Source: a virus
Direction: 5' to 3' (one strand)
IMG/VR virus record: IMGVR_UViG_3300042430_002694
Span: 124,001-188,000 of that record
Length of the DNA: 64,000 bases
Within the stretch, counting starts at the first letter, position 1; each line of letters begins with the position of its first letter. A program made the position numbers and the translations under genes. The notes under the pieces are model-generated. The model was not told the DNA's origin. It made no database searches and worked only from the letters and a program-made list of their open reading frames with translations. Of the stretch, positions 1-64,000 are shown piece by piece.

Positions 1-1
1 A

Positions 2-112
2 TGGGATATTTTTTACAATAATAGACTTGACATAGAACCCAATGATGGAGTTCTAGTAAAATACTTAGAATGGAAAAGACAAAATCATTATACTGCTACT
101 TTGGCGAACTAG
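2..112 (+). CDS. 3' end of an unidentified gene (partial)
   Basis: An open frame enters from the left edge and runs 36 codons to TAG at 110-112. Its residue mix (WDIFYNNRLD, then VLVKYLEWKR) looks like real protein rather than chance. It overlaps the next gene by 43 bases. Too little remains to name a function. Confidence 0.4.
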   Translation, partial: WDIFYNNRLDIEPNDGVLVKYLEWKRQNHYTATLAN

Positions 113-1128
113 GAATTTTTGAAGAAAATATCCCAGGCCATACTTTTTATCAAATTGGATTACTTGATGCAATCTCTGAAAAATACGGAAACGAGAATTT
201 CGATTTCTATAATTACATGGACACAGAACGTGCATTTGCCGTTAGGCCGATATATCCAGACGGAATACTTGGACAGGTGTTTGAGGGTTTTACTCAACAC
301 TTAATCAAGGAGTATCGAATTGGCTATGAGGATGTTCTTCTGAATATGTCAAATAAAGAATACGATAAAATTTTCTTAAAGGCTAGATTCAGAAATCTTT
401 CAACTCTCCAAAAGAAGTTAAAGGATGCTCAGAGATTTGAGACATTTATAAAACATGCATTGGCTTGCGGATACGCTCCATCTGACATCGTTATTTTAGA
501 TACTGACTTATCTCTAAGTCCGGAATTCTTAGAAACGATTGAGAATCTTGGGATAACTAGAGAAATTGTCTCAGTAACTATTCCAGGAATAGGATCAAAA
601 TTCTTAGATTCGTGTTTGTCTGTGCATGAGAACTCAATAAAGCCGACTGTTAACAGCTTACTATATTACGGAAATCTGTCATTTGATAATTATAAAGAAG
701 GTCACACAAAAAACCCAATAATAAATGATATTATTACTCAGGTGGAAAATGTGAAAATGTTCAACGGTGATACTTTTCAATTAACTGTATCGGCTAAAGA
801 AACTGAGGACTTAACTAATTGGATCAATTCATTAGATCGAGCGTACTTGATTCCTAGACAGAATCGTGAAGCGATTTGGAATTCATTCACTAACTCGCTC
901 GTATCAATTAATGTAAGTAAAGATCTTTATTTACAGGCAGGTTTTACTCCAGCTAGAGTGTACGAATCCATTATTTTTGGAGTAATTCCAGTTTCATATA
1001 TGAAAGGCCACCATTCAGCAATGACATTTGAAACAGTAGATGACTTCTTTGAGATTTGCAAGTTCCTTTCCGAGTGCTCATCGGGTGACTATTTTAAAAT
1101 ACTTCGAGAAATCGCAAAGGCGCTTTAG
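70..1128 (+). CDS. Putative GT-B glycosyltransferase, T4 beta-glucosyltransferase-like
   Basis: The protein has 352 residues, almost the length of T4 beta-glucosyltransferase (351). The C-terminal third carries RVYESIIFGVIPVSY, which lines up by eye with the RVWETMASDAVMLID stretch of T4 BGT, the nucleotide-sugar-binding E-containing helix of GT-B enzymes. An acidic DTDLS stretch lies near residue 145. If correct, it would transfer a sugar to a modified base in phage DNA, or to another acceptor. No hydroxymethylase is visible here to confirm DNA as the target. Another GT-B transferase is equally possible. No Shine-Dalgarno site precedes the ATG. Confidence 0.4.
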   Translation: MEKTKSLYCYFGELGIFEENIPGHTFYQIGLLDAISEKYGNENFDFYNYMDTERAFAVRPIYPDGILGQVFEGFTQHLIKEYRIGYEDVLLNMSNKEYDKIFLKARFRNLSTLQKKLKDAQRFETFIKHALACGYAPSDIVILDTDLSLSPEFLETIENLGITREIVSVTIPGIGSKFLDSCLSVHENSIKPTVNSLLYYGNLSFDNYKEGHTKNPIINDIITQVENVKMFNGDTFQLTVSAKETEDLTNWINSLDRAYLIPRQNREAIWNSFTNSLVSINVSKDLYLQAGFTPARVYESIIFGVIPVSYMKGHHSAMTFETVDDFFEICKFLSECSSGDYFKILREIAKAL

Positions 1129-1142
1129 CATCAGGGCCCACG

Positions 1143-1150
1143 AATAAATA
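1143..1150 (+). promoter_or_regulatory. Late promoter box AATAAATA
   Basis: AATAAATA lies 23 bases before the ATG of the 756-residue gene. It resembles the T4 late promoter TATAAATA and recurs in front of most virion-type genes in this window. Confidence 0.55.
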
Positions 1151-1173
1151 ATAAGAAATTACTATTTTTATAA

Positions 1174-3444
1174 ATGTCATACGTAGTTTCGTCCCAACAG
1201 TTTTTTGAATCGTTATCGACTTCAGGAAACTCTACTGATAAGCTGACCCAATACTTTAATCAAATACCTGCTGCCTTTTTTGAGGCTCTAGATAAAGTTG
1301 ATTTTAGTATTTTGGCAACGCCAGTTACAATCAAAAGAAAACATTCTGAATCAGAAGTTTTTGCTCACCAAGTATACTTATTTGAGAATTTTGAAGATAT
1401 TCAAGATATTATTCGAAAGGAAGATTTTTTAGCTCGAGCTGGATATGATACGATTGAATTAAGAATCAATGAATCTTATTTAGAAACAATTGAAACTCTT
1501 AACGAGGGTCTATTAGGGTCTATTGGAGACTTCTTAGCTAGCCTAGTAAGTGATCCGGATCCAGTAGAAATGGGTCTTAATATCTTACGTCTTGTGCTGG
1601 ATATTATTGGACTTGTGCCATTCACATGGGTAGGTTTTCCTATTGATATTGTTGCAAACGTTCTATCTGCTCTAATTTCATTGTATAAAGGGGAGTACGT
1701 CTCAATGGTATTAAGCCTTCTTTCAGCAATTGATATTACTCAAGCCTCTGATGTATTGAAGATAGTACTAAAACCAGCAATGCCGTTATTGGAAAAAATT
1801 CTACCTCTCATATTTAGATCTGGGAAGGACGTTGTTGCTCTAGAAAAAGGAGTAATTGCACTAAAAGATGGAATTATCCGAATCGGCGGAAAGAGTTTAT
1901 TAGACAATGTGATTAGCTTATTTAAAGGACTTGCTAAGTTTTTCCTAAACACCGCAGTCTCAGTAGTTAGAATGATCGCCGGGTTTATGGATACTGCGAT
2001 TAATCTTGCAACCTTTGGTATGGCTGGAAAATTTGGATTTAAAATTTCAAAATTAGTAGACTCTATTGTAGTGAACGTCTCGATGATTGGTAGAAATTTC
2101 GATACAGCTACTCAAATTCTTACAAAGCCTGGAGTAGGAAAAGAAATTGCTCAAAGTGCGGATGACTTGGCTAAAGCTGCTCGTAAAGAAGTTGCCCTAG
2201 GTGCTCAAGATCAAGCTCTTAAAGCTGGAAAAACTTCATCTGAAGTCGGAGCAGATATCAGTGCAGCACTTAAAGACTTTGATGCAACTCAAGCAGATAA
2301 GTACATTAGAGCTAGAGGAGGTTACTTAAGTGATCTAAAGCAGACAGTTACTTCAAATACGAAATTCATGGATTCAATTAGCCAATTATCTTCCAAGCAG
2401 AAAGACATTGCGATCGCTGCAAAAATGGAAAATGAATTAATTGGACAAGCTAAACTGTCAGTTGATAGGATAATGAAAGATCCTGAGGCAGTTAAACTGT
2501 TAGGTGCAGCCGGCTGGAGACCAGGTGGAGATCACTTAATTAGATTAGCTAGAGGAGGAAACCCTCAAGAAGTTAAGAAATTCTTTGAAGTGTTCTTAAC
2601 TAATCCAGCAATAGCTAAGAACTTATCTAAATCTGAAATTAGAGCATTTGCACCGTTTGTTGCTAAGCCGGAAGCATTCATCGAGGGAGTTGCTAAATTT
2701 AATGGTAGCGTTAAGACTCTTGAAATTCTCACAAAGAAAGGCGGCGCTATTGGAATGAGAGCCGTACCTTTCAAGCGAGTTCTTAACCTGGTAGCTAGAT
2801 TAGTTTGGCAAAAATACGGATCACTTGAATGTATTATCCAAGCCGGCGCAAATAAAGCAGGAGATGTAGCTCTTGGCGCAACTTCATCGTTAGTTAGAAC
2901 AGGAATATCTGCATTGGAAGAAGCAGAAGAAAGTTCAAACCCACAAAGGACTGTCGCAAAGGTAGATTGCGGATTACAGGCGGCGGCTGTTCAAGCAACA
3001 ACCGGCTCATTCGTTGCAGATTTTCCAGGAAGTACTGCAAATTTAGGAGGAACTGCTAACATGGGAGAAGATCCTGCACAAGCAGCTGAATTCCAAAAGA
3101 AGAGCACAGACTACTCAAAACAGGTACTAGCTTCACTAGGATTAGATACATCAATTGATGTTCAACATGCTCTTGACTATAATGAGCCTGTCGTCCAAGC
3201 CTATTTCGCAGATGTTTACGATCCTGAATCTGGAGTAATTAATGTAAATCTAGTCGATAAGTCTCGGTTAGACAGCACCATTCAAGAGATGGTTCGTATG
3301 GGAAAAATCCGACCGGAAGAGGCTGCTGGTATAAAAGCAGAAGCCTTGAAACTTATTCAATCGGGCGAAGAACCTGAAATTAAGTTACCTCCAGTAAACG
3401 AAGGGCTCTTCTCAGTTAAAGGCCTTTCATTCGGAAATAAATAA
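1174..3444 (+). CDS. Large late virion-type protein with hydrophobic core segment
   Basis: This 756-residue protein is expressed from a late-type promoter and heads a run of virion-type genes. Its N-terminus (SSQQFFESLSTSG) is a weak match to the head-targeting leader seen elsewhere. Residues about 130-185 form long hydrophobic helices around LDIIGLVPFTWVGFPIDIV, similar in character to the membrane-active pre-toxin segments of polymorphic toxins. The centre (about 310-480) is rich in Ala, Lys and Asp and looks helical. The C-terminus (VNEGLFSVKGLSFG) is Gly-rich. A membrane-interacting protein ejected with the DNA would fit, but no family is recognised. Confidence 0.7.
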   Translation: MSYVVSSQQFFESLSTSGNSTDKLTQYFNQIPAAFFEALDKVDFSILATPVTIKRKHSESEVFAHQVYLFENFEDIQDIIRKEDFLARAGYDTIELRINESYLETIETLNEGLLGSIGDFLASLVSDPDPVEMGLNILRLVLDIIGLVPFTWVGFPIDIVANVLSALISLYKGEYVSMVLSLLSAIDITQASDVLKIVLKPAMPLLEKILPLIFRSGKDVVALEKGVIALKDGIIRIGGKSLLDNVISLFKGLAKFFLNTAVSVVRMIAGFMDTAINLATFGMAGKFGFKISKLVDSIVVNVSMIGRNFDTATQILTKPGVGKEIAQSADDLAKAARKEVALGAQDQALKAGKTSSEVGADISAALKDFDATQADKYIRARGGYLSDLKQTVTSNTKFMDSISQLSSKQKDIAIAAKMENELIGQAKLSVDRIMKDPEAVKLLGAAGWRPGGDHLIRLARGGNPQEVKKFFEVFLTNPAIAKNLSKSEIRAFAPFVAKPEAFIEGVAKFNGSVKTLEILTKKGGAIGMRAVPFKRVLNLVARLVWQKYGSLECIIQAGANKAGDVALGATSSLVRTGISALEEAEESSNPQRTVAKVDCGLQAAAVQATTGSFVADFPGSTANLGGTANMGEDPAQAAEFQKKSTDYSKQVLASLGLDTSIDVQHALDYNEPVVQAYFADVYDPESGVINVNLVDKSRLDSTIQEMVRMGKIRPEEAAGIKAEALKLIQSGEEPEIKLPPVNEGLFSVKGLSFGNK
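3436..3443 (+). promoter_or_regulatory. Late promoter box AATAAATA
   Basis: The box overlaps the stop codon of the 756-residue gene and lies 22 bases before the next ATG. Sharing bases between a stop codon and a late promoter recurs in this genome. Confidence 0.55.
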
Positions 3445-3465
3445 TTAAAATAATAACAGAAACAA

Positions 3466-4470
3466 ATGACCTTTGTTAAAACATTTGAAAGCTTTAGAGC
3501 AACTTCGTTAACTGAAGCAGTCGATAAAGCAAACATAACTAAGATTTCACCAGAAGCCGGCGAACTTGCTAGATGGAAAGTTGTACTAAAGAGTGGATCT
3601 GCTGATTCAATCAGCAATGCAACACCAATTCAGTCGATTATCGACAGTTTAGTAATGAACGGCGATTTTAAAAATTGGTGGACTACTACTAAATTTGAAG
3701 GAACTCCTGCGAGCATGACCCTTGGTATTGTGTACAGTGGAGTTATGAACAAGACGAATTTAGTTGGAAAAGAGGTAGCTAAAGCTGAAATTGCCTTTGT
3801 TACGTATAGAAGACAACACACAGGCGAATCTGCTGGAGTTGACAAACCTGCAGCCGACGTATTCTATGATGTAACTAAAGCTGAACCAATCGCAACCGCG
3901 ACCGTTTCAGGTTCAAAGATTCCGTTAGCTGTATGGCATCAAGAAAAATTAATTGATATTAAGTTGGCGCAGCCAGTACCAGCAAGGGATAAATCGGGCA
4001 AGCTTATTGAAATCGATAAAGTTTATCCGTCTTACATGAAAAGCGAAGGCCAATCAGCTACTGATAAACCTACGACTACTGATACAACGACAGTTTCACC
4101 TACTACTTCTACACAAACGGTCGACTCGCCACAAGGCTCTCAATCGAACTCAACTACCTTCGTTGATCTTAAGAAAGCCCCAGGATTTAATCAAAAGGTT
4201 CAAGATCTACAGAAGAAGATCAAGACACTAGGCGGAGACGCAGCAACGGCTCTTGGTAAATTCGGAGCAGACGGTAAATATGGAAGCGGTACAGCTAATG
4301 CAATTGGAAAACTTGTAAATAACGGTACTCCAGTTGACTCAATTAATGCAGAGATTTCTGCTAAATTAGATGCAGCCTTTGTGAACTTAACTCAAGCTCA
4401 AATCGATGCAGCTAATAAGAAAGTAGAAAAGCCAGTCGACCGTAAAGTTCAAAGGCCTAGTCCATTTTAA
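3466..4470 (+). CDS. Head-targeted protein with C-terminal peptidoglycan-binding-like domain
   Basis: The 334-residue protein starts MTFVKTFESFRATSLTEA, a head-targeting leader with a T4-type cleavage site (LTE then A). The middle is unassigned and is followed by a Thr/Ser-rich linker near residues 205-230. Residues about 240-290 (VQDLQKKIKTLGG, then DGKYGSGTANAIGKLV) read as a PG_binding_1-like repeat: paired helices with a DGxYGxxT turn. It is probably packaged in the head and could contact the cell wall after ejection. The catalytic role, if any, is unknown. Confidence 0.75.
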   Translation: MTFVKTFESFRATSLTEAVDKANITKISPEAGELARWKVVLKSGSADSISNATPIQSIIDSLVMNGDFKNWWTTTKFEGTPASMTLGIVYSGVMNKTNLVGKEVAKAEIAFVTYRRQHTGESAGVDKPAADVFYDVTKAEPIATATVSGSKIPLAVWHQEKLIDIKLAQPVPARDKSGKLIEIDKVYPSYMKSEGQSATDKPTTTDTTTVSPTTSTQTVDSPQGSQSNSTTFVDLKKAPGFNQKVQDLQKKIKTLGGDAATALGKFGADGKYGSGTANAIGKLVNNGTPVDSINAEISAKLDAAFVNLTQAQIDAANKKVEKPVDRKVQRPSPF

Positions 4471-4475
4471 TAAAA

Positions 4476-4483
4476 AATAAATA
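4476..4483 (+). promoter_or_regulatory. Late promoter box AATAAATA
   Basis: AATAAATA sits 11 bases before the ATG at 4495 and just after the stop codon of the upstream gene. Confidence 0.5.
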
Positions 4484-4494
4484 TACTACAACAA

Positions 4495-5493
4495 ATGAAT
4501 ATTTCAAATTACGCGCTTATTTTAGAGAAAAAGTCTCATGGCTACTTACTGGTCAATGAGGCCGCTGATATGCAAACAGCTGACGGTTTAACTAAACTAT
4601 TATCTGGTCAAAATGGAGGACCTTATGCAAACCAATGGAACCAATTCATGGATGAAGTTGAATCAAAGAAGGCAGCTGGTAACTATACGTTCATGGTTAA
4701 ACACGATAACGGAAAAGACATGATTAACGTCGCTTATCAAATCGGAACAGACTTAAAGCCAGTAAAAGGAAGTCTTAAGCTAGCAGCGGCAACCTCGTCG
4801 TCTCCAGTTTCCGGCTCATCTATTGACATTAATAAGATTGCCGAATATGACCCAAAGGGTAAAATGTATGAATTTATTGCTGCATTAATCACAATATCGA
4901 TTCAAAAATTCGGAAAGGCATGGACTCCTGATCATATTAAATGGGTTACTGCTCAAACCAATAAGGTTAAAGCATTAGGCGGCTCCTTCGCAGGAATCGA
5001 AAAAGCAGCAAATGCCAGCTTTTTACTAGGTGACGGTAATATCGCAGACAATTGGATTAAGCTGACCGGTGGAGATTTACCTACACAAGTAACCACAATT
5101 ACCTCAAAATACAAGAAAGCCGGCTCAGTTGAGTCAGATGCTGATATTAAGATGATCATGGACGCAGTTGATCTTAAGCTAAATGAGACAGTTACATCAT
5201 TTGCTGATAGTGCAGCTATGCACGGTTTGTACATGCTAATTTCACCAAAATTCTCCGCTGATCAACTTGCCAAGATGTGGACAGCGTCCGGTAAATCTGG
5301 CGGTTTTTTAACAGGTATTGCTGGGGAAATCGACGAGATTATGGGTACTACCCAAAAATGGCCTGAAAAATTTGCGGCCTGGACAGTTGGAATAAGAGGT
5401 CTCACGCTTTGGTCCGGTTTTTACACAGCATACAGATTCGATACGGTCACGTATACTGAGAGTATCGCAGCAATAAAGGCAGCTTTAGTATAA
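4495..5493 (+). CDS. Late protein of unknown function, possible head-targeting leader
   Basis: The protein has 332 residues. Its first residues contain YALILEKKSHGYLLVNEA, a longer and weaker variant of the head-targeting leader that still ends in a protease-like VNE-A site. An early low-complexity stretch (residues about 95-105) separates it from a helical C-terminal region of roughly 220 residues rich in Lys, Ala and Trp. No motif identifies a family. It lies 7 bases before the Nudix gene, so the two are probably co-transcribed as late cargo genes. Confidence 0.65.
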   Translation: MNISNYALILEKKSHGYLLVNEAADMQTADGLTKLLSGQNGGPYANQWNQFMDEVESKKAAGNYTFMVKHDNGKDMINVAYQIGTDLKPVKGSLKLAAATSSSPVSGSSIDINKIAEYDPKGKMYEFIAALITISIQKFGKAWTPDHIKWVTAQTNKVKALGGSFAGIEKAANASFLLGDGNIADNWIKLTGGDLPTQVTTITSKYKKAGSVESDADIKMIMDAVDLKLNETVTSFADSAAMHGLYMLISPKFSADQLAKMWTASGKSGGFLTGIAGEIDEIMGTTQKWPEKFAAWTVGIRGLTLWSGFYTAYRFDTVTYTESIAAIKAALV

Positions 5494-5500
5494 TAACTAA

Positions 5501-5971
5501 ATGAAGATTAAAGCATTCTCTGAATTCTTAGCTGAGTCATCAGCTGGCCACGATACGGCCGGTGTAGCAATATTATACAATCAAAAAATTTTACTAGTTC
5601 ATCCAACTAATGGAAGTTGGGTTAGACCAATCATGGGAATTCCAAAGGGCAAGGTCGAAGCTGGCGAAGACCTAATGAATGCTGCTCTACGAGAACTTAG
5701 CGAAGAGACAGGAATCTATCTTTCTCCAGATAAATTAGAATTGCCCGTGCAGACAGTTGAAGTTTACGATAAAGACGGCAAGTACAAGAATGCACTACAC
5801 TATTTCGTTTTCCGAATTGAGGATCTATCTGAGATTGAGCTGGAGTCATTAACTATTCCAAAGAGCCAACTTCAGGCAGAAGAGATTGACTGGGCCGGAT
5901 TCATCGATATCAAAGAGGCTTACTCAAAAGTTTCGCGAGCCCAACTTATAATTTTAGACAGACTTTCCTAA
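5501..5971 (+). CDS. Nudix hydrolase carrying a head-targeting leader
   Basis: A full Nudix box spans residues 50-72 (GKVEAGE, then RELSEETGI), matching Gx5Ex7REUxEExGU exactly. These enzymes hydrolyse nucleoside diphosphates linked to another group, such as ADP-ribose, NADH, Ap(n)A or RNA caps. The N-terminus, MKIKAFSEFLAES, is a head-targeting leader ending at a predicted protease site. The enzyme would therefore be packaged and delivered with the DNA rather than only made in the infected cell. The substrate cannot be read from the sequence. At 156 residues the length suits a single Nudix domain plus leader. Confidence 0.93.
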   Translation: MKIKAFSEFLAESSAGHDTAGVAILYNQKILLVHPTNGSWVRPIMGIPKGKVEAGEDLMNAALRELSEETGIYLSPDKLELPVQTVEVYDKDGKYKNALHYFVFRIEDLSEIELESLTIPKSQLQAEEIDWAGFIDIKEAYSKVSRAQLIILDRLS

Positions 5972-6024
5972 AACTAGTTCAAGTTTCCTAGTAGAATAAT
6001 AATCTAAACAATATCTTTATTCAA

Positions 6025-6591
6025 ATGGAAAACTCACAAGAACTAGCAACCGACTTATTAGTTGAAGAAACTGTAATGGTCGAAGAAACTTCTCCAGAAA
6101 TGGAACCAACACAAGAAGGCGGCGAAGAGCCTGTACAAGAAATGTCAGAACTTGACATGCTTATCAATCGTCGTACTGGATACTTCCCAGTTAAATTAGA
6201 ATTAGCTGATCTTAAATGGATCAAAAATGCATGCAATGGAGGTAAATTTACTTTCACTGGCCCTAATGAAGCATTCATGGTAATGAATTGTTTCTTGGGA
6301 TTCTCTTCTGCAATTGCGCGATTGGAGCAGGAACAGGACGAAAACACTGAATCGAGTGGAGCAGTTCAAATTCAGGCATCTGCCCTAGAAGCTGCAGCAA
6401 TTCTACTTAACAAGTTCGAAGGATCTAGCCTTGAATCAGCACAACGTGTATTTCGTATCGCAGTAGCTCTTAACACTTCAGTAATGGAAATGAAAGAGCT
6501 TGATCGTATTATCCAAACTATCAAAGTTGGAATGGCGAAACAAGACGAACTTGATAACTTGGCTAACGAAGAGGTTGTAAACCCTAGCTAA
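6025..6591 (+). CDS. Unknown protein with acidic N-terminus
   Basis: The 188-residue protein starts with about 40 Glu/Pro/Thr-rich residues, likely disordered, followed by a mostly helical domain (ELADLKWIKNACNGGKFTF, later LDRIIQTIKVG). It has no head-targeting leader and no known motif. It is the last gene before a clear terminator, so it closes the first plus-strand late block. Confidence 0.6.
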   Translation: MENSQELATDLLVEETVMVEETSPEMEPTQEGGEEPVQEMSELDMLINRRTGYFPVKLELADLKWIKNACNGGKFTFTGPNEAFMVMNCFLGFSSAIARLEQEQDENTESSGAVQIQASALEAAAILLNKFEGSSLESAQRVFRIAVALNTSVMEMKELDRIIQTIKVGMAKQDELDNLANEEVVNPS

Positions 6592-6610
6592 TAATTTATA
6601 AATTTTATGA

Positions 6611-6635
6611 AAAAGCCGCGACAGCGGCTTTTTTT
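6611..6635 (+). terminator. Rho-independent terminator
   Basis: Stem GCCGC/GCGGC with a four-base loop, flanked by A-run and T-run. It also explains away an upstream in-frame ATG at 6607 as a start for the ligase gene. Confidence 0.85.
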
Positions 6636-6641
6636 GTTTAG

Positions 6642-6647
6642 TATAAT
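6642..6647 (+). promoter_or_regulatory. TATAAT promoter, leaderless arrangement
   Basis: TATAAT is followed by 7 bases and then the ligase ATG at 6655. Transcription would start at or next to the ATG. Confidence 0.6.
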
Positions 6648-6654
6648 AATCAAT

Positions 6655-7944
6655 ATGAAAACATCAGATTTTAAACAGGTTGCCGAGTTCATTGAAGAAA
6701 TGAAGGCTACTTCTTCAACCAACGATAAAAAGGAGATACTTAAAAAGTATGATACCTCGACCTTGCGTAAGTTATTTGAATACGTATACTCTCCGTTTAA
6801 GCAGTACTACGTTACCTCAGATAACTTGAAAAAGCGTCAAGATCTTACTGTCGATAGTTACGATAACTTGTTTCAATTACTTGACGATCTGAATGAACGT
6901 CGTGTCACTGGCCATAATGCTATACAGGTAGTTAATGGTTTTATTGCCAAGAATCAGGAGTTCGCAGATGTGATCTATGATGTGATAGATCGTAACTTAA
7001 AGACTAGAGCTACGGCTACTTTAATTAACTCAGTAATGCCCGGAACGGTTCCTACTTTTGATGTCGCTCTCGCTGAGAAGTTTGACGGAAATGAAAAGAA
7101 GGTAAATTTCGAATCTGGAGAATGGTGGGCAAGTCGTAAGCTTGATGGAGTTCGGTGTATTACAATAATTGACGAACACGGAGAACCTAAATTTTATTCA
7201 CGAGCGGGCAATGAATTCTTAACTCTTTCAGTTTTAGCAGAGGACATTAAGAAACTTGGTCTCAGAAACAAAGTATTGGACGGAGAAGTTTGCGTTATGA
7301 AAGAAGGTGGACTTGAAGATTTCCAAGGAATTATCAAGGAGATCGGCAGAAAGAACCATACGATTCAGACTCCAAAGTATTACGTATTTGACTTCTTAGA
7401 AATGGCTGAATTTAATAATCAAGCAGGGGAAGTTTCTCTTTCAGCTCGATTAATTATCTTAAATGCAATCGTAACTGACTTAACCTATGCAGAACCACTT
7501 CCACAATTTCAAATAAAATCGGTTGACGAATTTGAAAAGATTGTAGCTGATGCAACTGAAATGGGTTACGAAGGAGTAATGATGCGTAAGGATATTGGTT
7601 ACGAAGGCAAACGCTCAAAGAATCTGCTTAAAGTTAAAAAGATGCACGATGCAGAATACGTCGTAATTGATCTTGAATCTGACGTAAATCGTATCATTGA
7701 CATGGGAAAAGAGGTTGAGGAGGTCATGTTGAAAGCAGTAATCGTAGAGCATAAAGGCAATACAGTTAGAGTGGGTTCAGGTTTTAATATTGAACAGCGA
7801 AGATACTATCACAAAAACCCAAATGAAATTTTAGGTAAAACAATTACCGTTCAATTCTTTGAAGAAACTACTGATCAACACGGAGCTCATTCCCTAAGAT
7901 TTCCAGTATTCAAAGCAATCCACGGTCAAAAGAGAGAATTTTAA
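6655..7944 (+). CDS. ATP-dependent DNA ligase (T4 gp30-like)
   Basis: The motif-I signature is RKLDGVR with the adenylated lysine at residue 162. Later motifs follow: VLDGEVC, YEGVMMRKD and LLKVKK, the last giving the conserved lysines near the end of the adenylation domain. It seals nicks in phage DNA during replication, recombination and repair. At 429 residues it is slightly shorter than T4 gp30 (487). The start at 6655 is chosen because the in-frame ATG at 6607 lies inside a terminator and a TATAAT box sits 7 bases upstream of 6655. It leads an operon with guanylate kinase, ssDNA-binding protein and exonuclease. Confidence 0.95.
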   Translation: MKTSDFKQVAEFIEEMKATSSTNDKKEILKKYDTSTLRKLFEYVYSPFKQYYVTSDNLKKRQDLTVDSYDNLFQLLDDLNERRVTGHNAIQVVNGFIAKNQEFADVIYDVIDRNLKTRATATLINSVMPGTVPTFDVALAEKFDGNEKKVNFESGEWWASRKLDGVRCITIIDEHGEPKFYSRAGNEFLTLSVLAEDIKKLGLRNKVLDGEVCVMKEGGLEDFQGIIKEIGRKNHTIQTPKYYVFDFLEMAEFNNQAGEVSLSARLIILNAIVTDLTYAEPLPQFQIKSVDEFEKIVADATEMGYEGVMMRKDIGYEGKRSKNLLKVKKMHDAEYVVIDLESDVNRIIDMGKEVEEVMLKAVIVEHKGNTVRVGSGFNIEQRRYYHKNPNEILGKTITVQFFEETTDQHGAHSLRFPVFKAIHGQKREF

Positions 7945-7951
7945 TTTATAT

Positions 7952-8431
7952 ATGAGCAAACGAATAATTGTAGTCGGCAGAGCCGCAAGCGGAAAAGATT
8001 TTCTTCGTAAAAAATTCGAAGATAGAGGTTTTAGGTACGCAGTAAGTTACACAACACGCCCTCCACGCGAAGGGGAAGTTGAAGGAAGAGATTACTTCTT
8101 CTTAAGTCCAGAACAGGCAGCTGATCTAATTAAAAATGACGAGTTCTATGAATACGTTGAGTTTAATGGCTGGATTTACGGAACTACTCGTGACCAATTC
8201 GATGAGGATGACGTATTCATCATGACACCTAGTGGCTTAGCTCACCTGTCTGATGATGCGCGTAAAGAGTCATTGGTAATATTCTTTGATATTGCTGAGG
8301 ATGTTAGGCGTCAACGTATGATGGACCGAGACATGCCCGGTGATTCAGTAGACAGACGATTAGAGGCCGATCGTAAAGATTTTGAAGGCTTCACAAATTA
8401 TGATATAAAAATAACTAACCACGATTTCTAA
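7952..8431 (+). CDS. gmk: Guanylate kinase
   Basis: A P-loop lies at residues 9-15 (GRAASGK). The GMP-binding signature SYTTRPPREGEVEGRDYFF is essentially the family consensus. The enzyme makes (d)GDP from (d)GMP and supplies nucleotides for phage replication. At 159 residues it is shorter than bacterial Gmk (about 205); much of the C-terminal region is trimmed. It lies 7 bases after the ligase and one base before the ssDNA-binding gene, which points to a single operon. Confidence 0.92.
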   Translation: MSKRIIVVGRAASGKDFLRKKFEDRGFRYAVSYTTRPPREGEVEGRDYFFLSPEQAADLIKNDEFYEYVEFNGWIYGTTRDQFDEDDVFIMTPSGLAHLSDDARKESLVIFFDIAEDVRRQRMMDRDMPGDSVDRRLEADRKDFEGFTNYDIKITNHDF

Positions 8432-8432
8432 T

Positions 8433-8861
8433 ATGGCATTTGAACTAAACGGAATAATCATTGAGATTTTCCCAGCACAGACTTTCAATAAAGGCTTTCG
8501 TAAGAGAGAATTTGTAATTGAATCGGGAGATAAGTACCCGCAAAAAATTGTATTTGGACTTGTACAGGACAAATGTGACATGATTGATTCTTATGGAATC
8601 GGAGATACTGTCTCAGTTGCGTTTGATGTAAAAGGCCGAGACTGGACAGACAAGTCAGGTCAGACAAAATACTTTAATAGCCTTGAGGCTTACCGAATCA
8701 ACGGACAGCAGAGAGCTAACGTAAGTAAACCTGCTTCTGATTTTAATGATGAGGACGATGACGAAATCTTCCGTAGCCTTGGAATTGAGACCTCTGCACC
8801 AAAAAAATCAACATCGACTCAGTCTACTTTGACTGATGACGATTTACCATTCGACTTTTAA
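8433..8861 (+). CDS. DUF3127-type single-stranded-DNA-binding-like protein
   Basis: The 142-residue protein follows the DUF3127 pattern (ELNGIIIEIFPAQTF, REFVIESGDKYPQKIVF, an OB-fold-like domain). It ends in an acidic tail, DDDLPFDF, like the protein-recruiting tip of bacterial SSB. DUF3127 is typical of Bacteroidota and their phages. Its place between kinase and exonuclease supports a replication role as the phage SSB. DNA binding itself is inferred, not shown. Confidence 0.8.
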   Translation: MAFELNGIIIEIFPAQTFNKGFRKREFVIESGDKYPQKIVFGLVQDKCDMIDSYGIGDTVSVAFDVKGRDWTDKSGQTKYFNSLEAYRINGQQRANVSKPASDFNDEDDDEIFRSLGIETSAPKKSTSTQSTLTDDDLPFDF

Positions 8862-8863
8862 TT

Positions 8864-9490
8864 ATGAAATACGTATCGATTGATATTGAAACGACGGGTC
8901 TTGATCCAGAGACCTGTCAAATTTTACAGATTGGAGCTGTCATTGAGGACACCCTAAATCCAGCCTCATTGGAAGAACTACCTAAATTTCAGTGTATTGT
9001 GGAACACACTACGTATGTAGGAAGTCCATTTGCCCTATCTCTAAACTCTTGGATTCTAAAAATTCTTGGCGGTTTAGAGAATCTAACAAAGGACGAACGT
9101 CTCGCATACCGAAAGTATCATAACATTTTACCGGTTGGACTAGTAGCCCACTCATTTCAAATGTGGCTAGCTTCAAATGGTATCCCAGCTGAGGCGACTG
9201 GTTGCGTAAAAATTAATGCAGCAGGTAAGAACTTTGCAAGTTTTGACAAAGTATTTCTGCAGAAACTTCCAAACTGGAGTTCAAACGTGCAGATTAGACA
9301 GAGAATCTTGGATCCAGCCATTCTGTTAATGAATTGGAAAACTGACGAGAGCTTACCTAATTTACAGACGTGCATGGATCGATGCCAATTATCTGGAGAA
9401 GTAACCCATGATGCTCTGCAAGATGCATTAGATGTAGTTAGAGTCATCCGAACTGTAACTAGTAATTATAACTTTGTTAATATTAATTAG
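8864..9490 (+). CDS. DEDDh 3'-5' exonuclease
   Basis: The ExoI motif is SIDIETTGLD at residues 4-13 and ExoIII is THDALQDAL near residue 184, giving the D-E-D-h set of the DnaQ/oligoribonuclease superfamily. NFASFDKVFL is the likely ExoII region. The protein (208 residues) has no polymerase domain. It could proofread for the phage polymerase, trim recombination intermediates or degrade short oligonucleotides. It ends the ligase-kinase-SSB operon, starting 2 bases after the SSB stop. Confidence 0.88.
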   Translation: MKYVSIDIETTGLDPETCQILQIGAVIEDTLNPASLEELPKFQCIVEHTTYVGSPFALSLNSWILKILGGLENLTKDERLAYRKYHNILPVGLVAHSFQMWLASNGIPAEATGCVKINAAGKNFASFDKVFLQKLPNWSSNVQIRQRILDPAILLMNWKTDESLPNLQTCMDRCQLSGEVTHDALQDALDVVRVIRTVTSNYNFVNIN

Positions 9491-9526
9491 GCTGAAATAG
9501 ATAACATTATAAAAATATTACGTGTT

Positions 9527-10117
9527 ATGATTAAGACCTTTAAAACTTTTACAAATGAAGCACTTAGTCCAGCTATTTTAACTAGTTCAATTAATGAGTG
9601 TACAGCTAATCAACTTAAGAGTATTTCTGAATTTAAAAGTACTTATAAAACTGAGTTAGATAAAGCAAATAAGATTGTTAACGTATACCAGGTAATTGAT
9701 AAATTTAGTACCTGGCTAGTTGGTAAAACTCCAGCAATGGTCCAAGCTGCTCTATTAAATTCGCCAGGAACTGCTGATAAACTGGTAATTGAGGCATATA
9801 CTTTCATTTATATGGAAATACAAAATCAATTAAAGTCAATTGGTACACTTAAAAAATCAGCACTTAAATTACTGGCTCCATCCGCTGCTGACTTTGATTC
9901 GCAAAAAACTGACTCAGACTTAGTGAATCAAATTATACAATTAGTGGAATCGTTATTTGATGTAGGCTTTATGATTGGTTACAAATTTGACAGTAAGTCA
10001 ATTGAGGCAAATAATGCTTCAAACTGGTCAGTTTCTTTTACCAAATCTCTTAATTCTAGGAAATCTTTAATATTCAAAAATATTAAACTATTAATTCGTA
10101 ACTTTTTATATAACTAA
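9527..10117 (+). CDS. Head-targeted protein, unknown function
   Basis: The 196-residue protein begins MIKTFKTFTNEALS, one of the cleanest copies of the leader (compare T4 MKTYQEFIAEA). The rest is helical with no recognised motif. The C-terminus is rich in Lys, Ser and Phe (SRKSLIFKNIKLLIRNFLYN), a basic amphipathic tail that might bind DNA or membrane. It is one of few head-targeted proteins placed inside the repair block, and no late box stands directly in front of it. Confidence 0.75.
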   Translation: MIKTFKTFTNEALSPAILTSSINECTANQLKSISEFKSTYKTELDKANKIVNVYQVIDKFSTWLVGKTPAMVQAALLNSPGTADKLVIEAYTFIYMEIQNQLKSIGTLKKSALKLLAPSAADFDSQKTDSDLVNQIIQLVESLFDVGFMIGYKFDSKSIEANNASNWSVSFTKSLNSRKSLIFKNIKLLIRNFLYN

Positions 10118-10123
10118 TTGTCT

Positions 10124-10396
10124 ATGACAAAATTAAAAGAATGTTTATTATTATTTGCAATTCAGCTTGTACTGTATGGAATTTTATGCATAAATTTTAG
10201 AGCAGTTGCTGAAACTCAATATCACTTAGCAGCAGTTAGTGATTTTACAATAGCTTCACTAAATTTTTTCGTAATCCGAAAAATTGCAAAGAGCGAAGAT
10301 TCACTACACCAATGGTTTGGTTATGTTACTGGCTCAGTAGCCGGGTCATATTTAGGAATTTGGTTATCGGTTCAACTAGCCAATACAATTTTGTAG
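10124..10396 (+). CDS. Small membrane protein, two or three helices
   Basis: About 90 residues with strongly hydrophobic segments near residues 7-26 (LLLFAIQLVLYGILC), 36-50 and 64-85 (GYVTGSVAGSYLGIWLSVQL). I chose the ATG at 10124 over the TTG two codons upstream. It follows the preceding stop within 10 bases. Function unknown. Confidence 0.6.
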   Translation: MTKLKECLLLFAIQLVLYGILCINFRAVAETQYHLAAVSDFTIASLNFFVIRKIAKSEDSLHQWFGYVTGSVAGSYLGIWLSVQLANTIL

Positions 10397-10402
10397 TATA
10401 AT
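10397..10402 (+). promoter_or_regulatory. TATAAT promoter, leaderless arrangement
   Basis: TATAAT plus 6 bases leads directly to the uvsE ATG at 10409. The box overlaps the end of the upstream gene. Confidence 0.65.
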
Positions 10403-10408
10403 AACTAC

Positions 10409-11383
10409 ATGAAAGATACTAACGTCCGTTTGGGTTACTGTTGCATTAACTTGTCTCTAGCCGACCAAAAAATTACAGCCAATCGAGGTATGATCCGTAA
10501 AACCTTTCAAGAAAAGGGCGTTTCATATTGTGCTGAGCTTGCGCATCAAAATATAAAAGATGTTCTAAAAATTCTACAATGGAATTTAGCTAATGGCATT
10601 TACGTATATCGAATGTCAAGCGATATTTTTCCATGGATGTCAGAGTACGAAATTACTCAGCTTCCAAACTTTATGGAAATCTTGCCAGACATGCAGGCAA
10701 TCGGCAAGTTTGTAATTGCAAACGGCATGCGAATCTCAATGCATCCAGGCCAGTTCGATGTTCTGCCATCTCCCAATCCAGCGGTTGTCACAAAAACAGT
10801 CAAGGATCTGGACCAGCATGCGCAAATTATGACCTTAATGGGCTTGCCAATTGACCATAATTATCCAATTAACATTCATGTCGGTGGGACCTATGGCGAT
10901 AAGGAGTCCGCTGCTCAACGATTCTGTCAGAATTTTCAACGTCTCCACGAAAATACTAAGGCCAGGCTTGTTGTCGAAAACGACGATAAGGCTACACAGT
11001 ACTCGGTACTCGATCTTTTTCAATTAGTCTATACGAATATTGGCACGCCAATTACATTTGATTTCCATCATCACCGTTTTAACACCAGCGATCTTACTGA
11101 GGAAGCTGCACTCGCCCTAGCTGCCACTACCTGGGGACGCGTGACTCCGCTCACTCATTACTCTAGTAGTAAAAAAACATTTGAAGATCCGTCAGTTATT
11201 GCCAGATCCCATGCTGATTACGTTTACGAACAGATAAATACTTATAATCGCAGTTTCGATATTGAGATAGAGGCCAAGGCAAAAGACCTAGCCGTACTTA
11301 AGTATCGTGACTCTTCTGTGAGTCTTCTTGAAAACTACTTGGAGTTCGATGATAAAAGATACTTTGAAAAAATAGCAGACTAA
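10409..11383 (+). CDS. uvsE: UV-damage endonuclease (UVDE/UvsE family)
   Basis: The 324-residue protein follows UVDE throughout: RLGYCCINLSL at the start, MSSDIFPW, SMHPGQFD, NIHVGGTYGDK, VVENDD and DFHHHRFN. The His, Asp and Glu residues in these motifs are the metal ligands of the TIM-barrel enzyme. UVDE nicks DNA 5' of UV photoproducts and starts repair without photolyase or UvrABC. With Fpg and ligase nearby, the phage carries its own light- and oxidation-damage repair set. Confidence 0.95.
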   Translation: MKDTNVRLGYCCINLSLADQKITANRGMIRKTFQEKGVSYCAELAHQNIKDVLKILQWNLANGIYVYRMSSDIFPWMSEYEITQLPNFMEILPDMQAIGKFVIANGMRISMHPGQFDVLPSPNPAVVTKTVKDLDQHAQIMTLMGLPIDHNYPINIHVGGTYGDKESAAQRFCQNFQRLHENTKARLVVENDDKATQYSVLDLFQLVYTNIGTPITFDFHHHRFNTSDLTEEAALALAATTWGRVTPLTHYSSSKKTFEDPSVIARSHADYVYEQINTYNRSFDIEIEAKAKDLAVLKYRDSSVSLLENYLEFDDKRYFEKIAD

Positions 11384-11644
11384 ATGACTGATCAAACTAC
11401 TGAAGACTGCGGATGCGGTTCAACGCCAGCAACTCCAAAACCTACGGTACTTAGCCGAATCATCGATAAAGTGTTTGTTAGTGAAGATCTAAAGAATCAC
11501 CGAATGTCCATTTGCAAACAGTGTCCTCATTTTGGAGAGACCCTATCCCAATGTGGAATATGCGGCTGTTTTCTTGAAGCAAAGACTCGACTGGTAGGAT
11601 TTCACTGCGCGCTAGATCAAATAGGCGAGCAACCTAAGTGGTAA
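11384..11644 (+). CDS. Small cysteine-rich (zinc-ribbon-like) protein
   Basis: The 86-residue protein contains CGCG near the start and, at residues about 45-63, a CKQCPH ... QCGICGCFL cluster followed by FHCAL. This spacing suits a zinc ribbon. It starts on the base after the uvsE stop, so it is co-transcribed. No catalytic domain is present; it may be a nucleic-acid or protein adaptor. Confidence 0.7.
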   Translation: MTDQTTEDCGCGSTPATPKPTVLSRIIDKVFVSEDLKNHRMSICKQCPHFGETLSQCGICGCFLEAKTRLVGFHCALDQIGEQPKW

Positions 11645-11702
11645 TAAATAATCTTGAAATTTACTTTTAATTTCCTAGAGTCAATCACTGACTCTTTGAA
11701 AA

Positions 11703-11960
11703 ATGATAACCCTATGGACAGTGAGAGTCAAAACTTGGAGACAAACCTTAATGGCCAACCTGGCAACATGGTGCATGATGATCGCACTGTTCTTCAATCC
11801 GTTCGGTTTCGATATCGTACAGTATTGGCTAATGCAGGTAACTGGCAGTTTATGGAGAGCCAACTTCGTTTTGTACTGCATAGCGGCACTATTCTTTGGC
11901 TGCTCTTTCTACTTTCGTTGGCGATATAAAAAACTTGTTAAACAAAAAAGGACTCTTTAA
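11703..11960 (+). CDS. Small membrane protein
   Basis: The frame encodes about 85 residues with two strong hydrophobic segments (ATWCMMIALFFNPFGFDIV and LYCIAALFFGCSFYF), followed by a basic tail. An internal ATG at 11751 could also be the start. A competing frame starts with TTG at 11654, just after an AATAAATA box (11643-11650), and its first residues resemble the head-targeting leader. The hydrophobic profile favours the frame given here, but both may be used. The stop codon lies inside the following terminator. Confidence 0.5.
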   Translation: MITLWTVRVKTWRQTLMANLATWCMMIALFFNPFGFDIVQYWLMQVTGSLWRANFVLYCIAALFFGCSFYFRWRYKKLVKQKRTL

Positions 11961-11972
11961 GAGTCCTTTTTT
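11948..11972. terminator. Bidirectional terminator
   Basis: Stem GGACTC/GAGTCC flanked by an A-run and a T-run. It serves the plus-strand membrane gene and the converging minus-strand gene. Confidence 0.85.
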
Positions 11973-11990
11973 GTTAGTTATATTAACCGA

Positions 11991-13133
11991 TTAAACTGTA
12001 TACAGACTACTTACAATTGGATAATTAGCGGAATGTAAAAGTTGCTGTAAATCCCTATGGCCAGCAGCTGAATCATTAGCTAAGTGTATTTTAAAAGACT
12101 TAACGGTCTGTACTTGCTCACTATATGTTCCAGCATTTAAATGTGATCCAACTACCCATTTAGTAGTGTTTGTCCAGGTAATAGGCGTAATTACTGATAA
12201 ATTGCGGCTCTCTCCGCCGTTCGCTCGAATGATCGGAGTTTCTCCAGCTTTATGAGCGAAGGTAATGTACGTGGACGGTTGAGTTAGAGCCAAGTCATAG
12301 TCGACTTGATAACAAATCGATCCACTGATATTCAACACCTGAATACCTGAATCAGCTGTTCGAACTTGGTAAATTGCTTTATTTGCGACAGTGTCATATA
12401 ATTCAAAAAGTGTTTTGTCAGGTACAAGTTCTCCAAATACTCCCTCAAATACAAAGCCATTCGAGTAAACGCTTGCAGCCGTTGCTGTGGTCTGTACAAG
12501 ACCGCCTGCTCCTCCTAATACAAATCCGCCCTCCGAGCCAAGGCCGTTACCATTTGGGGTGACTCCAGTCGCGCTAATTAAATTAAAATCTTTAACTTTG
12601 AATGCAGCTGGAGCGTGTGTTCCAAATCCAACGGATGTTGTGGGATTTGCTAAGTTAAACATTTCAGTGTCTCCTCCGCCGTAATAGCTTCCCAAGTAAC
12701 CTGATTCAATATTCGCAACCGTTTGACAACCAGTCAGTGACTCTGCGAACGTATATTCTGGGTAATCACAGTTAATTAGTGCATATTTGCCGCTGGCCTT
12801 TAACCAGGCAAGTGTCTCTGTGTAACTCATCAGTGCATAATTATTTGCACTTCGGTCAGGTAGTCTACTTACTAATTCGGCGATTTTGTCAGTGTAGGTT
12901 CCAGTTCCATCGATCCACCAGATACGCGGTACTGCATTATCTTCGGTGTCTATTCCTCTACTAAAAGTATCTGAATACAGAACTATATTTGTGTTTGGAG
13001 AAATACCCGCTCTCCATTTTCGAGCAGTGTCCGCTCGGTAATCCTTAGGAGTAAGTCCCAAAGAAACGGTTCCTATATGAATCGCTGCCGGTGATTGGCT
13101 AAGGCGATTATAACATACTGGATTTGGTGTCAT
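11991..13133 (-). CDS. Putative virion surface or fibre protein
   Basis: The 380-residue protein is rich in Thr, Gly, Asn and aromatic residues and poor in Lys, like beta-rich fibre or decoration proteins. The first part (to about 150) has a YSDTFSRGID ... RIWWIDGTGTYTDKI region. The second half (FVFEGVFGELVPDKTLFELYD to the end) reads like a jelly-roll or LamG-type sandwich. It has no head-targeting leader. A late box lies upstream on the same strand. Carbohydrate binding is inferred only. Confidence 0.6.
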   Translation of the reverse strand: MTPNPVCYNRLSQSPAAIHIGTVSLGLTPKDYRADTARKWRAGISPNTNIVLYSDTFSRGIDTEDNAVPRIWWIDGTGTYTDKIAELVSRLPDRSANNYALMSYTETLAWLKASGKYALINCDYPEYTFAESLTGCQTVANIESGYLGSYYGGGDTEMFNLANPTTSVGFGTHAPAAFKVKDFNLISATGVTPNGNGLGSEGGFVLGGAGGLVQTTATAASVYSNGFVFEGVFGELVPDKTLFELYDTVANKAIYQVRTADSGIQVLNISGSICYQVDYDLALTQPSTYITFAHKAGETPIIRANGGESRNLSVITPITWTNTTKWVVGSHLNAGTYSEQVQTVKSFKIHLANDSAAGHRDLQQLLHSANYPIVSSLYTV

Positions 13134-13155
13134 AGTGTATAAAATTATTTGAATT

Positions 13156-13163
13156 TATTTATT
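13156..13163 (-). promoter_or_regulatory. Late promoter box AATAAATA
   Basis: Reads AATAAATA on the minus strand, 22 bases upstream of the start at 13133. Confidence 0.5.
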
Positions 13164-13212
13164 TGCGAAAGTTTAGCAAGTCTTCGATGTAACCTTTTAT
13201 TCTCTACTGTAG

Positions 13213-13218
13213 TATAAT
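13213..13218 (+). promoter_or_regulatory. TATAAT promoter, leaderless arrangement
   Basis: TATAAT, 6 bases, then ATG at 13225, the same geometry as at uvsE. Confidence 0.6.
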
Positions 13219-13224
13219 AATAGC

Positions 13225-13464
13225 ATGAGCTTTAATAAATATTTTATTCCAGAACCAGAAGTGGTTGCTGATCTAGTAAAGAAGAAAGGGCCAAAGGCTT
13301 TTATCTCCAGAAAAATAGATGCAGTGATCGGAAATCCAGTCAGCATAGATATACTAGATCACATCTATGAAGAGGTGACCTTAGGTAAAGATGATGCAAC
13401 TGTGATGCAGAGCTTGCGTAAAAAATTTCCAACCTATTTCAATGGCGAGTCCGTTAAGAGCTAA
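13225..13464 (+). CDS. Small unknown protein
   Basis: 79 residues, charged and helical (VADLVKKKGPKAFISRKID, VMQSLRKKFPTYF). No family recognised. It starts a three-gene set with overlapping ends, behind a leaderless TATAAT promoter. Confidence 0.6.
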   Translation: MSFNKYFIPEPEVVADLVKKKGPKAFISRKIDAVIGNPVSIDILDHIYEEVTLGKDDATVMQSLRKKFPTYFNGESVKS

Positions 13465-13729
13465 TGATGTCTGTTTAGTAACACTAAGAGTTGGTGAAAC
13501 TGAAGTACATAGCGGAGTTTCAAGCACATTCCGGTCAGCCTATAAACTTGCACTATTTGAGCAGGGCATCTCATTCCCAAATCTGCCAGAGCGTGCAGCC
13601 CTAACTGTAATGAACCGAAACGGTCAAGTATTTCTTTGGGATACTGGGAAATTTCAATACGAGGAGGAGGCCAGATGGTCGCCAGTCGGTAAAATGGCAA
13701 TAATTCAAAAAATAAAAGTAAAGAGATGA
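13442..13729 (+). CDS. Small unknown protein
   Basis: 95 residues, predicted mostly beta, with FLWDTGKFQYEEEARWSPVG near the end. It overlaps the previous gene by 23 bases and the next by 4 (ATGA), so the three are translationally coupled. Function unknown. Confidence 0.6.
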   Translation: MASPLRANDVCLVTLRVGETEVHSGVSSTFRSAYKLALFEQGISFPNLPERAALTVMNRNGQVFLWDTGKFQYEEEARWSPVGKMAIIQKIKVKR

Positions 13730-13983
13730 ATTTAGAAAAACACGTAGTTATTTGTGACTGTCACTGTCCAGAACACCAGTTTATCCTAATCAAGGACACC
13801 ACTGATCAAGAGGTTTGGTTGGAGGTCCACCTATGTCCAACTCCAGGCTTCTTTCGGAGATTATGGGCAGGCTTAAGGTATGCATTTGGCTACCGGTCCA
13901 GGTATGGACACTTTGATAATATCCTGGTAACGCCAGAAGATCAGGCAAAAATAGTTGACTTGTTACAAACTAAACCACAATAA
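13726..13983 (+). CDS. Small Cys/His-containing protein
   Basis: 85 residues with VICDCHCPEHQF at residues 8-19, a possible metal site, and a later VHLCPTPGFF. It overlaps the previous gene by ATGA and ends at a bidirectional terminator. Function unknown. Confidence 0.6.
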   Translation: MNLEKHVVICDCHCPEHQFILIKDTTDQEVWLEVHLCPTPGFFRRLWAGLRYAFGYRSRYGHFDNILVTPEDQAKIVDLLQTKPQ

Positions 13984-14009
13984 AAAAGGGAGCAAGTGCT
14001 CCCTTTTTT
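13982..14009. terminator. Bidirectional terminator
   Basis: Stem GGGAGC/GCTCCC with loop AAGT, A-run before and T-run after. It lies between converging genes. Confidence 0.85.
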
Positions 14010-14028
14010 CTTTTTAATATCTGTAAAC

Positions 14029-14226
14029 TTATTCAATAAGTCCCAATATTCTTGATTCCTGAACTGCCTCTAACTGACATGGGGAAATTCCTTCTCCAAA
14101 TCTGTCAAGTAATTTCTGTTCAGCTTCTCCTACTGAGCTTGCCTCAACTAAGTACTGTTCACGAATCTTTTTTGTTTTGCCGTTGTCGTCTTCCGACTCG
14201 AATCTTAATTTTGCTAAGTAATACAT
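14029..14226 (-). CDS. DUF4494-like small protein
   Basis: 65 residues: YYLAKLRFESEDDNGKTKK, EQYLVEASSVGEAEQKL. This matches the start of DUF4494, a family common in Bacteroidota and their phages, but it is shorter than the usual members. Function unknown even for the family. Confidence 0.6.
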   Translation of the reverse strand: MYYLAKLRFESEDDNGKTKKIREQYLVEASSVGEAEQKLLDRFGEGISPCQLEAVQESRILGLIE

Positions 14227-14271
14227 AATTTATAAATTTATAGAGTGTTATACTGAGAATCTGGATTAGGT

Positions 14272-14748
14272 TTACTGTTTAGCAGCTGCTTGATTAGATC
14301 TCATCGATAACCTTTTACCAGGAGACTCAAAACTAGATTTTACAGGATTGGCTTGCATAATTTTATTATCCTTTACCTCTTTGTCCTTCTTGAATACTTT
14401 ATCGCCATTCATTTTCTTGGTCTTCTTCTTTTCGTTAAGATCAGAACCTTCTGCATACTGAGCCAATAGAGTATCAGCTTCATCTGCGAATTCTTCAGCA
14501 ATTGCCTCTCCCATTTCGTCATTAATCATAACAATTAAGTCATTCTCAAGGTCTGTTAATCGGGTAGCAGTGCCGTATTTTTCAGAGTAAGGGTCAATAT
14601 CAATGCCTGCTGAGCTGTATTGATTCGCCAATTCAATTAATTCTCTAGCCGTTTCGTGATAGAATCGGTCTGACTTCATATCCGCTTTTTGGTGAAAATC
14701 GTCAAAGCTTTCTTCGAAACTTTCAAATAGTGCAACGTATCGTTTCAT
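14272..14748 (-). CDS. Head-targeted protein with basic C-terminal tail
   Basis: 158 residues starting MKRYVALFESFEESF, a head-targeting leader. Residues 20-105 are acidic and helical; residues 105-158 are lysine-rich (EKKKTKKMNGDKVFKKDKEV, later GKRLSMRSNQAAAKQ) and suit DNA contact inside the capsid. A late box precedes it. Function beyond packaging is unknown. Confidence 0.75.
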   Translation of the reverse strand: MKRYVALFESFEESFDDFHQKADMKSDRFYHETARELIELANQYSSAGIDIDPYSEKYGTATRLTDLENDLIVMINDEMGEAIAEEFADEADTLLAQYAEGSDLNEKKKTKKMNGDKVFKKDKEVKDNKIMQANPVKSSFESPGKRLSMRSNQAAAKQ

Positions 14749-14776
14749 TATGTTTTTGGTATAATTTTAATAAATT

Positions 14777-14784
14777 TATTTATC
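14777..14784 (-). promoter_or_regulatory. Late promoter box GATAAATA
   Basis: Reads GATAAATA on the minus strand, about 28 bases upstream of the start at 14748. It ends one base before the fpg ATG on the other strand. Confidence 0.5.
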
Positions 14785-14785
14785 C

Positions 14786-15592
14786 ATGCCAGAAGGACCT
14801 GAATGTAGAAGAGTGTACGAAGGAATTGCCGAATTTTCCAAAGGAAAGACGGTTACTCAATTTGAAGTATTAGGCGGCCGCTTCCTAAAGAGAGCACCGG
14901 ACCTAGTCGTTAGCCCCAGTTTACCCACCAGAGTAGTGGGCGGTGGAGTTAAAGGCAAATTCATTTGGCTTGAATTAAGTGACGAGACCTGCCTCTGGAT
15001 AACACTGGGAATGAGCGGGTTCTGGTCAACTGACTTGAGACCACACAGCCATTTCCGTATAGGCTTCGATGATGGCACTTCGTTATATTTCGTTGATCAA
15101 CGCAGATTCGGTACACTAAAGTTCATGCAAACTTCAGATCTTGCAAAAAAACTGGCCGGCTTGGGGCTTGATATGCTAAACGATCAGACCTCAAGCATGT
15201 ACGATTTTGTTAGAAAAGTTGAGTTACCTAAGGCTCAGAAGAAAACTGTAGCTGAAGCTTTAATGGACCAGTCGCTATTTGCCGGGGTCGGTAACTATAT
15301 CAAATGTGAAATGCTTTACCGGTGCAGAATATCCCCATATCGACTGGTCAGCGACCTAACTCAGGAAGATATTTGTGGATTATGGAATTGGGGAAAATTA
15401 ATCATGCGATCTTCCTATACACAAGGCGGCGCCAGTATCCGAAATTATCGACAGGTAACTGGTGAGTCAGGTGGATTTACCTTTGACTTTGAAGTGTATG
15501 CACAAAAGACCGATCTATTGGGCAATCTGGTGGTTAGGGAAGAAACCTTAGACGGAAGAACCACTCATTGGGTTCCAAGTCTACAATTATAG
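14786..15592 (+). CDS. Formamidopyrimidine-DNA glycosylase / endonuclease VIII family, zinc-less
   Basis: The protein starts MPEGPE, giving the Pro2 nucleophile and Glu3 of Fpg/Nei. The H2TH region FAGVGNYIKCEMLYRCRISP is clear. The C-terminal finger region (GRTTHWVPSLQ) keeps the DNA-binding Arg but lacks the four zinc cysteines, making it a zinc-less finger. It removes oxidised bases and nicks the backbone. Length (268) is normal. A TATAAT promoter for the next gene overlaps its last codons. Confidence 0.9.
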   Translation: MPEGPECRRVYEGIAEFSKGKTVTQFEVLGGRFLKRAPDLVVSPSLPTRVVGGGVKGKFIWLELSDETCLWITLGMSGFWSTDLRPHSHFRIGFDDGTSLYFVDQRRFGTLKFMQTSDLAKKLAGLGLDMLNDQTSSMYDFVRKVELPKAQKKTVAEALMDQSLFAGVGNYIKCEMLYRCRISPYRLVSDLTQEDICGLWNWGKLIMRSSYTQGGASIRNYRQVTGESGGFTFDFEVYAQKTDLLGNLVVREETLDGRTTHWVPSLQL

Positions 15593-15598
15593 TATAAT
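15593..15598 (+). promoter_or_regulatory. TATAAT promoter, leaderless arrangement
   Basis: TATAAT, 6 bases, then ATG at 15605. It begins on the base after the Fpg stop codon. Confidence 0.65.
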
Positions 15599-15604
15599 AG
15601 TAGC

Positions 15605-15964
15605 ATGAAAGATATTATCGACCTCGGAAATGAGGTATTTAGTCATCTAATAAAACAACACAGGGAACTTGAAGAGTCTCGTACGCTATTCCTGTATGGA
15701 ATTACAATGGGAAATACGTGGTTTGTAATTGATTCAGCTAATTGGATTATAGTAGAAGAAGCAGGTTTAACCTATAATTTTGAGGATCCTGAAATTGCCA
15801 AATTAGATGCAGCCTGGAAGGACTCTAAATTTCAAAAAGAGTTAATCGCGGCTCAACGGATAATGAAGGAGATTAGCCCTCAATCCAGAAACGTTAATCC
15901 ACAGGACGGAGATACTTTTGAATTTTGGAATAATGAAACTCCTTGGCGAGAAATAAACTTATAG
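15605..15964 (+). CDS. Unknown protein
   Basis: 119 residues, mixed alpha/beta, Trp-rich in the middle (GNTWFVIDSANWIIVEEAG). No family recognised. It is probably co-transcribed with the 2OG oxygenase that starts 2 bases later. Confidence 0.6.
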   Translation: MKDIIDLGNEVFSHLIKQHRELEESRTLFLYGITMGNTWFVIDSANWIIVEEAGLTYNFEDPEIAKLDAAWKDSKFQKELIAAQRIMKEISPQSRNVNPQDGDTFEFWNNETPWREINL

Positions 15965-15966
15965 CA

Positions 15967-16656
15967 ATGGCAATAAACCTTTTTAATGTAGAAAAGATAC
16001 GTCAGCAATGGATCGAAAAAAACTTCATTTCTTTTGAGGATTTTTTGGTGGATGCTGATGCTGAGCAAATTCAACAATATTACTTTAATAAGCCTGCTGA
16101 TTATTGGGATTTGGCAATTTATCCAGACCAATATAACTTGTCAGCAGCCTATCCAATTTATAGATGCAAGCCTGGAGATCCTTCCATTCCAGAAAGATTA
16201 GCATACATTAGGGAATTAAATGATCAAAACCAATTCTCCTACACGTATAGAAGAACAGAAGATCATCATTATAACTTGGAAGTTTTTAAATCAGCTGAAT
16301 TCATTGAAGCTCTTGAGTACATTACTGGATATTCTGGAATTACGCTTGATCCTAATTACACGTTTATGAATTGCTATGAGGAAGGCCATTACAATGGACC
16401 TCATACTGATGGAGTAAATGGCCGAATTGCGTTTGTGTATCACCTTTCCAAAAATTGGAAACCGTGGAACGGTGGACTTTTTGTTAGAATGGATTGGGAT
16501 TGGAAAAACGCGGATGCAATAGTGGTTCCTAAATTTAATAACTTGGTTATGTTTAATGTATTTGGAAATGCAGCTAGTGGAGCTCCGCATTTCGTTACTG
16601 AAATTGCTCAAGGTTGCAAAAATAAAAGAATCAGCTTTACTGGCTGGTACAAATAA
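15967..16656 (+). CDS. 2-oxoglutarate/Fe(II)-dependent oxygenase
   Basis: The 229-residue protein contains GPHTDGVNGRIAFVYHLSKN and NGGLFVRM, then GAPHFVTEI and RISFTGWY. These supply the HxD...H iron triad and the Arg that binds 2-oxoglutarate in the prolyl-4-hydroxylase/OFD1-like group. It hydroxylates a protein or nucleic-acid substrate that cannot be read here. I use the ATG at 15967, not the TTG at 15943, because it follows the upstream stop directly. Confidence 0.85.
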   Translation: MAINLFNVEKIRQQWIEKNFISFEDFLVDADAEQIQQYYFNKPADYWDLAIYPDQYNLSAAYPIYRCKPGDPSIPERLAYIRELNDQNQFSYTYRRTEDHHYNLEVFKSAEFIEALEYITGYSGITLDPNYTFMNCYEEGHYNGPHTDGVNGRIAFVYHLSKNWKPWNGGLFVRMDWDWKNADAIVVPKFNNLVMFNVFGNAASGAPHFVTEIAQGCKNKRISFTGWYK

Positions 16657-16664
16657 TTATAATT

Positions 16665-16898
16665 ATGGCAGACTTAGATACTCAAATAGAACAATTTGAA
16701 AACGTTAGCTACCGAATGAGAGCTGAAGGTATGCACTATTGCTTTGAGCACTATTCAAGTTTCGAAGAGGTAAAGGATCCTAAATTCCATGAACTTAGAG
16801 AGGCTTACTTAAAAGCGGCTAGCGAATTAAAGAGTTACGTAGATACTCGAATTGAAGAATTAAACCAAGAGTCCAATGGATTGGACGATTTATTATAA
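16665..16898 (+). CDS. Small helical protein
   Basis: 77 residues, acidic and helical (ELREAYLKAASELKSYVDTR), probably a short coiled coil. It lies 8 bases after the oxygenase. Unknown. Confidence 0.6.
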   Translation: MADLDTQIEQFENVSYRMRAEGMHYCFEHYSSFEEVKDPKFHELREAYLKAASELKSYVDTRIEELNQESNGLDDLL

Positions 16899-16918
16899 AC
16901 CTAAAAAATAGAAAAAGT

Positions 16919-17068
16919 ATGACACCAGATCAAGCAAAGGATGCACTAATCGAGGTATTGATGGACCAAGTTGCAGACCTAACAATAATGTCTAAAATTG
17001 AATTAGGCGATGATGTAATTGCAGAAATTAAAAGATTAAGAGAAATTATCAATGAACCGACTCGATAA
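16919..17068 (+). CDS. Small protein upstream of thyA
   Basis: A 49-residue frame (MTPDQAKDALIEVLMDQVAD ... REIINEPTR) fills the gap before thyA and overlaps its first 17 bases. The regular heptad-like pattern suggests a single helix. It is short but has good coding character and the tight overlap usual here. Confidence 0.55.
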   Translation: MTPDQAKDALIEVLMDQVADLTIMSKIELGDDVIAEIKRLREIINEPTR

Positions 17069-18218
17069 ACAATACACCGATCTTCTTCAATCGATTTTAG
17101 ATTATGGAGTGGAGAAGAGTGACCGAACCGGTACTGGAACAATTTCAGTATTCGGTAGACAGATCCGTCATAAAATGAGTGAAGGGTTTCCTTTACTTAC
17201 AACTAAGAAGATGCCATTCAAAACAATTGTAACTGAATTATTGTGGTTCTTGCGTGGTGATACAAATATTAAGTATTTGGTTGACAATAATTGTCATATT
17301 TGGGATGGTGATGCTTATAAGAAATACAAAAGTACAGCAGACCATACATTATCAATAATGGAGTTTATTGATACAATAAAAAATGATTCGTTAAGAGCAA
17401 AGACCTGGGGTGAATTAGGTCCAATTTATGGTAGACAATGGAGAAATTGGGGCGCTATATTTGATGGAGGAGTAGACCAAATCCAAAACCTAATCAACGA
17501 CCTTAAAACAAATCCAGACTCAAGACGATTAATGGTAAATGCATGGAATGTAGGTGAATTAGACCAAATGACACTTCCACCTTGTCATTATGGATTTCAA
17601 TGTTATACAAGAGAATTAAGTTTAGAAGAAAGAAGATCCTTAGTCAGTCAAGAAATGTTTAATCAAATCTATAATGGAGGTGGGCCGGATACCTTATCCC
17701 ATTCTGAAATCAATCAATGGAATGTTCCAACCAGAGCAATCTCCCTTATGTGGAATCAACGTTCAGTAGATACATTCTTAGGCCTTCCGTTCAATATTGC
17801 AAGTTACGGACTTCTTCTAGAAATCATTGCAAAAGAAGTTAATATGATTCCTGATGAATTGATTGGAAACTTAGGAGATACTCATTTATATTTGAACCAC
17901 ATTGAACAAGCAAAGGAACAAATTGGTAGAAAGTATACACCAGAAGAAAGGGAGACCATGTTAAAGGATGCTATGAGCTTGCGTTTATATAACAAAGCAG
18001 TTAATGAACTGATGCCATTCGGTGGAGGTATGTCTGAGTACTACGATGCTTATAAAATTCCGTACCGTACAAGAGAACCATTTGAGTTACCTAAGTGCAA
18101 TATCAAATTGCATTTTAAAAACGAACCATCATTCACGCCAGAACATTGGTTAATTGATGATTTTGAATTAGTCGATTATCAATCACACCCATCAATTAAA
18201 GCACCACTAAGTAACTAA
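17052..18218 (+). CDS. thyA: Thymidylate synthase
   Basis: It has SDRTGTGT near the N-terminus, the catalytic cysteine in TLPPCHYGFQ (Cys178), RSVDTFLGLPFN and HLYLNHIEQ. It makes dTMP from dUMP with methylene-tetrahydrofolate. At 388 residues it is longer than E. coli ThyA (264). The extra sequence lies after the active-site Cys (residues about 187-225) and towards the end, as in Bacteroidota ThyA, which suggests descent from the host lineage. No dUMP- or dCMP-modifying partner is visible nearby. Confidence 0.96.
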   Translation: MNRLDKQYTDLLQSILDYGVEKSDRTGTGTISVFGRQIRHKMSEGFPLLTTKKMPFKTIVTELLWFLRGDTNIKYLVDNNCHIWDGDAYKKYKSTADHTLSIMEFIDTIKNDSLRAKTWGELGPIYGRQWRNWGAIFDGGVDQIQNLINDLKTNPDSRRLMVNAWNVGELDQMTLPPCHYGFQCYTRELSLEERRSLVSQEMFNQIYNGGGPDTLSHSEINQWNVPTRAISLMWNQRSVDTFLGLPFNIASYGLLLEIIAKEVNMIPDELIGNLGDTHLYLNHIEQAKEQIGRKYTPEERETMLKDAMSLRLYNKAVNELMPFGGGMSEYYDAYKIPYRTREPFELPKCNIKLHFKNEPSFTPEHWLIDDFELVDYQSHPSIKAPLSN

Positions 18219-18219
18219 C

Positions 18220-18351
18220 ATGAAAACTGAAACTTTATCCAGGATCAAAAGACTTGAACAGTTTTGGGATTTGTACATTGGCTGGTTTTTCGTAAACGGT
18301 CGTAAGCAGGATCAGTACTTTATTAAAATTAAAAACAAATGGAATCTATGA
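18220..18351 (+). CDS. Small protein
   Basis: A 43-residue frame starting 1 base after the thyA stop and overlapping the next gene by 13 bases. Contains LEQFWDLYIGWFFVNGRK. Basic and aromatic. Unknown; judged real from position and tight packing. Confidence 0.5.
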   Translation: MKTETLSRIKRLEQFWDLYIGWFFVNGRKQDQYFIKIKNKWNL

Positions 18352-18698
18352 TACTAGTAAAATTTAGAGACATTGACCCAGATACTGGATCAATTAGTCA
18401 AGAAGGAACCGTTGCAACGTGTGCGGATGAACAATTAGCTAACTGGGTTAAGTCTGCTCTTGGGAGAGATAACGCTGAGAACGGCGATCCTAATCGTGAA
18501 TTCTATTTAGACGATCAAGCGAATCGCGAAGCTACATACGAAGAGAGAGTTGCATGGTTCGTTGCAAACTATTACGAAACTGGAATGGAGTATGATGCTC
18601 TGCTTGAATCAATGAAAGAGGTTAACCTTGACTCATTCGAATGGTATGATGAAACGATAAGTATTCCAACTCACTTTAAGAATTACCGCTTAAATTAA
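18339..18698 (+). CDS. Unknown acidic protein
   Basis: 119 residues with a beta-rich start (MILVKFRDIDPDTGSI) and a helical end. An in-frame ATG at 18348 is an alternative start. It ends 4 bases into the converging M15-GH19 gene. Function unknown. Confidence 0.6.
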   Translation: MESMILVKFRDIDPDTGSISQEGTVATCADEQLANWVKSALGRDNAENGDPNREFYLDDQANREATYEERVAWFVANYYETGMEYDALLESMKEVNLDSFEWYDETISIPTHFKNYRLN

Positions 18699-19948
18699 GC
18701 AACTTCTGCATCTAGGCTCTTAGCGAAGGCGCTTGCTTTCGCTATAGCTTCTCTACCGACAGTTGATCCCAATGAAGAGCCCCATCCGGCATTTGCCTGA
18801 ACGTAGTCTTGTACTGCACTGTCTAAGTCAGTATATGCATTTGGATCTTTTCCTTTGCGATCAAACGAATCAATGAAATAAATTACTGCGAATTCTGCTG
18901 CAACTTCAGGTTTTTCCAATTCTTCAGGATTCTCAACAATATTAACTTTTCCAAGTTTAGCTCCCATTTGGTCGTATATTCTTTGAAGATTTTCGTAATT
19001 TCCTTTAAACGTTATTCCATTAAATCCACGGCCTCTATACTTAGCTCCGTCTCCTGGAGAAACGTTTCCGTATTTTCCACCGTATACTGCTTCCCAAAAT
19101 AGGCTATCGAATAATTCTTGGCCTTGGGTCCTCCAACCCTCAATTTGTTCATCGGTGTATTGGGATAATTTGCTTGGAAATACCTCACGTATTCTTGAAA
19201 TAGGGGTACCGAAATAAGAAATTTCACTAGTTAAATTAGGAGACTCTTTTGAAATAACTCCAAGTACTGCCTTTCTAGCAAATTCATTAGTTATTCCGTT
19301 TTGATCCATCGCCTTTAGTAAGGCATCCATATTTTCTTCAGGGAATTTTGAGGTAGATTTAAAATTCTGCCCTTTTCCTGGGGTAAGAGTTGTGTGTTTA
19401 TCTAGATCAGCTTGTGAAAAGTTTTTATCTTTAAGGGCTGTGATTAGTCGGTTAATAAGATTTGCATCAATTAAAACAGAGTCAGTAGTTCGACCGGCTC
19501 CCTCTTTACCAGTCTTTGCAAATTCAACGCTGCCTTTGTGTTCCCAATGCCAAGACTCTCTTGGAATATTTGTGAATCCATAAGTTGCAGCATTGTCCTT
19601 CAACCACTGAAGAGCTTCAGCACTAAGGTCTAAGTCAAGAGCGCTTCCCCATCCGTGATTGGAAGTTCCAGGAACTGCCGCAAGTCCTCCATTTTTATAG
19701 AGACCTTTACGTGCAGCGACATCAACTTGCGAATCGTAATCTCTGTACGAGTCAGTAATTCCCCAAGTTATTCCGTCTGCTTCGGCAGCAGCTCTCATTT
19801 CTTCGTATGCTTTCGCTGCAATTGAATTTAATTTATGACCTTTAGTCGGTTGTCCTGCACCAGCGATAGGTTCTAATCCAGTAGTATCAAGTCGGCCATT
19901 TGCGGCTTCAGTTAAAAACTGTTTGAAATTTAATATCTTATTTTCCAT
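18695..19948 (-). CDS. Head-targeted cell-wall hydrolase: M15 peptidase fused to GH19-like lytic domain
   Basis: The 417-residue protein starts MENKILNFKQFLTEA, a strong head-targeting leader ending in LTE-A. Residues about 35-140 are a VanY/M15 D,D-peptidase domain: SYRDYDSQVD, SNHGWGSALDLD and WHWEH supply the zinc ligands and catalytic acid. Residues about 220-410 resemble GH19 chitinase/lysozyme: KESPN near 235, then GDGAKYRGRGFNGITFKG. It would cut both peptide and glycan of peptidoglycan. I take the ATG at 19948, which restores the leader; it overlaps the upstream gene by 11 bases. Probably delivered from the head, though a late lysis role is possible. Confidence 0.88.
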   Translation of the reverse strand: MENKILNFKQFLTEAANGRLDTTGLEPIAGAGQPTKGHKLNSIAAKAYEEMRAAAEADGITWGITDSYRDYDSQVDVAARKGLYKNGGLAAVPGTSNHGWGSALDLDLSAEALQWLKDNAATYGFTNIPRESWHWEHKGSVEFAKTGKEGAGRTTDSVLIDANLINRLITALKDKNFSQADLDKHTTLTPGKGQNFKSTSKFPEENMDALLKAMDQNGITNEFARKAVLGVISKESPNLTSEISYFGTPISRIREVFPSKLSQYTDEQIEGWRTQGQELFDSLFWEAVYGGKYGNVSPGDGAKYRGRGFNGITFKGNYENLQRIYDQMGAKLGKVNIVENPEELEKPEVAAEFAVIYFIDSFDRKGKDPNAYTDLDSAVQDYVQANAGWGSSLGSTVGREAIAKASAFAKSLDAEVA

Positions 19949-20303
19949 TATCTGAAGTGCTGATTTTTGTAGTATCCTCATTGAATTTCTGAATAGCTAT
20001 TGCTGTTTCTGGTCCAAAATAACCATCAACTCCGTGTTCAGGTAATTCGTAACCTAAGAACTCTAGCGCTGCTTGAATGTCTTCTACTAATTTAGAATAG
20101 GTATAGGTTCCGCCGTTTTGGACAGCTACTGATTTTCCAGAATTTGCAAAATCCTCCAATGTAGCATAGAACGCTTCGACCTTATCGTCTAGGAGTGTGC
20201 CGTCTTCTTTTTTCTGAGCAGAGGTCTCTTCCTTCTTGCCGGTAAGCCAGTCCCAAAAACCCTCATTTGTTTTTTCTGTGAATTGATTAAAATTATGAAT
20301 CAT
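19938..20303 (-). CDS. Head-targeted peptidoglycan-binding protein
   Basis: 121 residues. MIHNFNQFTEKTNEGF is a head-targeting leader. Residues about 75-112 (VEDIQAALEFLGYELPEHG, VDGYFGPETAIAIQKFNED) form a PG_binding_1 repeat. It has no catalytic domain and is coupled by an 11-base overlap to the M15-GH19 enzyme, which lacks such a module. The two may act as a split enzyme plus wall-anchor pair. Confidence 0.8.
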   Translation of the reverse strand: MIHNFNQFTEKTNEGFWDWLTGKKEETSAQKKEDGTLLDDKVEAFYATLEDFANSGKSVAVQNGGTYTYSKLVEDIQAALEFLGYELPEHGVDGYFGPETAIAIQKFNEDTTKISTSDNGK

Positions 20304-20342
20304 GTTAAACTTTACCTGTTTATTTTGTAATAGATACTAAAT

Positions 20343-20350
20343 TATTTATC
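20343..20350 (-). promoter_or_regulatory. Late promoter box GATAAATA
   Basis: Minus-strand GATAAATA about 39 bases upstream of the start at 20303. Likely drives the two-gene wall-hydrolase unit. Confidence 0.45.
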
Positions 20351-20354
20351 CTTA

Positions 20355-21110
20355 ATGAGTGAGAAAATAAAGAGAGTAGAGTTAAACGGATTTAGGTATT
20401 ACGAAGTATCTGACTCATCTGGGATAATTGGCACATTCCCAAGCGTCACTTCAGTTCTTGGAGAAACCTCCGATAAGACAGGTCTTGATGCTTGGCGAAA
20501 CCGGGTAGGACATGAGGCAGCTGATCGAATAGGTCGAGATGCCGCCAATCGCGGAACGGTCATGCACAGGTTGTGTGAACTCTATTTAAGTTTGCCCGCG
20601 TCTATGAAACCCAAGGATCGATTAGAAGAGTGTCTTTTGCTATCTAGGTTAGACGATGAAATTGACGAGTTTGACAGTAGAGCCAAAATTGTGGGTGGAA
20701 TGTTATTCTACAACTTCGTTAAGTCAAACTCATTCGATGAAATAAAGAGAGTAATTGCACAAGAAAGATTTCTATGGACTCCAAGAGACGGCGGTTATGC
20801 TGGCACAGTCGATAATGTTTCTGAGTTAATAACTAATGACGTTGCAATAGTTGATTTTAAAACAGCGCGTAAACCCAAGGAAGAGAAATGGATTGAGGAT
20901 TACAAGCATCAGGTCGCTGCGTATTCAGTTGCCGTTTGGGATAGAATGCAGATCAAAGCTGTTACTTGCCGAATTTGGATCTCAAACGAAATGCACCTTC
21001 AACCCCAGTACTTTAGAATGGACCAGGTCGAAATGCGTGAGTACTATTATAAATTCAGAGAAAGATTAGCTGACTTTTATAAAAAGAATCCTCCTATTAC
21101 AATTCAATAG
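20355..21110 (+). CDS. PD-(D/E)XK nuclease (RecB/Cas4/MGME1-like)
   Basis: 251 residues. GGYAGTVDNV followed by IVDFKTARKPK gives the D ... DxK core, with the QVAAY motif (YKHQVAAYSV) of RecB-type exonucleases behind it; an upstream GTVMHRLCE supplies the helical His/Glu. It is probably a single-strand exonuclease acting in recombination or replication. It converges with the 656-residue minus-strand gene, overlapping by 14 bases. Confidence 0.85.
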   Translation: MSEKIKRVELNGFRYYEVSDSSGIIGTFPSVTSVLGETSDKTGLDAWRNRVGHEAADRIGRDAANRGTVMHRLCELYLSLPASMKPKDRLEECLLLSRLDDEIDEFDSRAKIVGGMLFYNFVKSNSFDEIKRVIAQERFLWTPRDGGYAGTVDNVSELITNDVAIVDFKTARKPKEEKWIEDYKHQVAAYSVAVWDRMQIKAVTCRIWISNEMHLQPQYFRMDQVEMREYYYKFRERLADFYKKNPPITIQ

Positions 21111-23067
21111 GCTGACCTGATACTTTACGTAAAAGATCTAATCTAACTGGTGTAGGTCGAGTAGCTCCACCGAATGTATTTAAGTAGATAAATGGCTGAT
21201 TTGCTGTATTTCGGGTAGTGTAATCGCAACTAGCAAAGATTCCCCAATTATTCATGTGATTAGCGATATAGTAACGGTCTCCTGCTCTAGCTCTTAATTT
21301 ATCTTCCTCAGTTACTGTTTCCAATTCGTATGCCATCAGTCCAAGACCAGCAAATGGTCTTTCGATAATATGGCCAGTTACAACGTTTATTAATTTAGCA
21401 TCGTAACCAGTGCGGTTCAATAGGTCGTCAACTGAATCTACTGGACGAATTGATCTTCCTGCTCTACTGAATGCTACATAAACTGGGATACCAAAAGATG
21501 ATCTAAACGCTTCTCTCTCTTGAGGACCTAGTACAATGAACTTAGCAAAGTCGCCGGTTCTAATCTTTTTCAATAAGTCAAGTTCCGGTAAGAGTCCACG
21601 TGCTTCAACTCGACGTTTAAGATCAGATCCGCTCTGTGGCATTTCCGCAAATACTCCAGGTCGAGTAGCTCGTTCTGCATTTTGAGTACGTTCAGCTTCT
21701 CTTCTAGTAATAGCAGCCTGTCTTTCAGTTTCTCGACGTCTTTCAATTTCCTCAGGATCAATGAATGATCTCATGTACTCTTGTTCAACTGTTGATAAAT
21801 TAACACGACTAAGATCCGGAATTGCTTCTGGGATTACTTTAATCCATTGTGATTTATCGGTAGTCGTTCTAGTATCTCCAGCATTTCCTGGCTCAAGGTT
21901 ACCATTGTCAATCTGTATAGCATTAGAAATTGAGGCAGCGACATACGAACCATTTCTATCTAAAATAACTCGTCGAATTGGTAGAGACGAATATGATGCA
22001 TCGTATAAGTAGCTCTTAACTACGATAAAGTCTCCAACGTTCCATTCAGCATCAGGATCTGCTCCGTATTGTGTAATTCGGTCAGCTAGTCTTTGACGAG
22101 TTGCTGCCTCTTCACGAGTTCTACGTTCAGCTGCTTCAACTCTTTCACGTTCTCTTTGTTCTTCTTCTCTTCGTTGAGCCTCAGTTCGTGCAGCCAAGAT
22201 AGCCTGAACTCTTTCAGGTGTTAATCGATTATCCGTAACTAATGAATTAAGATAATCTCTATTTAATAGAACTAGTGATTCATCGGGTAAAATTGCAAGT
22301 AATTCATCGTCCATATCAAAACGATCAGGCTTTGTTTTATCTCTACCAATTACTCTTTCAATAAATCTGTTAGCCACATCAATTTTTGCAGCGGTTGACA
22401 TGGATTTATCCATTGCCATCCAGTTGCCTGCGCCGATAATTGCGTGAGCATCATCTTCTGATGGAGAGCCATCTGGGTTGGATTTGTAAGTCAACATTGA
22501 TCCCCATGCTTTATCCTTCTCAGTAGTACCAGATGGATTAGACGAAATATAGTCTGCGTATTTTAATAGAGTTCGGTACATTTTATAACCCAAACCAGCT
22601 CCTCTTAATCCGCTTGGAATACCTCCATTTGGAAAGTGGCTTCGTTGAAAATCCGAAGGTCCTTCAGTACGAAAGTGAATTGCATTATCGTCTCCTGGGT
22701 AAACGTCTCTCCATCTTCCGAATTCATTAGCGAATCGGCTAGCGTCAACATTTTTAAGTTCAGCCATTAAGTCAACGATAGGTTGTGGAAATTTAGGGTA
22801 ATAATCTCTGGAGTTTGAAGGTTTTTCCATTGTAATATCCAATCGTCGAACTCCCTTAAGGGCTCTAACTAGATCTACTGAAATTTCCGCAAACGATCGG
22901 GTCTCTGGCCTGTTTGCTAATTGTTGATTTCTGTCAATTGTTGATTGTCTAACTCTACCCATGTGACTTTGAGCAAGTCTCTCTGGTCGTTTAACTCCCA
23001 TTTCGCCAACCAGGCCGTCTTGATTAAAAGCGGACTCGTTAACTATGTCTCTTAAGGAATTTATCAT
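21097..23067 (-). CDS. Large head-targeted protein with coiled coil
   Basis: 656 residues starting MINSLRDIVNESAF, a head-targeting leader. Residues about 150-180 hold SGLRGAGLGYKMYRTLLK, faintly like the acetyl-CoA loop of GNAT acetyltransferases. Residues about 290-335 and 445-480 are Arg/Glu-rich coiled coils (RREEEQRERERVEAAERRTR). Between and after these are beta-rich regions. It is the largest leader-bearing protein in the window. An enzymatic cargo role is possible but unproven. Confidence 0.7.
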   Translation of the reverse strand: MINSLRDIVNESAFNQDGLVGEMGVKRPERLAQSHMGRVRQSTIDRNQQLANRPETRSFAEISVDLVRALKGVRRLDITMEKPSNSRDYYPKFPQPIVDLMAELKNVDASRFANEFGRWRDVYPGDDNAIHFRTEGPSDFQRSHFPNGGIPSGLRGAGLGYKMYRTLLKYADYISSNPSGTTEKDKAWGSMLTYKSNPDGSPSEDDAHAIIGAGNWMAMDKSMSTAAKIDVANRFIERVIGRDKTKPDRFDMDDELLAILPDESLVLLNRDYLNSLVTDNRLTPERVQAILAARTEAQRREEEQRERERVEAAERRTREEAATRQRLADRITQYGADPDAEWNVGDFIVVKSYLYDASYSSLPIRRVILDRNGSYVAASISNAIQIDNGNLEPGNAGDTRTTTDKSQWIKVIPEAIPDLSRVNLSTVEQEYMRSFIDPEEIERRRETERQAAITRREAERTQNAERATRPGVFAEMPQSGSDLKRRVEARGLLPELDLLKKIRTGDFAKFIVLGPQEREAFRSSFGIPVYVAFSRAGRSIRPVDSVDDLLNRTGYDAKLINVVTGHIIERPFAGLGLMAYELETVTEEDKLRARAGDRYYIANHMNNWGIFASCDYTTRNTANQPFIYLNTFGGATRPTPVRLDLLRKVSGQPIEL

Positions 23068-23091
23068 AATGTAATAAAAATTTCTTTGAGT

Positions 23092-23099
23092 TATTTATT
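23092..23099 (-). promoter_or_regulatory. Late promoter box AATAAATA
   Basis: Minus-strand AATAAATA, 24 bases upstream of the start at 23067. Confidence 0.5.
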
Positions 23100-23149
23100 C
23101 ATGAATCCGGTGGTACTAATGTAGTAAAATAGATAAACAAAACGAAATT

Positions 23150-23860
23150 ATGCAAAAGATCACATTCCATAAGAAATCCATTCAAGTCTCCTTCTGGGAT
23201 GAAACGGCAGAAGACTGGCAAGACCGAGATATTTCCAAATCTGAATTACCTATTACTTGGTACTTACCGTACGAAGTATTCGTTGAGGAAGGTGTAACCA
23301 TTCGGGAGGTACTTACTCTATTAAAACCTTACGCTGAACAAATTAATTTTGTTTTTATTAATTATCTAAAAACAGTTTCATTTGAGGGTCTACTAGATTC
23401 ATTATTTGGAGCGGACCGTGAAGACTCAATTGAAGAGGTTGGTTTAATTTGTATGTTGTGGGTCGGCCAAGTTAAGCCACTCGACGAGGAAGATGCTGAA
23501 CTTGACGCGTATCCTACTCTGATGGCACTAGATGAATCTGGCGATGAAGGCTCTGATGAAGATGAATTCATCAGCATCCACGAAATATCAATCACCCAGC
23601 TATTAGACAAGCCTCTGGTCATCGATGATCTTCTTGAGTACGTTGACGAATCTATGGAATCGCAGTTCGGTGGAATTACGAGCTGGAGCCTTTTTGATTT
23701 TATCAGAACCCTAGCGAATGAGTTAACCACTTATTCATTTGTTACTGGCGTTTTTCCAAAATCTGACCTGGATAATTTACCTCCACTTAGTTCAACTGAA
23801 CTATTCGAGCACATGGAAGACTTGGACGATTTTTTTAAAAATAAGAATATTCGAAGCTAA
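23150..23860 (+). CDS. Unknown acidic protein
   Basis: 236 residues, strongly acidic, with a DESGDEGSDEDEF stretch near residue 130 that is probably a flexible linker between two helical/beta domains. No motif recognised. It stands alone between a late minus-strand gene and a terminator. Confidence 0.6.
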   Translation: MQKITFHKKSIQVSFWDETAEDWQDRDISKSELPITWYLPYEVFVEEGVTIREVLTLLKPYAEQINFVFINYLKTVSFEGLLDSLFGADREDSIEEVGLICMLWVGQVKPLDEEDAELDAYPTLMALDESGDEGSDEDEFISIHEISITQLLDKPLVIDDLLEYVDESMESQFGGITSWSLFDFIRTLANELTTYSFVTGVFPKSDLDNLPPLSSTELFEHMEDLDDFFKNKNIRS

Positions 23861-23888
23861 TTCACGAAGTCTATTGGTAGAATACAGA

Positions 23889-23915
23889 AAGCCTGATATT
23901 AATCGGGCTTTTTTG
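23889..23915 (+). terminator. Rho-independent terminator
   Basis: Stem AGCCTGAT/ATCGGGCT with one G-T pair, followed by six T. Confidence 0.75.
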
Positions 23916-23944
23916 GTATATTATATTTAACAAAAGACCTAATT

Positions 23945-24940
23945 ATGCGATCTACTAAAATAAAGACGTTTTATAATCCAAAGCAGGTTTTACAAAACGA
24001 TAAAACTTCAAATTACAGCAAGTCTCCATTAAAGCCTAAGCTTTTATTGGAATACCTTGAAATGCACGGACTAATTGATAATTTTGAAATTACTTCAGAG
24101 TTTAATCCATATTCGAATGCTGATTTCAGAATTGCCCATGAAAAAAGTTACGTGAAAGACTTTTTCAAAGGAAGGGGTCGATACTGTTCTAATGGATTGT
24201 CTTGGTCACCTCAATTCGCTGAATCAATAAGATACACAAACTCTTCGTTGTACTCAGCGATCAGAAATTCAATCGTAAATCCAGATCAAGTAAGCTTCAG
24301 CCCAACCAGTGGATTTCACCATGCTCGCCCAAGCGGAGGCAGCGGTTTCTGTACGTTTAGTGGACAGGTAATTGCATCACTTAAAATATACGAAGAGTTT
24401 GGATTAAGCGGAGCGTACTTTGATCTTGACGGTCATTTCGGAAATTCAATTGAGGACAGCCGAACTTTTTGCAAAGACTTAAATAAGGCAGTTCCTAGAG
24501 ATTTCAATATTAATCCAATAGGCCATGATGATCGATACTTAGAAGATTTGGCAATTTGGTTGGAACGAACAAAGGCGGCGATCCTTGCCGGTAAAATTGG
24601 CTATGTTGTTTGGTGTCACGGAGCGGATTCTCATGCAGATGACAACTTAGGAAGCCAATGCGAAACTGATTATTGGGTTGCTTGCTCTACTCTTTTTTGG
24701 AGATGGGTAAAAGAAATGGACGAATTATTGGGAAAACCTCTACCGGTTTCATGTGCTCTTTTTGGAGGTTATCGGGATGACCATTACGACTCTGTTCTAA
24801 GTCTACACACAGCGGATTTCGTTGAATGCATTACTGAATTACTTGGATCCAAGGTTAAATATACTATAGAGGTACAGCCTCGCCAAAAATTCGGGTACAG
24901 TCATGGCAATCGATATAGCAAACGAGAGAGAATGGACTAG
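23945..24940 (+). CDS. Histone-deacetylase-like (AcuC/acetylpolyamine) metal hydrolase
   Basis: 331 residues following the HDAC superfamily plan: FSPTSGFHHARPSGGSGFCT (His125-His126 pair), GAYFDLDGHFGN (Asp162 and His164 as zinc ligands), and HGADSHADDNLG (the third Asp ligand, then DxLG). LFGGYRDD near residue 275 fits the substrate-loop Gly-Gly. Relatives deacetylate lysine, polyamines or acetoin-pathway proteins. In a phage it could act on host proteins, polyamines that neutralise packaged DNA, or a modified base. A TATATT box lies about 30 bases upstream. Confidence 0.8.
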   Translation: MRSTKIKTFYNPKQVLQNDKTSNYSKSPLKPKLLLEYLEMHGLIDNFEITSEFNPYSNADFRIAHEKSYVKDFFKGRGRYCSNGLSWSPQFAESIRYTNSSLYSAIRNSIVNPDQVSFSPTSGFHHARPSGGSGFCTFSGQVIASLKIYEEFGLSGAYFDLDGHFGNSIEDSRTFCKDLNKAVPRDFNINPIGHDDRYLEDLAIWLERTKAAILAGKIGYVVWCHGADSHADDNLGSQCETDYWVACSTLFWRWVKEMDELLGKPLPVSCALFGGYRDDHYDSVLSLHTADFVECITELLGSKVKYTIEVQPRQKFGYSHGNRYSKRERMD

Positions 24941-25091
24941 AAAGTATAAAGATGTCGATAAAAAAGGAATCACATCCGCCTACTGGAATGAAGTCCTAGA
25001 TATAATTAAGTACTTGGAAAGCAAGGAAGAATACGAAAAGTGCCAAGAGTTATGGGCGTATTACAAAGAGATTACTGGTCATATCAAATGA
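24903..25091 (+). CDS. Small helical protein overlapping the deacetylase gene
   Basis: 62 residues (REWTRKYKDVDKKG, LDIIKYLESKEEYEKCQELW), a two-helix protein. It overlaps the deacetylase end by 38 bases in another frame and stops just before a terminator. Its second half resembles the 89-residue protein at 44333 (FEKNEEFEKCADLKKL). Unknown. Confidence 0.55.
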   Translation: MAIDIANEREWTRKYKDVDKKGITSAYWNEVLDIIKYLESKEEYEKCQELWAYYKEITGHIK

Positions 25092-25100
25092 CTTCACACA

Positions 25101-25130
25101 ACAATCGCCCCATTGGGGCGATTGCTTTTT
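25101..25130. terminator. Bidirectional terminator
   Basis: Strong stem CAATCGCCCC/GGGGCGATTG with loop ATT, then T-run. Lies between converging genes. Confidence 0.85.
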
Positions 25131-25133
25131 AAA

Positions 25134-25442
25134 TTAAGAATTTAAAGGTTCAGGTGAAGTAGGTTCTTCTTTAGCCTTAACCTTTTTCCCATTAACTATG
25201 TTCTTAACTCCAAGTAGAGCTGCTCCAATTGTAGTGAACATTACTGATTGATTAATAATGTCAATAGACTTGTCTATAAACATTTTGTCAATGCAACCTA
25301 GAAAAAAACAGATTCCTCCAATAAAAATGATGTAAAGTCCAGCGCTTGATGTTCCAGATGTTTTACCGCTGTCGTTTGATGTCATTTCACCGAATGAAAA
25401 CTTCTTAATGTCTCCGAGATTTTGAATTTTCATATTAGCCAT
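25134..25442 (-). CDS. Small membrane protein
   Basis: About 102 residues from the ATG at 25442 (MANMKIQNLGDIKKFSFGEM). Two hydrophobic helices follow: LYIIFIGGICFFLGCI and VMFTTIGAALLGV; the tail is Lys/Glu/Pro-rich. An upstream in-frame start would overlap the zinc peptidase gene and adds no recognisable sequence. Possibly holin-like, but this is a guess from topology and late context. Confidence 0.55.
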   Translation of the reverse strand: MANMKIQNLGDIKKFSFGEMTSNDSGKTSGTSSAGLYIIFIGGICFFLGCIDKMFIDKSIDIINQSVMFTTIGAALLGVKNIVNGKKVKAKEEPTSPEPLNS

Positions 25443-25449
25443 GATTTTT

Positions 25450-26247
25450 TTAGTTGACGTAATCTTGAAGTGCCACTTCAAGTGTGTCTGTGTTCTCAAG
25501 TTCTGACGATTGCTCGTCATAGTATTCGTTATATCGTTTCTCTAAAATTGCAGAAGCTTCACCGTATCCTAAATTCTCTAGGATTCGGATAGCTAACCAG
25601 TCAGCTTCTCTCTCCTGTCTCTCGTCGTAAGCTGCCATTCCTCGGTCAGAGCCTCCGTGATTTAGTAGTGAATGCGAAATTTCATGTGCTTCGATTGCCA
25701 ACAGATGGTCGTCTCCTAGATTCTGAGACTCAACTTCCTGTCCATCGACGAATATTGTTTTTGAAACCATATCAGCGAAAGCAATTCCTAAGCTATCAAA
25801 TATTTTTGCAACTTTTGCATAGAGCTCATCGTCCGAGAAAAGAACAATGACTGTCCATTCGGGATCAATTTCGCTTTTCCAAACCGCATCCTCTGCGCTT
25901 TCAGATAAGTTATACTTCTTCATTTTTGAAGCACGTTGACCAGTTAAGTCTCTCCATAATTCTCTGACGTCTGGCTGGGCAAGTGTATCTGCCTGAACCA
26001 TTGAGTAAAATTGATTATCTGAATTCTGCATCATTGCGAACCATTCTTCAAGGCTAGGTTTTTTAGACAGAGCCTCAATTCGAGGTTTTAGTCTTCTAAA
26101 CATTGGAAATAGCTCAGTTTCGTACTTATCTCCAGTTTGTGGATTACGTCCGAATTTTCTGTTAATATCAAGTTCCGTTAACTTCCTTAGGGGTCTTGGA
26201 TTATGATTTTCATTTAACCAATCGCTATATGTTGATAAAAGTTTCAT
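25450..26247 (-). CDS. Head-targeted zinc metallopeptidase
   Basis: 265 residues. MKLLSTYSDWLNEN is the head-targeting leader. HEISH at residues 188-192 is an HExxH zinc site preceded by AIEA, and EREADWLA (Glu214) supplies the third ligand, as in M48-like zincins. There are no membrane segments. The protease would enter the cell with the DNA and could cut a host protein, or act in virion maturation. A late promoter lies 8 bases upstream of the start. Confidence 0.82.
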   Translation of the reverse strand: MKLLSTYSDWLNENHNPRPLRKLTELDINRKFGRNPQTGDKYETELFPMFRRLKPRIEALSKKPSLEEWFAMMQNSDNQFYSMVQADTLAQPDVRELWRDLTGQRASKMKKYNLSESAEDAVWKSEIDPEWTVIVLFSDDELYAKVAKIFDSLGIAFADMVSKTIFVDGQEVESQNLGDDHLLAIEAHEISHSLLNHGGSDRGMAAYDERQEREADWLAIRILENLGYGEASAILEKRYNEYYDEQSSELENTDTLEVALQDYVN

Positions 26248-26255
26248 TACAGGTT

Positions 26256-26280
26256 TATTTATCCCAAGCGCAGATAAATA
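26256..26280. promoter_or_regulatory. Divergent pair of late promoter boxes
   Basis: GATAAATA on the minus strand (26256-26263) and GATAAATA on the plus strand (26273-26280) lie 9 bases apart. They drive the zinc peptidase leftwards and the Pro/Ala-rich cargo gene rightwards. Confidence 0.6.
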
Positions 26281-26298
26281 ACAAGAAAATCATAAGTA

Positions 26299-26760
26299 AT
26301 GATTCATAAATATCAACAATGGCTTGATGAATCTGAGAAACTAGAGGCAGTTGATACGCCGGTAACACCAGACGCTCCAGTTGAAGCTCCAGCAGAAGTT
26401 CCAGCGGAACCGGTTGCAGAAGTTCCAGCTGAGACTCCAGTTGATGCCGGGATTCCAGCAGAGGCTCCGGTTGAAGACGACACAGCCGAATCAGAAATTG
26501 AAAAGTATCAAGAACTAGACACAGCTAGAAGAGATGCAATTAAAGCCTTTAAAAAGAAACAAGAAGAATTTTTAGAAATTCCTAATGAGATTCGTAAGAG
26601 TCCAGTCGAAGAGGCTGATAAAACAAAGGTCGAGACATTAAAGAGCGAATTAGTTGAACTTAATAAGACAATGAAAGACTCTATTAAAGCTTGGGACAAC
26701 TTTAATTCTGAAGCCTTAGGGTTAGCAGATGATGAGACCTCTGAAGAGTACGAACCTTAA
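26299..26760 (+). CDS. Head-targeted protein with Pro/Ala/Val/Glu repeats
   Basis: 153 residues. MIHKYQQWLDES is the leader. Residues about 25-65 repeat P-A/V-E units (APVEAPAEVPAEPVAEVPAE), a stiff extended linker. Residues 70-135 form an acidic/basic coiled coil. This plan suits a spacer or core protein inside the capsid. No enzyme motif. Confidence 0.7.
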   Translation: MIHKYQQWLDESEKLEAVDTPVTPDAPVEAPAEVPAEPVAEVPAETPVDAGIPAEAPVEDDTAESEIEKYQELDTARRDAIKAFKKKQEEFLEIPNEIRKSPVEEADKTKVETLKSELVELNKTMKDSIKAWDNFNSEALGLADDETSEEYEP

Positions 26761-26780
26761 AAAATATCAACTCTGGTAAC

Positions 26781-26969
26781 ATGAAAAATTTAGTTAACAG
26801 TTTTACGAAATTCGTAAACGAGAGCTGGGATCCAAGTGATGCTTTCTCTGGTGAGACTTCAAACTGTTGCGGTGCTCCTATTATGATGGGCGATATTTGC
26901 TCTGATTGTAAAGAACATTGTGAAGCAGAAGAAGACGAAGAAGATTACGAAGACGATTATCAACACTAA
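26781..26969 (+). CDS. Small head-targeted zinc-ribbon protein
   Basis: 62 residues: leader MKNLVNSFTKFVNES, then NCCGAPIMMGDICSDCKEHC, a four-cysteine zinc ribbon, then a very acidic tail. It follows the previous gene by 20 bases. The acidic tail could mimic DNA or bind a basic partner. Confidence 0.72.
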   Translation: MKNLVNSFTKFVNESWDPSDAFSGETSNCCGAPIMMGDICSDCKEHCEAEEDEEDYEDDYQH

Positions 26970-27007
26970 TAACGGACTTAGGACCGTAAAGTTACGCAAG
27001 TAACACA

Positions 27008-27047
27008 AAATCCGAGAAAAGTGTCGCTACCGATCTCGGATTTTTTT
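27008..27047 (+). terminator. Rho-independent terminator
   Basis: Stem AATCCGAG/CTCGGATT with an 18-base loop and seven T. Bases 26988-27001 upstream also form a small GTTAC/GTAAC hairpin with a GCAA loop. Confidence 0.75.
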
Positions 27048-27130
27048 ATGTGATTAGAATATTATGGGAAAGGTTTGGGTGTGGCCAGTGTGATCTAGTG
27101 AGTGACTGTACTGGTTACAGTAACCAAATA

Positions 27131-27334
27131 TTAGCCGAATTTTGCAATGCTCTTGTACCGCTTCTTAATATCTTCGATCTCGGCCATTGCTGCGTTAAAC
27201 TTGCCCTTGATCTCATCGTTTACTGTGAAGTCTAATATAACTTGACAGTTCGGGCAAACCGATACAGGATGTTGCATTATGAATTGTAGGTCGATACCTA
27301 ATGGAGTTCTACATGCTGGACAAGGTAATGCCAT
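27131..27334 (-). CDS. Small zinc-ribbon protein
   Basis: 67 residues with CPACRTPL at 5-12 and CPNCQVIL at 27-34, a two-CxxC zinc ribbon, followed by a helix. No leader. It follows the DUF2589-like gene by one base and is probably its operon partner. Confidence 0.65.
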   Translation of the reverse strand: MALPCPACRTPLGIDLQFIMQHPVSVCPNCQVILDFTVNDEIKGKFNAAMAEIEDIKKRYKSIAKFG

Positions 27335-27335
27335 A

Positions 27336-28049
27336 TTAAGAGGTTTTGTCAGTATGACCTACATCATCTAATTTTTGAATTAACATCTCAACCAGTCTGG
27401 AAACGGCTTCAGGTTTTTCGTCCTTTTTGAATTTAACTTTCACGGTTGCCATGCCAGCTTTGCTATCAGAGTTTGGTGCATTACTGTCAACTGAAATATT
27501 GGTTACAGTATGCGTGTAGTCAGACGCAGTTGAGACTCCAAGCAGTTTGCAAGTCTCGTCGTCTGCTTCACCAGTCTGCGGAATCCTGTTTTTTAATTGG
27601 TAACGCATTAGGGCTTCTCTACATTTTGGGCCAATAACTCCGTCAACTCCATTCTTCTTGGCGCCGGTTTTCCCAAGTAGAGTCTTATATGGCTCTCCTA
27701 ATTTAACTAGAGCCTCTTGAACTCCACGAATAGTTTGATCCTCAATCTTCTTAAAAATCGGTAAAATATTCTCTTTAAGACTGGATGGTGTCTTATCGTC
27801 TGATGCAAGTAATCTGATATCAAAGTCTATTTCCAGTTCTTCTAGTCCCATTGACGAATGGTCAGCTAAGATATAGAGAGGAATTTCCAAGGTCTTGTCT
27901 CCGAGCAAAAATGTTTTAGTCAGAGGTTCGCCTTCCGGTGTAAAGTACTTTGAAATAGTATTAATGTGTTGTCTTTCCTGAATACCGAGAACGATTAACG
28001 CTGCTTCTTGTAGACCGCCGAGTAATTCTTCTAGATTAATTTTAGCCAT
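27336..28049 (-). CDS. DUF2589-like protein with peptidoglycan-binding domain
   Basis: 237 residues from the ATG at 28049. An upstream in-frame ATG at 28085 adds a non-homologous stretch. Residues 1-75 (INLEELLGGLQEAALIVLG, TLEIPLYILADHSSMGLEEL, EIDFDIRL) follow the DUF2589 pattern. Residues about 105-170 (VQEALVKLGEPYK, NGVDGVIGPKCREALMRYQ) form a PG_binding_1-like module. It pairs with the plain DUF2589 gene upstream; the terminator at 28101-28131 separates them. Confidence 0.7.
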   Translation of the reverse strand: MAKINLEELLGGLQEAALIVLGIQERQHINTISKYFTPEGEPLTKTFLLGDKTLEIPLYILADHSSMGLEELEIDFDIRLLASDDKTPSSLKENILPIFKKIEDQTIRGVQEALVKLGEPYKTLLGKTGAKKNGVDGVIGPKCREALMRYQLKNRIPQTGEADDETCKLLGVSTASDYTHTVTNISVDSNAPNSDSKAGMATVKVKFKKDEKPEAVSRLVEMLIQKLDDVGHTDKTS

Positions 28050-28100
28050 AGTTGTGCGATTTGTATTAATAATTATACTACTCAAGCTGAATCGGTTTAA

Positions 28101-28131
28101 ACAAAAAAGAGACCAGATAAACTGGTCTCCT
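28101..28131 (-). terminator. Rho-independent terminator (minus strand)
   Basis: Stem GAGACCAG/CTGGTCTC; on the minus strand it is followed by six T. It ends the DUF2589 transcript. Confidence 0.8.
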
Positions 28132-28156
28132 TAGGGGTTTATTGTCCGATTACTGA

Positions 28157-28753
28157 TTACTTGTTTGGATCAGCCGTAAGAGGAATTAAAGTTGGCTCTA
28201 ACATTTGAGTCAAATAGTCAGAAAGCTTTAACATACCTTCAGTTGCAGGTAATTGCTCAGCGTGTACTTTTACATTGTACTTTGCAGAGTTATCTGTGCT
28301 ACGTGTGTTCTCTTTGTGAGTCGCAACTTTACCAGCCATGCTCACCGAGTACTTCATTCCCCAGAATCCGCCAGAAGCAGAAGCTTGAATTGAAGATTCA
28401 GTATCAGTGCTTGATTTGTCTACTTCAGAAGTTTTTACTTCCATTGAGAATTCAATATCAGCTGATGTGATAGCTAATGAAGGAAGTGGAACTAAAGGTA
28501 ACATAGGAACCTTTGAGTATAAAGTTTGAACTGTTTGTTCGCCGGTTGTACCGTCAGTAACAACTCGGTTCATTTCTACATCCAAAGAACGAGCTTGAGT
28601 TTTGCCGTCTTTGTCTGTTACGAATGCAACTTCAGAAATATATTTCCACGTTACATCGTTTAATTTTGCTTGCCCTTTTGCCATACCTACAATCGGAGAC
28701 ACAATAAGGTCTTCAATTGGTAATCCAGCAAATTGTTGTGCGATGTCTGCCAT
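28157..28753 (-). CDS. DUF2589 family protein
   Basis: 198 residues: LPIEDLIVSPIVGMAKGQAKL, then VPMLPLVPLPSLAITSADIEFSMEV, the two hallmarks of DUF2589. The family occurs in many bacteria and some phages; no activity is established. The second half is Ser/Thr-rich and ends LKLSDYLTQMLEPTLIPL. It has its own late promoter, so it is probably a virion or late-stage protein. Confidence 0.82.
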   Translation of the reverse strand: MADIAQQFAGLPIEDLIVSPIVGMAKGQAKLNDVTWKYISEVAFVTDKDGKTQARSLDVEMNRVVTDGTTGEQTVQTLYSKVPMLPLVPLPSLAITSADIEFSMEVKTSEVDKSSTDTESSIQASASGGFWGMKYSVSMAGKVATHKENTRSTDNSAKYNVKVHAEQLPATEGMLKLSDYLTQMLEPTLIPLTADPNK

Positions 28754-28773
28754 TTGTAATCTGGTTTTTTTAT

Positions 28774-28781
28774 TATTTATC
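28774..28781 (-). promoter_or_regulatory. Late promoter box GATAAATA
   Basis: Minus-strand GATAAATA, 20 bases upstream of the DUF2589 start at 28753. Confidence 0.5.
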
Positions 28782-28798
28782 CAAACACAGTTTCATTA

Positions 28799-29452
28799 TT
28801 ACTTAACCTTGAACCTATATCCTGTCAATTTCTCTACATCAGCTGGTTTAACCTTCCATTTATCAAGACCCACCGGTTTGTCGGGTGTATTATTAAAAAT
28901 ATAAGCCTCAAACGTTTTTGTCCTCTTAATAAAAATAACTTTCCAACATTTAGTCGGCACTGACGTCGTTCCAATTTTCTTGGCTGCTCCGACTGAACCG
29001 CACCATACCATAACTGAATCGTATTGGCTAGCAAGTTCTCTGGTTCGGACCTCTAATCTTTTCCAGTCTCCAGCATTTAAGGAATGGTATTGAGGAGCCA
29101 TGTTTGAAAAGTAGAAGCACTCTTCTTGTAGAACTGGGCTGCACTGGTTATCTGCAGCCGGGCACATGTGACCTCTATCGGTTCCTGAACCTACATAATC
29201 TTCCATAAGATCAGTTTCAGCTGGAAGTAATGGATCTGGCGCGAATCTGTCCTTGCGTGCAACCTTTGAGCCTGGACATTCAAGACGGGCTTTTGTGTCC
29301 CACCATTCAACCTTAAGAGAATAGTGTAACTGCTTACTATAATAAGCAGTATAGCCTTTGTGTTCTAATTTAACAGTAGTTGGCTCTGGAACAAAGCCAG
29401 TAGCCGTAATTAATAAAATTAGTGATACTATGAATAATTTAACGGTTTTCAT
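28799..29452 (-). CDS. Secreted DNA/RNA non-specific endonuclease
   Basis: 217 residues. Residues 1-20 (KTVKLFIVSLILLITATGF) form a Sec signal peptide. DRGHM at 92-96 and NMAPQYHSLNAGDW at 117-130 are the beta-beta-alpha-Me signature: His95 is the general base and Asn126 the metal ligand. The enzyme would cut DNA and RNA in the periplasm or outside. It lies 5 bases after the patatin gene and shares its late promoter. Destroying incoming rival phage DNA, or DNA released at lysis, are possible roles. Confidence 0.9.
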   Translation of the reverse strand: MKTVKLFIVSLILLITATGFVPEPTTVKLEHKGYTAYYSKQLHYSLKVEWWDTKARLECPGSKVARKDRFAPDPLLPAETDLMEDYVGSGTDRGHMCPAADNQCSPVLQEECFYFSNMAPQYHSLNAGDWKRLEVRTRELASQYDSVMVWCGSVGAAKKIGTTSVPTKCWKVIFIKRTKTFEAYIFNNTPDKPVGLDKWKVKPADVEKLTGYRFKVK

Positions 29453-29457
29453 ATTCT

Positions 29458-30420
29458 TTATTTAAGGAAATTTTTAATATTAGTCATTGTTTTTTTATTA
29501 CTAATAATATCTTTATTTACTTTATCAACAATGTATTGAGTAGTAGCCGGTCTTGAATCTGACATGTCGCTTTTCTTTTCATCATCAATCTCTAATTGAA
29601 CTCTTAAATACTTTTCTAATATTTGTTGACATTCGTAAACAACTGATTTAGAAGAGGCTTGCATCATAACTGTTGTTATAGGTTGTGCCCAATTAGCTAT
29701 ACCCCAACTTTCAGTTTTAATACCTAACGATTCTGAATGATTTCCGGTGCCTAACGATAAGCATTCAATATCTTCTATCTTAATACCCGGTCTTGTTTTA
29801 AGAACTTCAGCAACTGCTGCCATTGCTGGATTGTTAATGTAAACACCACCATCCACTAAGATCCGGTCTTTGCCATCAAACACCATTTCGTATGACGGTA
29901 AGTAGGTCGGCGCGGCTGACGTAGCCCGACAAACATCTTTTAATCTAACATCAAATCGTTCTTTAGACCATTTAGCAGTTCTAGTTTTAAACATAATAAC
30001 TTCATTGTTCTTTAGGTCATACGAACTAACGATGATAGGCTTTAGTGATTGCGATATCATCATATCACCAAAATAATTTTCCAATAAACCGTCTAAACCT
30101 TTTGGAGAGAATTTAGGATTAAATACTGAATTAACTCCTCTAATTACTTTAGCTAATATATTTTTACTATAAGGGAAAATAACATTACCTTTAGTTGTGT
30201 AAAGTTCTATTAGCTGGTCGATTGTTAAATAAGGATTAACTCCGTCTTTCGTACAAGTTAATCCGCATGCAATAATACCGCCAGTTGAGGTACCTACTAT
30301 GACATCAAATAATTCGTGTATTTTTTTACCTTGCTGATTTTCAATTTCTTTAAGGATAAGTAATGGAACGATTCCTCTTAATCCACCACCGTCTATTGAT
30401 AATATTCTAACTTTACTCAT
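29458..30420 (-). CDS. Patatin-like phospholipase
   Basis: 320 residues. Oxyanion hole GGGLRG at 11-16, nucleophile elbow GTSTGG (Ser45), and the DGG motif with Asp190 complete the Ser-Asp dyad. The layout is that of soluble patatins such as CapV of CBASS defence. It has no signal peptide or leader. A late promoter and its coupling to a secreted nuclease suggest attack on host membranes at the end of infection. A role as an acquired defence effector is the alternative. Confidence 0.9.
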   Translation of the reverse strand: MSKVRILSIDGGGLRGIVPLLILKEIENQQGKKIHELFDVIVGTSTGGIIACGLTCTKDGVNPYLTIDQLIELYTTKGNVIFPYSKNILAKVIRGVNSVFNPKFSPKGLDGLLENYFGDMMISQSLKPIIVSSYDLKNNEVIMFKTRTAKWSKERFDVRLKDVCRATSAAPTYLPSYEMVFDGKDRILVDGGVYINNPAMAAVAEVLKTRPGIKIEDIECLSLGTGNHSESLGIKTESWGIANWAQPITTVMMQASSKSVVYECQQILEKYLRVQLEIDDEKKSDMSDSRPATTQYIVDKVNKDIISNKKTMTNIKNFLK

Positions 30421-30452
30421 ACGTGTATTTTTATTTTTATTTTTTACTAGGT

Positions 30453-30460
30453 TATTTATC
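30453..30460 (-). promoter_or_regulatory. Late promoter box GATAAATA
   Basis: Minus-strand GATAAATA, 32 bases upstream of the patatin start; the A/T-rich leader resembles those at 32696-32726. Confidence 0.5.
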
Positions 30461-30471
30461 CGGATTTTAAG

Positions 30472-30477
30472 TATAAT
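30472..30477 (+). promoter_or_regulatory. TATAAT promoter, leaderless arrangement
   Basis: TATAAT, 6 bases, ATG at 30484. It is divergent from the patatin late promoter 12 bases away. Confidence 0.6.
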
Positions 30478-30483
30478 AACTAT

Positions 30484-31029
30484 ATGAAAAAGCTAATACA
30501 TATCATACTTTTTAGTTTTGCGATTAGCGCAACTGCTCAAGATTCTGAAAATAAAATCTTTTTAGAATTGGTGAATGCTCACAGAGCAAGTCACGGGCTT
30601 AGTCCAGTAGAATACTCAGCTACTCTCGACTCTGCTGTAACTCTTCATGTCAATTGGATGATACGTGCTGACACATTGGAGCACTACGAATATCCATTAA
30701 CTCCAGATGGAATTTACTACACCGGCCCTCTTACCCGAATTGAAAAATTTGATCAGGACTGGAAGAAACACTTTTCACGATATAGTTTCAGAGAAAATGT
30801 CGGTGCTCATTATAAAATCAGCAGTAATTATAACTCACTAAAATCGGTTAACGTTGATAAATCAACCGTTATTATAATATTCAACGAATGGGTTAAATCA
30901 GCTAGTCATAATGCAGCGCTGCTCGACCCAAAAGTAACAGTAGCAGCATTCGATATAAACGGCGGCTATGATACTCAAAAGAACCGATTCTCAGCATACG
31001 CAAACTGTCTGTTTGCGGTTAAGCTATAA
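30484..31029 (+). CDS. Secreted CAP/SCP-domain protein
   Basis: 181 residues. A signal peptide (KKLIHIILFSFAISATAQ) is followed by a CAP-like domain: LVNAHRASHGLSPVEYS, ALDSAVTLHVN-type helix, FRENVGA, and WVKSASHNAALLDPKVTVAAF. CAP proteins are secreted and bind lipid or protein partners, or act as proteases in some families. A paralogue lies at 32781. Presumably exported to the periplasm or surface of the infected cell. Confidence 0.8.
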   Translation: MKKLIHIILFSFAISATAQDSENKIFLELVNAHRASHGLSPVEYSATLDSAVTLHVNWMIRADTLEHYEYPLTPDGIYYTGPLTRIEKFDQDWKKHFSRYSFRENVGAHYKISSNYNSLKSVNVDKSTVIIIFNEWVKSASHNAALLDPKVTVAAFDINGGYDTQKNRFSAYANCLFAVKL

Positions 31030-31030
31030 C

Positions 31031-31059
31031 AAAAAAGCCGAACTAGGTTCGGCTTTTTT
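31031..31059. terminator. Bidirectional terminator
   Basis: Stem GCCGAAC/GTTCGGC with loop TAG, A-run and T-run on either side. Confidence 0.88.
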
Positions 31060-31075
31060 CTGGTGTAAATTAGTA

Positions 31076-32695
31076 TTAAAATATCGGGCATGCAGTAGAG
31101 CTTCCACCTTTATACATTGGTACTTTAGGTAAAGCGGTTCCGAATTGAATTCTAGGTAACTCAATTTGGAATGATTCATCAGACCATGTAATTACTGAGT
31201 TCCATTCTCCACTAGGAGTTGCAGTTGACTTAACTGGAGTAGGTTCGGTTGATGTGATTGTATACGTTAACTGGAAGAACGCAACTGCATATCTCCATGG
31301 TCCGTAAGTTGCTTGGTACTCTGGAGTTCTTGCTCCAGGTTTACCCCACTTAGCATCAGTTTTATCTTTATCAGTCCAGTCAGGACCTCTATTCGGTTCA
31401 GCTAAATTTTTAGCATCAACGGTTGGTGCAATAGTTATTCCGTTTTCAGTAAGAGCGGCAGCTAGCGCGCTATTAATAGACGCAAGTCTATCGTTTGCTA
31501 ACGCAACGTTATTTTCCTTCTTTGAGGTTTTATCAGCTGACTTGTAAGTCGTTCCTACTTGTGAAGTACTTGCATAACCCCAAGTTGAAACAGCTGTAAT
31601 TGTACCGCCGGCTGCTTTAACTGCATCTACTGCAGATTTAACAGTTGCGGCTAATTCAGCTTGAGCAGTAGGTTGAATAGTCACTCCATCATCTGGAAAT
31701 AACTGTAAACCCTTTTGGAAAGCTGGGCTCTTAGCGTTACCGTTTGCACTTTCAGGATATGAAAAAGCCTGAACAACTGGGGCAGCTGGTGCAGCTGGTG
31801 TTCCAGCGACAACTGTAATTTTTTCGTTCTTTGGTGCAATGTATAAATTCGTAGCAACTAAAATTGCTTTATCGAAAGTTACATTAGGATCCTTTTTACG
31901 AGCAGCATACGCTTCAGCTTTTGCTTTAAAGTTATCTAGCATAGACTTCTTTTCAGTATCGCTTAACGACATTGAGGCTATCCAGTATTGACTGACTGTT
32001 GCTTTATTGGTTCTCTGTGCAATCAGGAATTTAGCAGAAGTTAAAGGATCTACCATTAATTCCTTGCTTGCATTAGTATTTAATCGGTAAGCAGTTAGTG
32101 CTTTCTTAAGAGTATCCATGACCTGAGGCTTGGCTAGTTCAGCAATCACATCAATTTTTTTACCGCCAGTATCGAATACTCCATCAGTTAGAGCACCTGG
32201 TATAATTGAACCGAATAGAGCTGATGTTCTTAATTCGAAACCTTCAGTCTTTGCAGTCTTTAATAAGTCAACCGCTTGTTTAAGTTGAGCTAGCTTTTCT
32301 GGAGTTACCCCAGCCTTTGCACCGTTTGCAATAATTGAATCTGCTACTTTATAAAACATATCTGCTCTAGGAGCTGCACCCTTAACCGTACCGCCGCCTG
32401 TCCAGTAATATATCGATTTTAGGGAACGTAATCTGTCAGTTTTAGCAGATGAACTCTTTTTAAGAAGCGATTTGAATAAGTTGAGGTCGCCCTCTCCGTT
32501 TTTCCACCATTGCATTACAGATTCGTAAGCTGGGTGAGCTTTTATTTCAGCAGAGTCTGCTGCCATTGCTGCATTTACTAAACCTGCACGATCGCCAGCT
32601 TTGTAAAGAGCACCAATATCAGTTCCTTCAGCTTCTGCGATTAACAAGTTTTCGTTTAACCAGCTAGAGTAGCCTTTAATAATTGAATGTTTCAT
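31076..32695 (-). CDS. Head-targeted protein with OmpA-like C-terminal region
   Basis: 539 residues. MKHSIIKGYSSWLNEN is the leader, with a second possible cleavage site at LIAE-A. The helical middle is followed by an Ala/Pro linker (VAGTPAAPAAPVVQAF, near 300). Residues about 330-430 (LQLFPDDGVTIQPTAQAELA, ITAVSTWGYAST, NVALANDRLASINSALAAAL) follow the OmpA peptidoglycan-binding order, though divergent. A related protein is encoded at 33356. It might anchor to the wall after ejection. Confidence 0.7.
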   Translation of the reverse strand: MKHSIIKGYSSWLNENLLIAEAEGTDIGALYKAGDRAGLVNAAMAADSAEIKAHPAYESVMQWWKNGEGDLNLFKSLLKKSSSAKTDRLRSLKSIYYWTGGGTVKGAAPRADMFYKVADSIIANGAKAGVTPEKLAQLKQAVDLLKTAKTEGFELRTSALFGSIIPGALTDGVFDTGGKKIDVIAELAKPQVMDTLKKALTAYRLNTNASKELMVDPLTSAKFLIAQRTNKATVSQYWIASMSLSDTEKKSMLDNFKAKAEAYAARKKDPNVTFDKAILVATNLYIAPKNEKITVVAGTPAAPAAPVVQAFSYPESANGNAKSPAFQKGLQLFPDDGVTIQPTAQAELAATVKSAVDAVKAAGGTITAVSTWGYASTSQVGTTYKSADKTSKKENNVALANDRLASINSALAAALTENGITIAPTVDAKNLAEPNRGPDWTDKDKTDAKWGKPGARTPEYQATYGPWRYAVAFFQLTYTITSTEPTPVKSTATPSGEWNSVITWSDESFQIELPRIQFGTALPKVPMYKGGSSTACPIF

Positions 32696-32726
32696 TAACT
32701 ATGTCTATTTTTATTTTGTACTAGGT

Positions 32727-32734
32727 TATTTATT
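32727..32734 (-). promoter_or_regulatory. Late promoter box AATAAATA
   Basis: Minus-strand AATAAATA, 31 bases upstream of the start at 32695. Confidence 0.5.
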
Positions 32735-32746
32735 CGAGTTTTTAGG

Positions 32747-32752
32747 TATAAT
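32747..32752 (+). promoter_or_regulatory. TATAAT promoter
   Basis: TATAAT 28 bases before the ATG at 32781; unlike the 30484 paralogue it leaves a short leader. Confidence 0.5.
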
Positions 32753-32780
32753 AACTATATAACCAAGTAATAAACAAGCC

Positions 32781-33284
32781 ATGAAAAAATTAGCAATCCT
32801 ATTCGCAATCCTAATCTCAATCTCTGCCCAAGCGCAACAAGTTAGATCTAGTAGATTAGACTCTTTGATCTGGCAAGAAATTAACGTGTACCGTTTGGGC
32901 TTGGGTGGTTCACCAGTAACCAAATTCAATAATGGTGCTTTACGTAAAAGAAGTTATCAGTTAACTAATCTTAATGCAGGTAGACCTGAAATTGATCATA
33001 CCCGTGGAGACAGTACTTTTGTTGGATATAATACTGAGTGTATCTACATGTATAAGACTAGTGGGACAACTGTTTCTAAAAAATACAGTGTGAATGCTTT
33101 AACTGATGAGGTATTGCAGGAAATCGCAAAAATTGTGGTACAGGCTTGGATCGATTCGCCTAATCATAATTTTAGAATTGCAAGTAAATTTGCAGCTGAG
33201 TCAACGATTACCACAGTTATGGAATTTGGCAAAGACTCATTTAGAGTAACTGCATCTTACCATGCACTAGATAAAAAGTATTAA
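32781..33284 (+). CDS. Secreted protein, divergent CAP-like
   Basis: 167 residues with a signal peptide (KKLAILFAILISISAQAQ). The domain is shorter and more divergent than its neighbour at 30484 but keeps IWQEINVYRLGLGGSPV near the start and AWIDSPNHNFRIAS, which parallels WVKSASHNAALL. The two look like ancient paralogues separated by a minus-strand cargo gene. Confidence 0.65.
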   Translation: MKKLAILFAILISISAQAQQVRSSRLDSLIWQEINVYRLGLGGSPVTKFNNGALRKRSYQLTNLNAGRPEIDHTRGDSTFVGYNTECIYMYKTSGTTVSKKYSVNALTDEVLQEIAKIVVQAWIDSPNHNFRIASKFAAESTITTVMEFGKDSFRVTASYHALDKKY

Positions 33285-33305
33285 GTAAAACACTAATCAA
33301 ATAAA

Positions 33306-33334
33306 AAAGGGACTGATATTTCTATCGGTCCCTT
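33306..33334. terminator. Bidirectional terminator
   Basis: Stem AAAGGGAC/GTCCCTTT with a 13-base loop, between converging genes. Confidence 0.75.
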
Positions 33335-33355
33335 TGTGTATTAAGTTTAAACTTA

Positions 33356-34609
33356 TTATTTAGCGGCTGCTGCAGTTAAAGTAAGTTTCAATTCAAAGAA
33401 TTGAGCTTTTCCTCTAACGTTAGTAGTTGCATTTCCAGTTGAAACAGCAGTAGTCTTAGTAGTTTCTACAGCTTTAGGCTTAACTGCATTTTTTTCAATG
33501 TTTAGGTCAACGAAACGGTCAGCTGCATTTGCAGGTTGACCACTTGCACCGATTGACCATGCAACTTCGTATGCATCAAAACCTGGATGTCCTTTTGCTT
33601 TAAGTCCAGAGTTAAGAGCATTCATGAAAGCAACACCACGACGGTAAGCAAGATCTTGATTTTTAGTTGCATCATCCTTTGGAGTTACTGCACCAGTTCC
33701 GTCAGCCTTAGGCATTTGTTTACCGTTCCATTCAGTACTTGCACCAGAAGTTAAAGTAAATTTATCAGGGCGTGATCCTGCTGGGAATTTAGCTAAACAT
33801 AACTCTACTGCTTTTGCAACCTCAGCTTGAATAGCTGGAGTAACTTGGTCAGAACCAGCTGCGAATTCTGCAGCGAATTTGCCAGTAACTGCATCGGAAC
33901 CTCCAGTTTGAGCAACGTCTACTTTAAGATCCTTACCTGCAGCAAGGTCGCCAAGTAATTGTTGAGTGTACAAATATAGATTGTCAGCGTCTACTACTGG
34001 AGTAGTTGTAATATCTAGGTAACCGTCTTCTCCCATTCTTTGGCTCAAGATGAATTGACCTTGACCCATTTCAAATGCATTTTGGTTATATGCGTTAACA
34101 AATCCCAACAACATACCTGTACTAGAGGTTGCTTTACTCCAACGTGGATCAGTATCAATTTCCAGTGAATTAATCCCAATTCGACCCTGAGTCATGATTC
34201 TACCTGTACCGTCAGCTCCAGGATTGTAGTCCACCGTTGTTTTGCTGTAGGCAATTTTTGATTGACCTGCAATCAAACTATCAAGAGTAGCGGTAACTAC
34301 TTCGTCTAGGCTCTTACCGCCAAAGATTCCCAAGAAACCTTTTTTAGCCGTTTGGCCGTGTTTAGCAAGGCTTCCCAAAATTTCTTGATGAGCCTCTTTC
34401 TTTTTAATGTTTTGGATGTTAGACTTTGCAACCTCTTGCGTGAATAGTCTAAATTGTGCTCCAGCTTGACTTGCGATGTACTGATCGTATTTTGCCTCGT
34501 CAATGCTAAAGTCATCAGTACTGAGAGTAACTGAATCGATTGACCAGTTTTCGTTTATAGCGTTTAGGTTTTCGTTTAACCATTGGCTATAGCCTTTAAT
34601 TAAGTTCAT
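33356..34609 (-). CDS. Head-targeted protein with OmpA-like C-terminal region
   Basis: 417 residues, leader MNLIKGYSQWLNEN almost identical to that of the 539-residue protein. Residues about 245-350 (KFAAEFAAGSDQVTPAIQ, FTLTSGASTEWNG, NQDLAYRRGVAFMNALNSGL) follow an OmpA-like order. The front half differs from its neighbour, with FGGKSLDEVVTATLDSLIAG. Both genes have separate late promoters. It is likely abundant cargo, or a core component. Confidence 0.7.
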   Translation of the reverse strand: MNLIKGYSQWLNENLNAINENWSIDSVTLSTDDFSIDEAKYDQYIASQAGAQFRLFTQEVAKSNIQNIKKKEAHQEILGSLAKHGQTAKKGFLGIFGGKSLDEVVTATLDSLIAGQSKIAYSKTTVDYNPGADGTGRIMTQGRIGINSLEIDTDPRWSKATSSTGMLLGFVNAYNQNAFEMGQGQFILSQRMGEDGYLDITTTPVVDADNLYLYTQQLLGDLAAGKDLKVDVAQTGGSDAVTGKFAAEFAAGSDQVTPAIQAEVAKAVELCLAKFPAGSRPDKFTLTSGASTEWNGKQMPKADGTGAVTPKDDATKNQDLAYRRGVAFMNALNSGLKAKGHPGFDAYEVAWSIGASGQPANAADRFVDLNIEKNAVKPKAVETTKTTAVSTGNATTNVRGKAQFFELKLTLTAAAAK

Positions 34610-34631
34610 AGTATACTAAAATATTTTAAGT

Positions 34632-34639
34632 TATTTATC
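34632..34639 (-). promoter_or_regulatory. Late promoter box GATAAATA
   Basis: Minus-strand GATAAATA, 22 bases upstream of the start at 34609. Confidence 0.5.
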
Positions 34640-34874
34640 TTGAGCAGGTTCCCATTTTTTTATTACCTGAACAGCTTTCCGACTGATTAGGCGACCGTCT
34701 CACCGGTACATAATAGTCACGGGTCTTCCGCAGCTTCACAGAGGTCTCCACGTCGCGGCCCCGCCTAGGGGGTTTTTGCGGCGGTGCAGGCACGCCCAAT
34801 CTTTTTCAGGCCGGGCGACCAATTGCCGGGATTCTTTGGTACCTTAACCTTAAATCAAAAATAATTTGTTTAAC
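34640..34874. other. GC-rich non-coding segment
   Basis: Between the OmpA-like cargo gene and the H1-like gene lies sequence clearly richer in GC than its surroundings, centred on 34750-34820 with several C/G runs. I see no convincing frame on either strand. Possible structured RNA, regulatory site or acquired DNA. Confidence 0.5.
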
Positions 34875-35255
34875 ATGAGAAAATCAAAAGCAACCGCAGC
34901 TACCAAGGTATCTGCACCAGCGGTAAAGGCCGCAACTCCTTCAACAACAAAGACCGCAAAAACTGCGAAGTCTAAAAAATCTACTGGGTCTACTGTTTCA
35001 GCGGTAACCGTAACAGCTACCGTTTCAACGGGTCGTAATGCTGGCCGTAAAGGTATGAGTTACGCAAAGTTAACTCCAGCTCAAAAGTTAGAGGTAATCT
35101 CTGCTCGCAAACGTCGTGGAGATAACTCAATGGTAGCTACGAAATTAGGGGTAGACTCTAAATTGGTAAGCGCTGTCGTAACTGGCCGTAAGTCAGACAT
35201 GCGAGTTATGAATGCCCTATACAATACTGTACGTGGCCGTAAGGTAACTGCATAA
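34875..35255 (+). CDS. Histone-H1-like Lys/Ala/Thr-rich DNA-binding protein
   Basis: 126 residues from the ATG at 34875. Residues 1-60 are a Lys/Ala/Thr/Pro-rich disordered tail like bacterial H1 homologues (KTAKTAKSKKSTGSTVSA). Residues 65-126 look like a small helix-turn-helix (LTPAQKLEVISARKRRGDNS, KLGVDSKLVSAVVTGRKSD). It probably binds and compacts DNA or regulates late genes. It ends at a strong terminator. Confidence 0.72.
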   Translation: MRKSKATAATKVSAPAVKAATPSTTKTAKTAKSKKSTGSTVSAVTVTATVSTGRNAGRKGMSYAKLTPAQKLEVISARKRRGDNSMVATKLGVDSKLVSAVVTGRKSDMRVMNALYNTVRGRKVTA

Positions 35256-35277
35256 CACAACACTTAGCCCAAAACAA

Positions 35278-35309
35278 AGAAAGGGGATCCTCAGAAGGGA
35301 TCCCTTTTT
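35278..35309 (+). terminator. Rho-independent terminator
   Basis: Stem GGGATCC/GGATCCC around TCAGAAG, then five T. The loop is shared with the terminator at 48931. Confidence 0.85.
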
Positions 35310-35328
35310 GGGGTATATAGATAACTTC

Positions 35329-35421
35329 ATGAAAACGGTATATGTGTGGCTGGGGGTTACCCTGTGGTTCCTAGCTATTATAGTCTACTCCGGATTGAAG
35401 AGGATAGAACGTAGAGGTTAA
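35329..35421 (+). CDS. Single-helix membrane peptide
   Basis: 30 residues (VYVWLGVTLWFLAIIVYSG then KRIERR): one transmembrane helix plus a basic end. It starts shortly after the terminator and ends 2 bases before the converging gene. Small, so moderate confidence. Confidence 0.5.
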   Translation: MKTVYVWLGVTLWFLAIIVYSGLKRIERRG

Positions 35422-35423
35422 GG

Positions 35424-35855
35424 TTATCTTAAGAGATCCAGTCGGGGTACAGATCGCCCGCTGGGTACTTCCCGCCAGGTCTTGTCTCCCAATTCCCAAA
35501 TAAGATCTACATCGTGTTCTTTAGCTAGATTCATGATAAACCCGTCAACAAACTCAACATCTCCAGGCTCGTCGGCCTTGACCATGCGAATAAGTTCAGC
35601 CGGTGGATACTCGTACCAAGAGTCCTCACCGTCAGCATTGGGAGCCGGATAGGCCTCCATGAACCAACACTTCATAAAGGTTTCTAGATTACCGGAAAAA
35701 TCCTTTCGACCAATCTTTTCCCAGTCTACCCGGACTATCAGCACACGAAACCCAGGAATGGGAATCCCCAGCCTATGGAGTTCCATCTGATCGGTGTAAT
35801 TCTGAGCCGACTCAGTTAGCGCAAATCCATTGAAATCGGTAATATAATTCTGCAT
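35424..35855 (-). CDS. Head-targeted protein, unknown function
   Basis: 143 residues; MQNYITDFNGFALTES is a head-targeting leader ending LTE-S. The body has beta-rich FRVLIVRVDWEKIG and an acidic middle. A TATAAATA box stands exactly 5 bases before the ATG, so the mRNA is probably leaderless. Function unknown. Confidence 0.7.
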   Translation of the reverse strand: MQNYITDFNGFALTESAQNYTDQMELHRLGIPIPGFRVLIVRVDWEKIGRKDFSGNLETFMKCWFMEAYPAPNADGEDSWYEYPPAELIRMVKADEPGDVEFVDGFIMNLAKEHDVDLIWELGDKTWREVPSGRSVPRLDLLR

Positions 35856-35860
35856 GTGGT

Positions 35861-35868
35861 TATTTATA
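35861..35868 (-). promoter_or_regulatory. Late promoter box TATAAATA, leaderless
   Basis: A perfect T4-type TATAAATA on the minus strand, 5 bases from the ATG at 35855. Confidence 0.65.
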
Positions 35869-36078
35869 CAGCCCCTACCCGGGGGAGAATTTGCTCCAGG
35901 CAGAGAGTCTAGCTCGGGGAGAATTTCTAAAAAGCTATTAGGTAGACGAGGTTTCCTCGGGTAGTTTAGACCGGGAATCCGCAGATACCAAGGACCTCGA
36001 CGGAAATCGGCTGCATTGGCCAGAGCGCTATTCCCAGGCCGTGGAGAAATCAGAAGAAAGTAAAGTGCAGCACACCGC

Positions 36079-36177
36079 CTCCTGGAGTACTTTTTTTATG
36101 TCAGCAAGGTCACTCCTGGAGCACTTATTCAGCTGCCCGGTACCACTCCTGGAGTCACCTGGGTACTGCTCCTGGAG
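36079..36177. repeat. Four CTCCTGGAG repeats
   Basis: Exact CTCCTGGAG at 36079, 36113, 36146 and 36169 (spacing 34, 33 and 23 bases). Each is an inverted repeat CTCC-T-GGAG; two are followed by TCACCTGG. The arrangement is iteron-like. Confidence 0.7.
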
Positions 36178-36337
36178 TCACCTGGCCGGTGACCCTGGCC
36201 GGCTCCTGGGGGCTGTCCTGGCCGGTACTATTCAGCCGGTACTGGACCGGTCCGGCTACTGATCTGGTCCGGACTCCGGCAGATCTTAGCTAGTTCGGAT
36301 CCAGCTGGCCGGGTCTAGAGCAGGCTAGTCGTTATTC

Positions 36338-36400
36338 CGCCCGGCCAAAAGTTGTTAGACCCCGCCGAAAGTTGTTAAGCCCCGCCGAAAATTAGCAACT
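36338..36400. repeat. Three direct repeats of about 20 bases
   Basis: Successive units of the form CCCGCCGAAAGTTGTTAAG start near 36338, 36361 and 36381; the third is degenerate after GAAA. Confidence 0.7.
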
Positions 36401-36473
36401 ACCCGTCTTTCTGCTCTAGAGCTTAGAACTTTGGTCTACCGCTGTGTATAAGAAATATAATTACAGATTAGAG

Positions 36474-36785
36474 ATGAGTCAAGTTACAGAGTATTTAGTT
36501 GCGGAATTCCTAAGAATTCTAGACCGCAGCGGCCGGGACTGGCACCGTATCCAATGGGCAATACGCGGATTGGAAGCAGAGGTCCGGGCGTCAATCGCCC
36601 AGGACGATCCTTGGTCCGAGGAGTTAGAAGAGTATTTAGAGTCCAGAATCGTGGAAGCCCTGGTCCTCGCAAGAACCGAGGCAATAGGCTTAGAGGAGTT
36701 TGAATGGGCGCATGAAATAACGGCCAGGCTGGTAGAGCTTGGAATAGAACCTAAAAAAACCGAATCTGAATATGTACAATGCTAA
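36474..36785 (+). CDS. Unknown acidic helical protein
   Basis: 103 residues from the ATG at 36474 (an upstream GTG at 36444 is less likely). Contains VAEFLRILDRSGRDWHRIQW and a long acidic helix (WSEELEEYLESRIVEAL). Codon use is GC-richer than elsewhere. It overlaps the next gene by 14 bases. Unknown. Confidence 0.5.
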   Translation: MSQVTEYLVAEFLRILDRSGRDWHRIQWAIRGLEAEVRASIAQDDPWSEELEEYLESRIVEALVLARTEAIGLEEFEWAHEITARLVELGIEPKKTESEYVQC

Positions 36786-36969
36786 CCGACCGGATGTTAT
36801 AGACCAAGAGATAATTCTCGAGCTTAACGGGCCGGGTCTAATTGACTGGACCGGAATACAGGCCAGACTCCTGGACAAGAAGATAAATGTAGAACGCGGA
36901 CTTCTGCATAGACGTTGCAAAGAGCTGTTACGCTCTAGAGCCAGGGAACCTTGGCTATGGAGAGAGTAA
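36772..36969 (+). CDS. Small basic protein, possible paralogue of its neighbour
   Basis: 65 residues (DWTGIQARLLDKKINVERGL, LLRSRAREPWLWRE). DWTGIQARLL parallels DWHRIQWAIR of the preceding protein, so the pair may be related. GC-rich codons. Unknown. Confidence 0.45.
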   Translation: MYNANRPDVIDQEIILELNGPGLIDWTGIQARLLDKKINVERGLLHRRCKELLRSRAREPWLWRE

Positions 36970-37006
36970 GATATAATATTATTAAACAAAAATAACCCAT
37001 AGGATT

Positions 37007-37225
37007 ATGAATTCAAAAAGAACAGAACAGATTGCAACTATACTTGGAGCTCTAGCGATTGGCTTGCTGGCTTCTATCGTTGTTGCTTTTCCAGTAAAAT
37101 GGTTGTGGAACTGGTTGGTACCCGAAATTTTTGGTGCTAAACCAATTAGCGCAGTGCAGGCTTGGGGTCTAGTATTCCTTGCCCATCTTATTTTTCCAAA
37201 GACCAAGTTAGAGTCTAAGAAATAA
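37007..37225 (+). CDS. Small membrane protein
   Basis: 72 residues with helices at about 9-29 (IATILGALAIGLLASIVVAF) and 48-62 (AVQAWGLVFLAHLIF). The AT-rich base composition of the phage resumes here. A TATAAT-like box (ATATAATATT) lies about 30 bases upstream. Unknown. Confidence 0.6.
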   Translation: MNSKRTEQIATILGALAIGLLASIVVAFPVKWLWNWLVPEIFGAKPISAVQAWGLVFLAHLIFPKTKLESKK

Positions 37226-37248
37226 GAGTAAATCTTTTTAAAAAATAA

Positions 37249-37282
37249 TAGACCCTGGATTTTTTAGATTCAGGGTTTTTTA
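37249..37282. terminator. Bidirectional terminator
   Basis: Stem ACCCTG/CAGGGT with loop GATTTTTTAGATT and T-run. The loop sequence resembles that of the terminator-promoter hybrids at 41022, 41269 and 45869. Confidence 0.75.
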
Positions 37283-37881
37283 TTTAGGGTCTGCTCGCTT
37301 GAAGCCTGCACAGTTAAGCATTTACCCAATGTATTAGATGTTATTGGACCGTAGTGCATAATGCCAATCGCTAGCGCTGAAGTCGAAGACGGCTTGGCCG
37401 GAACCAGATAAGCAATCACTCCGCCGGTAGTCATTTCCCAAGTAAAACCAAAATTAGAGTTTGGGTTCCATGCGGTTGAGGTTGAAATCCTAAAAATTCC
37501 AACCTCTACTCCAGCTCCAGCCGGTATGGTGGGCGCGGTCTCGTTGGTAAAGATATTAGTTGCGGAAGAGAAATTTAACTTTCGCTGGCCTGAAATATAG
37601 GGCAAGTTAGCAGTTACTCTAGGCCAGCCCAACCAGGACCGGTCAATATTATTATTCAGTGCTTTCCATGTTATAGTTCCAGTTGTTATCTTTGGGGAAT
37701 GAACTCCTCGAATAATCAACGCGTTAAATTTAACGGTTGTCGTATTGGTATTTGTTAATCTAATCAGGAAGTCTGCCGTGTTTTCAGTTGAGGCTAACCA
37801 TTCCATGTCTAGTCTGATTGAGACGGTTGGCGCGATGCTAGTTAACTCTTGTAATCTTTGGGTCTTTTTGTCTATACTCAT
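37270..37881 (-). CDS. Putative beta-rich virion protein
   Basis: 203 residues rich in Thr, Asn, Ser and Ile with alternating hydrophobics (FLIRLTNTNTTTVKFNALII, AGVEVGIFRISTSTAW), typical of fibre or decoration proteins. No leader, no family recognised. No perfect late box is visible upstream. Confidence 0.5.
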   Translation of the reverse strand: MSIDKKTQRLQELTSIAPTVSIRLDMEWLASTENTADFLIRLTNTNTTTVKFNALIIRGVHSPKITTGTITWKALNNNIDRSWLGWPRVTANLPYISGQRKLNFSSATNIFTNETAPTIPAGAGVEVGIFRISTSTAWNPNSNFGFTWEMTTGGVIAYLVPAKPSSTSALAIGIMHYGPITSNTLGKCLTVQASSEQTLNKKP

Positions 37882-37980
37882 TGTTTTTATTATTTTTTAA
37901 ATTTGAGCTAGACGTTTCAACAACGGTTATACTTTTATATATTACCGGTTAATAACTCTACTGAAAATAATTCACAAAAA

Positions 37981-38013
37981 GTTTTTGGGTCTCAAAGATT
38001 AGTATTATATTTA
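37981..38013 (+). promoter_or_regulatory. Middle-type promoter module
   Basis: GTTTTTGGGTCTCAAAGATT, then TATATTTA at 38006-38013, 27 bases before the ATG at 38041. A GTTAATAAC box lies upstream at 37948-37956. First of the module series in 37.9-46.1 kb. Confidence 0.65.
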
Positions 38014-38040
38014 CAGTATAACCAATTAAACTACAGTACT

Positions 38041-38268
38041 ATGGGCAATGAAGTAATCGCAAAAGACAAGCAGGACTGGTGGAGACTTGTAAGACAGGAT
38101 CTAGCCCAGTGGAATCTAAAAAACCACAATGAAGATAACCTAAGTATTCAAGATTGGATAGGCGAGGTGGGTCCGAAGATCCACGGAGGTATTGCGTTTA
38201 GAGACAGATACGGAGATTGGGATGTATCCCTTTCGGACCATGATGAAGATGAAGAAGACTCTTGGTAA
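38041..38268 (+). CDS. Small unknown protein
   Basis: 75 residues, Trp- and Asp-rich, with an acidic end (SLSDHDEDEEDSW). Own promoter module. Unknown. Confidence 0.6.
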   Translation: MGNEVIAKDKQDWWRLVRQDLAQWNLKNHNEDNLSIQDWIGEVGPKIHGGIAFRDRYGDWDVSLSDHDEDEEDSW

Positions 38269-38302
38269 TTGTTAATAACTTCTGAAAAATAAATCACAAA
38301 AA

Positions 38303-38335
38303 GTTTTTTAGTCTCAAAAGTTCTTGTTATATTTA
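38303..38335 (+). promoter_or_regulatory. Middle-type promoter module
   Basis: GTTTTTTAGTCTCAAAAGTT, then TATATTTA at 38328-38335. GTTAATAAC lies upstream near 38271. Confidence 0.7.
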
Positions 38336-38369
38336 CTTTATAAATCAAACCAATTAAAAACAAAACATT

Positions 38370-38510
38370 ATGAAAAAGGGAATTATCTTAGAAGGAGTTA
38401 TGATGGTATGGGCGTTCACGCTAATGGCAATGGTCGTAGTAGGAATTGGATACGCAGCATTTAATGTCTTAACTGGAAACGTACACGGAACTGCAAGTTT
38501 TGAATTTTAA
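38370..38510 (+). CDS. Single-helix membrane peptide
   Basis: 46 residues (VWAFTLMAMVVVGIGYAAF), one strong transmembrane helix and a short outer tail. Directly behind a promoter module. Unknown. Confidence 0.55.
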   Translation: MKKGIILEGVMMVWAFTLMAMVVVGIGYAAFNVLTGNVHGTASFEF

Positions 38511-38528
38511 CCCGTAAAATCTAGCGAC

Positions 38529-38705
38529 ATGACAGACAGACAAAAAGCAGTAGCCAGCCTTGAAAATCTTAGAGCACAAGGAATTCAAGAATCAGCGATA
38601 CTCGATTTCATTATTAACGATTACCTAACCGGTTCAGAAGCAAGAGCCACGTTAGTAGCAGCAGAGTTAGAGTTACTTCCATTTACTGGATTCGAAGAAG
38701 ATTAA
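38529..38705 (+). CDS. Small acidic helical protein
   Basis: 58 residues (MTDRQKAVASLENLRAQGIQ to LELLPFTGFEED). Follows the membrane peptide by 18 bases and ends before a terminator. Unknown. Confidence 0.55.
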   Translation: MTDRQKAVASLENLRAQGIQESAILDFIINDYLTGSEARATLVAAELELLPFTGFEED

Positions 38706-38728
38706 CCATTACTGAAGAACTGATGTAC

Positions 38729-38757
38729 TGGGCCGAGAGATCGGCCCTTTCTTTTTT
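38729..38757 (+). terminator. Rho-independent terminator
   Basis: Stem GGGCCGA/TCGGCCC with loop GAGA, then TTTC and a T-run. Confidence 0.85.
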
Positions 38758-38773
38758 TGGTAAGATATACTTT

Positions 38774-39721
38774 ATGAAGAAGATAGATTCAAAGAATATA
38801 GTTAGAACAGTTGCTGATAACCGCGAAAGCTTTAACCGGTATTTGCAGGAAATCCGCCGGACTCCGGTTCTCTCGAGCGAGGAAGAGATAGCATTGTTTA
38901 GGCGGTTTAAAGCTGGAGACCCGACCGCGGAACAGCGGATTATAAAAGCGAATCTGCTTTTTGTAATTACGGTTGCCAAACAGTATTCAAGCCTAGTCAA
39001 CAAGACCAGCCTAACACTGGAAGATCTGGTTTCTGAAGGTAATCTTGGTCTGGTCAAGGCGGTTCACAGGTTCGAGCCGGACCGTGGGTTTAAGTTTATA
39101 TCATACGCGGTTTTTTGGATTAAACAAGCAATACTAGATTGTCTTCAACATAATGTCAAGACGGTTCGTGTTCCAAACTCTGCCCAACTAATTGTAACTC
39201 GGGCTCTAAAAGCGGCGGAGCAGGTTGAGCACAAGACCGAGCGTAGCGCAACGTTTGAAGAAATAGCAGATATCGTAGCGGCGGATCCAGCAATGTCAGA
39301 TACCAAGGTAACTGCGTCTAGAATAGCTGAGGTCTTAACCGCAACAAGTTGGGAAAAGAGTCTTAATCAAAAGATAGACCCGGACTCGAACGAAGAATTT
39401 ATAGACAGCCTTGCTTCAAGTATATCAACTGATTCAGATCTGCTTGGTCTCGAGAAAGAGTCTGTGGTTGAAGCAATGCTCAAAACCTTGAAAGGAGATA
39501 ATCGCTTGTTTATAGTAAAGCATTACGGTCTCGATGGATACCAACCGACTCCAATAAAGACAATAGCGGAAGAATTCGATTGCAGTGTCGAGACGGTTAG
39601 ACAACGGATTAAATTATCTTTTAAATTATTAAAGAAGAATCAAAAAGATAAGTTAAGATATTTTAATCCTAATTTCCGAGAGTCAGCCATTGCATATACC
39701 CCGTTTGGCAGCGGTTGGTAA
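38774..39721 (+). CDS. RNA polymerase sigma factor (sigma-70, RpoD-like)
   Basis: 315 residues. Region 2: ANLLFVITVAKQYSSL, LEDLVSEGNLGLVKAVHRF, FKFISYAVFWIKQAI. A region-3-like segment follows (FEEIADIVAADPAMS). Region 4: LFIVKHYGLDGYQPTPIKTI, AEEFDCSVETVRQRIK. There is no large region 1, as in group 2-4 factors. I use the ATG at 38774, just after the terminator. It probably directs host polymerase to one phage promoter class. Confidence 0.92.
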   Translation: MKKIDSKNIVRTVADNRESFNRYLQEIRRTPVLSSEEEIALFRRFKAGDPTAEQRIIKANLLFVITVAKQYSSLVNKTSLTLEDLVSEGNLGLVKAVHRFEPDRGFKFISYAVFWIKQAILDCLQHNVKTVRVPNSAQLIVTRALKAAEQVEHKTERSATFEEIADIVAADPAMSDTKVTASRIAEVLTATSWEKSLNQKIDPDSNEEFIDSLASSISTDSDLLGLEKESVVEAMLKTLKGDNRLFIVKHYGLDGYQPTPIKTIAEEFDCSVETVRQRIKLSFKLLKKNQKDKLRYFNPNFRESAIAYTPFGSGW

Positions 39722-39747
39722 ATTGTTAATAACTCTAGGATAAAATA

Positions 39748-39779
39748 TTTTCTAGTATCAAAGATTATTATTATATTTG
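39748..39779 (+). promoter_or_regulatory. Middle-type promoter module
   Basis: TTTTCTAGTATCAAAGATTA, then TATATTTG at 39772-39779; GTTAATAAC at 39724-39732. Confidence 0.65.
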
Positions 39780-39805
39780 TATTATAACAACTAAAACCAG
39801 AAACC

Positions 39806-39976
39806 ATGCAAAAATTCTTAGCTAAATTATTCTTTGGAGAACCACAAGGAGAAACAATTGATTTAACGTACGGAACTCTACGCGTTGCGCGCACAGTCGA
39901 GCCGGACGAGAAATTAGGATTCAACGAGTTTTGGACCAGCGTCTATGCGGAAAACAAAAGATTAAACGGATACTAA
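39806..39976 (+). CDS. Small unknown protein
   Basis: 56 residues (QKFLAKLFFGEPQGETIDL, EFWTSVYAENKRLNGY). Single gene between promoter module and terminator. Unknown. Confidence 0.55.
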   Translation: MQKFLAKLFFGEPQGETIDLTYGTLRVARTVEPDEKLGFNEFWTSVYAENKRLNGY

Positions 39977-40000
39977 GCTATCCGAATCTCTTTCTCTAGA

Positions 40001-40027
40001 AGCCGGGTCCAATGGGTCCGGCTTTTT
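40001..40027 (+). terminator. Rho-independent terminator
   Basis: Stem AGCCGG/CCGGCT with internal GTCC/GGGT pairing, then five T that run into a TATAAT promoter for the next gene. Confidence 0.75.
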
Positions 40028-40067
40028 AGTATAATAATTATATAACAAACGGAAGGAGAAACAGACC

Positions 40068-40346
40068 ATGCAAAATATAAGCTCAGATAAAACAAAGATC
40101 TTATTGGATTTAACCGATCTAGCACAGAGCTTGATTATCGGCGGTCTAAAAAAACAAGAACCTGAATTATTGGTAATCGGCAAGACTCTACTCGCAGCAA
40201 TTGGTGCAGTAGAAACGGAAGAAGGAATTCAGCTTTTGGAATCTATGATTAAAGAATATTCTGCTCGAGCAAACGAGCCGGTGCAGAAGAAAGAAGAAGA
40301 CTCGTTAAGCTCAATGCTTGCTGGTCTTGGAATAAGTCTTAACTAA
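40068..40346 (+). CDS. Small helical protein
   Basis: 92 residues, helical (ILLDLTDLAQSLIIGGLKKQ). Its start region resembles the 89-residue protein at 44333 (TKILLDLIHLRQ). It follows a TATAATAA promoter and has an unusual purine-rich leader, GGAAGGAGAAACAGACC, one of the few Shine-Dalgarno-like sites in the window. Unknown. Confidence 0.65.
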   Translation: MQNISSDKTKILLDLTDLAQSLIIGGLKKQEPELLVIGKTLLAAIGAVETEEGIQLLESMIKEYSARANEPVQKKEEDSLSSMLAGLGISLN

Positions 40347-40351
40347 GACAA

Positions 40352-40459
40352 GGAGAGAATCCTCGTTGGAACGAGGTATTTGACAAAAGTGAGGACGAAA
40401 CGCTGTACGTCAAACAGTTGCTTGAGTTCGTCCATCCGGTTCGAATCCGGATCTCTCCA
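40352..40459 (+). ncRNA. tRNA-like RNA with long internal arm
   Basis: Acceptor GGAGAGA (40352-40358) pairs with TCTCTCC (40452-40458); the T-arm TCCGG-TTCGAAT-CCGGA is canonical; a D-arm-like hairpin CCTCG/CGAGG follows the acceptor. The middle is about 58 bases: GGACGAA/TTCGTCC encloses a CTGT/ACAG hairpin with a 7-base loop ACGTCAA. TTTGAC/GTCAAA could instead form a pseudoknot. It is longer (108 nt) than a normal tRNA, lacks U33 and encodes no CCA. Either an intron-bearing tRNA or a tRNA mimic. Confidence 0.6.
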
Positions 40460-40493
40460 CAACAACTATTGGTTTGGTTGATTGATACCTCAT

Positions 40494-40518
40494 TGGAATC
40501 TTAAGATAAGATTCCTTT
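40494..40518 (+). terminator. Probable terminator behind the tRNA-like RNA
   Basis: Stem GGAATCTT/AAGATTCC with loop AAGAT, short T-run. Confidence 0.6.
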
Positions 40519-40549
40519 GTGGGTTAAAGAGAAAATATTTAAAAATAAA

Positions 40550-40581
40550 TTTTTTAGTGTCAAGTATTCTTTTTATATTTG
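40550..40581 (+). promoter_or_regulatory. Middle-type promoter module
   Basis: TTTTTTAGTGTCAAGTATTC, then TATATTTG at 40574-40581. Confidence 0.7.
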
Positions 40582-40623
40582 TACTGTATAATAATATTAA
40601 TTAACTTTAAAACCAAAAAAGAA

Positions 40624-41001
40624 ATGGAAATTAAATTAAATCAAAAAGAAGCAGAAGAATTTTTTCATACTGCTCTTTGCAACGGGCTAGGCTATATGTC
40701 AGGCTATGGATTAGATCTTACTTTCGAGAAGGCGGATTACGAAGAAGCGCGCAAGAAATTGGAATCTCCTTGTTACGAAGATGTCTTGTTACAGATTTTA
40801 CGAGACGGAAAAGGTCTAACTATGGTAGACGAAGAATGCGAAGGAGAATATACGCGAACGATTACGTTAGCTGATGTCCATGCTCGAGTGGATAAAACTC
40901 CATTGAGATTCTTGTTGCAAATGGTTGAAGAAAACGACGATGCGGAAACGGCGGACGTAATTATTCAAACCGTATTTTACGAAGACATTATCTTTGGATA
41001 A
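40624..41001 (+). CDS. Unknown acidic protein
   Basis: 125 residues from the ATG at 40624, which fits the promoter 42 bases upstream. Starts MEIKLNQKEAEEFFHTALC; acidic and helical, with a Cys pair in DEECEGEYTR context. Unknown. Confidence 0.6.
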   Translation: MEIKLNQKEAEEFFHTALCNGLGYMSGYGLDLTFEKADYEEARKKLESPCYEDVLLQILRDGKGLTMVDEECEGEYTRTITLADVHARVDKTPLRFLLQMVEENDDAETADVIIQTVFYEDIIFG

Positions 41002-41021
41002 AACTTTTTTGAAAATAAATG

Positions 41022-41061
41022 AGCCGAGATTTTTTAGTCTCGGCTTTTTTTGTTATATTTG
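41022..41061 (+). promoter_or_regulatory. Combined terminator and middle promoter
   Basis: Hairpin GCCGAGA/GTCTCGGC is followed by seven T, a full terminator. The loop and 3' stem (TTTTTTAGTCTC) are the upstream box of the promoter module, and TATATTTG follows at 41054-41061. One sequence ends one gene and starts the next. Confidence 0.75.
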
Positions 41062-41086
41062 TATTAACCAATTAAAACAAGAAAAT

Positions 41087-41248
41087 ATGTACAGTTTAAA
41101 ATGTAATTACTACACCAAAGAATTTCGCTCAATCTCCGAATTACTGGACGACGTGCTCTCGAGCGGCATGGACCCAAACTATGAAATTACCTGCGACGGC
41201 CGCGGAACCGGCGAAACCGCATGGGACCTCATCGGCGACGAAGCCTAA
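41087..41248 (+). CDS. Small unknown protein
   Basis: 53 residues (MYSLKCNYYTKEFRSISELL, CDGRGTGETAWDLIGDEA). The upstream in-frame ATG at 40994 runs through the terminator-promoter and is rejected. Unknown. Confidence 0.6.
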   Translation: MYSLKCNYYTKEFRSISELLDDVLSSGMDPNYEITCDGRGTGETAWDLIGDEA

Positions 41249-41268
41249 AATTATTTTAAAAATAAATG

Positions 41269-41308
41269 AGCCGGGATTTTTTAGTCTCGGCTTTTTTAGT
41301 TATATTTG
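41269..41308 (+). promoter_or_regulatory. Combined terminator and middle promoter
   Basis: Same design as at 41022: GCCGGGA/TCTCGGC hairpin, T-run, then TATATTTG at 41301-41308. The next ATG is only 4 bases later, so that mRNA should be leaderless. Confidence 0.75.
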
Positions 41309-41312
41309 TATT

Positions 41313-41435
41313 ATGAAAAATCAAGAACAGAAACCAGCTTGCCAACACGTAAATACCTACGTTGCGGTTCGTCATGCTTCAGGAATGAAGCTCGTAAAAT
41401 GCAGAGACTGCGGTAAATCAGTATACTGCGGATAA
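41313..41435 (+). CDS. Small zinc-ribbon-like protein, leaderless
   Basis: 40 residues with CQHVN and CRDCGKSVYCG, a possible zinc knuckle. The ATG sits 4 bases after the promoter element TATATTTG. Unknown. Confidence 0.6.
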   Translation: MKNQEQKPACQHVNTYVAVRHASGMKLVKCRDCGKSVYCG

Positions 41436-41462
41436 TTATTAATCTTTTAAAATCTAGAAACT

Positions 41463-41699
41463 ATGGCGTCTAACATAACATTTACAGTTGAATACACGGA
41501 TTCACGATCTCAAACCGGTAGAATTTCCGCAAGTGTTGATATTCCAATGGAGCTTCATGAGAGCTTAAATCGAGACATGCAGTTCGGTGGTCAAACATTT
41601 TCCCGATGGATAGAGAATAATTTGATTCCTAACATTATATCCGTGATCGATCCCTCGAGACCGTGGAGAGTTGTCGATCCATCCATCCAACGAGTTTAA
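41463..41699 (+). CDS. Small unknown protein
   Basis: 78 residues (NITFTVEYTDSRSQTGRISA, GGQTFSRWIENNLIPNIISV). The beta-start/helix pattern could be a small DNA- or protein-binding fold. Co-transcribed with the zinc-ribbon gene 27 bases upstream. Confidence 0.6.
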   Translation: MASNITFTVEYTDSRSQTGRISASVDIPMELHESLNRDMQFGGQTFSRWIENNLIPNIISVIDPSRPWRVVDPSIQRV

Positions 41700-41714
41700 A
41701 AATAATTCACAAAA

Positions 41715-41748
41715 AGTTTTTTACTGTCAAGTATTCTGCTTATATTAG
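41715..41748 (+). promoter_or_regulatory. Middle-type promoter module
   Basis: GTTTTTTACTGTCAAGTATT, then TATATTAG at 41741-41748. It is followed by a 50-base repeat instead of a gene. Confidence 0.6.
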
Positions 41749-41751
41749 CTT

Positions 41752-41801
41752 TATAATTAAACGGTTCGCCTAACAAGCGCAGAGGGTATACTCCGACCTA
41801 C
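41752..41801 (+). repeat. 50-base repeat behind a promoter, copy 1 (possible small RNA)
   Basis: Identical except for one base to 45913-45962. Contains CGC/GCG and GGGT/ACC pairings. It begins about where the transcript from the adjacent promoter should begin, and no frame is present. Confidence 0.65.
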
Positions 41802-41850
41802 AATAAACTTTTTAGATTGTTAATAACTTTTCTGAAAATAATTAGCCAAA

Positions 41851-41884
41851 AATTTTTTATTGTCAAAAGTTCTTGTTATATTTA
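41851..41884 (+). promoter_or_regulatory. Middle-type promoter module
   Basis: ATTTTTTATTGTCAAAAGTT, then TATATTTA at 41877-41884; GTTAATAAC lies at 41819-41827. Confidence 0.7.
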
Positions 41885-41908
41885 CTTAATCAATTAATTA
41901 TTACCAAT

Positions 41909-42352
41909 ATGATAAATCCTAATCACTTCGCTATCGCTGCCCTTGCTGGAAAAGCACAGTTGACTATTACTAATCCAACTACAGGCCAATGGATAAAAAT
42001 CAAGATGAAACGCCGCAAGGACCGTACAACTGGCCAGCTAAGCAACTGTTACTTCATGAGTCTTGCTCTATTGGGCGACGGCGAAATCGGCTACCGCTAC
42101 GTTGGAGCCTTCTTCTCGGATACTCGTCGCTTCAAGCGAGCAGCGAATATTTCGGATAGAGAAATCCAAATCACGGACTGGTTGGTGAGAGTGCTATCGA
42201 ATCCAGCTAGCCTACGCAACACAGAAATCCAGCATGCTGGTGCCTGTTGCAAGTGCGGCCGCAAGTTAACCCACCCGGAAGTATCGAGTCTGGTTTTGGA
42301 TTGGACCGGAATGTTTTCAATCGACTTACGGACCTGGAACTTTTGGGTCTAA
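41909..42352 (+). CDS. Phage zinc-finger-type protein with apparently shifted C-terminus
   Basis: 147 residues from the ATG at 41909. The body (ALAGKAQLTITNPTTGQWI, then GYRYVGAFFSDTRRFKRA) and HAGACCKCGRKLTHPE match a widespread uncharacterised phage family that normally continues PESIExGIGPxC. Here the expected SIES and IGPECF residues lie in the other two frames right after CGRKLTHP (42270-42320). This suggests two small deletions, or sequence errors, and a truncated zinc site. Confidence 0.65.
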   Translation: MINPNHFAIAALAGKAQLTITNPTTGQWIKIKMKRRKDRTTGQLSNCYFMSLALLGDGEIGYRYVGAFFSDTRRFKRAANISDREIQITDWLVRVLSNPASLRNTEIQHAGACCKCGRKLTHPEVSSLVLDWTGMFSIDLRTWNFWV

Positions 42353-42394
42353 GAGTTCTATCCCAATTCGGATTCCTGCCTACCGCATAGTCGG

Positions 42395-42404
42395 ACTCCC
42401 TAGT
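42395..42404 (+). repeat. ACTCCCTAGT repeat, first of ten
   Basis: Exact ACTCCCTAGT at 42395, 42926, 43166, 43843, 46789, 47545, 48976, 50173, 50515 and 50573. All are on the plus strand, in coding and non-coding DNA. None was seen elsewhere in the window. Confidence 0.8.
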
Positions 42405-42420
42405 AAAATAAGTCATAATA

Positions 42421-42454
42421 AATTTTTTAGTGTCAATTATTCTTTTTATATTTG
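42421..42454 (+). promoter_or_regulatory. Middle-type promoter module
   Basis: ATTTTTTAGTGTCAATTATT, then TATATTTG at 42447-42454. Confidence 0.7.
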
Positions 42455-42485
42455 CTATATCAATTAACTCTTAAATCAAACCAAC

Positions 42486-42926
42486 ATGAAAAATCAAATC
42501 ATTAACTCAGAAAGAATCGGCCAAGTAGACTTTATAACAGGTCAAGCAGGCGAATACCGCGCAATCGTTAAAGTTCAGGCCGGATTCATGACGGTAGTAA
42601 ACGACCATGGAATCCAGTCTAAATGGTCTAGCGGCGCAAGCTGGAAGACAGCAATGGATGTTTTCCGCGGATTCAAGAAGGGAGCTTTACAAACCATCGA
42701 GTTCAGAGCGGAAGGCTTTAATACATGGTTAACTGTCTTCGCCCGCAAAGGTAACACGATAATCCTAATGGATACTGCAATGTTTCTTGAAATGGAGGTA
42801 GGCGATATCAATCAGGACTGGTCTAATAGTAATCTATACAGTCAAACTAATTACAGACTGTGTAACGCTAAGACTTGGGCAGACAAAGCGTTCGTCCGAA
42901 ACAGCCAAGAGGAAGTAGCTGCTTAA
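42486..42926 (+). CDS. Unknown protein
   Basis: 146 residues, beta-rich with many Trp/Phe (GFMTVVNDHGIQSKWSSGAS, FNTWLTVFARKGNTIILM). Own promoter module. Its stop codon overlaps an ACTCCCTAGT repeat. Unknown. Confidence 0.6.
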   Translation: MKNQIINSERIGQVDFITGQAGEYRAIVKVQAGFMTVVNDHGIQSKWSSGASWKTAMDVFRGFKKGALQTIEFRAEGFNTWLTVFARKGNTIILMDTAMFLEMEVGDINQDWSNSNLYSQTNYRLCNAKTWADKAFVRNSQEEVAA

Positions 42927-42962
42927 CTCCCTAGTAAAACTTTTTAAAAATAAGTCATAAAA

Positions 42963-42996
42963 TATTTTTTTATATCAATTATTCTTTTTATATTTG
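42963..42996 (+). promoter_or_regulatory. Middle-type promoter module
   Basis: TATTTTTTTATATCAATTAT, then TATATTTG at 42989-42996, in front of a sigma-factor gene. Confidence 0.65.
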
Positions 42997-43026
42997 TATC
43001 ATATTAATCAATTAAAAAATCAAACC

Positions 43027-43755
43027 ATGAAAAATACAAGATTCGAAACAAGTGCGGGACTACCCCAATACTTTAAAAGCCTGGACGGATTGGCTAGACC
43101 GTTAAGTAAATGCGAAGAAGGAGCGTTAGCTGACAGAATCCAGTTAGGAGATGACGAAGCGCTTAACTCCCTAGTCACCGCGAACCTTAAGTTCGTTGTA
43201 ACCTTAGCCAACAAGTTTATTGGTATGGGTCTGCCAATCGATGACCTCATCCAAGAAGGAAACGCTGGTCTAATCGAAGCCGCTCGCAAGTTTACGTCAG
43301 ACAAAGATGTTAAGTTTATTACTTACGCTCAGTTCTGGATTCGCAAGCGTCTTAACCTTGCTCTTTGCGACTTGGGAAGAACCGTTAGAATTCCAGTAAA
43401 TCAGGAATACGATCTTTACAAACGTAAAATGAAAGGCGAAGAAATCAATCTTACTAACGTTGCGATTGACAAACCAGTCGGGGACGAGGACAGTGCAACA
43501 ACAATCGGCGACTTGATTCTTAAGACCGATTTCGCTGATCCATTCGAGAACCAAGAGAGAGACATGATTCTTGCCCGATTACTTGGCAAATTAAAAGCAA
43601 GCGATCGCCAAATCGTAGAGTTATTTTATGGATTGGTTGGCGATGGATTATCAACAAAAGAAATTGCAGAGTTAATTGGTAAGACTCCATCAGAAGTAAA
43701 TCGTTCTCTTAAAGTTGCTAGAGCGCAAATGAGAAAGGAGGTAGTATCATGCTAA
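43027..43755 (+). CDS. RNA polymerase sigma factor (sigma-70, RpoD/RpoS-like)
   Basis: 242 residues from the ATG at 43027. Region 2: ANLKFVVTLANKFIGMGL, IDDLIQEGNAGLIEAARKF, FITYAQFWIRKRL, then GRTVRIPVNQEYDLY, which follows Bacteroidota RpoD closely. Region 4: RQIVELFYGLVGDG, STKEIAELIGKTPSEVNRSL. It is simpler than the 315-residue factor at 38774. It is expressed from the middle-type promoters and may feed back on them or switch on a later class. An ACTCCCTAGT repeat lies inside the gene. Confidence 0.93.
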   Translation: MKNTRFETSAGLPQYFKSLDGLARPLSKCEEGALADRIQLGDDEALNSLVTANLKFVVTLANKFIGMGLPIDDLIQEGNAGLIEAARKFTSDKDVKFITYAQFWIRKRLNLALCDLGRTVRIPVNQEYDLYKRKMKGEEINLTNVAIDKPVGDEDSATTIGDLILKTDFADPFENQERDMILARLLGKLKASDRQIVELFYGLVGDGLSTKEIAELIGKTPSEVNRSLKVARAQMRKEVVSC

Positions 43756-43964
43756 CAATGGAACACGCAAGTACCATGGCCGAGATGGCGGTAGATATAC
43801 TCTTTGCAGAAGGAGATCTATTTAAAGGTAAGGTAGATAAGGACTCCCTAGTAAAAGAGATCCAGGCAGCAACCTTAAAGAAGCTGGTTATAGAAGATTC
43901 AGACTTCTTAACCGAAGAAGAGTTCCAAGCCTGTCTGGAAAATGCCAAGAAAAACAGTAACTAA
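43749..43964 (+). CDS. Small protein coupled to the sigma factor
   Basis: 71 residues, helical and acidic (VDILFAEGDLFKGKVDKDSL, LTEEEFQACLENAKKNSN). Overlaps the sigma-factor end by 7 bases, so it could be an accessory or anti-sigma partner; that is inferred from position only. Confidence 0.6.
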   Translation: MLTMEHASTMAEMAVDILFAEGDLFKGKVDKDSLVKEIQAATLKKLVIEDSDFLTEEEFQACLENAKKNSN

Positions 43965-43982
43965 TATTTAAAATCTAAAACC

Positions 43983-44243
43983 ATGTATAAATTAGGAAAC
44001 AAATGGTCGCACAACTTCGACTACGACGGAATGCTAAAGGCTGGCTCGGAAGTAACAGTGGATACTTCTCTAGAAGACTTGGAAAAATTGCACGATTCTT
44101 TTGAAGATGTCAATTACCATACGGAATCCGAACCGCTTTGGAACGCAATCATTGCCAAGCGAAACGGATTCGACGGACCGTACTTTACACAGAGTATTAA
44201 CGAGTTCTCGAGTCTATGCAAAGAGTGTTTAACTGAACAATAA
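43983..44243 (+). CDS. Small unknown protein
   Basis: 86 residues, acidic, beginning YKLGNKWSHNFDYDGMLKAG. Last gene of the sigma operon before a terminator. Unknown. Confidence 0.6.
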   Translation: MYKLGNKWSHNFDYDGMLKAGSEVTVDTSLEDLEKLHDSFEDVNYHTESEPLWNAIIAKRNGFDGPYFTQSINEFSSLCKECLTEQ

Positions 44244-44260
44244 TAATCCATCTTTTAACT

Positions 44261-44296
44261 AAAGGGGTCAAGGCGAGAATCTTTGACCCCTTTTTT
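44261..44296 (+). terminator. Rho-independent terminator
   Basis: Stem GGGGTCAA/TTGACCCC and six T, running into a TATAAT promoter (TAGTATAATAG). Confidence 0.85.
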
Positions 44297-44332
44297 AGTA
44301 TAATAGATATAGCCAAAATAAATAAAAAGGTT

Positions 44333-44602
44333 ATGTCAGACTTAAATAATTATACAAAGATTCTATTGGACCTCATCCATCTAAGACAGACGGATTACTC
44401 GGCCTTTATGAATCGCTTGTACGAAGCCTTGACTGGAGAATTTAAAGATGTAATACATGATAAGAGTCCAGTTGAAGATAAGACTCAAGCAATATGGACT
44501 ATGATAAAACATTTTGAGAAGAACGAAGAGTTCGAGAAATGCGCTGACTTGAAGAAGTTAGCTGACGAATTAGATCCAACCTATAAACCCGTAAACCACT
44601 AA
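44333..44602 (+). CDS. Small helical protein
   Basis: 89 residues (LNNYTKILLDLIHLRQTDY, HFEKNEEFEKCADLKKLADE). It shares short stretches with the proteins at 40068 and 24903, so a small paralogous group is likely. Unknown. Confidence 0.6.
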   Translation: MSDLNNYTKILLDLIHLRQTDYSAFMNRLYEALTGEFKDVIHDKSPVEDKTQAIWTMIKHFEKNEEFEKCADLKKLADELDPTYKPVNH

Positions 44603-44605
44603 CCT

Positions 44606-44680
44606 ATGCCAATGTGTATCCTAGCAGGAATCCTAGTTATAGTAGCTATCCTGTACAATTTCAAGAAAGAAGAATATTAA
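44606..44680 (+). CDS. Very small membrane peptide
   Basis: 24 residues (CILAGILVIVAILYNFKKEE), one helix, 3 bases after the previous stop. Plausible but short. Confidence 0.4.
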   Translation: MPMCILAGILVIVAILYNFKKEEY

Positions 44681-44713
44681 TAATTGATTATTGGTTTGAT
44701 CAGTTGATAAAGA

Positions 44714-44738
44714 AAGGGTTCTCGAAAGGAGCCCTTTT
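44714..44738 (+). terminator. Rho-independent terminator
   Basis: Stem AAGGGTTCT/AGGAGCCCTT (with G-T pairs) around CGAA, then TTTT. Confidence 0.7.
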
Positions 44739-44781
44739 CTGGTTTCTTAGTATAAGATATAAAAGATAATACTTATTACAA

Positions 44782-45090
44782 ATGGCAGTTGCATTAATTA
44801 AACTTACAATGGGTACCCGAATTCTAGAGTTTACCCCAGCCCAGGTTCAGGTAATTGAATATAATTCTGGAGAAAACAATATCCGTATTGCTCTTGTCGG
44901 CGGATACACAATAGACTTCGTAACGCCCAGCCCGGCCGACGCGTTGGCCAAGCTGACCTTGCTCGAGACAGCTATGAACAGTGGAACCGGTATTGCGTCT
45001 ATCAACGATCTCAACACGGCGGCTACGACAACAACTACGACCGCTGCTCCTCCTACTACGACCTCTTCTCCTGGCGGACCGTCCGCTTAA
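44782..45090 (+). CDS. Small protein with Thr/Pro/Ser-rich tail
   Basis: 102 residues. A compact beta-rich domain (ILEFTPAQVQVIEYNSGENN, IRIALVGGYTIDFV) is followed from about residue 80 by TTTTTTAAPPTTTSSPGG, a mucin-like tail seen in phage surface and decoration proteins. Promoter TATAAGATA lies about 25 bases upstream. A virion decoration role is an inference. Confidence 0.6.
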   Translation: MAVALIKLTMGTRILEFTPAQVQVIEYNSGENNIRIALVGGYTIDFVTPSPADALAKLTLLETAMNSGTGIASINDLNTAATTTTTTAAPPTTTSSPGGPSA

Positions 45091-45132
45091 CTTCAAATTG
45101 TTAATAACTTTAGTTGAAAATAATTGTGAAAA

Positions 45133-45166
45133 AGTTTTTTAGTCTCAAAGATTCTTTTTATATTTA
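45133..45166 (+). promoter_or_regulatory. Middle-type promoter module
   Basis: GTTTTTTAGTCTCAAAGATT, then TATATTTA at 45159-45166; GTTAATAAC at 45101-45109. Closest to the consensus of the series. Confidence 0.75.
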
Positions 45167-45195
45167 CTCTATATTAATCAATTAAAAAACAAACC

Positions 45196-45585
45196 ATGGA
45201 AAAATTAGTTTTAGTTAGATTCGGACAAGCACCAAGTCCAGTAGTATCAAGAGCATTAGCACCACACATCGTTGGTCAAGCAGTTGCCGTTCCTGTCCCA
45301 GGCGCGATCCTTTCAGTATTCAATACAGATTCTAATTTGGATCGGGTATGCGATGACATCAAGGAGACCGGAGCGTTCTTCATCTTAGCTCGATTCAACG
45401 ATATCAATATCGAGTTACCGGAAGAACTTATACAAGTAATCCACAAAGCAATGGGGACCTCAACTCCAACTCCTCACGAGACCGAAAGAGTCTATACAAT
45501 GGACGAGTTGTTAGACCTCATCTCGAAAAACGGAATTGATTCTTTAACCCAAGATCAACGTCAACAATTAGAGAACCTCGGATAG
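45196..45585 (+). CDS. Unknown protein
   Basis: 129 residues. The first 60 are hydrophobic and Pro/Val-rich (VGQAVAVPVPGAILSVFNTD); the end (YTMDELLDLISKNGIDSLTQ DQRQQLENLG) resembles the C-terminal helical motif common in small Bacteroidota phage proteins. Unknown. Confidence 0.6.
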   Translation: MEKLVLVRFGQAPSPVVSRALAPHIVGQAVAVPVPGAILSVFNTDSNLDRVCDDIKETGAFFILARFNDINIELPEELIQVIHKAMGTSTPTPHETERVYTMDELLDLISKNGIDSLTQDQRQQLENLG

Positions 45586-45627
45586 GGGTTCTTTTCTCGG
45601 TTAAATATAATCAAATAATTAATTCTT

Positions 45628-45840
45628 ATGAAAGAGATTCTAAGGTTATACATCGAAACAAAAGGTCAAGAGACCTGCGTTAAAGACCCAAAGGAAATGA
45701 TAAAGATTCTTTCCAAATCCAAAGCAGACATAGACCTAGACTTCGAGTACGGCGGTCGTGTAAAGATGGGTTCAAGTCGAGAGTTCATAGGCCAAACAGT
45801 AAAGGTCGGAGACCACGAACTTGAAATACCAGCCCACTAA
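45628..45840 (+). CDS. Small unknown protein
   Basis: 70 residues (KEILRLYIETKGQETCVKDP, GGRVKMGSSREFIGQTVKVG). Followed at once by GTTAATAAC and a terminator-promoter. Unknown. Confidence 0.6.
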   Translation: MKEILRLYIETKGQETCVKDPKEMIKILSKSKADIDLDFEYGGRVKMGSSREFIGQTVKVGDHELEIPAH

Positions 45841-45868
45841 TTGTTAATAACTTTCCCGAAAATAATTA

Positions 45869-45909
45869 ACCCCGGATTTTTTAGATTCGGGGTTTTTTTT
45901 GTATATTTA
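45869..45909 (+). promoter_or_regulatory. Combined terminator and middle promoter
   Basis: CCCCGGA/TTCGGGG hairpin with loop TTTTTTAGA, eight T, then TATATTTA at 45902-45909. Third example of the fused design. It is followed by the second copy of the 50-base repeat. Confidence 0.75.
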
Positions 45910-45912
45910 CTC

Positions 45913-45962
45913 TATAATTAAACGGTTCGCCTAACAAGCGCAGAGGGTAGACTCCGACCTAC
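45913..45962 (+). repeat. 50-base repeat behind a promoter, copy 2 (possible small RNA)
   Basis: 49 of 50 bases match 41752-41801. The following GTGGTACCC can pair with GGGTA inside the repeat. No frame. Confidence 0.65.
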
Positions 45963-46026
45963 GTGGTACCCAGAAGTTATGAACACTCAATTGTTAATAA
46001 CTTTTTTTAAAAATAATTCACAAATA

Positions 46027-46059
46027 ATTTTTTAGTGTCAAAGTTTCTGCTTATATTTG
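46027..46059 (+). promoter_or_regulatory. Middle-type promoter module
   Basis: ATTTTTTAGTGTCAAAGTTT, then TATATTTG at 46052-46059; GTTAATAAC at 45992-46000. Confidence 0.72.
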
Positions 46060-46090
46060 TACTATATTAATCAATTAAAAACAAACCAAT

Positions 46091-46348
46091 ATGCAGACAT
46101 CATTTCAGCCAATCACACCGGAAGTTTTAAAACAAAGACTCCACGTAGCAATCACGAAGTTCTTCTTCGTAAAGAAAGATGGATCCCTAAGAGAAGTAAT
46201 GGGAACCACTAATTTGAACCACATCCCCGCGGATAAACACCCACAGGGCGTACGAGAAACGCCACCATCTGTAATCGTGTTCTGGGATCTCTTAGCGGGA
46301 GATTGGAGAAGCGCTAAAGTAGAAACTCAATTCTTTATTAACCACTAA
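46091..46348 (+). CDS. DUF2693-like SH3-barrel protein
   Basis: 85 residues. ITKFFFVKKDGSLREVMGTT and VIVFWDLLAGDWRSAKVE follow the DUF2693 pattern (a small SH3-like fold frequent in Bacteroidota phages). Function not established. Confidence 0.72.
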   Translation: MQTSFQPITPEVLKQRLHVAITKFFFVKKDGSLREVMGTTNLNHIPADKHPQGVRETPPSVIVFWDLLAGDWRSAKVETQFFINH

Positions 46349-46361
46349 AACCAAAAGGATC

Positions 46362-46529
46362 ATGGCAACACAAGAAGCAATAGACGAAGCAAAGGAATTA
46401 TTCGGCGAGGACGTCGTATTCCAAGTAATGGAGGTAGTCGCAATGTCTGACGCAGACGGAGCCTACACAATGTTCGAAGATCAAGGAATGTTTGAATTCG
46501 CTGAGGCTGTAGAGTTCCTCTATTTTTAG
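46362..46529 (+). CDS. Small acidic protein
   Basis: 55 residues (TQEAIDEAKELFGEDVVFQV, FEFAEAVEFLYF). Starts 13 bases after the DUF2693-like gene. Unknown. Confidence 0.5.
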   Translation: MATQEAIDEAKELFGEDVVFQVMEVVAMSDADGAYTMFEDQGMFEFAEAVEFLYF

Positions 46530-46595
46530 AGAAAACTGTAGCCCAAATAGATAAAACTGTAGTACATTAGTATAAACAATCAAACCAAAATAATT

Positions 46596-47729
46596 ATGCA
46601 AGAACTTAAAATCGGAAAAAAAGAGTTAACTGTTAGAAACTTCTTCGAGCGCCACCACAACGGCCGAGTTCCTAACCTAACCGTACAGCAACTGTACACG
46701 CAGTTCATGACGCAAGAAGCTGACTGCACAGGAATATCATACGGATTATTTAACGGCGTAATTAAGAAACTACGCTTCGAGACGGGAGACTCCCTAGTCC
46801 CCGGTCCAGGCCAAAGCACTGTCGCACGTCCAACCGCCGAAGCCCAAGCAGACGCAGACGTTGAGATCAGCGACGAGCCAGAGATCTTCGAGATTGGAGC
46901 AATGGATTTTCCAGACTTCAAGAAGTTCTTAACTGGATCTGTGTTCGACAAGTTAATGTCTGACCATGACGAAGAAGGAGGAGTATTCGCTGGTACTGCC
47001 AATATTGTTATCGGAGAGTCGGGAGTTGGTAAGTCAACTATTACATTAGACCTCTTAGCTAAGATTAAACAGAAGCAACCGGATGCGAAGGTCCTCTACA
47101 TCTCAAGTGAAATGACACGTAACGATCTTTACTTCTATTACAGAAAGATGCCGATCATCGAGACAATCCCAACCCTCTTGATTATGGATTATCTAATGGG
47201 TCGTTTCGACAAGACCTTGGAGAAGGCAATCAACGGAGACTACGACGTAATCCTAATCGACTCGCACCAAGACATTATTGTAAAGCTGAAAGATGTTCTA
47301 GGCTGGAAGAGTACCAAAGCCGAGACATGGTTAACTAACCTCATCATCGAAGCTGCGGACAAGAAAGGAAAAGCAATCTTTGCAATCCAACACATGACTA
47401 AAGGCGGACAGTACGTAGGCTCGACCTACCTCAAACACGCAACCACAAGCATGATGGAAATCCGCAAGGACGAAGCCGGCCGCCGCTACGCTGAATTTAC
47501 AAAGAACCGCCGTGGAGGTAGCCTAGTCGGCAAGCGATTGTACTACTCCCTAGTAGACGGAGAGGTTAAATGGGACGAGAACGCATGGAGACAGGAGAAT
47601 GTTGTAGCAGATCTTGCGGAACAAGAGTCTGACCGCCGTCAACGATTGGAAGGAGAGTTCAACAATCTTTTCCTAAGCGTAAAACGCCCAGCAACTGACG
47701 AGACCCCGACCGCAACTGAAGTAGAATAG
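46596..47729 (+). CDS. RecA/RadA-superfamily ATPase
   Basis: 377 residues. An N-terminal helical region and acidic linker (to about 120) precede Walker A GESGVGKST (140-148), SSEMTRNDLYFYYRK (the RadA/KaiC/DnaB-type Glu motif), Walker B VILIDS, and AIQHMTKGGQYVGSTYLKHA, which resembles the RadA KxG region. The likely role is recombination, branch migration or helicase loading in phage replication. Two ACTCCCTAGT repeats lie in the gene. RadA-like versus DnaB-like cannot be settled by eye. Confidence 0.82.
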   Translation: MQELKIGKKELTVRNFFERHHNGRVPNLTVQQLYTQFMTQEADCTGISYGLFNGVIKKLRFETGDSLVPGPGQSTVARPTAEAQADADVEISDEPEIFEIGAMDFPDFKKFLTGSVFDKLMSDHDEEGGVFAGTANIVIGESGVGKSTITLDLLAKIKQKQPDAKVLYISSEMTRNDLYFYYRKMPIIETIPTLLIMDYLMGRFDKTLEKAINGDYDVILIDSHQDIIVKLKDVLGWKSTKAETWLTNLIIEAADKKGKAIFAIQHMTKGGQYVGSTYLKHATTSMMEIRKDEAGRRYAEFTKNRRGGSLVGKRLYYSLVDGEVKWDENAWRQENVVADLAEQESDRRQRLEGEFNNLFLSVKRPATDETPTATEVE

Positions 47730-47784
47730 TCGGAAACTGTTGAAGAAAATTTAGTATATTAATCTTATAAAAAACAAATAGAAA

Positions 47785-48903
47785 ATGATAAGTCAATCGC
47801 AATTCGATCAAGCCAAAGCGGACCTAGCAGGAAACAATCCACTAGTGAAACGCGTAAAATTATCTGATATTGTCCTTAACGACAATTCAATCAAACACAA
47901 CTCTATCGAGATAGAGGGTTCACGTGTCCCTGTGTCCAACAAGTTCTTTAATAGACTAGGTCAAATGGTTAACCTTAACGCCGGCCTAATCAATAAGATG
48001 AACAAGAACGAGGACAAGGATATTGAGACCAAGTTGTTGCAGACTATAAAGTCTTATTCAGAAACCAGAGACGGAGCAAAAGAGTTCCTTCTTATCGGAG
48101 ACGCTGGAAGCCATCAGGTAACCAATATTGTCCGAGCTGATAAGTACAATAGATTGTCTAATGAGACTCTATTCGCGACAGCCGAGACCATGATGAATGA
48201 AATCCCGGACATGCATATCGAGTCAATCGACAACAACGGGCCAGGCGGAGTAAGTATAAACCTTATCCACGGCAGCCAAGTTGGCTACGAGAGAATCGGT
48301 AAGGACGAGGTCTTCAGATTCGGAGTATCCTTGGTAAATACCGGAACCGCAAGTCGAGTGGACGATTTCTTCTACCGTCTGTCATGCGCAAACGGTGCAG
48401 TCGCTAGAAACCTAAACACTGCGTTCGAGTTTGGAAACGGCGACGATGCTTTCCGCAAGTTGCTAGACCAAATGAATGGTTGGGCCAAGACCGGGTTCGT
48501 ACCTAAAACTTTCCAAGACAGATTGGAGCGAGCAATGGTAACCAAAGCAAGCTACGCCGAAGTTGAGCGAGCTCTACACTCGGTAACTGGAGCTATCGAT
48601 AATAAAAATTTCGATATGCACGCTAAATTAGTACGTGGAGCTGAGGAACAATTCTTTCCAGAGTACGATGCGGCAACCAAACGAATCTTCCGTGCAGGCT
48701 TTAACTCTATGCAGTTGACCGATGCTCAAAAGAAGTTCATCAAGACTGATGCAACTATCTGGGACGTTGTTAACGAGTTGACATGGATTGGAAGTCACGA
48801 TACAATCTTCGACCTGAAGAACAATAAAAACTTCAAGGTAGCGGGTGGAAGCCTCTTCACTAAAACATGGGACCTTGAGCACGCAGGATTAGCTCAAATC
48901 TAA
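47785..48903 (+). CDS. DUF932-like phage/plasmid protein
   Basis: 372 residues. VNTGTASRVDDFFYRLSCAN and GAVARNLNTAFEF parallel the conserved centre of DUF932 proteins, which are common on phages and plasmids and have no settled function. It follows the ATPase with its own TATATTAA promoter and ends at a strong terminator. Confidence 0.7.
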   Translation: MISQSQFDQAKADLAGNNPLVKRVKLSDIVLNDNSIKHNSIEIEGSRVPVSNKFFNRLGQMVNLNAGLINKMNKNEDKDIETKLLQTIKSYSETRDGAKEFLLIGDAGSHQVTNIVRADKYNRLSNETLFATAETMMNEIPDMHIESIDNNGPGGVSINLIHGSQVGYERIGKDEVFRFGVSLVNTGTASRVDDFFYRLSCANGAVARNLNTAFEFGNGDDAFRKLLDQMNGWAKTGFVPKTFQDRLERAMVTKASYAEVERALHSVTGAIDNKNFDMHAKLVRGAEEQFFPEYDAATKRIFRAGFNSMQLTDAQKKFIKTDATIWDVVNELTWIGSHDTIFDLKNNKNFKVAGGSLFTKTWDLEHAGLAQI

Positions 48904-48930
48904 ACACTAAATACAACTATGACTACCCTA

Positions 48931-48960
48931 AAAGGGGTCCTCAGAAGGGACCCCTTTTTT
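48931..48960 (+). terminator. Rho-independent terminator
   Basis: Stem AGGGGTCC/GGACCCCT around TCAGAAG... then six T; same loop as the terminator at 35278. Confidence 0.88.
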
Positions 48961-48989
48961 GTGTGAATAGGGATCACTCCCTAGTCCCA

Positions 48990-49133
48990 TTACCCCTGAC
49001 CAACTGATCTCTTAAGGTAGTTCTTAGCCGCCTTGCTGCGAGAGCTCTTGCTCTTTGCATGCACGCCCGGACGTTTACGTTTAGAGCTCGGTCTGTGTAC
49101 AGAACCGGTAGCTCCCGCTTTTGCTTTAGCCAT
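48990..49133 (-). CDS. Small Lys/Arg/Ser-rich basic protein
   Basis: 47 residues (MAKAKAGATGSVHRPSSKRK, RPGVHAKSKSSRSKAAKNY, LKRSVGQG). The KRKRPGVHAKxK ... KNYxKxxxGQG pattern recurs in small proteins of Bacteroidota phages. Probably binds nucleic acid. The A/T-rich upstream sequence holds ATTAAATAATAAG, a late-box-like site. A 73-residue frame on the opposite strand is its shadow. Confidence 0.75.
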   Translation of the reverse strand: MAKAKAGATGSVHRPSSKRKRPGVHAKSKSSRSKAAKNYLKRSVGQG

Positions 49134-49249
49134 CAGTGATATTATATTTTCTTATTATTTAATCCCAAAATCCGTGCAGTCCCGGCATGGGTTCTGGACC
49201 CTACCCCAGCTCGAGGGGTTTTCGCGCACAGTAACCTTCAACCGCCGGA

Positions 49250-49257
49250 AATAAATA
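49250..49257 (+). promoter_or_regulatory. Late promoter box AATAAATA, leaderless
   Basis: Exactly 5 bases before the ATG at 49263. Confidence 0.6.
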
Positions 49258-49262
49258 ACCTT

Positions 49263-49772
49263 ATGAAAAAGGAATTAGCAGCAGAGGATCTTGATTTTAT
49301 CAGATTCTGTATAGAAGAACTGGAGATCGAGACCAGCCCCAATATCAGCATAGGCGACGACCATAACAAGGCCAAGCAGGTCCGAGCTATGGGTTACTAT
49401 ACACCAGTGGATAACCAGATCTGGGTACTACGCGGACTCCGGGTAGCAGCTGACTGGTACCGGACCCTAGCCCATGAATTGGTACATTGGCGCCAGCGCG
49501 AGTTGGGCCAGCAGATGGATGGTTCGGATGGGTCAGACCTGGAGAATGAAGCTAATTCTAAAGCTGCAGTCCTACTACGTGAATGGGGCAGAAGGGATGA
49601 AGCAATCTATAGCGAACCAGTGGTGGAGACTCAGGATGAAATGAGTAGTCCACGGACGCAATACTACCTGGAGTACTATGGTAACCTTAGCCCATCAGGC
49701 TTCAGTCTCTCTACTGTAGGCGAAGAGGTCCGGATTACAATTCCCCCATCAGATTCCTGGCCTCAAGTATAA
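49263..49772 (+). CDS. Zincin metallopeptidase-like protein
   Basis: 169 residues. LAHELVHWRQ at 69-78 gives HExxH (71-75), and DLENEANSKAA supplies the third Glu (94 or 96), as in small phage and SprT-like zincins. The tail (from 120) is Ser/Pro-rich and probably flexible. GC-rich codons, as in the surrounding island. No leader, so it acts in the infected cell or on the virion exterior. It converges with the resolvase-like gene, overlapping by 38 bases. Confidence 0.72.
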   Translation: MKKELAAEDLDFIRFCIEELEIETSPNISIGDDHNKAKQVRAMGYYTPVDNQIWVLRGLRVAADWYRTLAHELVHWRQRELGQQMDGSDGSDLENEANSKAAVLLREWGRRDEAIYSEPVVETQDEMSSPRTQYYLEYYGNLSPSGFSLSTVGEEVRITIPPSDSWPQV

Positions 49773-50373
49773 GGTTAGTAAGGTCGTCTTTAATCTCGTC
49801 CCTGTACTCTTGTCTGTGCAGGGTTTTTTGTATAACATGTAATTCAACACCGTGCCAGGTTAGGAATCTCTCGAATAGATCTGCACCAGCAAAACGAGCC
49901 ATCCGGTCCGGGGTTTCCATAACAACCATCGAGACCCGCTTGCGCAGGACAGACTCCATAATCTTGTCGAATCCGCCCCTACCTTCTAGGCTACCGGCCT
50001 TACCGATATCCCCTATAACCTGGTCTACCCTGATCCCGGCCCGGGTACAGTACTCTAGGACCCTGTCCTGCTGAGCCTGCAGCCGCTTCTGGCTAGAGAC
50101 ACCGGCCTTGCCCTGGTCCGGGATTCCAGCCGCCCGGCAGTATACTATCACCTCTCGAGTTTGAGGTAGTCTACTCCCTAGTAGGTAGAGTAGCTGCTGC
50201 TTGTCGTAGTAGGTCCGCCCGTTTATAGAGTTCTTCCACTTATCCACCCGGCCCTGGGCTACGTAACCTTCTAGAGTCTTCAACGAAACCCCTAGGAATT
50301 CCGCGGCCTGCTTCTTGTACATGAGTTCCCCGCTAGGGAAGGGTCTTAGTTCTTGTGTTTGTTCCTGTTCCAT
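49735..50373 (-). CDS. IS607-type serine-recombinase-like protein lacking the catalytic serine
   Basis: 212 residues: MerR-like helix-turn-helix (YKKQAAEFLGVSLKTLEGYV), then a resolvase domain (EVIVYCRAAG, RLQAQQDRVLEYCTRAGIRV, ETPDRMARF). IS607 TnpA has YCRVSS at the first motif; here it is CRAAG, with Ala82 in place of the nucleophile, and 10 extra residues follow. The DR..RF arginines remain. A late promoter stands 5 bases upstream. No TnpB or IS ends are visible, so it may be a domesticated DNA-binding protein. Confidence 0.8.
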   Translation of the reverse strand: MEQEQTQELRPFPSGELMYKKQAAEFLGVSLKTLEGYVAQGRVDKWKNSINGRTYYDKQQLLYLLGSRLPQTREVIVYCRAAGIPDQGKAGVSSQKRLQAQQDRVLEYCTRAGIRVDQVIGDIGKAGSLEGRGGFDKIMESVLRKRVSMVVMETPDRMARFAGADLFERFLTWHGVELHVIQKTLHRQEYRDEIKDDLTNLILEARNLMGEL

Positions 50374-50378
50374 GGGGT

Positions 50379-50386
50379 TATTTATC
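50379..50386 (-). promoter_or_regulatory. Late promoter box GATAAATA, leaderless
   Basis: Minus strand, exactly 5 bases from the ATG at 50373. This also supports the chosen start. Confidence 0.6.
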
Positions 50387-50868
50387 CGGGTACCCAGCTG
50401 CTGGTCGAGAAGTCCACGGGCCCGGGTTCCCGCGGTTTCCGGCTAGACCCCGCCTACTCGGGCCCCTCTAGACTCTGGGGCTTCCGGTCGGGCCGCGGAG
50501 CCGAGGCAGGGGTTACTCCCTAGTCCCCATAAATGCACAGTCTGTATCCTTTGGGCGCTGCCAGCTGCCTGTACTCCCTAGTCCCGAGTAGGCCGGTGGT
50601 TGGCTGGGCAGGCTGGGGTCCGGGTCCTGGCCTAGGTAAGAGTCCGGTACCTTGGTCTTGGCTAGTCTAGGTCTGGGTCTATAGGATAGGGTTCTGAATA
50701 GGGTTGGGTATAGGGTCTGGTATACCCGTTATTTTTCTTTTTATGTATATAAGTAGACAGAGTCTTGCCTATAGAGTTTCTTCTTAGAGTAGTATAATTT
50801 CTTAGAGTAGTAGGGCGCGCCTCTAAGCTTTGGGACGCAAACGTACCCATGGCCCGGGCCTGGACCCA
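50387..50868. other. GC-rich non-coding region
   Basis: Nearly 500 bases without a convincing gene: GC-rich to about 50650, then a run of TAGGGT/GGTCTG-type imperfect repeats (50650-50730). Two ACTCCCTAGT copies (50515, 50573) lie here. Composition matches the 35.9-36.4 kb region. A 62-residue minus-strand frame (50662-50850) is repetitive and not supported. Confidence 0.5.
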
Positions 50869-50872
50869 TTGG

Positions 50873-50878
50873 GTATAA
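50873..50878 (+). promoter_or_regulatory. TATAAT promoter for tRNA-like RNAs
   Basis: GGGTATAATAG ends about 10 bases before the 5' end of the first tRNA-like RNA, so transcription would start almost at its mature end. Confidence 0.6.
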
Positions 50879-50888
50879 TAGACTCTAT

Positions 50889-50979
50889 AGTCAGGTGGCT
50901 TAAAGTTGGTTCGACTCCAAAAATAGGATATGGTATCGTTGCGATCGGAAACTTACAGGTTCGAATCCTGTCCTGACTA
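50889..50979 (+). ncRNA. tRNA-like RNA A
   Basis: Acceptor AGTCAGG pairs with CCTGACT (50972-50978); T-arm ACAGG-TTCGAAT-CCTGT is perfect; U8-G9 follow the acceptor. There is no ordinary D-arm or anticodon arm. Instead AAGTT (50903) pairs with AACTT (50950), directly next to the T-arm, and inside lie TTGG-TTCGACT-CCAA and ATCG/CGAT hairpins. No CCA encoded. 91 nt. Confidence 0.6.
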
Positions 50980-50988
50980 CAAAAGAAT

Positions 50989-51051
50989 GAGTTCACAATT
51001 TACCGATGCACTCCATTATGGATTCACAATAGGTTAATGCACCTCATTCAT
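50989..51051 (+). repeat. Two imperfect 31-base direct repeats
   Basis: GAGTTCACAATTTACCGATG... and GGATTCACAATAGGTTAATG... both continue with GCAC(C)TC-CATT. They fill the spacer between tRNA-like RNAs A and B. Confidence 0.6.
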
Positions 51052-51053
51052 TT

Positions 51054-51179
51054 AGTCAGGTGGCGGAATTGGTTAGACGCATGAATAAAGGTTAATAGTA
51101 AGGATAACGTGAGTAACCTCGAAAGACCCGTTAAGACTGCTCATAAGTTATCATACAGGTTCGAATCCTGTCCTGACTA
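51054..51179 (+). ncRNA. tRNA-like RNA B (Leu/Ser-type D-arm, 126 nt)
   Basis: Same acceptor and T-arm as RNA A. It keeps a canonical D-arm, GGCGGAATTGGTTAGACGC, like class II tRNAs. Between D- and T-arm lie about 74 bases; ATGA(A)TAA at 51081 pairs with TTATCAT right beside the T-arm, and GATAAC/GTTATC can pair alternatively. This is far longer than any class II variable arm, so it is either an intron-bearing tRNA or a mimic. Confidence 0.6.
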
Positions 51180-51186
51180 CGCAAAA

Positions 51187-51240
51187 AACAGGTAGACGGA
51201 GTTTCCCTACCCTGCAAAGGCCGGGTTTTACAAGTCTTTT
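51187..51240 (+). terminator. Possible terminator after tRNA-like RNAs
   Basis: CAGGTAG/CTACCCTG hairpin at about 51189-51214, and a T-run at 51235-51241. Less tidy than other terminators. Confidence 0.45.
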
Positions 51241-51313
51241 TTAGGTATAATAGAAAAACATAAAAGTATAATAATTGTGCATCATAAAAATATAACTTTT
51301 AAAAACAGGAACA

Positions 51314-51574
51314 ATGAAAACTGTCTATAAATACGAGGTACCTTCAATGGACTGTACCGTAAGATTACCTAAAGGTGCAAAGCTCCTAACCCTAAAATTA
51401 CAGAGGGGTACCCTAAACCTTTGGGCTCTGGTCGATCCAGCCTGTGCTGAATTGGAAGATCGCCATATCCTTATTGTTGGTACCGGCTGGGATGTTGAAG
51501 ACACCATGCGCTACATCACGACCTACTTTGACGAGTATTTCGTGTGGCACGCTTTTGAATTAATAAAAGAATAA
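51314..51574 (+). CDS. DUF7352-like small protein
   Basis: 86 residues: VYKYEVPSMDCTVRLPKGAK, LLTLKLQRGTLNLWALVD, ILIVGTGWD. This pattern (peptide start, MPxGA, QxxxxxLWAxVD, GTG) is a common small phage family of unknown function. Promoter TATAATAATTG lies about 40 bases upstream. Confidence 0.7.
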   Translation: MKTVYKYEVPSMDCTVRLPKGAKLLTLKLQRGTLNLWALVDPACAELEDRHILIVGTGWDVEDTMRYITTYFDEYFVWHAFELIKE

Positions 51575-51584
51575 ACTTTAAACC

Positions 51585-51788
51585 ATGTTAGAACAAATCC
51601 TATTCTCAGCAACCTTTGTATTTGGAGTCTTGAGTCTCTTGACCCGTACCAAGCTATTTGATACTACTCTTGGCGGACTGCTCGATACCCTGTACTGGCG
51701 TAAGCTACCTCCAGTCTTTCAGTGGATTGACGTGATCCTATTTCTACTGTGCCTTGGCTATCAGGCAAATTACTGGCTCTATAATTAA
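51585..51788 (+). CDS. Small membrane protein
   Basis: 67 residues with hydrophobic helices near 4-20 (ILFSATFVFGVLSLL) and 46-62 (WIDVILFLLCLGYQANYW). Part of a tight operon. Unknown. Confidence 0.6.
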   Translation: MLEQILFSATFVFGVLSLLTRTKLFDTTLGGLLDTLYWRKLPPVFQWIDVILFLLCLGYQANYWLYN

Positions 51789-51802
51789 TAAAAGAATAAA
51801 CT

Positions 51803-52153
51803 ATGGTAAATATTAGCGCACTACTTACTGGCATCATATTTGGATTCCTTGCCCAGTCCCTAACCTTCTTTCAGTTGCAAGGCTCGCTGAAGTTTGAGTG
51901 GTTCAAGAATCATTACTGGTTAACGGTCCTCATGGGGATTCCGGTCTCGATGCTGTTCATGTACTCAGTAAAGAACATGGTGATCGCATTCAACGGGCAG
52001 TTGTGGCCGTCCAGACTAATAGGCTTCTCGATAGGAGCTATTGTGTTTACGTGGTTAAGTTGGGCCATCTTTAGCGAGCCAGTAACCCCAAAGACCTGGG
52101 TCTGCCTGACTCTCGCAATGACAATCCTATTAATACAATTATTTTGGAAATGA
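51803..52153 (+). CDS. Membrane protein with about four helices
   Basis: 116 residues: helices at about 5-22, 38-56, 70-90 and 98-115 (ALLTGIIFGFLAQSLTFF; WLTVLMGIPVSMLFMY; LIGFSIGAIVFTWLSWAIF; VCLTLAMTILLIQLFW). The size and topology of a small multidrug-resistance-like or holin-like protein; no motif decides. Confidence 0.62.
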   Translation: MVNISALLTGIIFGFLAQSLTFFQLQGSLKFEWFKNHYWLTVLMGIPVSMLFMYSVKNMVIAFNGQLWPSRLIGFSIGAIVFTWLSWAIFSEPVTPKTWVCLTLAMTILLIQLFWK

Positions 52154-52194
52154 TAGAGCCCGGAGGAAGAGGACCCCAAAGAACCCAATAAATT

Positions 52195-52389
52195 ATGACA
52201 CCGATATATTTTCAACCAAAAGGAATCAACCCTAAATACTGCGAAGTGGGTATGATTTCAGAAACGGATCCTAACTACATTTGGTACCTAGACGAACCGT
52301 GTAAAATTCTAGTTAGCGCAGTAAAAATTATAGACACAGCAAACGTATTTTATAATAAAAAAAGCAGGTCACACGAAGTAAAATTATGA
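52195..52389 (+). CDS. Small unknown protein
   Basis: 64 residues (YFQPKGINPKYCEVGMISET, YIWYLDEPCKILVSAVKIID). Overlaps the next gene by ATGA. Unknown. Confidence 0.58.
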   Translation: MTPIYFQPKGINPKYCEVGMISETDPNYIWYLDEPCKILVSAVKIIDTANVFYNKKSRSHEVKL

Positions 52390-52841
52390 CACAGAAAAGA
52401 TTAACCCGAGAACAGAAGCTGCAGCATGCTGTGGCTGACTTAATTAACCAGATGTTTACCATTGCCGGTCATTCAGTAACCTATGACGAGATCAAGGACC
52501 GCAAGGATGCCTGGTACCAGGAATGGACCATGACCTTTGCACAGGCAGAGGAATGGAAGGCATGGGGCGTCGCCTACCTGCGTAAGCACCTGAAAATGCG
52601 CAAGCCTCAGGCCGAGAAGGAAATGATGTGGGTCAATTTACAATGGGGTCTTAAGTACACGGACTGGCCGGGATCGGAAGAGTCTGCTGATAAAGAACAG
52701 ATCATAAAGGCAATTACTCAACGAATCAAGGAGGAACAGAAGAAACACGAACGCAACATTCCTGACTGGCACGAGATTGCGGCACGAAAGATCTATGCAA
52801 CCTTTGACATAACTACTAAACCTGAGTCAGATGAGAAGTAA
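52386..52841 (+). CDS. Unknown helical protein
   Basis: 151 residues, Lys/Glu/Trp-rich and helical (EQKLQHAVADLINQMFTIAG, AEEWKAWGVAYLRKHLKMRK). Overlaps neighbours at both ends by a few bases. Unknown; no catalytic motif. Confidence 0.62.
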   Translation: MTQKRLTREQKLQHAVADLINQMFTIAGHSVTYDEIKDRKDAWYQEWTMTFAQAEEWKAWGVAYLRKHLKMRKPQAEKEMMWVNLQWGLKYTDWPGSEESADKEQIIKAITQRIKEEQKKHERNIPDWHEIAARKIYATFDITTKPESDEK

Positions 52842-52995
52842 AGTAGTAGAGAGACTGCTTAAGGAAATGGAGAACGATCCATGGCCAGTCAAGCTCAAAC
52901 GTTGGTGGAGAGTCAAGTTGTGGGTATGGACCTGTAGAACCCGATTTATCTGGGACCTGAGCTATCAACACAACATTTTTAAGAAGCGAAAGTAG
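52831..52995 (+). CDS. Small basic protein
   Basis: 54 residues, very Trp/Arg/Lys-rich (KRWWRVKLWVWTCRTRF). Overlaps the previous gene by 11 bases. Unknown. Confidence 0.5.
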   Translation: MRSKVVERLLKEMENDPWPVKLKRWWRVKLWVWTCRTRFIWDLSYQHNIFKKRK

Positions 52996-53010
52996 CAGGC
53001 CCAGCTCTTG

Positions 53011-53018
53011 TATAAATA
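53011..53018 (+). promoter_or_regulatory. Late promoter box TATAAATA, leaderless
   Basis: Perfect TATAAATA, exactly 5 bases before the ATG at 53024. Confidence 0.65.
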
Positions 53019-53023
53019 ATTCC

Positions 53024-53527
53024 ATGTTTAAGTACATTGCCGAAATATTAAAGAGCTTTACTCCAGCGCAGCGTATAACTGCCCTACTTATCCTGGTGTT
53101 TACGATTGTGATCGTGACGCTTGGACCTTCCACTATTGACCGCCACACGAACACGTGCGATGAACTTAATATTAGAATCGCAAGTCAGGAGAAACAAATC
53201 ATTGCTCTTACCTCACAGGTCGAGCAGCTCAACTCAAATCTAATTTCCGGCCAGACCGAGTGTACGGCCAACCTGATTCAAAAGCAGCAAGAGATCATGA
53301 GTATCGTTAACCAAATGATTGATGAGACTCAGCGTAATATCAATTCTAAAAAGGTGCATGAAAGACGAATCATGCACGAAGAAATCGCACAGGACCCAAA
53401 CGAGCCAAGGATGGCCTATTCAGTAGAGCCTGAACCTATACAAGTCCAGGTACCGGATGGCAAAGAGACCCTAATCAAACTTAAGCAGCTAAAGACCAAG
53501 CTTCAAAAGACAATCGAAAAACAGTAA
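53024..53527 (+). CDS. Inner-membrane-anchored coiled-coil protein (spanin-like)
   Basis: 167 residues: cytoplasmic start, one transmembrane helix at about 18-35 (ITALLILVFTIVIVTLG), then a long periplasmic coiled coil (ELNIRIASQEKQIIALTSQV, EIMSIVNQMIDETQRNINSK) with Cys at about 45 and 84. This is the build of an Rz-type inner spanin. No overlapping Rz1 lipoprotein was found, so the spanin role is tentative. Confidence 0.6.
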   Translation: MFKYIAEILKSFTPAQRITALLILVFTIVIVTLGPSTIDRHTNTCDELNIRIASQEKQIIALTSQVEQLNSNLISGQTECTANLIQKQQEIMSIVNQMIDETQRNINSKKVHERRIMHEEIAQDPNEPRMAYSVEPEPIQVQVPDGKETLIKLKQLKTKLQKTIEKQ

Positions 53528-53535
53528 CTCTTGCT

Positions 53536-53543
53536 AATAAATA
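53536..53543 (+). promoter_or_regulatory. Late promoter box AATAAATA
   Basis: 26 bases upstream of the collar gene. Confidence 0.5.
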
Positions 53544-53569
53544 ATCCTGTAAAAAAATACTAAATTACA

Positions 53570-54022
53570 ATGGATGAATTTTTAGCAATGATTAAATTAT
53601 TTGCAGGCGGATACGAGCCAATCGGCTGGATGTACTGCGATGGTCGAGCGTTATCAATTAGAAACTACACTGCTCTGTATGCAGTAATCGGAACAAATTT
53701 CGGCGGAGACGGTGTCAATACCTTCTGTTTGCCTGACCTTAGAGGTCGAGTTGCAGTTGGTGCAGGTTCAGGTAACGGGCTGACTCCAGTTAATACTGGC
53801 GAAAAGGGTGGAACTGAAGCAAATGTTCTAACTCAACACCATGTTAACATTAATACCTTAACTAAAAATTTCGATATCAAAGAAACTGGTAGAGATGGAG
53901 TTCCTAGTGTTGTAACAAGCGTAACTGCTTCAGAAGAATGGGCACCAATTAATAATCGCCAACCTTACCTAGGTATAAACTACATTATTTGCGTAGAAGG
54001 AGTATTTCCATCTAGAAGCTAA
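53570..54022 (+). CDS. Phage tail-collar domain protein
   Basis: 150 residues in the Collar/microcystin-dependent-protein pattern: GGYEPIGWMYCDGRALSIRN, YTALYAVIGTNFGGDGVNTF, CLPDLRGRVAVGAGSG, and an end RQPYLGINYIICVEGVFPSR. Such proteins form tail-fibre or collar tips. Late promoter upstream. Confidence 0.92.
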   Translation: MDEFLAMIKLFAGGYEPIGWMYCDGRALSIRNYTALYAVIGTNFGGDGVNTFCLPDLRGRVAVGAGSGNGLTPVNTGEKGGTEANVLTQHHVNINTLTKNFDIKETGRDGVPSVVTSVTASEEWAPINNRQPYLGINYIICVEGVFPSRS

Positions 54023-54035
54023 TATAACTAGAGCA

Positions 54036-54338
54036 ATGAAGCACATTAAACTATTTGAAGAGATTAACCGAGAAGACGAAGACGAATTATCTGCATTGGG
54101 CTTTGACACAGACGACCTTAAACTTAGACGATTTGCTCAACAAGTTTCGGACGAGATCCTTGACGAATACGATTATGCGGTAGACTCAGGCCGAATATCT
54201 GCTAGAGAATATTCCCCCGAAGAAATGTACAAGTACGTAAAGGAACTTTGTTCAGACAACGATATCACAGCAGACGAAGTAATTGCTGACTTTGAATGGC
54301 GCTCGATTACTTGGGAACTTGGGCTTGGAAACATATAA
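54036..54338 (+). CDS. Head-targeted acidic protein
   Basis: 100 residues starting MKHIKLFEEINREDEDE. The first eight residues match the leader; the cleavage site is less clear. The rest is acidic and helical. Its paralogue-like neighbour at 56391 shares the LGF/MGF...D start. Unknown. Confidence 0.65.
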   Translation: MKHIKLFEEINREDEDELSALGFDTDDLKLRRFAQQVSDEILDEYDYAVDSGRISAREYSPEEMYKYVKELCSDNDITADEVIADFEWRSITWELGLGNI

Positions 54339-54358
54339 ACCTTATAATTTAACAACTA

Positions 54359-54754
54359 ATGAAAATTGAAGTATCTACTGGCGAGATCTTAGATAAACTT
54401 TCTATCCTAGAAATTAAGCTTGAGCATATCTTAGACCCAGTTAAACGAAATAACGTGTTACAGGAATATGTAATACTGGTAGCAGCCGCCGAAGAAATAT
54501 ATGATGCAACTCTTGAAACAGAAGAGCTTAGGGTTCTTTATTTAGATTTACTAAATATTAATAAAACACTATGGAACATCGAAGATCAAATCAGAGAATG
54601 CGAACGAGATGAAAGTTTCGGGTCTGATTTTATTGAACTTGCAAGGTCTGTGTACTACACAAACGATGACAGAGCTGAGGTAAAGAAACAGATTAATGCG
54701 TTAACCGGTTCTAAATTAGTTGAAGAAAAATCTTACCAAGACTATCAGAACTAA
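54359..54754 (+). CDS. DUF6165 family protein
   Basis: 131 residues: EVSTGEILDKLSILEIKLEH, LNINKTLWNIEDQIRECER, FIELARSVYYTNDDRAEVKK, EEKSYQDY. This is the full DUF6165 pattern, a small family found near sugar-metabolism or phage genes. Function unknown. Confidence 0.85.
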   Translation: MKIEVSTGEILDKLSILEIKLEHILDPVKRNNVLQEYVILVAAAEEIYDATLETEELRVLYLDLLNINKTLWNIEDQIRECERDESFGSDFIELARSVYYTNDDRAEVKKQINALTGSKLVEEKSYQDYQN

Positions 54755-54811
54755 CAAGCGTTTGTGATCGATTAAATCAACAGCAACCTTTACGATTTCA
54801 TTCGTATTGCT

Positions 54812-54843
54812 AATGGGCCTCAGGAAACTGTAGCCCATTTTTT
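54812..54843 (+). terminator. Rho-independent terminator
   Basis: Stem AATGGGC/GCCCATT, then a T-run. The T-run leads straight into a TATAATAA promoter (54845-54852) for the RNA locus. Confidence 0.75.
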
Positions 54844-54852
54844 AGTATAATA

Positions 54853-55020
54853 ATCCTAACAGCAAGCCCTCTGCTTAGCGCTGAGTAAGGATCGAAGACG
54901 GGGATAGCCTCTTGACCGTTAGGTTAGAGTACTTCGGTACTCTTTAGTCAATGCGCACTACGCCCACCGAATCGTGTGTCGGCACAGTTTGTACGTTCTG
55001 GGGGTAATACAAAAACGTAC
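54853..55020 (+). ncRNA. Structured non-coding RNA upstream of tRNA-like RNA C
   Basis: No frame fits. Strong pairings are visible: TTGAC/GTCAA around GAGTAC-TTCG-GTACTC (a UUCG-capped hairpin, 54932-54948), CCGA/TCGG near 54977, and GTACGT/ACGTAC (54991 to 55020). Transcribed from TATAAT at about 54847 and contiguous with RNA C. Confidence 0.5.
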
Positions 55021-55026
55021 ATTTTT

Positions 55027-55128
55027 AGTCAGGAGTCCATTGGTTGGAAGCACCTCCCCAAGGTTGAGTAGCGGTAAGGCCGACTCTTTATGGCAAAGCG
55101 GTAACAGGTTCGAATCCTGTCCTGACTT
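55027..55128 (+). ncRNA. tRNA-like RNA C
   Basis: Acceptor AGTCAGG/CCTGACT and T-arm ACAGG-TTCGAAT-CCTGT are identical to RNAs A and B 4 kb away. A weak D-arm (TCC/GGA) and a short ACC-TCCCCAA-GGT hairpin follow; the loop lacks U33. GAGT/ACTC with CGG/CCG forms an extra hairpin before the T-arm. 102 nt, no CCA. Confidence 0.58.
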
Positions 55129-55148
55129 CTAAAATTAAAAAGTAGAGT

Positions 55149-55247
55149 ATGAATCGTAGACAGGCAATAGCAAAGCTTATTATTATTTTAGCTAGCGTTA
55201 CTATATCCGTATGGGCAATCGCTCAGCTCTTAATTGCTGTACAATAA
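55149..55247 (+). CDS. Single-helix membrane peptide
   Basis: 32 residues (LIIILASVTISVWAIAQLLI), one helix after a basic start. Its stop overlaps the RNase H ATG (TAATG). Confidence 0.5.
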   Translation: MNRRQAIAKLIIILASVTISVWAIAQLLIAVQ

Positions 55248-55678
55248 TGGAAACACTTCAAATATGGACGGACGGTAGTTCGTTAGGAAATCCTGGCCCA
55301 GGCGGTTGGGGCGTAGTCATGAAATTCCGAGGCAAGACCATGGAATTATCTGGATCTACACCGGCCACGACAAACAATCGAATGGAACTCACTGCCGTGG
55401 TTGAGGCTCTTGAAACAATTCCCAAGACAAAGTATCCAGTCAAGATCGAGTCAGACTCTAAATACGTGGTTGACTCAATCTCTAAGGGTTGGGTTGACAA
55501 TTGGGCAAGGAAGCCTGATTTCGCAGGTAAAAAGAACGAGGATCTTTGGAGAAGATACTTGATGGTTGCTCCTAACTTCGACTTGACTATCAGTTGGGTT
55601 AAGGGTCATAACGGCCATCCTGAAAACGAGCGTTGCGATTACTTAGCAACGACCGCAGCAAAAAATCAGAAACTTTAA
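55247..55678 (+). CDS. rnhA: Ribonuclease HI
   Basis: 143 residues from the ATG at 55247. Active-site Asp9 in WTDGSSLGNPGPGGWG, Glu47 in NRMELTAVVEAL, Asp70 in ESDSKYVV, and GHNGHPENERCDYLA near the end. It removes RNA from RNA-DNA hybrids, e.g. Okazaki primers. Full-length compared with E. coli RnhA (155). An upstream in-frame ATG at 55211 lies inside the membrane-peptide gene and is rejected. Confidence 0.95.
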   Translation: METLQIWTDGSSLGNPGPGGWGVVMKFRGKTMELSGSTPATTNNRMELTAVVEALETIPKTKYPVKIESDSKYVVDSISKGWVDNWARKPDFAGKKNEDLWRRYLMVAPNFDLTISWVKGHNGHPENERCDYLATTAAKNQKL

Positions 55679-55681
55679 ATT

Positions 55682-55792
55682 ATGTTAGATATGGAAAATT
55701 ACCCAAAATGGTTGAATAACCTAATCTATTTCTTTGCAGGAATAGGCTTCTCTCAAATCTTGATCAGAGTATTAGATTGGTACGTAGGATAA
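55682..55792 (+). CDS. Small membrane protein
   Basis: 36 residues (YPKWLNNLIYFFAGIGFSQI), one helix. Its stop codon lies inside the late promoter box of the next gene. Confidence 0.5.
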   Translation: MLDMENYPKWLNNLIYFFAGIGFSQILIRVLDWYVG

Positions 55793-55795
55793 ATA
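55788..55795 (+). promoter_or_regulatory. Late promoter box GATAAATA, leaderless
   Basis: Exactly 5 bases before the ATG at 55801; overlaps the upstream stop codon. Confidence 0.62.
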
Positions 55796-55800
55796 ATCCT

Positions 55801-56382
55801 ATGAAGCATATTAAACTTTTTGAGAACTGGTTTCAGGACGTAGAAGATAACGTTGATCGTAAGAGATTTGCGCCTGAGCTAGAACCTGAAGAGACTAAAC
55901 CTGCTGAGACTGAAGAAGACCCGGCTGAACCTGAAGAGGAGAAGCCCGATACTCAGGAAGAACCTAAAGCAGAAGAGCCTACTGAGCCAGAGACATATTC
56001 CGGTTGGTTAAAGACCCAAGCTGGCGTAAGCGAAGTTGTTGAAGCTGAAGAAGGTACAGACAATTCAAATGGTTGGGTTCGCTTGTCAAATGGAGTATCC
56101 ATTCAATGGGAAATCGATATGCGAGACTATCCGTTCCTTTCCGTAAGTTATATGCTTGATAAAAAAGTAATTCAGTTAGCTGATAATCCAGCCGGCGATC
56201 TTGCTCGACAATTCTACAAAGAGGGCCGTGAATACATTCCTAGAGAATGGGAGTCTGTTGTAATTAAAATAGGTGCAGGTGTTCCAGCCTTGATAAAGGA
56301 TGCAATTGCTTCAAACAAGCGACGAATGAAGGAGCAGGACGAGATCTTATCAGGTCAAATCGTTGCAGCTTTTAGCAAATAA
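55801..56382 (+). CDS. Head-targeted protein with acidic Pro/Glu linker
   Basis: 193 residues from the ATG at 55801 (the promoter rules out 55777). Leader MKHIKLFENWFQD. Residues about 25-70 are Pro/Glu/Thr-rich (EETKPAETEEDPAEPEEEKP); the C-terminal 120 residues form a compact domain (GWVRLSNGVSIQWEIDMRDY, VIKIGAGVPALIKDAIAS). Unknown. Confidence 0.72.
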   Translation: MKHIKLFENWFQDVEDNVDRKRFAPELEPEETKPAETEEDPAEPEEEKPDTQEEPKAEEPTEPETYSGWLKTQAGVSEVVEAEEGTDNSNGWVRLSNGVSIQWEIDMRDYPFLSVSYMLDKKVIQLADNPAGDLARQFYKEGREYIPREWESVVIKIGAGVPALIKDAIASNKRRMKEQDEILSGQIVAAFSK

Positions 56383-56385
56383 ATA
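56378..56385 (+). promoter_or_regulatory. Late promoter box AATAAATA, leaderless
   Basis: Exactly 5 bases before the ATG at 56391; overlaps the upstream stop codon. Confidence 0.62.
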
Positions 56386-56390
56386 ACTCT

Positions 56391-56705
56391 ATGAAGCAGC
56401 ACGTAAACCTATTCGAAGAATTCGATAACGACCAAGAAGAATTAAAATCCATGGGCTTCCGTAGCAAGCCAGACGGTTCACCTGACGAAAGATTCGACGA
56501 AGCTGTATCAGAGTGGTATCAAGATCCTGAAGTAACTGCAGCAATCGCTCTTCTTAAAAGAAAATCAACTGAAATCCTTGAAAAATGGATAGATTTTTCA
56601 GACGATGAGGATGAAACTGAATTTGACCAACGAGTATCATGGGTATACGACAATGGAGTTGATGACGTAGGCTGGTTTGAATTCGTAACAATGCTTGATA
56701 ATTAA
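56391..56705 (+). CDS. Head-targeted acidic protein
   Basis: 104 residues, leader-like MKQHVNLFEEFDNDQEE, then LKSMGFRSKPDGSPDERF. Similar in size, acidity and layout to the protein at 54036. Ends before a terminator. Unknown. Confidence 0.65.
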   Translation: MKQHVNLFEEFDNDQEELKSMGFRSKPDGSPDERFDEAVSEWYQDPEVTAAIALLKRKSTEILEKWIDFSDDEDETEFDQRVSWVYDNGVDDVGWFEFVTMLDN

Positions 56706-56728
56706 TTACTACTATATAAAATTAAAGC

Positions 56729-56752
56729 AAAGGCTTCCACATGGAAGCCTTT
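56729..56752 (+). terminator. Rho-independent terminator
   Basis: Stem AAAGGCTTCC/GGAAGCCTTT with loop ACAT. Confidence 0.8.
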
Positions 56753-56769
56753 GTTGGTATAGTAGAATA

Positions 56770-57294
56770 ATGGAATACGAACAACTCATTCAAGGCTGTA
56801 TTGAAAACAATAGAGAATACCAAAAGACCCTGTTCGATAAGTTTGCTGGTAAATTCATGACTATCGCAAAGAGGTACATGAAAGACCCTATGTTAGCCGA
56901 AGACGTATTGATGGAAGGATTTTATAAAATATACAAGAATCTTGGGAAATTCAAAGGAGAAGGTTCCTTTGAAGGGTGGATGAGACGAATCATCGTGAAT
57001 ACTGCGCTTACTAAACTCAAGCAGAACAAGCACGAGTTTAATGAGTGTAACTTAGTAACAGCGGAGGCAGTCAGTATAGATCCAACTTACTATGAAACAG
57101 CATCAGCCGAAGAGTTAATGTCTCTGATTAGCACTCTTCCGATTGGATATCGTACCGTTTTTAACATGTACGTAATTGACGGATTTTCCCATAGGGAAAT
57201 TGCAAAGGAACTTAACATACAAGAAGCCTCAAGTAGATCACAGCTATTTAAGGCAAAGGATTTTTTACAAAAACGAATAAACCCAAATACATGA
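56770..57294 (+). CDS. ECF-type sigma factor
   Basis: 174 residues from the ATG at 56770. Region 2 (YQKTLFDKFAGKFMTIAKRY, LAEDVLMEGFYKIYKNLGKF, SFEGWMRRIIVNTAL) and region 4 (GYRTVFNMYVIDGFSHREIA, KELNIQEASSRSQLFKAKDF) are typical of Bacteroidota ECF factors; the SHREIA...SRSQL signature is characteristic. It is the third sigma factor in the window and may recognise the late boxes or a host stress class. No anti-sigma gene is seen. Confidence 0.93.
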   Translation: MEYEQLIQGCIENNREYQKTLFDKFAGKFMTIAKRYMKDPMLAEDVLMEGFYKIYKNLGKFKGEGSFEGWMRRIIVNTALTKLKQNKHEFNECNLVTAEAVSIDPTYYETASAEELMSLISTLPIGYRTVFNMYVIDGFSHREIAKELNIQEASSRSQLFKAKDFLQKRINPNT

Positions 57295-57383
57295 AAAATT
57301 GGAAATCAAATGATTGGCTCGGATTCTTGCTTGTTGCAGGATGGTTCGTCTTTATCGCTTGGATTGCTATCAAGTTCGGATAG
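57291..57383 (+). CDS. Single-helix membrane peptide
   Basis: 30 residues (WLGFLLVAGWFVFIAWIAIK), overlapping the sigma-factor stop by ATGA. Could tether or modulate the sigma factor, but this is only suggested by coupling. Confidence 0.5.
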   Translation: MKNWKSNDWLGFLLVAGWFVFIAWIAIKFG

Positions 57384-57389
57384 CCCACG

Positions 57390-57397
57390 GATAAATA
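57390..57397 (+). promoter_or_regulatory. Late promoter box GATAAATA
   Basis: 20 bases upstream of the ATG at 57418; heads the long cargo-gene run. Confidence 0.55.
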
Positions 57398-57417
57398 ACC
57401 AAAAGAATTAATCTTTA

Positions 57418-57642
57418 ATGCAACATATTAAATTATTCGAACAATTTATAGCAGAATTCACAATGACTGAGCCGATTGTTAAACCTGCGCCAGTTAAAGA
57501 GCCTAGCACTCGACCTGCAACTAGACCCAAACCTAGTCCAATTCCTAGCAAACAACCGTTTAAACAACCTGAGCCAGCTAAGGCTCAAGCTGAGGATGTA
57601 ATTGCTCGCCTAAAAAGTCTAGAATCAAATGAAGAGCTTTAA
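57418..57642 (+). CDS. Small head-targeted proline-rich protein
   Basis: 74 residues: leader MQHIKLFEQFIAEF (cleavage IAE-F), then a Pro/Lys/Thr-rich basic stretch (APVKEPSTRPATRPKPSPIP) and a short helix. It resembles small T4 internal proteins in build. Overlaps the next gene by 14 bases. Confidence 0.72.
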   Translation: MQHIKLFEQFIAEFTMTEPIVKPAPVKEPSTRPATRPKPSPIPSKQPFKQPEPAKAQAEDVIARLKSLESNEEL

Positions 57643-58987
57643 AACATTCTTAAATGAAGCTGACATTCGTCAGAACCCAGCAATAACTCCAGAATACTTA
57701 GGATCTCTTGATAAACGAGCAGAACAGAGCGCTCGTGAAGTTGAACAGAGACACGGTCGAGATATGGGTAGCCTAATGAGAGCTGTCCGTGAAGTACAGA
57801 TGTTACAACGCGGTAAAGAACGCCAGCTTGAAGAGTTAACTACTTCAGTAATCCTAAGCCAGTACGGTTCAATTCTTGGAGAAACTGAGTTAGACATTAA
57901 GATTCCAAACGATCCTCGTGAAATGAAAGCGAAGATGAAGGAGACTGATGACGACGATCAAGAAGATCAGGACAAACCCAATTTCAAAGAGATTGAGGAT
58001 GAGGATACTAAAACAGCAATCAATAAACGTAAGATCCTAAACATGATCGCTCAAGGCGAAGCCATTAATTCAAAGAAGATGTTAATGGGCGATGAGAACA
58101 TGGAAGGTCTAACTCAATTATTTGGAGAGGCTAATGCCCGTAAAATGGTAGAGCTGCTAGTTACGATTACTGATATTTGTAATGCTAGAGACTGGAGAAT
58201 ACCTGAAGAGGTTGGAGCAAAAATGATTGAGCAAGGAGATTCCCTTGCCGGTATTTCAAAAATTGAATGGAAACCTAAATCTAAAAAGGATAACGATGAT
58301 GATCAAGGTCAAGAAGACGGAGAGTCTGAAGAAGAGACAGTTGACGAAACGACTGTTCCTACCTTAGTTATTAGAGGAATGGACCAAGCAATGTTATTCC
58401 ATGAATCTATTAAAGCAATTTGGGGACTGATTAATCAAGGAGGTCTTGCTAATCTAGACGATGAGACTATCCGAAAAGTGTTCATGAATACTGATACTGC
58501 CGCTGACGAAGTACAGGATCTTAAACGTGCTAAATTAACTGCAGCTGATCTTAGAGATTTTATCCAATCTTTCGAAGAAGTATTTGATATTGAAAACGGT
58601 AGAGAATACGTATGGGGTAAAATGATTGACTCAACAGTCGTATCTGATTCTGACTTCTTGGACCTAATGAAATTAATATTCACAGCAGCTCCGTTATACA
58701 GAACAGTTGGCGAACAGGAACCTCAATACACAGAGTCTGAAATCGCTGCTGCTAAAGAATCTTTTCCTAAAGCCAAAGCCATAGTAAATAACTTGATCCG
58801 TCTAATTAAACAGGAACTTGCTGATTGGGAAGACTCTCAATCTGATTCTAGCTACGATGAGCCTGACTTTACTATGCCAGCCAACGATAGAGAACTTGAT
58901 CAAGTTGATATTCAGAACATGATTGATGCAGCTCTAGATAATAGAGACTTCGCTGAAGTTGAAAGGTTAAGTAACTTACTTAAATAA
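57629..58987 (+). CDS. Head-targeted structural or scaffold-type protein
   Basis: 452 residues, leader MKSFKTFLNEA (almost the T4 sequence). Helical with acidic linkers (DDDDQEDQDK near 110; DNDDDQGQEDGESEEETVDE near 225). The middle, ILNMIAQGEAINSKKMLMGD ... ITDICNARDWRIPEE, reads like a core protein rather than an enzyme. Prohead core or internal scaffold is the best guess. Confidence 0.72.
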   Translation: MKSFKTFLNEADIRQNPAITPEYLGSLDKRAEQSAREVEQRHGRDMGSLMRAVREVQMLQRGKERQLEELTTSVILSQYGSILGETELDIKIPNDPREMKAKMKETDDDDQEDQDKPNFKEIEDEDTKTAINKRKILNMIAQGEAINSKKMLMGDENMEGLTQLFGEANARKMVELLVTITDICNARDWRIPEEVGAKMIEQGDSLAGISKIEWKPKSKKDNDDDQGQEDGESEEETVDETTVPTLVIRGMDQAMLFHESIKAIWGLINQGGLANLDDETIRKVFMNTDTAADEVQDLKRAKLTAADLRDFIQSFEEVFDIENGREYVWGKMIDSTVVSDSDFLDLMKLIFTAAPLYRTVGEQEPQYTESEIAAAKESFPKAKAIVNNLIRLIKQELADWEDSQSDSSYDEPDFTMPANDRELDQVDIQNMIDAALDNRDFAEVERLSNLLK

Positions 58988-58990
58988 GTA

Positions 58991-59836
58991 ATGAAGCATC
59001 TTAAGATATTTGAAAGTTGGGTCAACGAATCCCTTACTGCTGATCAAATCGCTGATAAAATTCAAATAGCCGTTGCTGGTTCAGGAACTGCAGAGGGTGA
59101 TTTAGTATCAGCAATCAAGTCTATTCCCGATGCTGCATCCATGGTTCGTGTAAACAAAGCACTTAAAACCGGGTTCGATACAAAGAGCTGGGATTACGCA
59201 AGTGTTGGCGATGCAATTACCGGAGAACTTGGATCCTTTGATCAAGATTACTTGGATCAAATCAACACTCACATAAAGAATATTAGAGCTGAGAAGTACT
59301 TAGGATCTTTCGTTGCTCCTCCTCCACCTGAAGATACAGTATTAAAGGTTATTGAGCCTAGGGTAATCCAACATGAAGGCTACAAACCAAAGAAGTACAT
59401 AGACTCTAAAGGAAATCCAACAGTCGGTGTAGGATTCAATCTAAACCGCTCTGACTCAACGTCAATGCTTAGGTCAGTTGGTGCAAATCCAATAAAGATA
59501 AAGTCAGGCCAGTCTGCATTAACCGATCAGCAGATTAAAGCTCTTCTGCATACTGATCTTCAAGCCGCAAAGTCTTTAGCTAAAACTTTAGTATCAGATA
59601 ATGGGAAAGTCAGCATAGCTAAAGTTTGGCCAAGCTTGCCACAATCAGTACAAGGAGTCTTAATTGAAATGGTATTTAATTTAGGAGCTAAAGGCCTATC
59701 TGAGTTTAACACGTTTCTACTTCACATAGCTTCAAAGAATTTCAAGGCTGCATCCAAAGAGATGTTAAATTCTTCATGGGCAAAACAGGTCGGTAATCGA
59801 GCAATAACTCTATCTAACATTGTTAAATCTGCATAA
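58991..59836 (+). CDS. Head-targeted T4-type lysozyme (GH24)
   Basis: 281 residues. Leader MKHLKIFESWVNES. Residues 20-100 (AVAGSGTAEGDLVSAIKSIP, DAITGELGSFDQDYLDQI) look like an annexin-type helical repeat. From 115 on is a GH24 lysozyme: Glu129, Asp138 and Thr144 have exactly the 9- and 6-residue spacing of T4 lysozyme Glu11-Asp20-Thr26 (HEGYKPKKYIDSKGNPTVGV), ending SSWAKQVGNRAITLSNIV. It cleaves peptidoglycan glycan strands. The leader suggests delivery from the head, not cytoplasmic lysis. Confidence 0.9.
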   Translation: MKHLKIFESWVNESLTADQIADKIQIAVAGSGTAEGDLVSAIKSIPDAASMVRVNKALKTGFDTKSWDYASVGDAITGELGSFDQDYLDQINTHIKNIRAEKYLGSFVAPPPPEDTVLKVIEPRVIQHEGYKPKKYIDSKGNPTVGVGFNLNRSDSTSMLRSVGANPIKIKSGQSALTDQQIKALLHTDLQAAKSLAKTLVSDNGKVSIAKVWPSLPQSVQGVLIEMVFNLGAKGLSEFNTFLLHIASKNFKAASKEMLNSSWAKQVGNRAITLSNIVKSA

Positions 59837-59857
59837 CTTTAGTATATTATTACTAAG

Positions 59858-60280
59858 ATGATAGCAGAAAACCGAAAAGCCCGACACGAATACACATTTT
59901 TAGAGACATGGACCGCTGGGATCTCCTTAACTGGATCAGAGGTCAAGTCAATTAAGGCGGGTAACCTTGACTTTACTGGATCCTGGTGCGAACTTCGGTC
60001 AGGTGAATGCTTCTGTCGAGAACTGTACATAAAAGAATCAACCTCAGCATACAGTCACCAAGGTAAACGAGAGAGGAAGCTACTCTTAACTAAAAAGGAA
60101 CTAAAGAAACTAAATAAACTGATGGACAGGGGCCTCACAATCGTTCCAGTAAAGATCTTCGTTAACTCGTCAGGTTTAATTAAGATTGCGATTGCTCTAG
60201 CCAAAGGAAAGAAGGATTGGGATAAGCGACATGTTATTAAAGAACGAGATCTCAGCCGAGCTTTAACCTCTGAATACTAG
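59858..60280 (+). CDS. smpB: SsrA-binding protein SmpB
   Basis: 140 residues following SmpB throughout: NRKARHEYTFLETWTAGISL, TGSEVKSIKAGNLDF, KRERKLLLTKKELKKL, GKKDWDKRHVIKERD. In bacteria it carries tmRNA to stalled ribosomes; its tail enters the mRNA channel. Here the tail after KERD is only 9 residues (E. coli has about 17), so ribosome entry may differ. It sits alone in a run of cargo genes behind TATATT at 59843. Four tRNA-like RNAs in the window are possible partners. Confidence 0.93.
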   Translation: MIAENRKARHEYTFLETWTAGISLTGSEVKSIKAGNLDFTGSWCELRSGECFCRELYIKESTSAYSHQGKRERKLLLTKKELKKLNKLMDRGLTIVPVKIFVNSSGLIKIAIALAKGKKDWDKRHVIKERDLSRALTSEY

Positions 60281-60288
60281 AATAAATA
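60281..60288 (+). promoter_or_regulatory. Late promoter box AATAAATA
   Basis: 21 bases upstream of the ATG at 60310, directly after the smpB stop. Confidence 0.5.
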
Positions 60289-60309
60289 ACCCTGAAATAA
60301 TTACATTAA

Positions 60310-61143
60310 ATGCCAAAGTACATTAAATTATTTGAAGCTTTCCAAAACGAAGCCCAAGCATATAAGTTCGATCCAACTAAATCAGTCTTAACTGGAGCTG
60401 CAGTATACAGTGCTGGAACATCATACGCTAAATTTACACTAGGTCGAATCTATATTGCGACTGAAGATAATGAATCCACCAAAAAAGCACCAGGAAACGT
60501 ATTAGTCCTTTTAACGGCTAAGAACAAGGACGTTGAGAAAAAACTTACTGATCTTGGTGGAGTGGCTGCGGCTCTTCAAGCTAGCGAAATTAACGAACCG
60601 CCTGCAGCTGGAGGTGGAGTCTACAAGTATCAAGCATCCTACATATTTAATTTAACTGATCCAGTTGCAGGAGATCAAATTCTTGGTAAAATTGCAGCTG
60701 CTATTAACACAGCACCGACTGGTTCAACTGGAACAAGCGGTACAGCTGGAACTGCTGGAAGCAAGGGAGATTACGCAGAAGGTTTCTTTGGAAAAGATAT
60801 TATGACAGCTTTTAGATCGCATGTCGCCGATGTTACTGGAGTTGCATATCAAGCAGCAACCAGTATTCCAGCGTATCAAGCATCTCTTCAAAACAAGGAA
60901 CTAAACAAGAGACTTAATTCGGATGCTGAATTTTTAAAGTTAATGAAAGAGGTTGAAGAGCAAGCTAAGTTAACAAACGTTGTTGACTTTACTACTGGAA
61001 AAACGAAGGATGGAAAGATCGATGCAAAATATCTTGAAATAAGAAAAAAGGTTGCAGCTAGAACTGAAGTAATTAAAAGTCAGTTAATGAATGCTGGTTC
61101 TACCGGTACATCAGGTACGGCTGGTACCGCAGGTAAAATCTAA
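60310..61143 (+). CDS. Head-targeted protein with duplicated Gly/Ser/Thr linker
   Basis: 277 residues. Leader MPKYIKLFEAFQNEA. A nearly identical linker, GSTGTSGTAGTAG, occurs at about 137-150 and again at the C-terminus, flanking a helical domain (VTGVAYQAATSIPAYQASLQ, FLKLMKEVEEQAKL). The front domain is beta-rich. Unknown. Confidence 0.7.
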   Translation: MPKYIKLFEAFQNEAQAYKFDPTKSVLTGAAVYSAGTSYAKFTLGRIYIATEDNESTKKAPGNVLVLLTAKNKDVEKKLTDLGGVAAALQASEINEPPAAGGGVYKYQASYIFNLTDPVAGDQILGKIAAAINTAPTGSTGTSGTAGTAGSKGDYAEGFFGKDIMTAFRSHVADVTGVAYQAATSIPAYQASLQNKELNKRLNSDAEFLKLMKEVEEQAKLTNVVDFTTGKTKDGKIDAKYLEIRKKVAARTEVIKSQLMNAGSTGTSGTAGTAGKI

Positions 61144-61153
61144 TTAATTGTTA

Positions 61154-62293
61154 ATGAAGCACTTACAACTGTTTGAAAACTGGAAAGACGAATTATCTAC
61201 AAGCCAATCTCAATTGGCTGAGCTCGATGCTCTGCGCGATTTCGCAATTATATCAGCAGACGATTACGCTCAACAAGGAAAGGCTCTTCTGAGCAAGATC
61301 GCTGGAATTAATCGTAAACTTCTTAAAGACGCTGATGCGACTCATCCTCGATGGTCAGCTGAGTGGTTAGCTGAAATTTCTGAGTACCCTTCTCTTACTT
61401 GGTTAACTGATTCGCTAGCTTCGCCTGAATTACAGTCACTATTGGCAAAAGGATTTTATCCATGTTCAAGTAATATTCAACTGGGAAACCGTACCTTAAT
61501 GCTATCTAAAAATCCTAACTATTCTCCATTAACTGATACAGCAATTGGATTCTTTTCTTCAATTAATGTAGTACGTCGAATCGTGCAGAAGCCTAATCCT
61601 AAGATGACTTACATGGATCAAAAGCTTAAAGAACTAGATGGAGGTCTTTCTCCAGTAGAGTTCATGAAGCAGGCAAGTCTATGGGTTCAGGAGAATTTAG
61701 TTCTAGAAGTAGACTACCTTCCAAGTAAAAGAGCTTATGCAAGTGATGTAAAGAAAGAGAATCAAGTCGAATTAATGTATTCAACTCTTGAGACTAAATT
61801 TGCAGAGCGCGGCGTTAATTTAGATAGAACACAAATTAAAGCTCTTCCAATTCGAGGTCTGTATCACGGGTCAGTTGAGATGGCAAAATTAATAAAGCTG
61901 CTACAAAAGCAAACCGATCAGTCAAAACCTCTTGAGCTGCCGTTAAACGAGTGGAGTAAATACACTCAGTCAGAAATAGATGCAATGTCTAATCCTAATT
62001 TAGTATGGACCGTTTCAGCAAACGGCCAGCTCCGATTTGGGTTAGGCTACCCTTACGACAACAATATCCCAACCGATATTAGCAGATTAAATATCAAGCT
62101 TGAGTCTACGACTATTCTTGATTACGTATCGGCTGCTAGTACTCAGGTTACGAATCAGTTATTAACTAAATTATCTCAAGCTGGACTGCAATTCATACAG
62201 AAGCTTGAGTGTCCAACTGAAGAGATTGACTTGGACATGTACCCAACTATTCAAGTTAATGAAATCAAAAATATCAGAGACCAACGTCGATGA
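61154..62293 (+). CDS. Head-targeted protein, unknown function
   Basis: 379 residues from the ATG at 61154 (the TTG at 61148 is less likely). Leader MKHLQLFENWKDE. The body is helical (LDALRDFAIISADDYAQQGK, WSAEWLAEISEYPSLTWLTD), with no catalytic motif. Overlaps the next gene by 4 bases (ATGA). Probably structural cargo. Confidence 0.7.
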   Translation: MKHLQLFENWKDELSTSQSQLAELDALRDFAIISADDYAQQGKALLSKIAGINRKLLKDADATHPRWSAEWLAEISEYPSLTWLTDSLASPELQSLLAKGFYPCSSNIQLGNRTLMLSKNPNYSPLTDTAIGFFSSINVVRRIVQKPNPKMTYMDQKLKELDGGLSPVEFMKQASLWVQENLVLEVDYLPSKRAYASDVKKENQVELMYSTLETKFAERGVNLDRTQIKALPIRGLYHGSVEMAKLIKLLQKQTDQSKPLELPLNEWSKYTQSEIDAMSNPNLVWTVSANGQLRFGLGYPYDNNIPTDISRLNIKLESTTILDYVSAASTQVTNQLLTKLSQAGLQFIQKLECPTEEIDLDMYPTIQVNEIKNIRDQRR

Positions 62294-63726
62294 AACACAT
62301 ACAGCTATACGAAAGCTGGATATTTGAGAATGTCCAAGCAGCAAAAGCATACATGCTTAAGAGAGCAGCACAGTCTCTAGGAAAAGAAGTAAGTGAACTT
62401 ACTCCTGAGGAACAGACTCGTGCTCTAAACAATCGTCAATACCTAGAAGTACTTGAATTACTTGGTCAAAAATACAATGGTTACTTAGGAACTTTCGTTA
62501 AATTCCATTTCGAACAGAGAATTTCAGTAGACCAATTGAAACAACTATTGGACCAAATGATTAAGTACCGTCAACTAGTTAGCACTCTTCCATATACACT
62601 AGATGCCTATTCAAACGGAAATCCTGAACCTGGATCTACAGTTTCAGGTTTTGAAGCGCTAATGGACCAGTTCAGAACATTTGAATTTAATTCCAAAGGT
62701 AAATGGATAATTGATGCTCTTCCTAGAGAACTTAGAGATCAGGCTCGTGCTCTTGATCCGGAAAAACAAAAGGAACTTATTCGTATTGGTTGGACAATCG
62801 CTGATCAGGGCGAAGCTATTCAAAAGAGAGTAATGTCCAAAGTTGCTCGCTACCGAACTATTCAAGATTTCATGAAGTATGCATTAGATATTTCAAGCTC
62901 AGATGAAGGTTCTCAAAAATTAGTAGCTCAAGCTGAAAGTCTTTCTCCTGAAATTCAGGTAATGTACGATGATAATAATTACGTGGTCTTTTCAGTTAGG
63001 ACTGAAGCTGCACAGAAAGCAATATTCCGTATGGCTAACTGGTGTCTAAACACTGGAAGTTGGGACTCTTATGTAAGTCGTGGAGTTCAATTAAATATCC
63101 TTAACTTTAATGTTCCGAATAGTGATCCAATGTTTGTAACTGGAACAACAGTCCTTGCCTCAGACTCAAGTGTTAAAGCGTCACACGATGCAAACGACCG
63201 CAATATAAAGAAAGATTCTGATCCAGCTACTCATTTACAAATGAACGGCTATCCGGAAGATCTTGTTAATCAAGTAATTGCACTACTTCCGTCTGAGATA
63301 GTGGTGAAGACTGTTCTTGCAAATATTATGTCTAAAGCAGGAGTTGATGCAAAGATCCAATCACTTGCGGTTGCAGGTCATGATCTAGAAACCCTAACTG
63401 ATCCAGTCGCTAGAGAACAGGTTGAAAGAGATTTGCTAATTATTATTGATAACGAATTTGAATCAGAGAATTTCTCAACTGAAGCAATGTTGGAAGGATT
63501 CAAGAAACATGGAATACTTTCAATGTTCGCTGCTAAGCTATACCATAAACTTCTAGTAGGTAAAATCTCTCAAGAAGATGTTGATGCAATCTTTGCTAAG
63601 ACAGAAAGAGGCTTTGAACTCTTAACCAGAAATGTAAACAACTGGCCTGATCCAAAGATTAAGGCAAAGATTACTGCCGTGCTTGCCGCGAAAGATCAAA
63701 TTCTGAATTTAGCAAGAACTGTCTAA
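62290..63726 (+). CDS. Head-targeted protein, unknown function
   Basis: 478 residues. Leader MKHIQLYESWIFEN. The body is helical with one beta-rich part near 215-280 (VMYDDNNYVVFSVRTEAAQK, FRMANWCLNTGSWDSYVSRG) that reads like a small compact domain. No enzyme motif recognised. It ends the run of head-targeted genes that starts at 57418. Confidence 0.7.
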   Translation: MKHIQLYESWIFENVQAAKAYMLKRAAQSLGKEVSELTPEEQTRALNNRQYLEVLELLGQKYNGYLGTFVKFHFEQRISVDQLKQLLDQMIKYRQLVSTLPYTLDAYSNGNPEPGSTVSGFEALMDQFRTFEFNSKGKWIIDALPRELRDQARALDPEKQKELIRIGWTIADQGEAIQKRVMSKVARYRTIQDFMKYALDISSSDEGSQKLVAQAESLSPEIQVMYDDNNYVVFSVRTEAAQKAIFRMANWCLNTGSWDSYVSRGVQLNILNFNVPNSDPMFVTGTTVLASDSSVKASHDANDRNIKKDSDPATHLQMNGYPEDLVNQVIALLPSEIVVKTVLANIMSKAGVDAKIQSLAVAGHDLETLTDPVAREQVERDLLIIIDNEFESENFSTEAMLEGFKKHGILSMFAAKLYHKLLVGKISQEDVDAIFAKTERGFELLTRNVNNWPDPKIKAKITAVLAAKDQILNLARTV

Positions 63727-63737
63727 GACTTATTTAG

Positions 63738-63743
63738 TATAAT
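63738..63743 (+). promoter_or_regulatory. TATAAT promoter, leaderless arrangement
   Basis: TATAAT, 7 bases, ATG at 63751. Confidence 0.6.
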
Positions 63744-63750
63744 AGTCTTA

Positions 63751-64000
63751 ATGATAGACAATTTACAACTTATTAAACCCCTTTTAAACTTTTCAGAGAA
63801 GGGAGACTTCTATATGCTGTACGTGTTTAAACGTAAGAAGGATCAGCCGGAGGGAGAGAGAGACAATCACCAGTCAGTTAGAACAATCAAAACCTATTGT
63901 ATTGAAAGCCTTGACCATTTAGATAGAAGATGGGAAGAGATCTTGCAGTTATGTGAGATGTTTAAGGCTCGTGCATACATTCATGTACAAAAACAGAATC
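63751..64000 (+). CDS. 5' part of an unidentified gene (runs off the window)
   Basis: 83 codons are visible: IDNLQLIKPLLNFSEKGDFY, then MLYVFKRKKDQPEGERDNHQ, YCIESLDHLDRRWEEILQL, ARAYIHVQKQN. It has good coding character but no leader. The charged RKKDQ and DNHQSVRTIK stretches suggest nucleic-acid contact. Function unknown. Confidence 0.7.
   Translation, partial: MIDNLQLIKPLLNFSEKGDFYMLYVFKRKKDQPEGERDNHQSVRTIKTYCIESLDHLDRRWEEILQLCEMFKARAYIHVQKQN

Follow-up and report, generated by a model that had tools for sequence, protein, structure and literature searches.

LEADER GENES IN THE WINDOW

The window, the whole 64-kb stretch of DNA analyzed here, belongs to a 271-kb record of an uncultured bacterial virus, a distant T4 relative with a T4-type head whose named relatives have Tenacibaculum, Flavobacterium, Chryseobacterium, and Prevotella as hosts. 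A DNA search with its middle 24 kb against named phages returned no match, and a tRNA scan over the window found none. Along both strands lie genes for proteins that begin with a short leader ending in Glu, after which cleavage is predicted (marked below by a slash). An earlier note had counted some 22 such proteins, or 24 with two weak ones. Combining a leader profile, a two-part (gapped) form of the motif, and orthologue support, we find about 17 window genes well supported and five weaker, and the leader calls at 1174 and 4495 are unconvincing.

The well-supported genes begin on the plus strand with a 334-aa protein (3466..4470) that carries a split leader, MTFVKTFESFRATSLTE/A, at 8.6 bits; it has no Pfam match, and no orthologue was found. 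A NUDIX hydrolase (5501..5971; PF00293, 8.9e-15) starts with MKIKAFSEFLAE/S (21.8 bits), and among its orthologues that of the relative G005 has the leader, those of G001 and G002 lack the Glu, and that of G003 has no leader. The 196-aa protein at 9527..10117, with the leader MIKTFKTFTNE/A (18.9 bits), matches nothing in Pfam or PHROG. On the minus strand, a VanY-type carboxypeptidase with an endolysin-like domain (18695..19948; PF02557, 1.3e-12; phrog_181 endolysin, 2.6e-16) has its leader, MENKILNFKQFLTE/A (24.9 bits), at an internal ATG of the open reading frame, and its orthologues have MIKGFDQFAGKLNE/A. A peptidoglycan-binding protein (19938..20303, minus strand; PF01471, 1.2e-6) carries the split leader MIHNFNQFTEKTNE/G, to which the ungapped profile gives just 2.8 bits; its orthologues have MFKKFDEFNETLNE/G. 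Two more minus-strand genes encode a 656-aa protein (21097..23067; MINSLRDIVNE/S, 6.1 bits), whose G001 and G002 orthologues begin MINSFIQMVNE/S, and a probable zinc metallopeptidase with an HExxH motif (25450..26247; MKLLSTYSDWLNE/N, 18.3 bits; leader kept in G001 and G002). The latter matches a PHROG metallo-protease at 2.6e-4 and Pfam M78 at 0.0022, below the cut-off.

A 153-aa protein (26299..26760, plus strand; MIHKYQQWLDE/S, 15.2 bits) also keeps its leader in G001 and G002, and a 62-aa open reading frame follows at 26781..26969 (plus strand; MKNLVNSFTKFVNE/S, 18.7 bits). Three minus-strand genes encode a 539-aa protein (31076..32695; MKHSIIKGYSSWLNE/N, 23.2 bits; G002 orthologue MKHTIIKDYRSWLFE/S), a 417-aa protein (33356..34609; MNLIKGYSQWLNE/N, 27.0 bits), and a 143-aa protein with a split leader (35424..35855; MQNYITDFNGFALTE/S), which has TATAAATA just upstream and for which an orthologue search found none. 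The remaining five lie on the plus strand: a 74-aa open reading frame (57418..57642; MQHIKLFEQFIAE/F, 19.6 bits); a 452-aa protein (57629..58987; MKSFKTFLNE/A, 21.8 bits) with a 68%-identical G002 orthologue that begins MKSFKQFLNE/A; a phage lysozyme-domain protein (58991..59836; MKHLKIFESWVNE/S, 19.4 bits; PF00959, 1.1e-9; phrog_2083 "internal virion lysozyme motif," 2.1e-9); a 277-aa protein (60310..61143; MPKYIKLFEAFQNE/A, 12.7 bits), whose best G004 match (29% identity) is leaderless; and a 478-aa protein (62290..63726; MKHIQLYESWIFE/N, 15.5 bits), whose best G002 match (39% identity) is likewise leaderless.

The five weaker genes have cut sites that are mostly poor or acidic. They encode a 158-aa protein (14272..14748, minus strand; MKRYVALFESFEES) that has ATAAATAA upstream and is absent from the matches of at least 0 bits and, on the plus strand, a 100-aa protein (54036..54338; MKHIKLFEEINRE, 2.1 bits), a protein with a non-Glu acidic residue at the cut position (55801..56382; MKHIKLFENWFQD), a 104-aa protein (56391..56705; MKQHVNLFEEFDND, 4.5 bits; G004 orthologue MKNLKAFTQFINE/D), and a 379-aa protein (61154..62293; MKHLQLFENWKDE/L, 1.6 bits). 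Because this genome (G000) was split into 20-kb tiles without overlap, genes at tile edges, such as that at 55801, went unscored.

A CONSERVED LEADER ON UNRELATED PROTEINS

The leader motif is real and far above chance across the whole genome, although the pattern written in the earlier note captures just 4 of 161 window open reading frames of at least 60 aa and misses its own example, MKSFKTFLNEA; a relaxed pattern captures 14 of the 161. When its training is restricted to the four relatives, leaving out MYGMYTLEN (a wrong start), the profile finds 24 open reading frames at 10 bits or more in the record, 13 of them within the window, as against 1 of 859 decoys starting at internal Met residues. 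The strict motif occurs in 18 of 288 genes, compared with a mean of 0.52 and a maximum of 4 in 1,000 rounds of shuffling. The gene lists consist of greedy, non-overlapping, uncurated open reading frames. In the 24 strongest genes, the leader Glu lies at residue 10 to 16. The earlier note had such genes filling a large share of the 64 kb; the 13 strong genes total about 11.3 kb. A strong match (30.9 bits) also falls inside a protein, that of gene 16918, and the leader core is likewise internal in protein 246301.

Leaders persist in relatives: 30 of 39 orthologue pairs keep the leader, compared with 15 of 618 for other genes, in a comparison where the profile was partly trained on these genomes. 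Such similarity might also reflect shared ancestry within one large family of paralogues whose N terminus is conserved, and neighbors at 54036 to 62290 do share MKH[IL]-type starts. Nevertheless, the proteins behind the leaders are otherwise unrelated and carry different Pfam domains, and the hand-picked leader proteins show no mutual homology above 45 bits at an E value of ≤1e-5 (40 of 41 listed; the lists of 36 and 41 leader genes used here were both chosen by hand). Moreover, in G001 and G002 a domain of 234458 follows the leader that belongs to the 233874 family, indicating swapping rather than the descent of one family. We regard a single paralogous family as very improbable.

HEAD GENES, LATE PROMOTERS, AND THE LIKENESS TO T4

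The record contains a T4-like head module, as evidenced by matches to the Gp23 capsid (3e-41) and the gp20 portal (4.5e-66) and by a gp21-type prohead protease of family S77 (PF03420, 4.1e-9). This protease, which the earlier note had proposed to look for, aligns with T4 gp21 by BLASTP at 1e-8, keeps the HP and VSSR residues, and matches PDB entry 5jbl weakly (E value of 0.013). It is fused to a scaffold-like region in a protein of 673 aa.

The same note had placed most leader genes behind T4-like late promoters. A late-type element is indeed enriched, but it is ATAAATAA and not TATAAATA. The exact TATAAATA is too narrow: within 60 nt upstream, 3 of 36 genes with a leader have it, as do 3 of 251 genes without one. 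ATAAATAA lies within 80 nt upstream of 20 of the 36 leader genes, compared with 35 of 255 non-leader genes (p = 1.1e-7), and upstream of 11 of the 24 strongest leader genes. Non-leader genes with ATAAATAA include the protease-capsid operon (10746) and a gene with a tail tube match (16312).

The asserted likeness to the T4 leader is borne out by a profile that draws on this genome and its four relatives but on no T4 sequence: it ranks ipII (20.1 bits) and ipIII (18.7 bits) first and second among 252 T4 genes; the next gene scores 6.3 bits, and ipI comes seventh at 4.7 bits. The gapped motif is present in 4 of 221 T4 genes, including ipI, ipII, and ipIII, and the cut that it predicts leaves 76 of 95 ipI residues, equal to the published 76-residue mature form of IPI. 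The conserved leader columns coincide with T4 IPIII residues 4, 7, 8, and 10. According to PMC9026906, IPIII mutants assign residues 4 and 7 to targeting and residues 8 and 10 to processing. With the capsid-targeting sequence (CTS) of T4 IPI, IPII, and IPIII, the leaders described here share a length of 10 to 20 residues, aromatic positions, a [hydrophobic]-x-E cut, unrelated cargo behind the leader, and a gp21-type protease.

At 10 bits or more, the same profile picks 24 genes here, compared with 2 in T4, 3 in KVP40, 1 in Aeh1, and 2 in P-SSM2, counts that may underestimate other dialects because the profile is clade trained. Sphingomonas phage PAU and pT24 have other leader dialects, and each yields 0 genes at this threshold; a looser pattern finds 12 in PAU (2.4 expected) and 4 in pT24 (2.1 expected), and PAU gp142 and gp154, which carry the dialect of that phage, are annotated "internal capsid protein." The top Aeh1 match, at 17.6 bits, is uvsW.1, which is not known as a head protein.

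This last match would fit a motif that docks to some other target, be it the replication compartment, a membrane, or the tail, with the T4 likeness being a convergence of short amphipathic helices. The motif is short, and the mixed predicted functions behind it include apparent enzymes of nucleotide metabolism, among them a probable nucleotidase (32875), which could be plainly cytoplasmic. Yet convergence would have to place the same four columns at the same distance from the start as in T4, recover all three T4 internal proteins, and coincide with both late-type promoters and a protease of the gp21 type within one genome, and the PAU leader proteins are annotated as internal to the capsid. 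We therefore consider docking outside the prohead improbable. Judged from sequence, the leaders are most probably capsid-targeting propeptides of the T4 kind, directing packaging and cleavage after the Glu, to which we give a probability of roughly 0.8.

The letters of the capsid propeptide were considered as proof of a shared protease and set aside. The cut letters equal those of the leaders in 3 of 9 genomes (PAU, MA9V-2, and LR756500) and differ in G000, G001, G002, G004, pT24, and T4, so they offer only a weak hint. A dialect-free cut-site test gave a clear signal in G000 to G002 (ratios of 2.4 to 2.8) and values near background in G006, G008, MA9V-2, and KVP40 (ratios of 1.1 to 1.3).

THE CARGO AND ITS POSSIBLE DELIVERY

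Several enzymes had been suspected among the leader proteins, and family matches of unequal strength agree, covering NUDIX, lysozyme, VanY, nucleotidase, and HExxH proteins; leader protein 32875, for example, matches a 5'-3' deoxyribonucleotidase. A structural model of the 36620 family has a mean pLDDT of 74.3, with the leader (residues 1 to 12) below 50. Its best viral match is a 59%-identical protein, and a search against the PDB found nothing at an E value of ≤0.001, the best Z score on a second look being 4.1 (an oligopeptidase), so that the HExxH reading of this family rests on sequence. The model of 189625 is poor (pLDDT of 51.5); CD-NTases and aminoglycoside nucleotidyltransferases lead its list of PDB matches, none at an E value of ≤0.001. 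Two expectations failed: the cargo is not basic like the T4 internal proteins (its median pI is 5.16, compared with 5.60 in the remaining genes; p = 0.21), and fast evolution was not seen, the variability of the cargo not being clearly above that of other genes.

Head targeting need not mean delivery. Leader proteins might serve in assembly or as core proteins, like gp67, gp68, or IPIII, and stay in or leave the head with little or no delivery. Consistent with such a role, the leader gene 14572 directly follows the capsid gene, the leader core lies inside proteins 16918 and 246301, as would be expected of core proteins that are cut into pieces, and cargo no more variable than other genes is unlike an arms-race payload. 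However, a purely assembly-related role for all cargos is unlikely because several match enzymes, and the T4 internal proteins are injected, as described in PMC3012670 and PMC12373910. We consider this reading unlikely overall. Of the two fates, we lean toward injection of the cargo into the host by analogy with T4. Since at least two dozen unrelated proteins bear the leader, the head probably holds an unusually large protein cargo, and the step from head targeting to the broad protein-delivery payload proposed earlier is plausible.

Large sets of head proteins have precedents. For related T-even phages, PMC12373910 reports at least 10 internal proteins, recognized by a shared N-terminal signal, and describes such sets as anti-restriction inhibitors; the set described here belongs to a distant jumbo lineage. 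The ejection proteins of phiKZ and SPN3US likewise form a large set of head proteins processed by a prohead protease in a giant phage (PMC5694885). There, the propeptides mostly exceed 100 residues, compared with leaders of 10 to 20 residues here; the 24 strongest leader genes have no such long propeptides, and capsid, portal, and protease are here of the T4 type. This virus differs from T4 in its cargo, which is not basic and includes predicted enzymes, and in the fusion of protease and scaffold-like region with leader-like repeats.

LEADER-LIKE SCAFFOLD REPEATS AND A POSSIBLE MIMICRY

The scaffold-like region of the fusion contains eight repeats with the leader core, arranged as tandem units of 14 residues; their core, Y-x-x-Y-[LVI]-x-E, fits the strict leader pattern. 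In the sole scanned relative without the core in its scaffold region, leaders are almost absent too. These repeats, and the near absence of leaders where the core is missing, are new here. The capsid of G003, used as a query for further leaderless relatives, brought up one other record, L236, as a candidate.

With the leader, its T4 match, the head genes, the late-type promoters, and conservation in relatives as sequence-level facts, we infer docking, cleavage, virion presence, injection, and cargo function of the leader proteins along the following lines. Late in infection, the leader would dock its protein onto the prohead core through its aromatic half, [FY]xx[FW]; this core is probably made by the scaffold-like half of the fusion. 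The S77 half, which would also process the scaffold and the propeptide of the capsid protein, would then cut behind the Glu of [LIVFT]-x-E, leaving mature cargo loose inside the head, from which it would exit together with the DNA upon infection. More tentatively, and with the odds somewhat against it, the leader may imitate a single unit of this phage's scaffold, with cargo being admitted to the head in the guise of such a unit. Array and leaders would then be cut by the same protease, which would take the core apart and free dozens of cargo proteins at once. The T4 literature, as far as its available portions go, offered no explanation of CTS recognition by scaffold likeness.

If the proposed reading is true, the leader makes it possible to list candidate head cargo of uncultured T4-related jumbo phages from sequence alone, including NUDIX, nucleotidase, lysozyme, carboxypeptidase, and probable metallopeptidase proteins. 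What large phages inject besides DNA would then become directly testable, and the likeness of leader and scaffold repeat suggests a possible way in which a capsid-targeting leader is recognized.

Genome and head genes

The record under study (G000) is 271,160 bp long, with the window at 124001-188000, and is probably close to complete, because an identical capsid protein occurs in three further 270-271 kb contigs (L024, L025, and L028). Its head is of the T4 type, as evidenced by family matches to the Gp23 capsid protein (3e-41), gp20 portal (4.5e-66), and S77 protease (4.1e-9). Named relatives of the capsid protein belong to Prevotella Lak phages, Tenacibaculum pT24 and PTm1, Flavobacterium MaF61, Chryseobacterium MA9V, and Sphingomonas PAU, all at below 60% identity. 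A 3730-aa ORF at G000:C1:80333-91525 consists mostly of collagen-type repeats (Pfam Collagen), and the surrounding large-ORF region probably holds tail or fibre genes. Judged by eye, the ORF at window 49735-50373(-) resembles a helix-turn-helix and serine-recombinase protein, which is unusual for the setting.

A probable T4-type leader

Sequence comparison indicates that the N-terminal leader is probably a T4-type capsid-targeting signal (probability roughly 0.8). The strict core [FY]xx[FWY][LVIFT]xE occurs 18 times at residues 0-9 in 2,900 first-start positions (6.2 per 1000) versus 0.49 per 1000 beyond residue 80. It is N-terminal in 18 of 288 G000 genes, while 1000 rounds of N-terminus shuffling averaged 0.52 genes and never exceeded 4. 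Comparable excesses were found in the related genomes G001 (15/260), G002 (19/281), G004 (11/198), and G005 (9/235), and none was seen in the more distant G003 (1/203).

The earlier note had proposed scanning the whole genome with a leader profile. Ours drew on 85 leaders from G000, G001, G002, G004, and G005, contained no T4 sequence, and was most informative at E (position 0), F/W/Y (-3), F/Y (-6), I/L/V (-2), and a hydrophobic residue (-9). When each source genome was scored with itself excluded from training, the 10-bit cut-off was reached by 24 of 311 genes in G000 (13 of them within the window), 17/282 in G001, 26/309 in G002, 13/214 in G004, and 11/248 in G005, at decoy rates of 0 to 0.32%. 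With the full profile, further genes at or above 10 bits came from G006 (5/129), G007 (6/154), G008 (9/154), LR756500 (12/382, from 293 kb taken of 462 kb), and MA9V-2 (7/264); the same profile found few or none in G003 (1/224), PAU (0/289), and pT24 (0/279). T4 yielded 2/252, KVP40 3/374, Aeh1 1/327, and P-SSM2 2/309.

The likeness to the T4 leader that the earlier note claimed is borne out, in that ipII (20.1 bits) and ipIII (18.7) head the 252 T4 genes ranked by this T4-free profile; no other gene exceeds 6.3, and seventh place goes to ipI (4.7). A pattern in two parts, [FY]xx[FW] and then, after up to nine residues, [LIVT]xE with the cut before [ASNGC], is found in 4 of 221 T4 genes (ipI, ipII, ipIII, and one other) and in 20 of 288 G000 genes, versus a shuffled mean of 0.62. 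In the 95-residue ipI the predicted cut follows residue 19, so that 76 residues remain, which is the mature length given in PMC3012670. A review (PMC9026906) assigns targeting of T4 IPIII to residues 4 and 7 and processing to residues 8 and 10, and places gp21 cleavage after L/I-x-E. These four residues are Y, F, I, and E in MKTYQEFIAEA, and leaders of the G000 clade conserve the same columns.

Several leaders were noticed farther afield. In the cyanophage P-SSM2 (NC_006883), an annotated cytidyltransferase at 158143-159417 starts MKSFSQFLTET (21.7 bits), and KVP40 (NC_005083) encodes two leader-bearing hypothetical proteins at 37733-39834, shortly after gp24 and gp55. In PAU (NC_019521; loci L107 and L174-L185), about seven proteins share a dialect of their own, MKTLSKLYESKLNE, and two of these are annotated as internal capsid proteins; the pT24 dialect, M..I..Y[LIV]TE, seems to differ from it.

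For 22 strong leader genes, the leader is retained in 30 of 39 orthologue pairs versus 15 of 618 for other genes, counting pairs with half of the query covered and using a profile partly trained on the same genomes. The NUDIX protein is among those with losses: in G001 and G002 the Glu is missing, and in G003 the leader itself. In the promoter comparison, 20 of 36 hand-picked leader genes have ATAAATAA no more than 80 nt away, versus 35 of 255 others (p=1.1e-7); 11 of the 24 strongest leader genes have it. Outside the leader set, the element is found, among other places, at the protease-capsid operon and at a gene whose product has a tail-tube match; genome-wide it occurs 78 times (reversed control, 40).

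Probable cargo

Predicted enzymes do occur among the leader proteins, in line with the earlier claim: NUDIX (window 5501), VanY (window 18695, also a PHROG endolysin match), and phage lysozyme (window 58991) exceed curated cut-offs, as does a peptidoglycan-binding match (window 19938). PHROG matches add a 5'-3' deoxyribonucleotidase (record 32875; 1.8e-23) and a metallo-protease of an HExxH family (window 25450), and a nucleotidyltransferase domain is weakly suggested at record 189625 (0.003, below cut-off). Many leader proteins match nothing known. Across eight genomes, 12 of 125 leader proteins scoring 6 bits or more contain HExxH, versus 18 of 1543 others (p=5e-7), essentially as two families, those of record 36620 and window 25450; the former has a recognisable leader-bearing member in 8/8 genomes, and five of these members were aligned.

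Neighbouring window genes resemble, by eye, a secreted nuclease (28799-29452(-)), a patatin-like lipase (29458-30420(-)), and two secreted CAP-like proteins (30484-31029 and 32781-33284); none of the four has a leader.

Protease and scaffold repeats

The gp21-like protease that the earlier note suggested looking for elsewhere in the genome lies outside the window at G000:C1:10746-12767 (L009), where prohead protease and scaffold-like repeats form a single 673-aa polypeptide. T4, in contrast, has separate genes 21 and 22, and PAU has separate genes annotated protease and scaffolding. BLASTP aligns residues 50-163 with T4 gp21 (1e-8), and the alignment retains the His of GELxHP and the Ser of VSSR, taken to be the catalytic residues; in chain 5jbl, the solved T4 protease, both positions are Ala. 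The fusion is conserved: protease ORFs of 550 aa or longer were present at 62 capsid loci, that of G003 among them.

Downstream of the protease are tandem 14-residue units, read by eye (e.g., YSEYLGEKVNQNIN). Eight meet the strict leader core, the most in any G000 protein (8 of 29 internal matches). Fusions of relatives contain 7 (G001, G002, and G008), 5 (G004 and G006), or 8 (G005 and G007); 60 of 62 loci have 4-9 and two (G003 and L236) have none, and leaders are nearly absent from G003 too. The leader may mimic one unit of the phage's own scaffold. Other genomes speak against a close coupling: LR756500 combines 12 leaders with just 2 strict repeats, the 7 leaders of MA9V-2 occur without such an array, and strict-core repeats are absent from the T4 scaffold. 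Moreover, full-profile scores of the repeats are only moderate (7.1, 5.9, and 4.3 bits), and the seven internal positions that reach 8 bits all lie outside the scaffold. Because of these counterexamples and scores, we offer mimicry as a hypothesis for this clade.

Elsewhere, the product of G000:C1:16918-17571 (L009) has an internal leader core, KIKRFEQFVNENE, at 30.9 bits ahead of an acidic tail, and that of G000:C1:246301-247269 (L021) has two internal strict-core matches; both are perhaps core proteins cut mid-protein.

Novelty and implications

Leader-bearing internal proteins are of a known kind, since related T-even phages have at least ten reported internal proteins, recognised by their signal, according to PMC12373910. 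The capsid targeting literature listed by a library search, term variants included, covers T4, P1, P22, SPN3US, and T4-based vectors, with no work on Bacteroidota phages among the matches listed; searches aimed at Bacteroidota jumbo phages likewise showed no capsid-targeting work among the matches listed. Within the reach of these searches, the scale of the set, its lineage, and its cargo appear to be new. By analogy, the cargo would, on balance, be delivered into the host.
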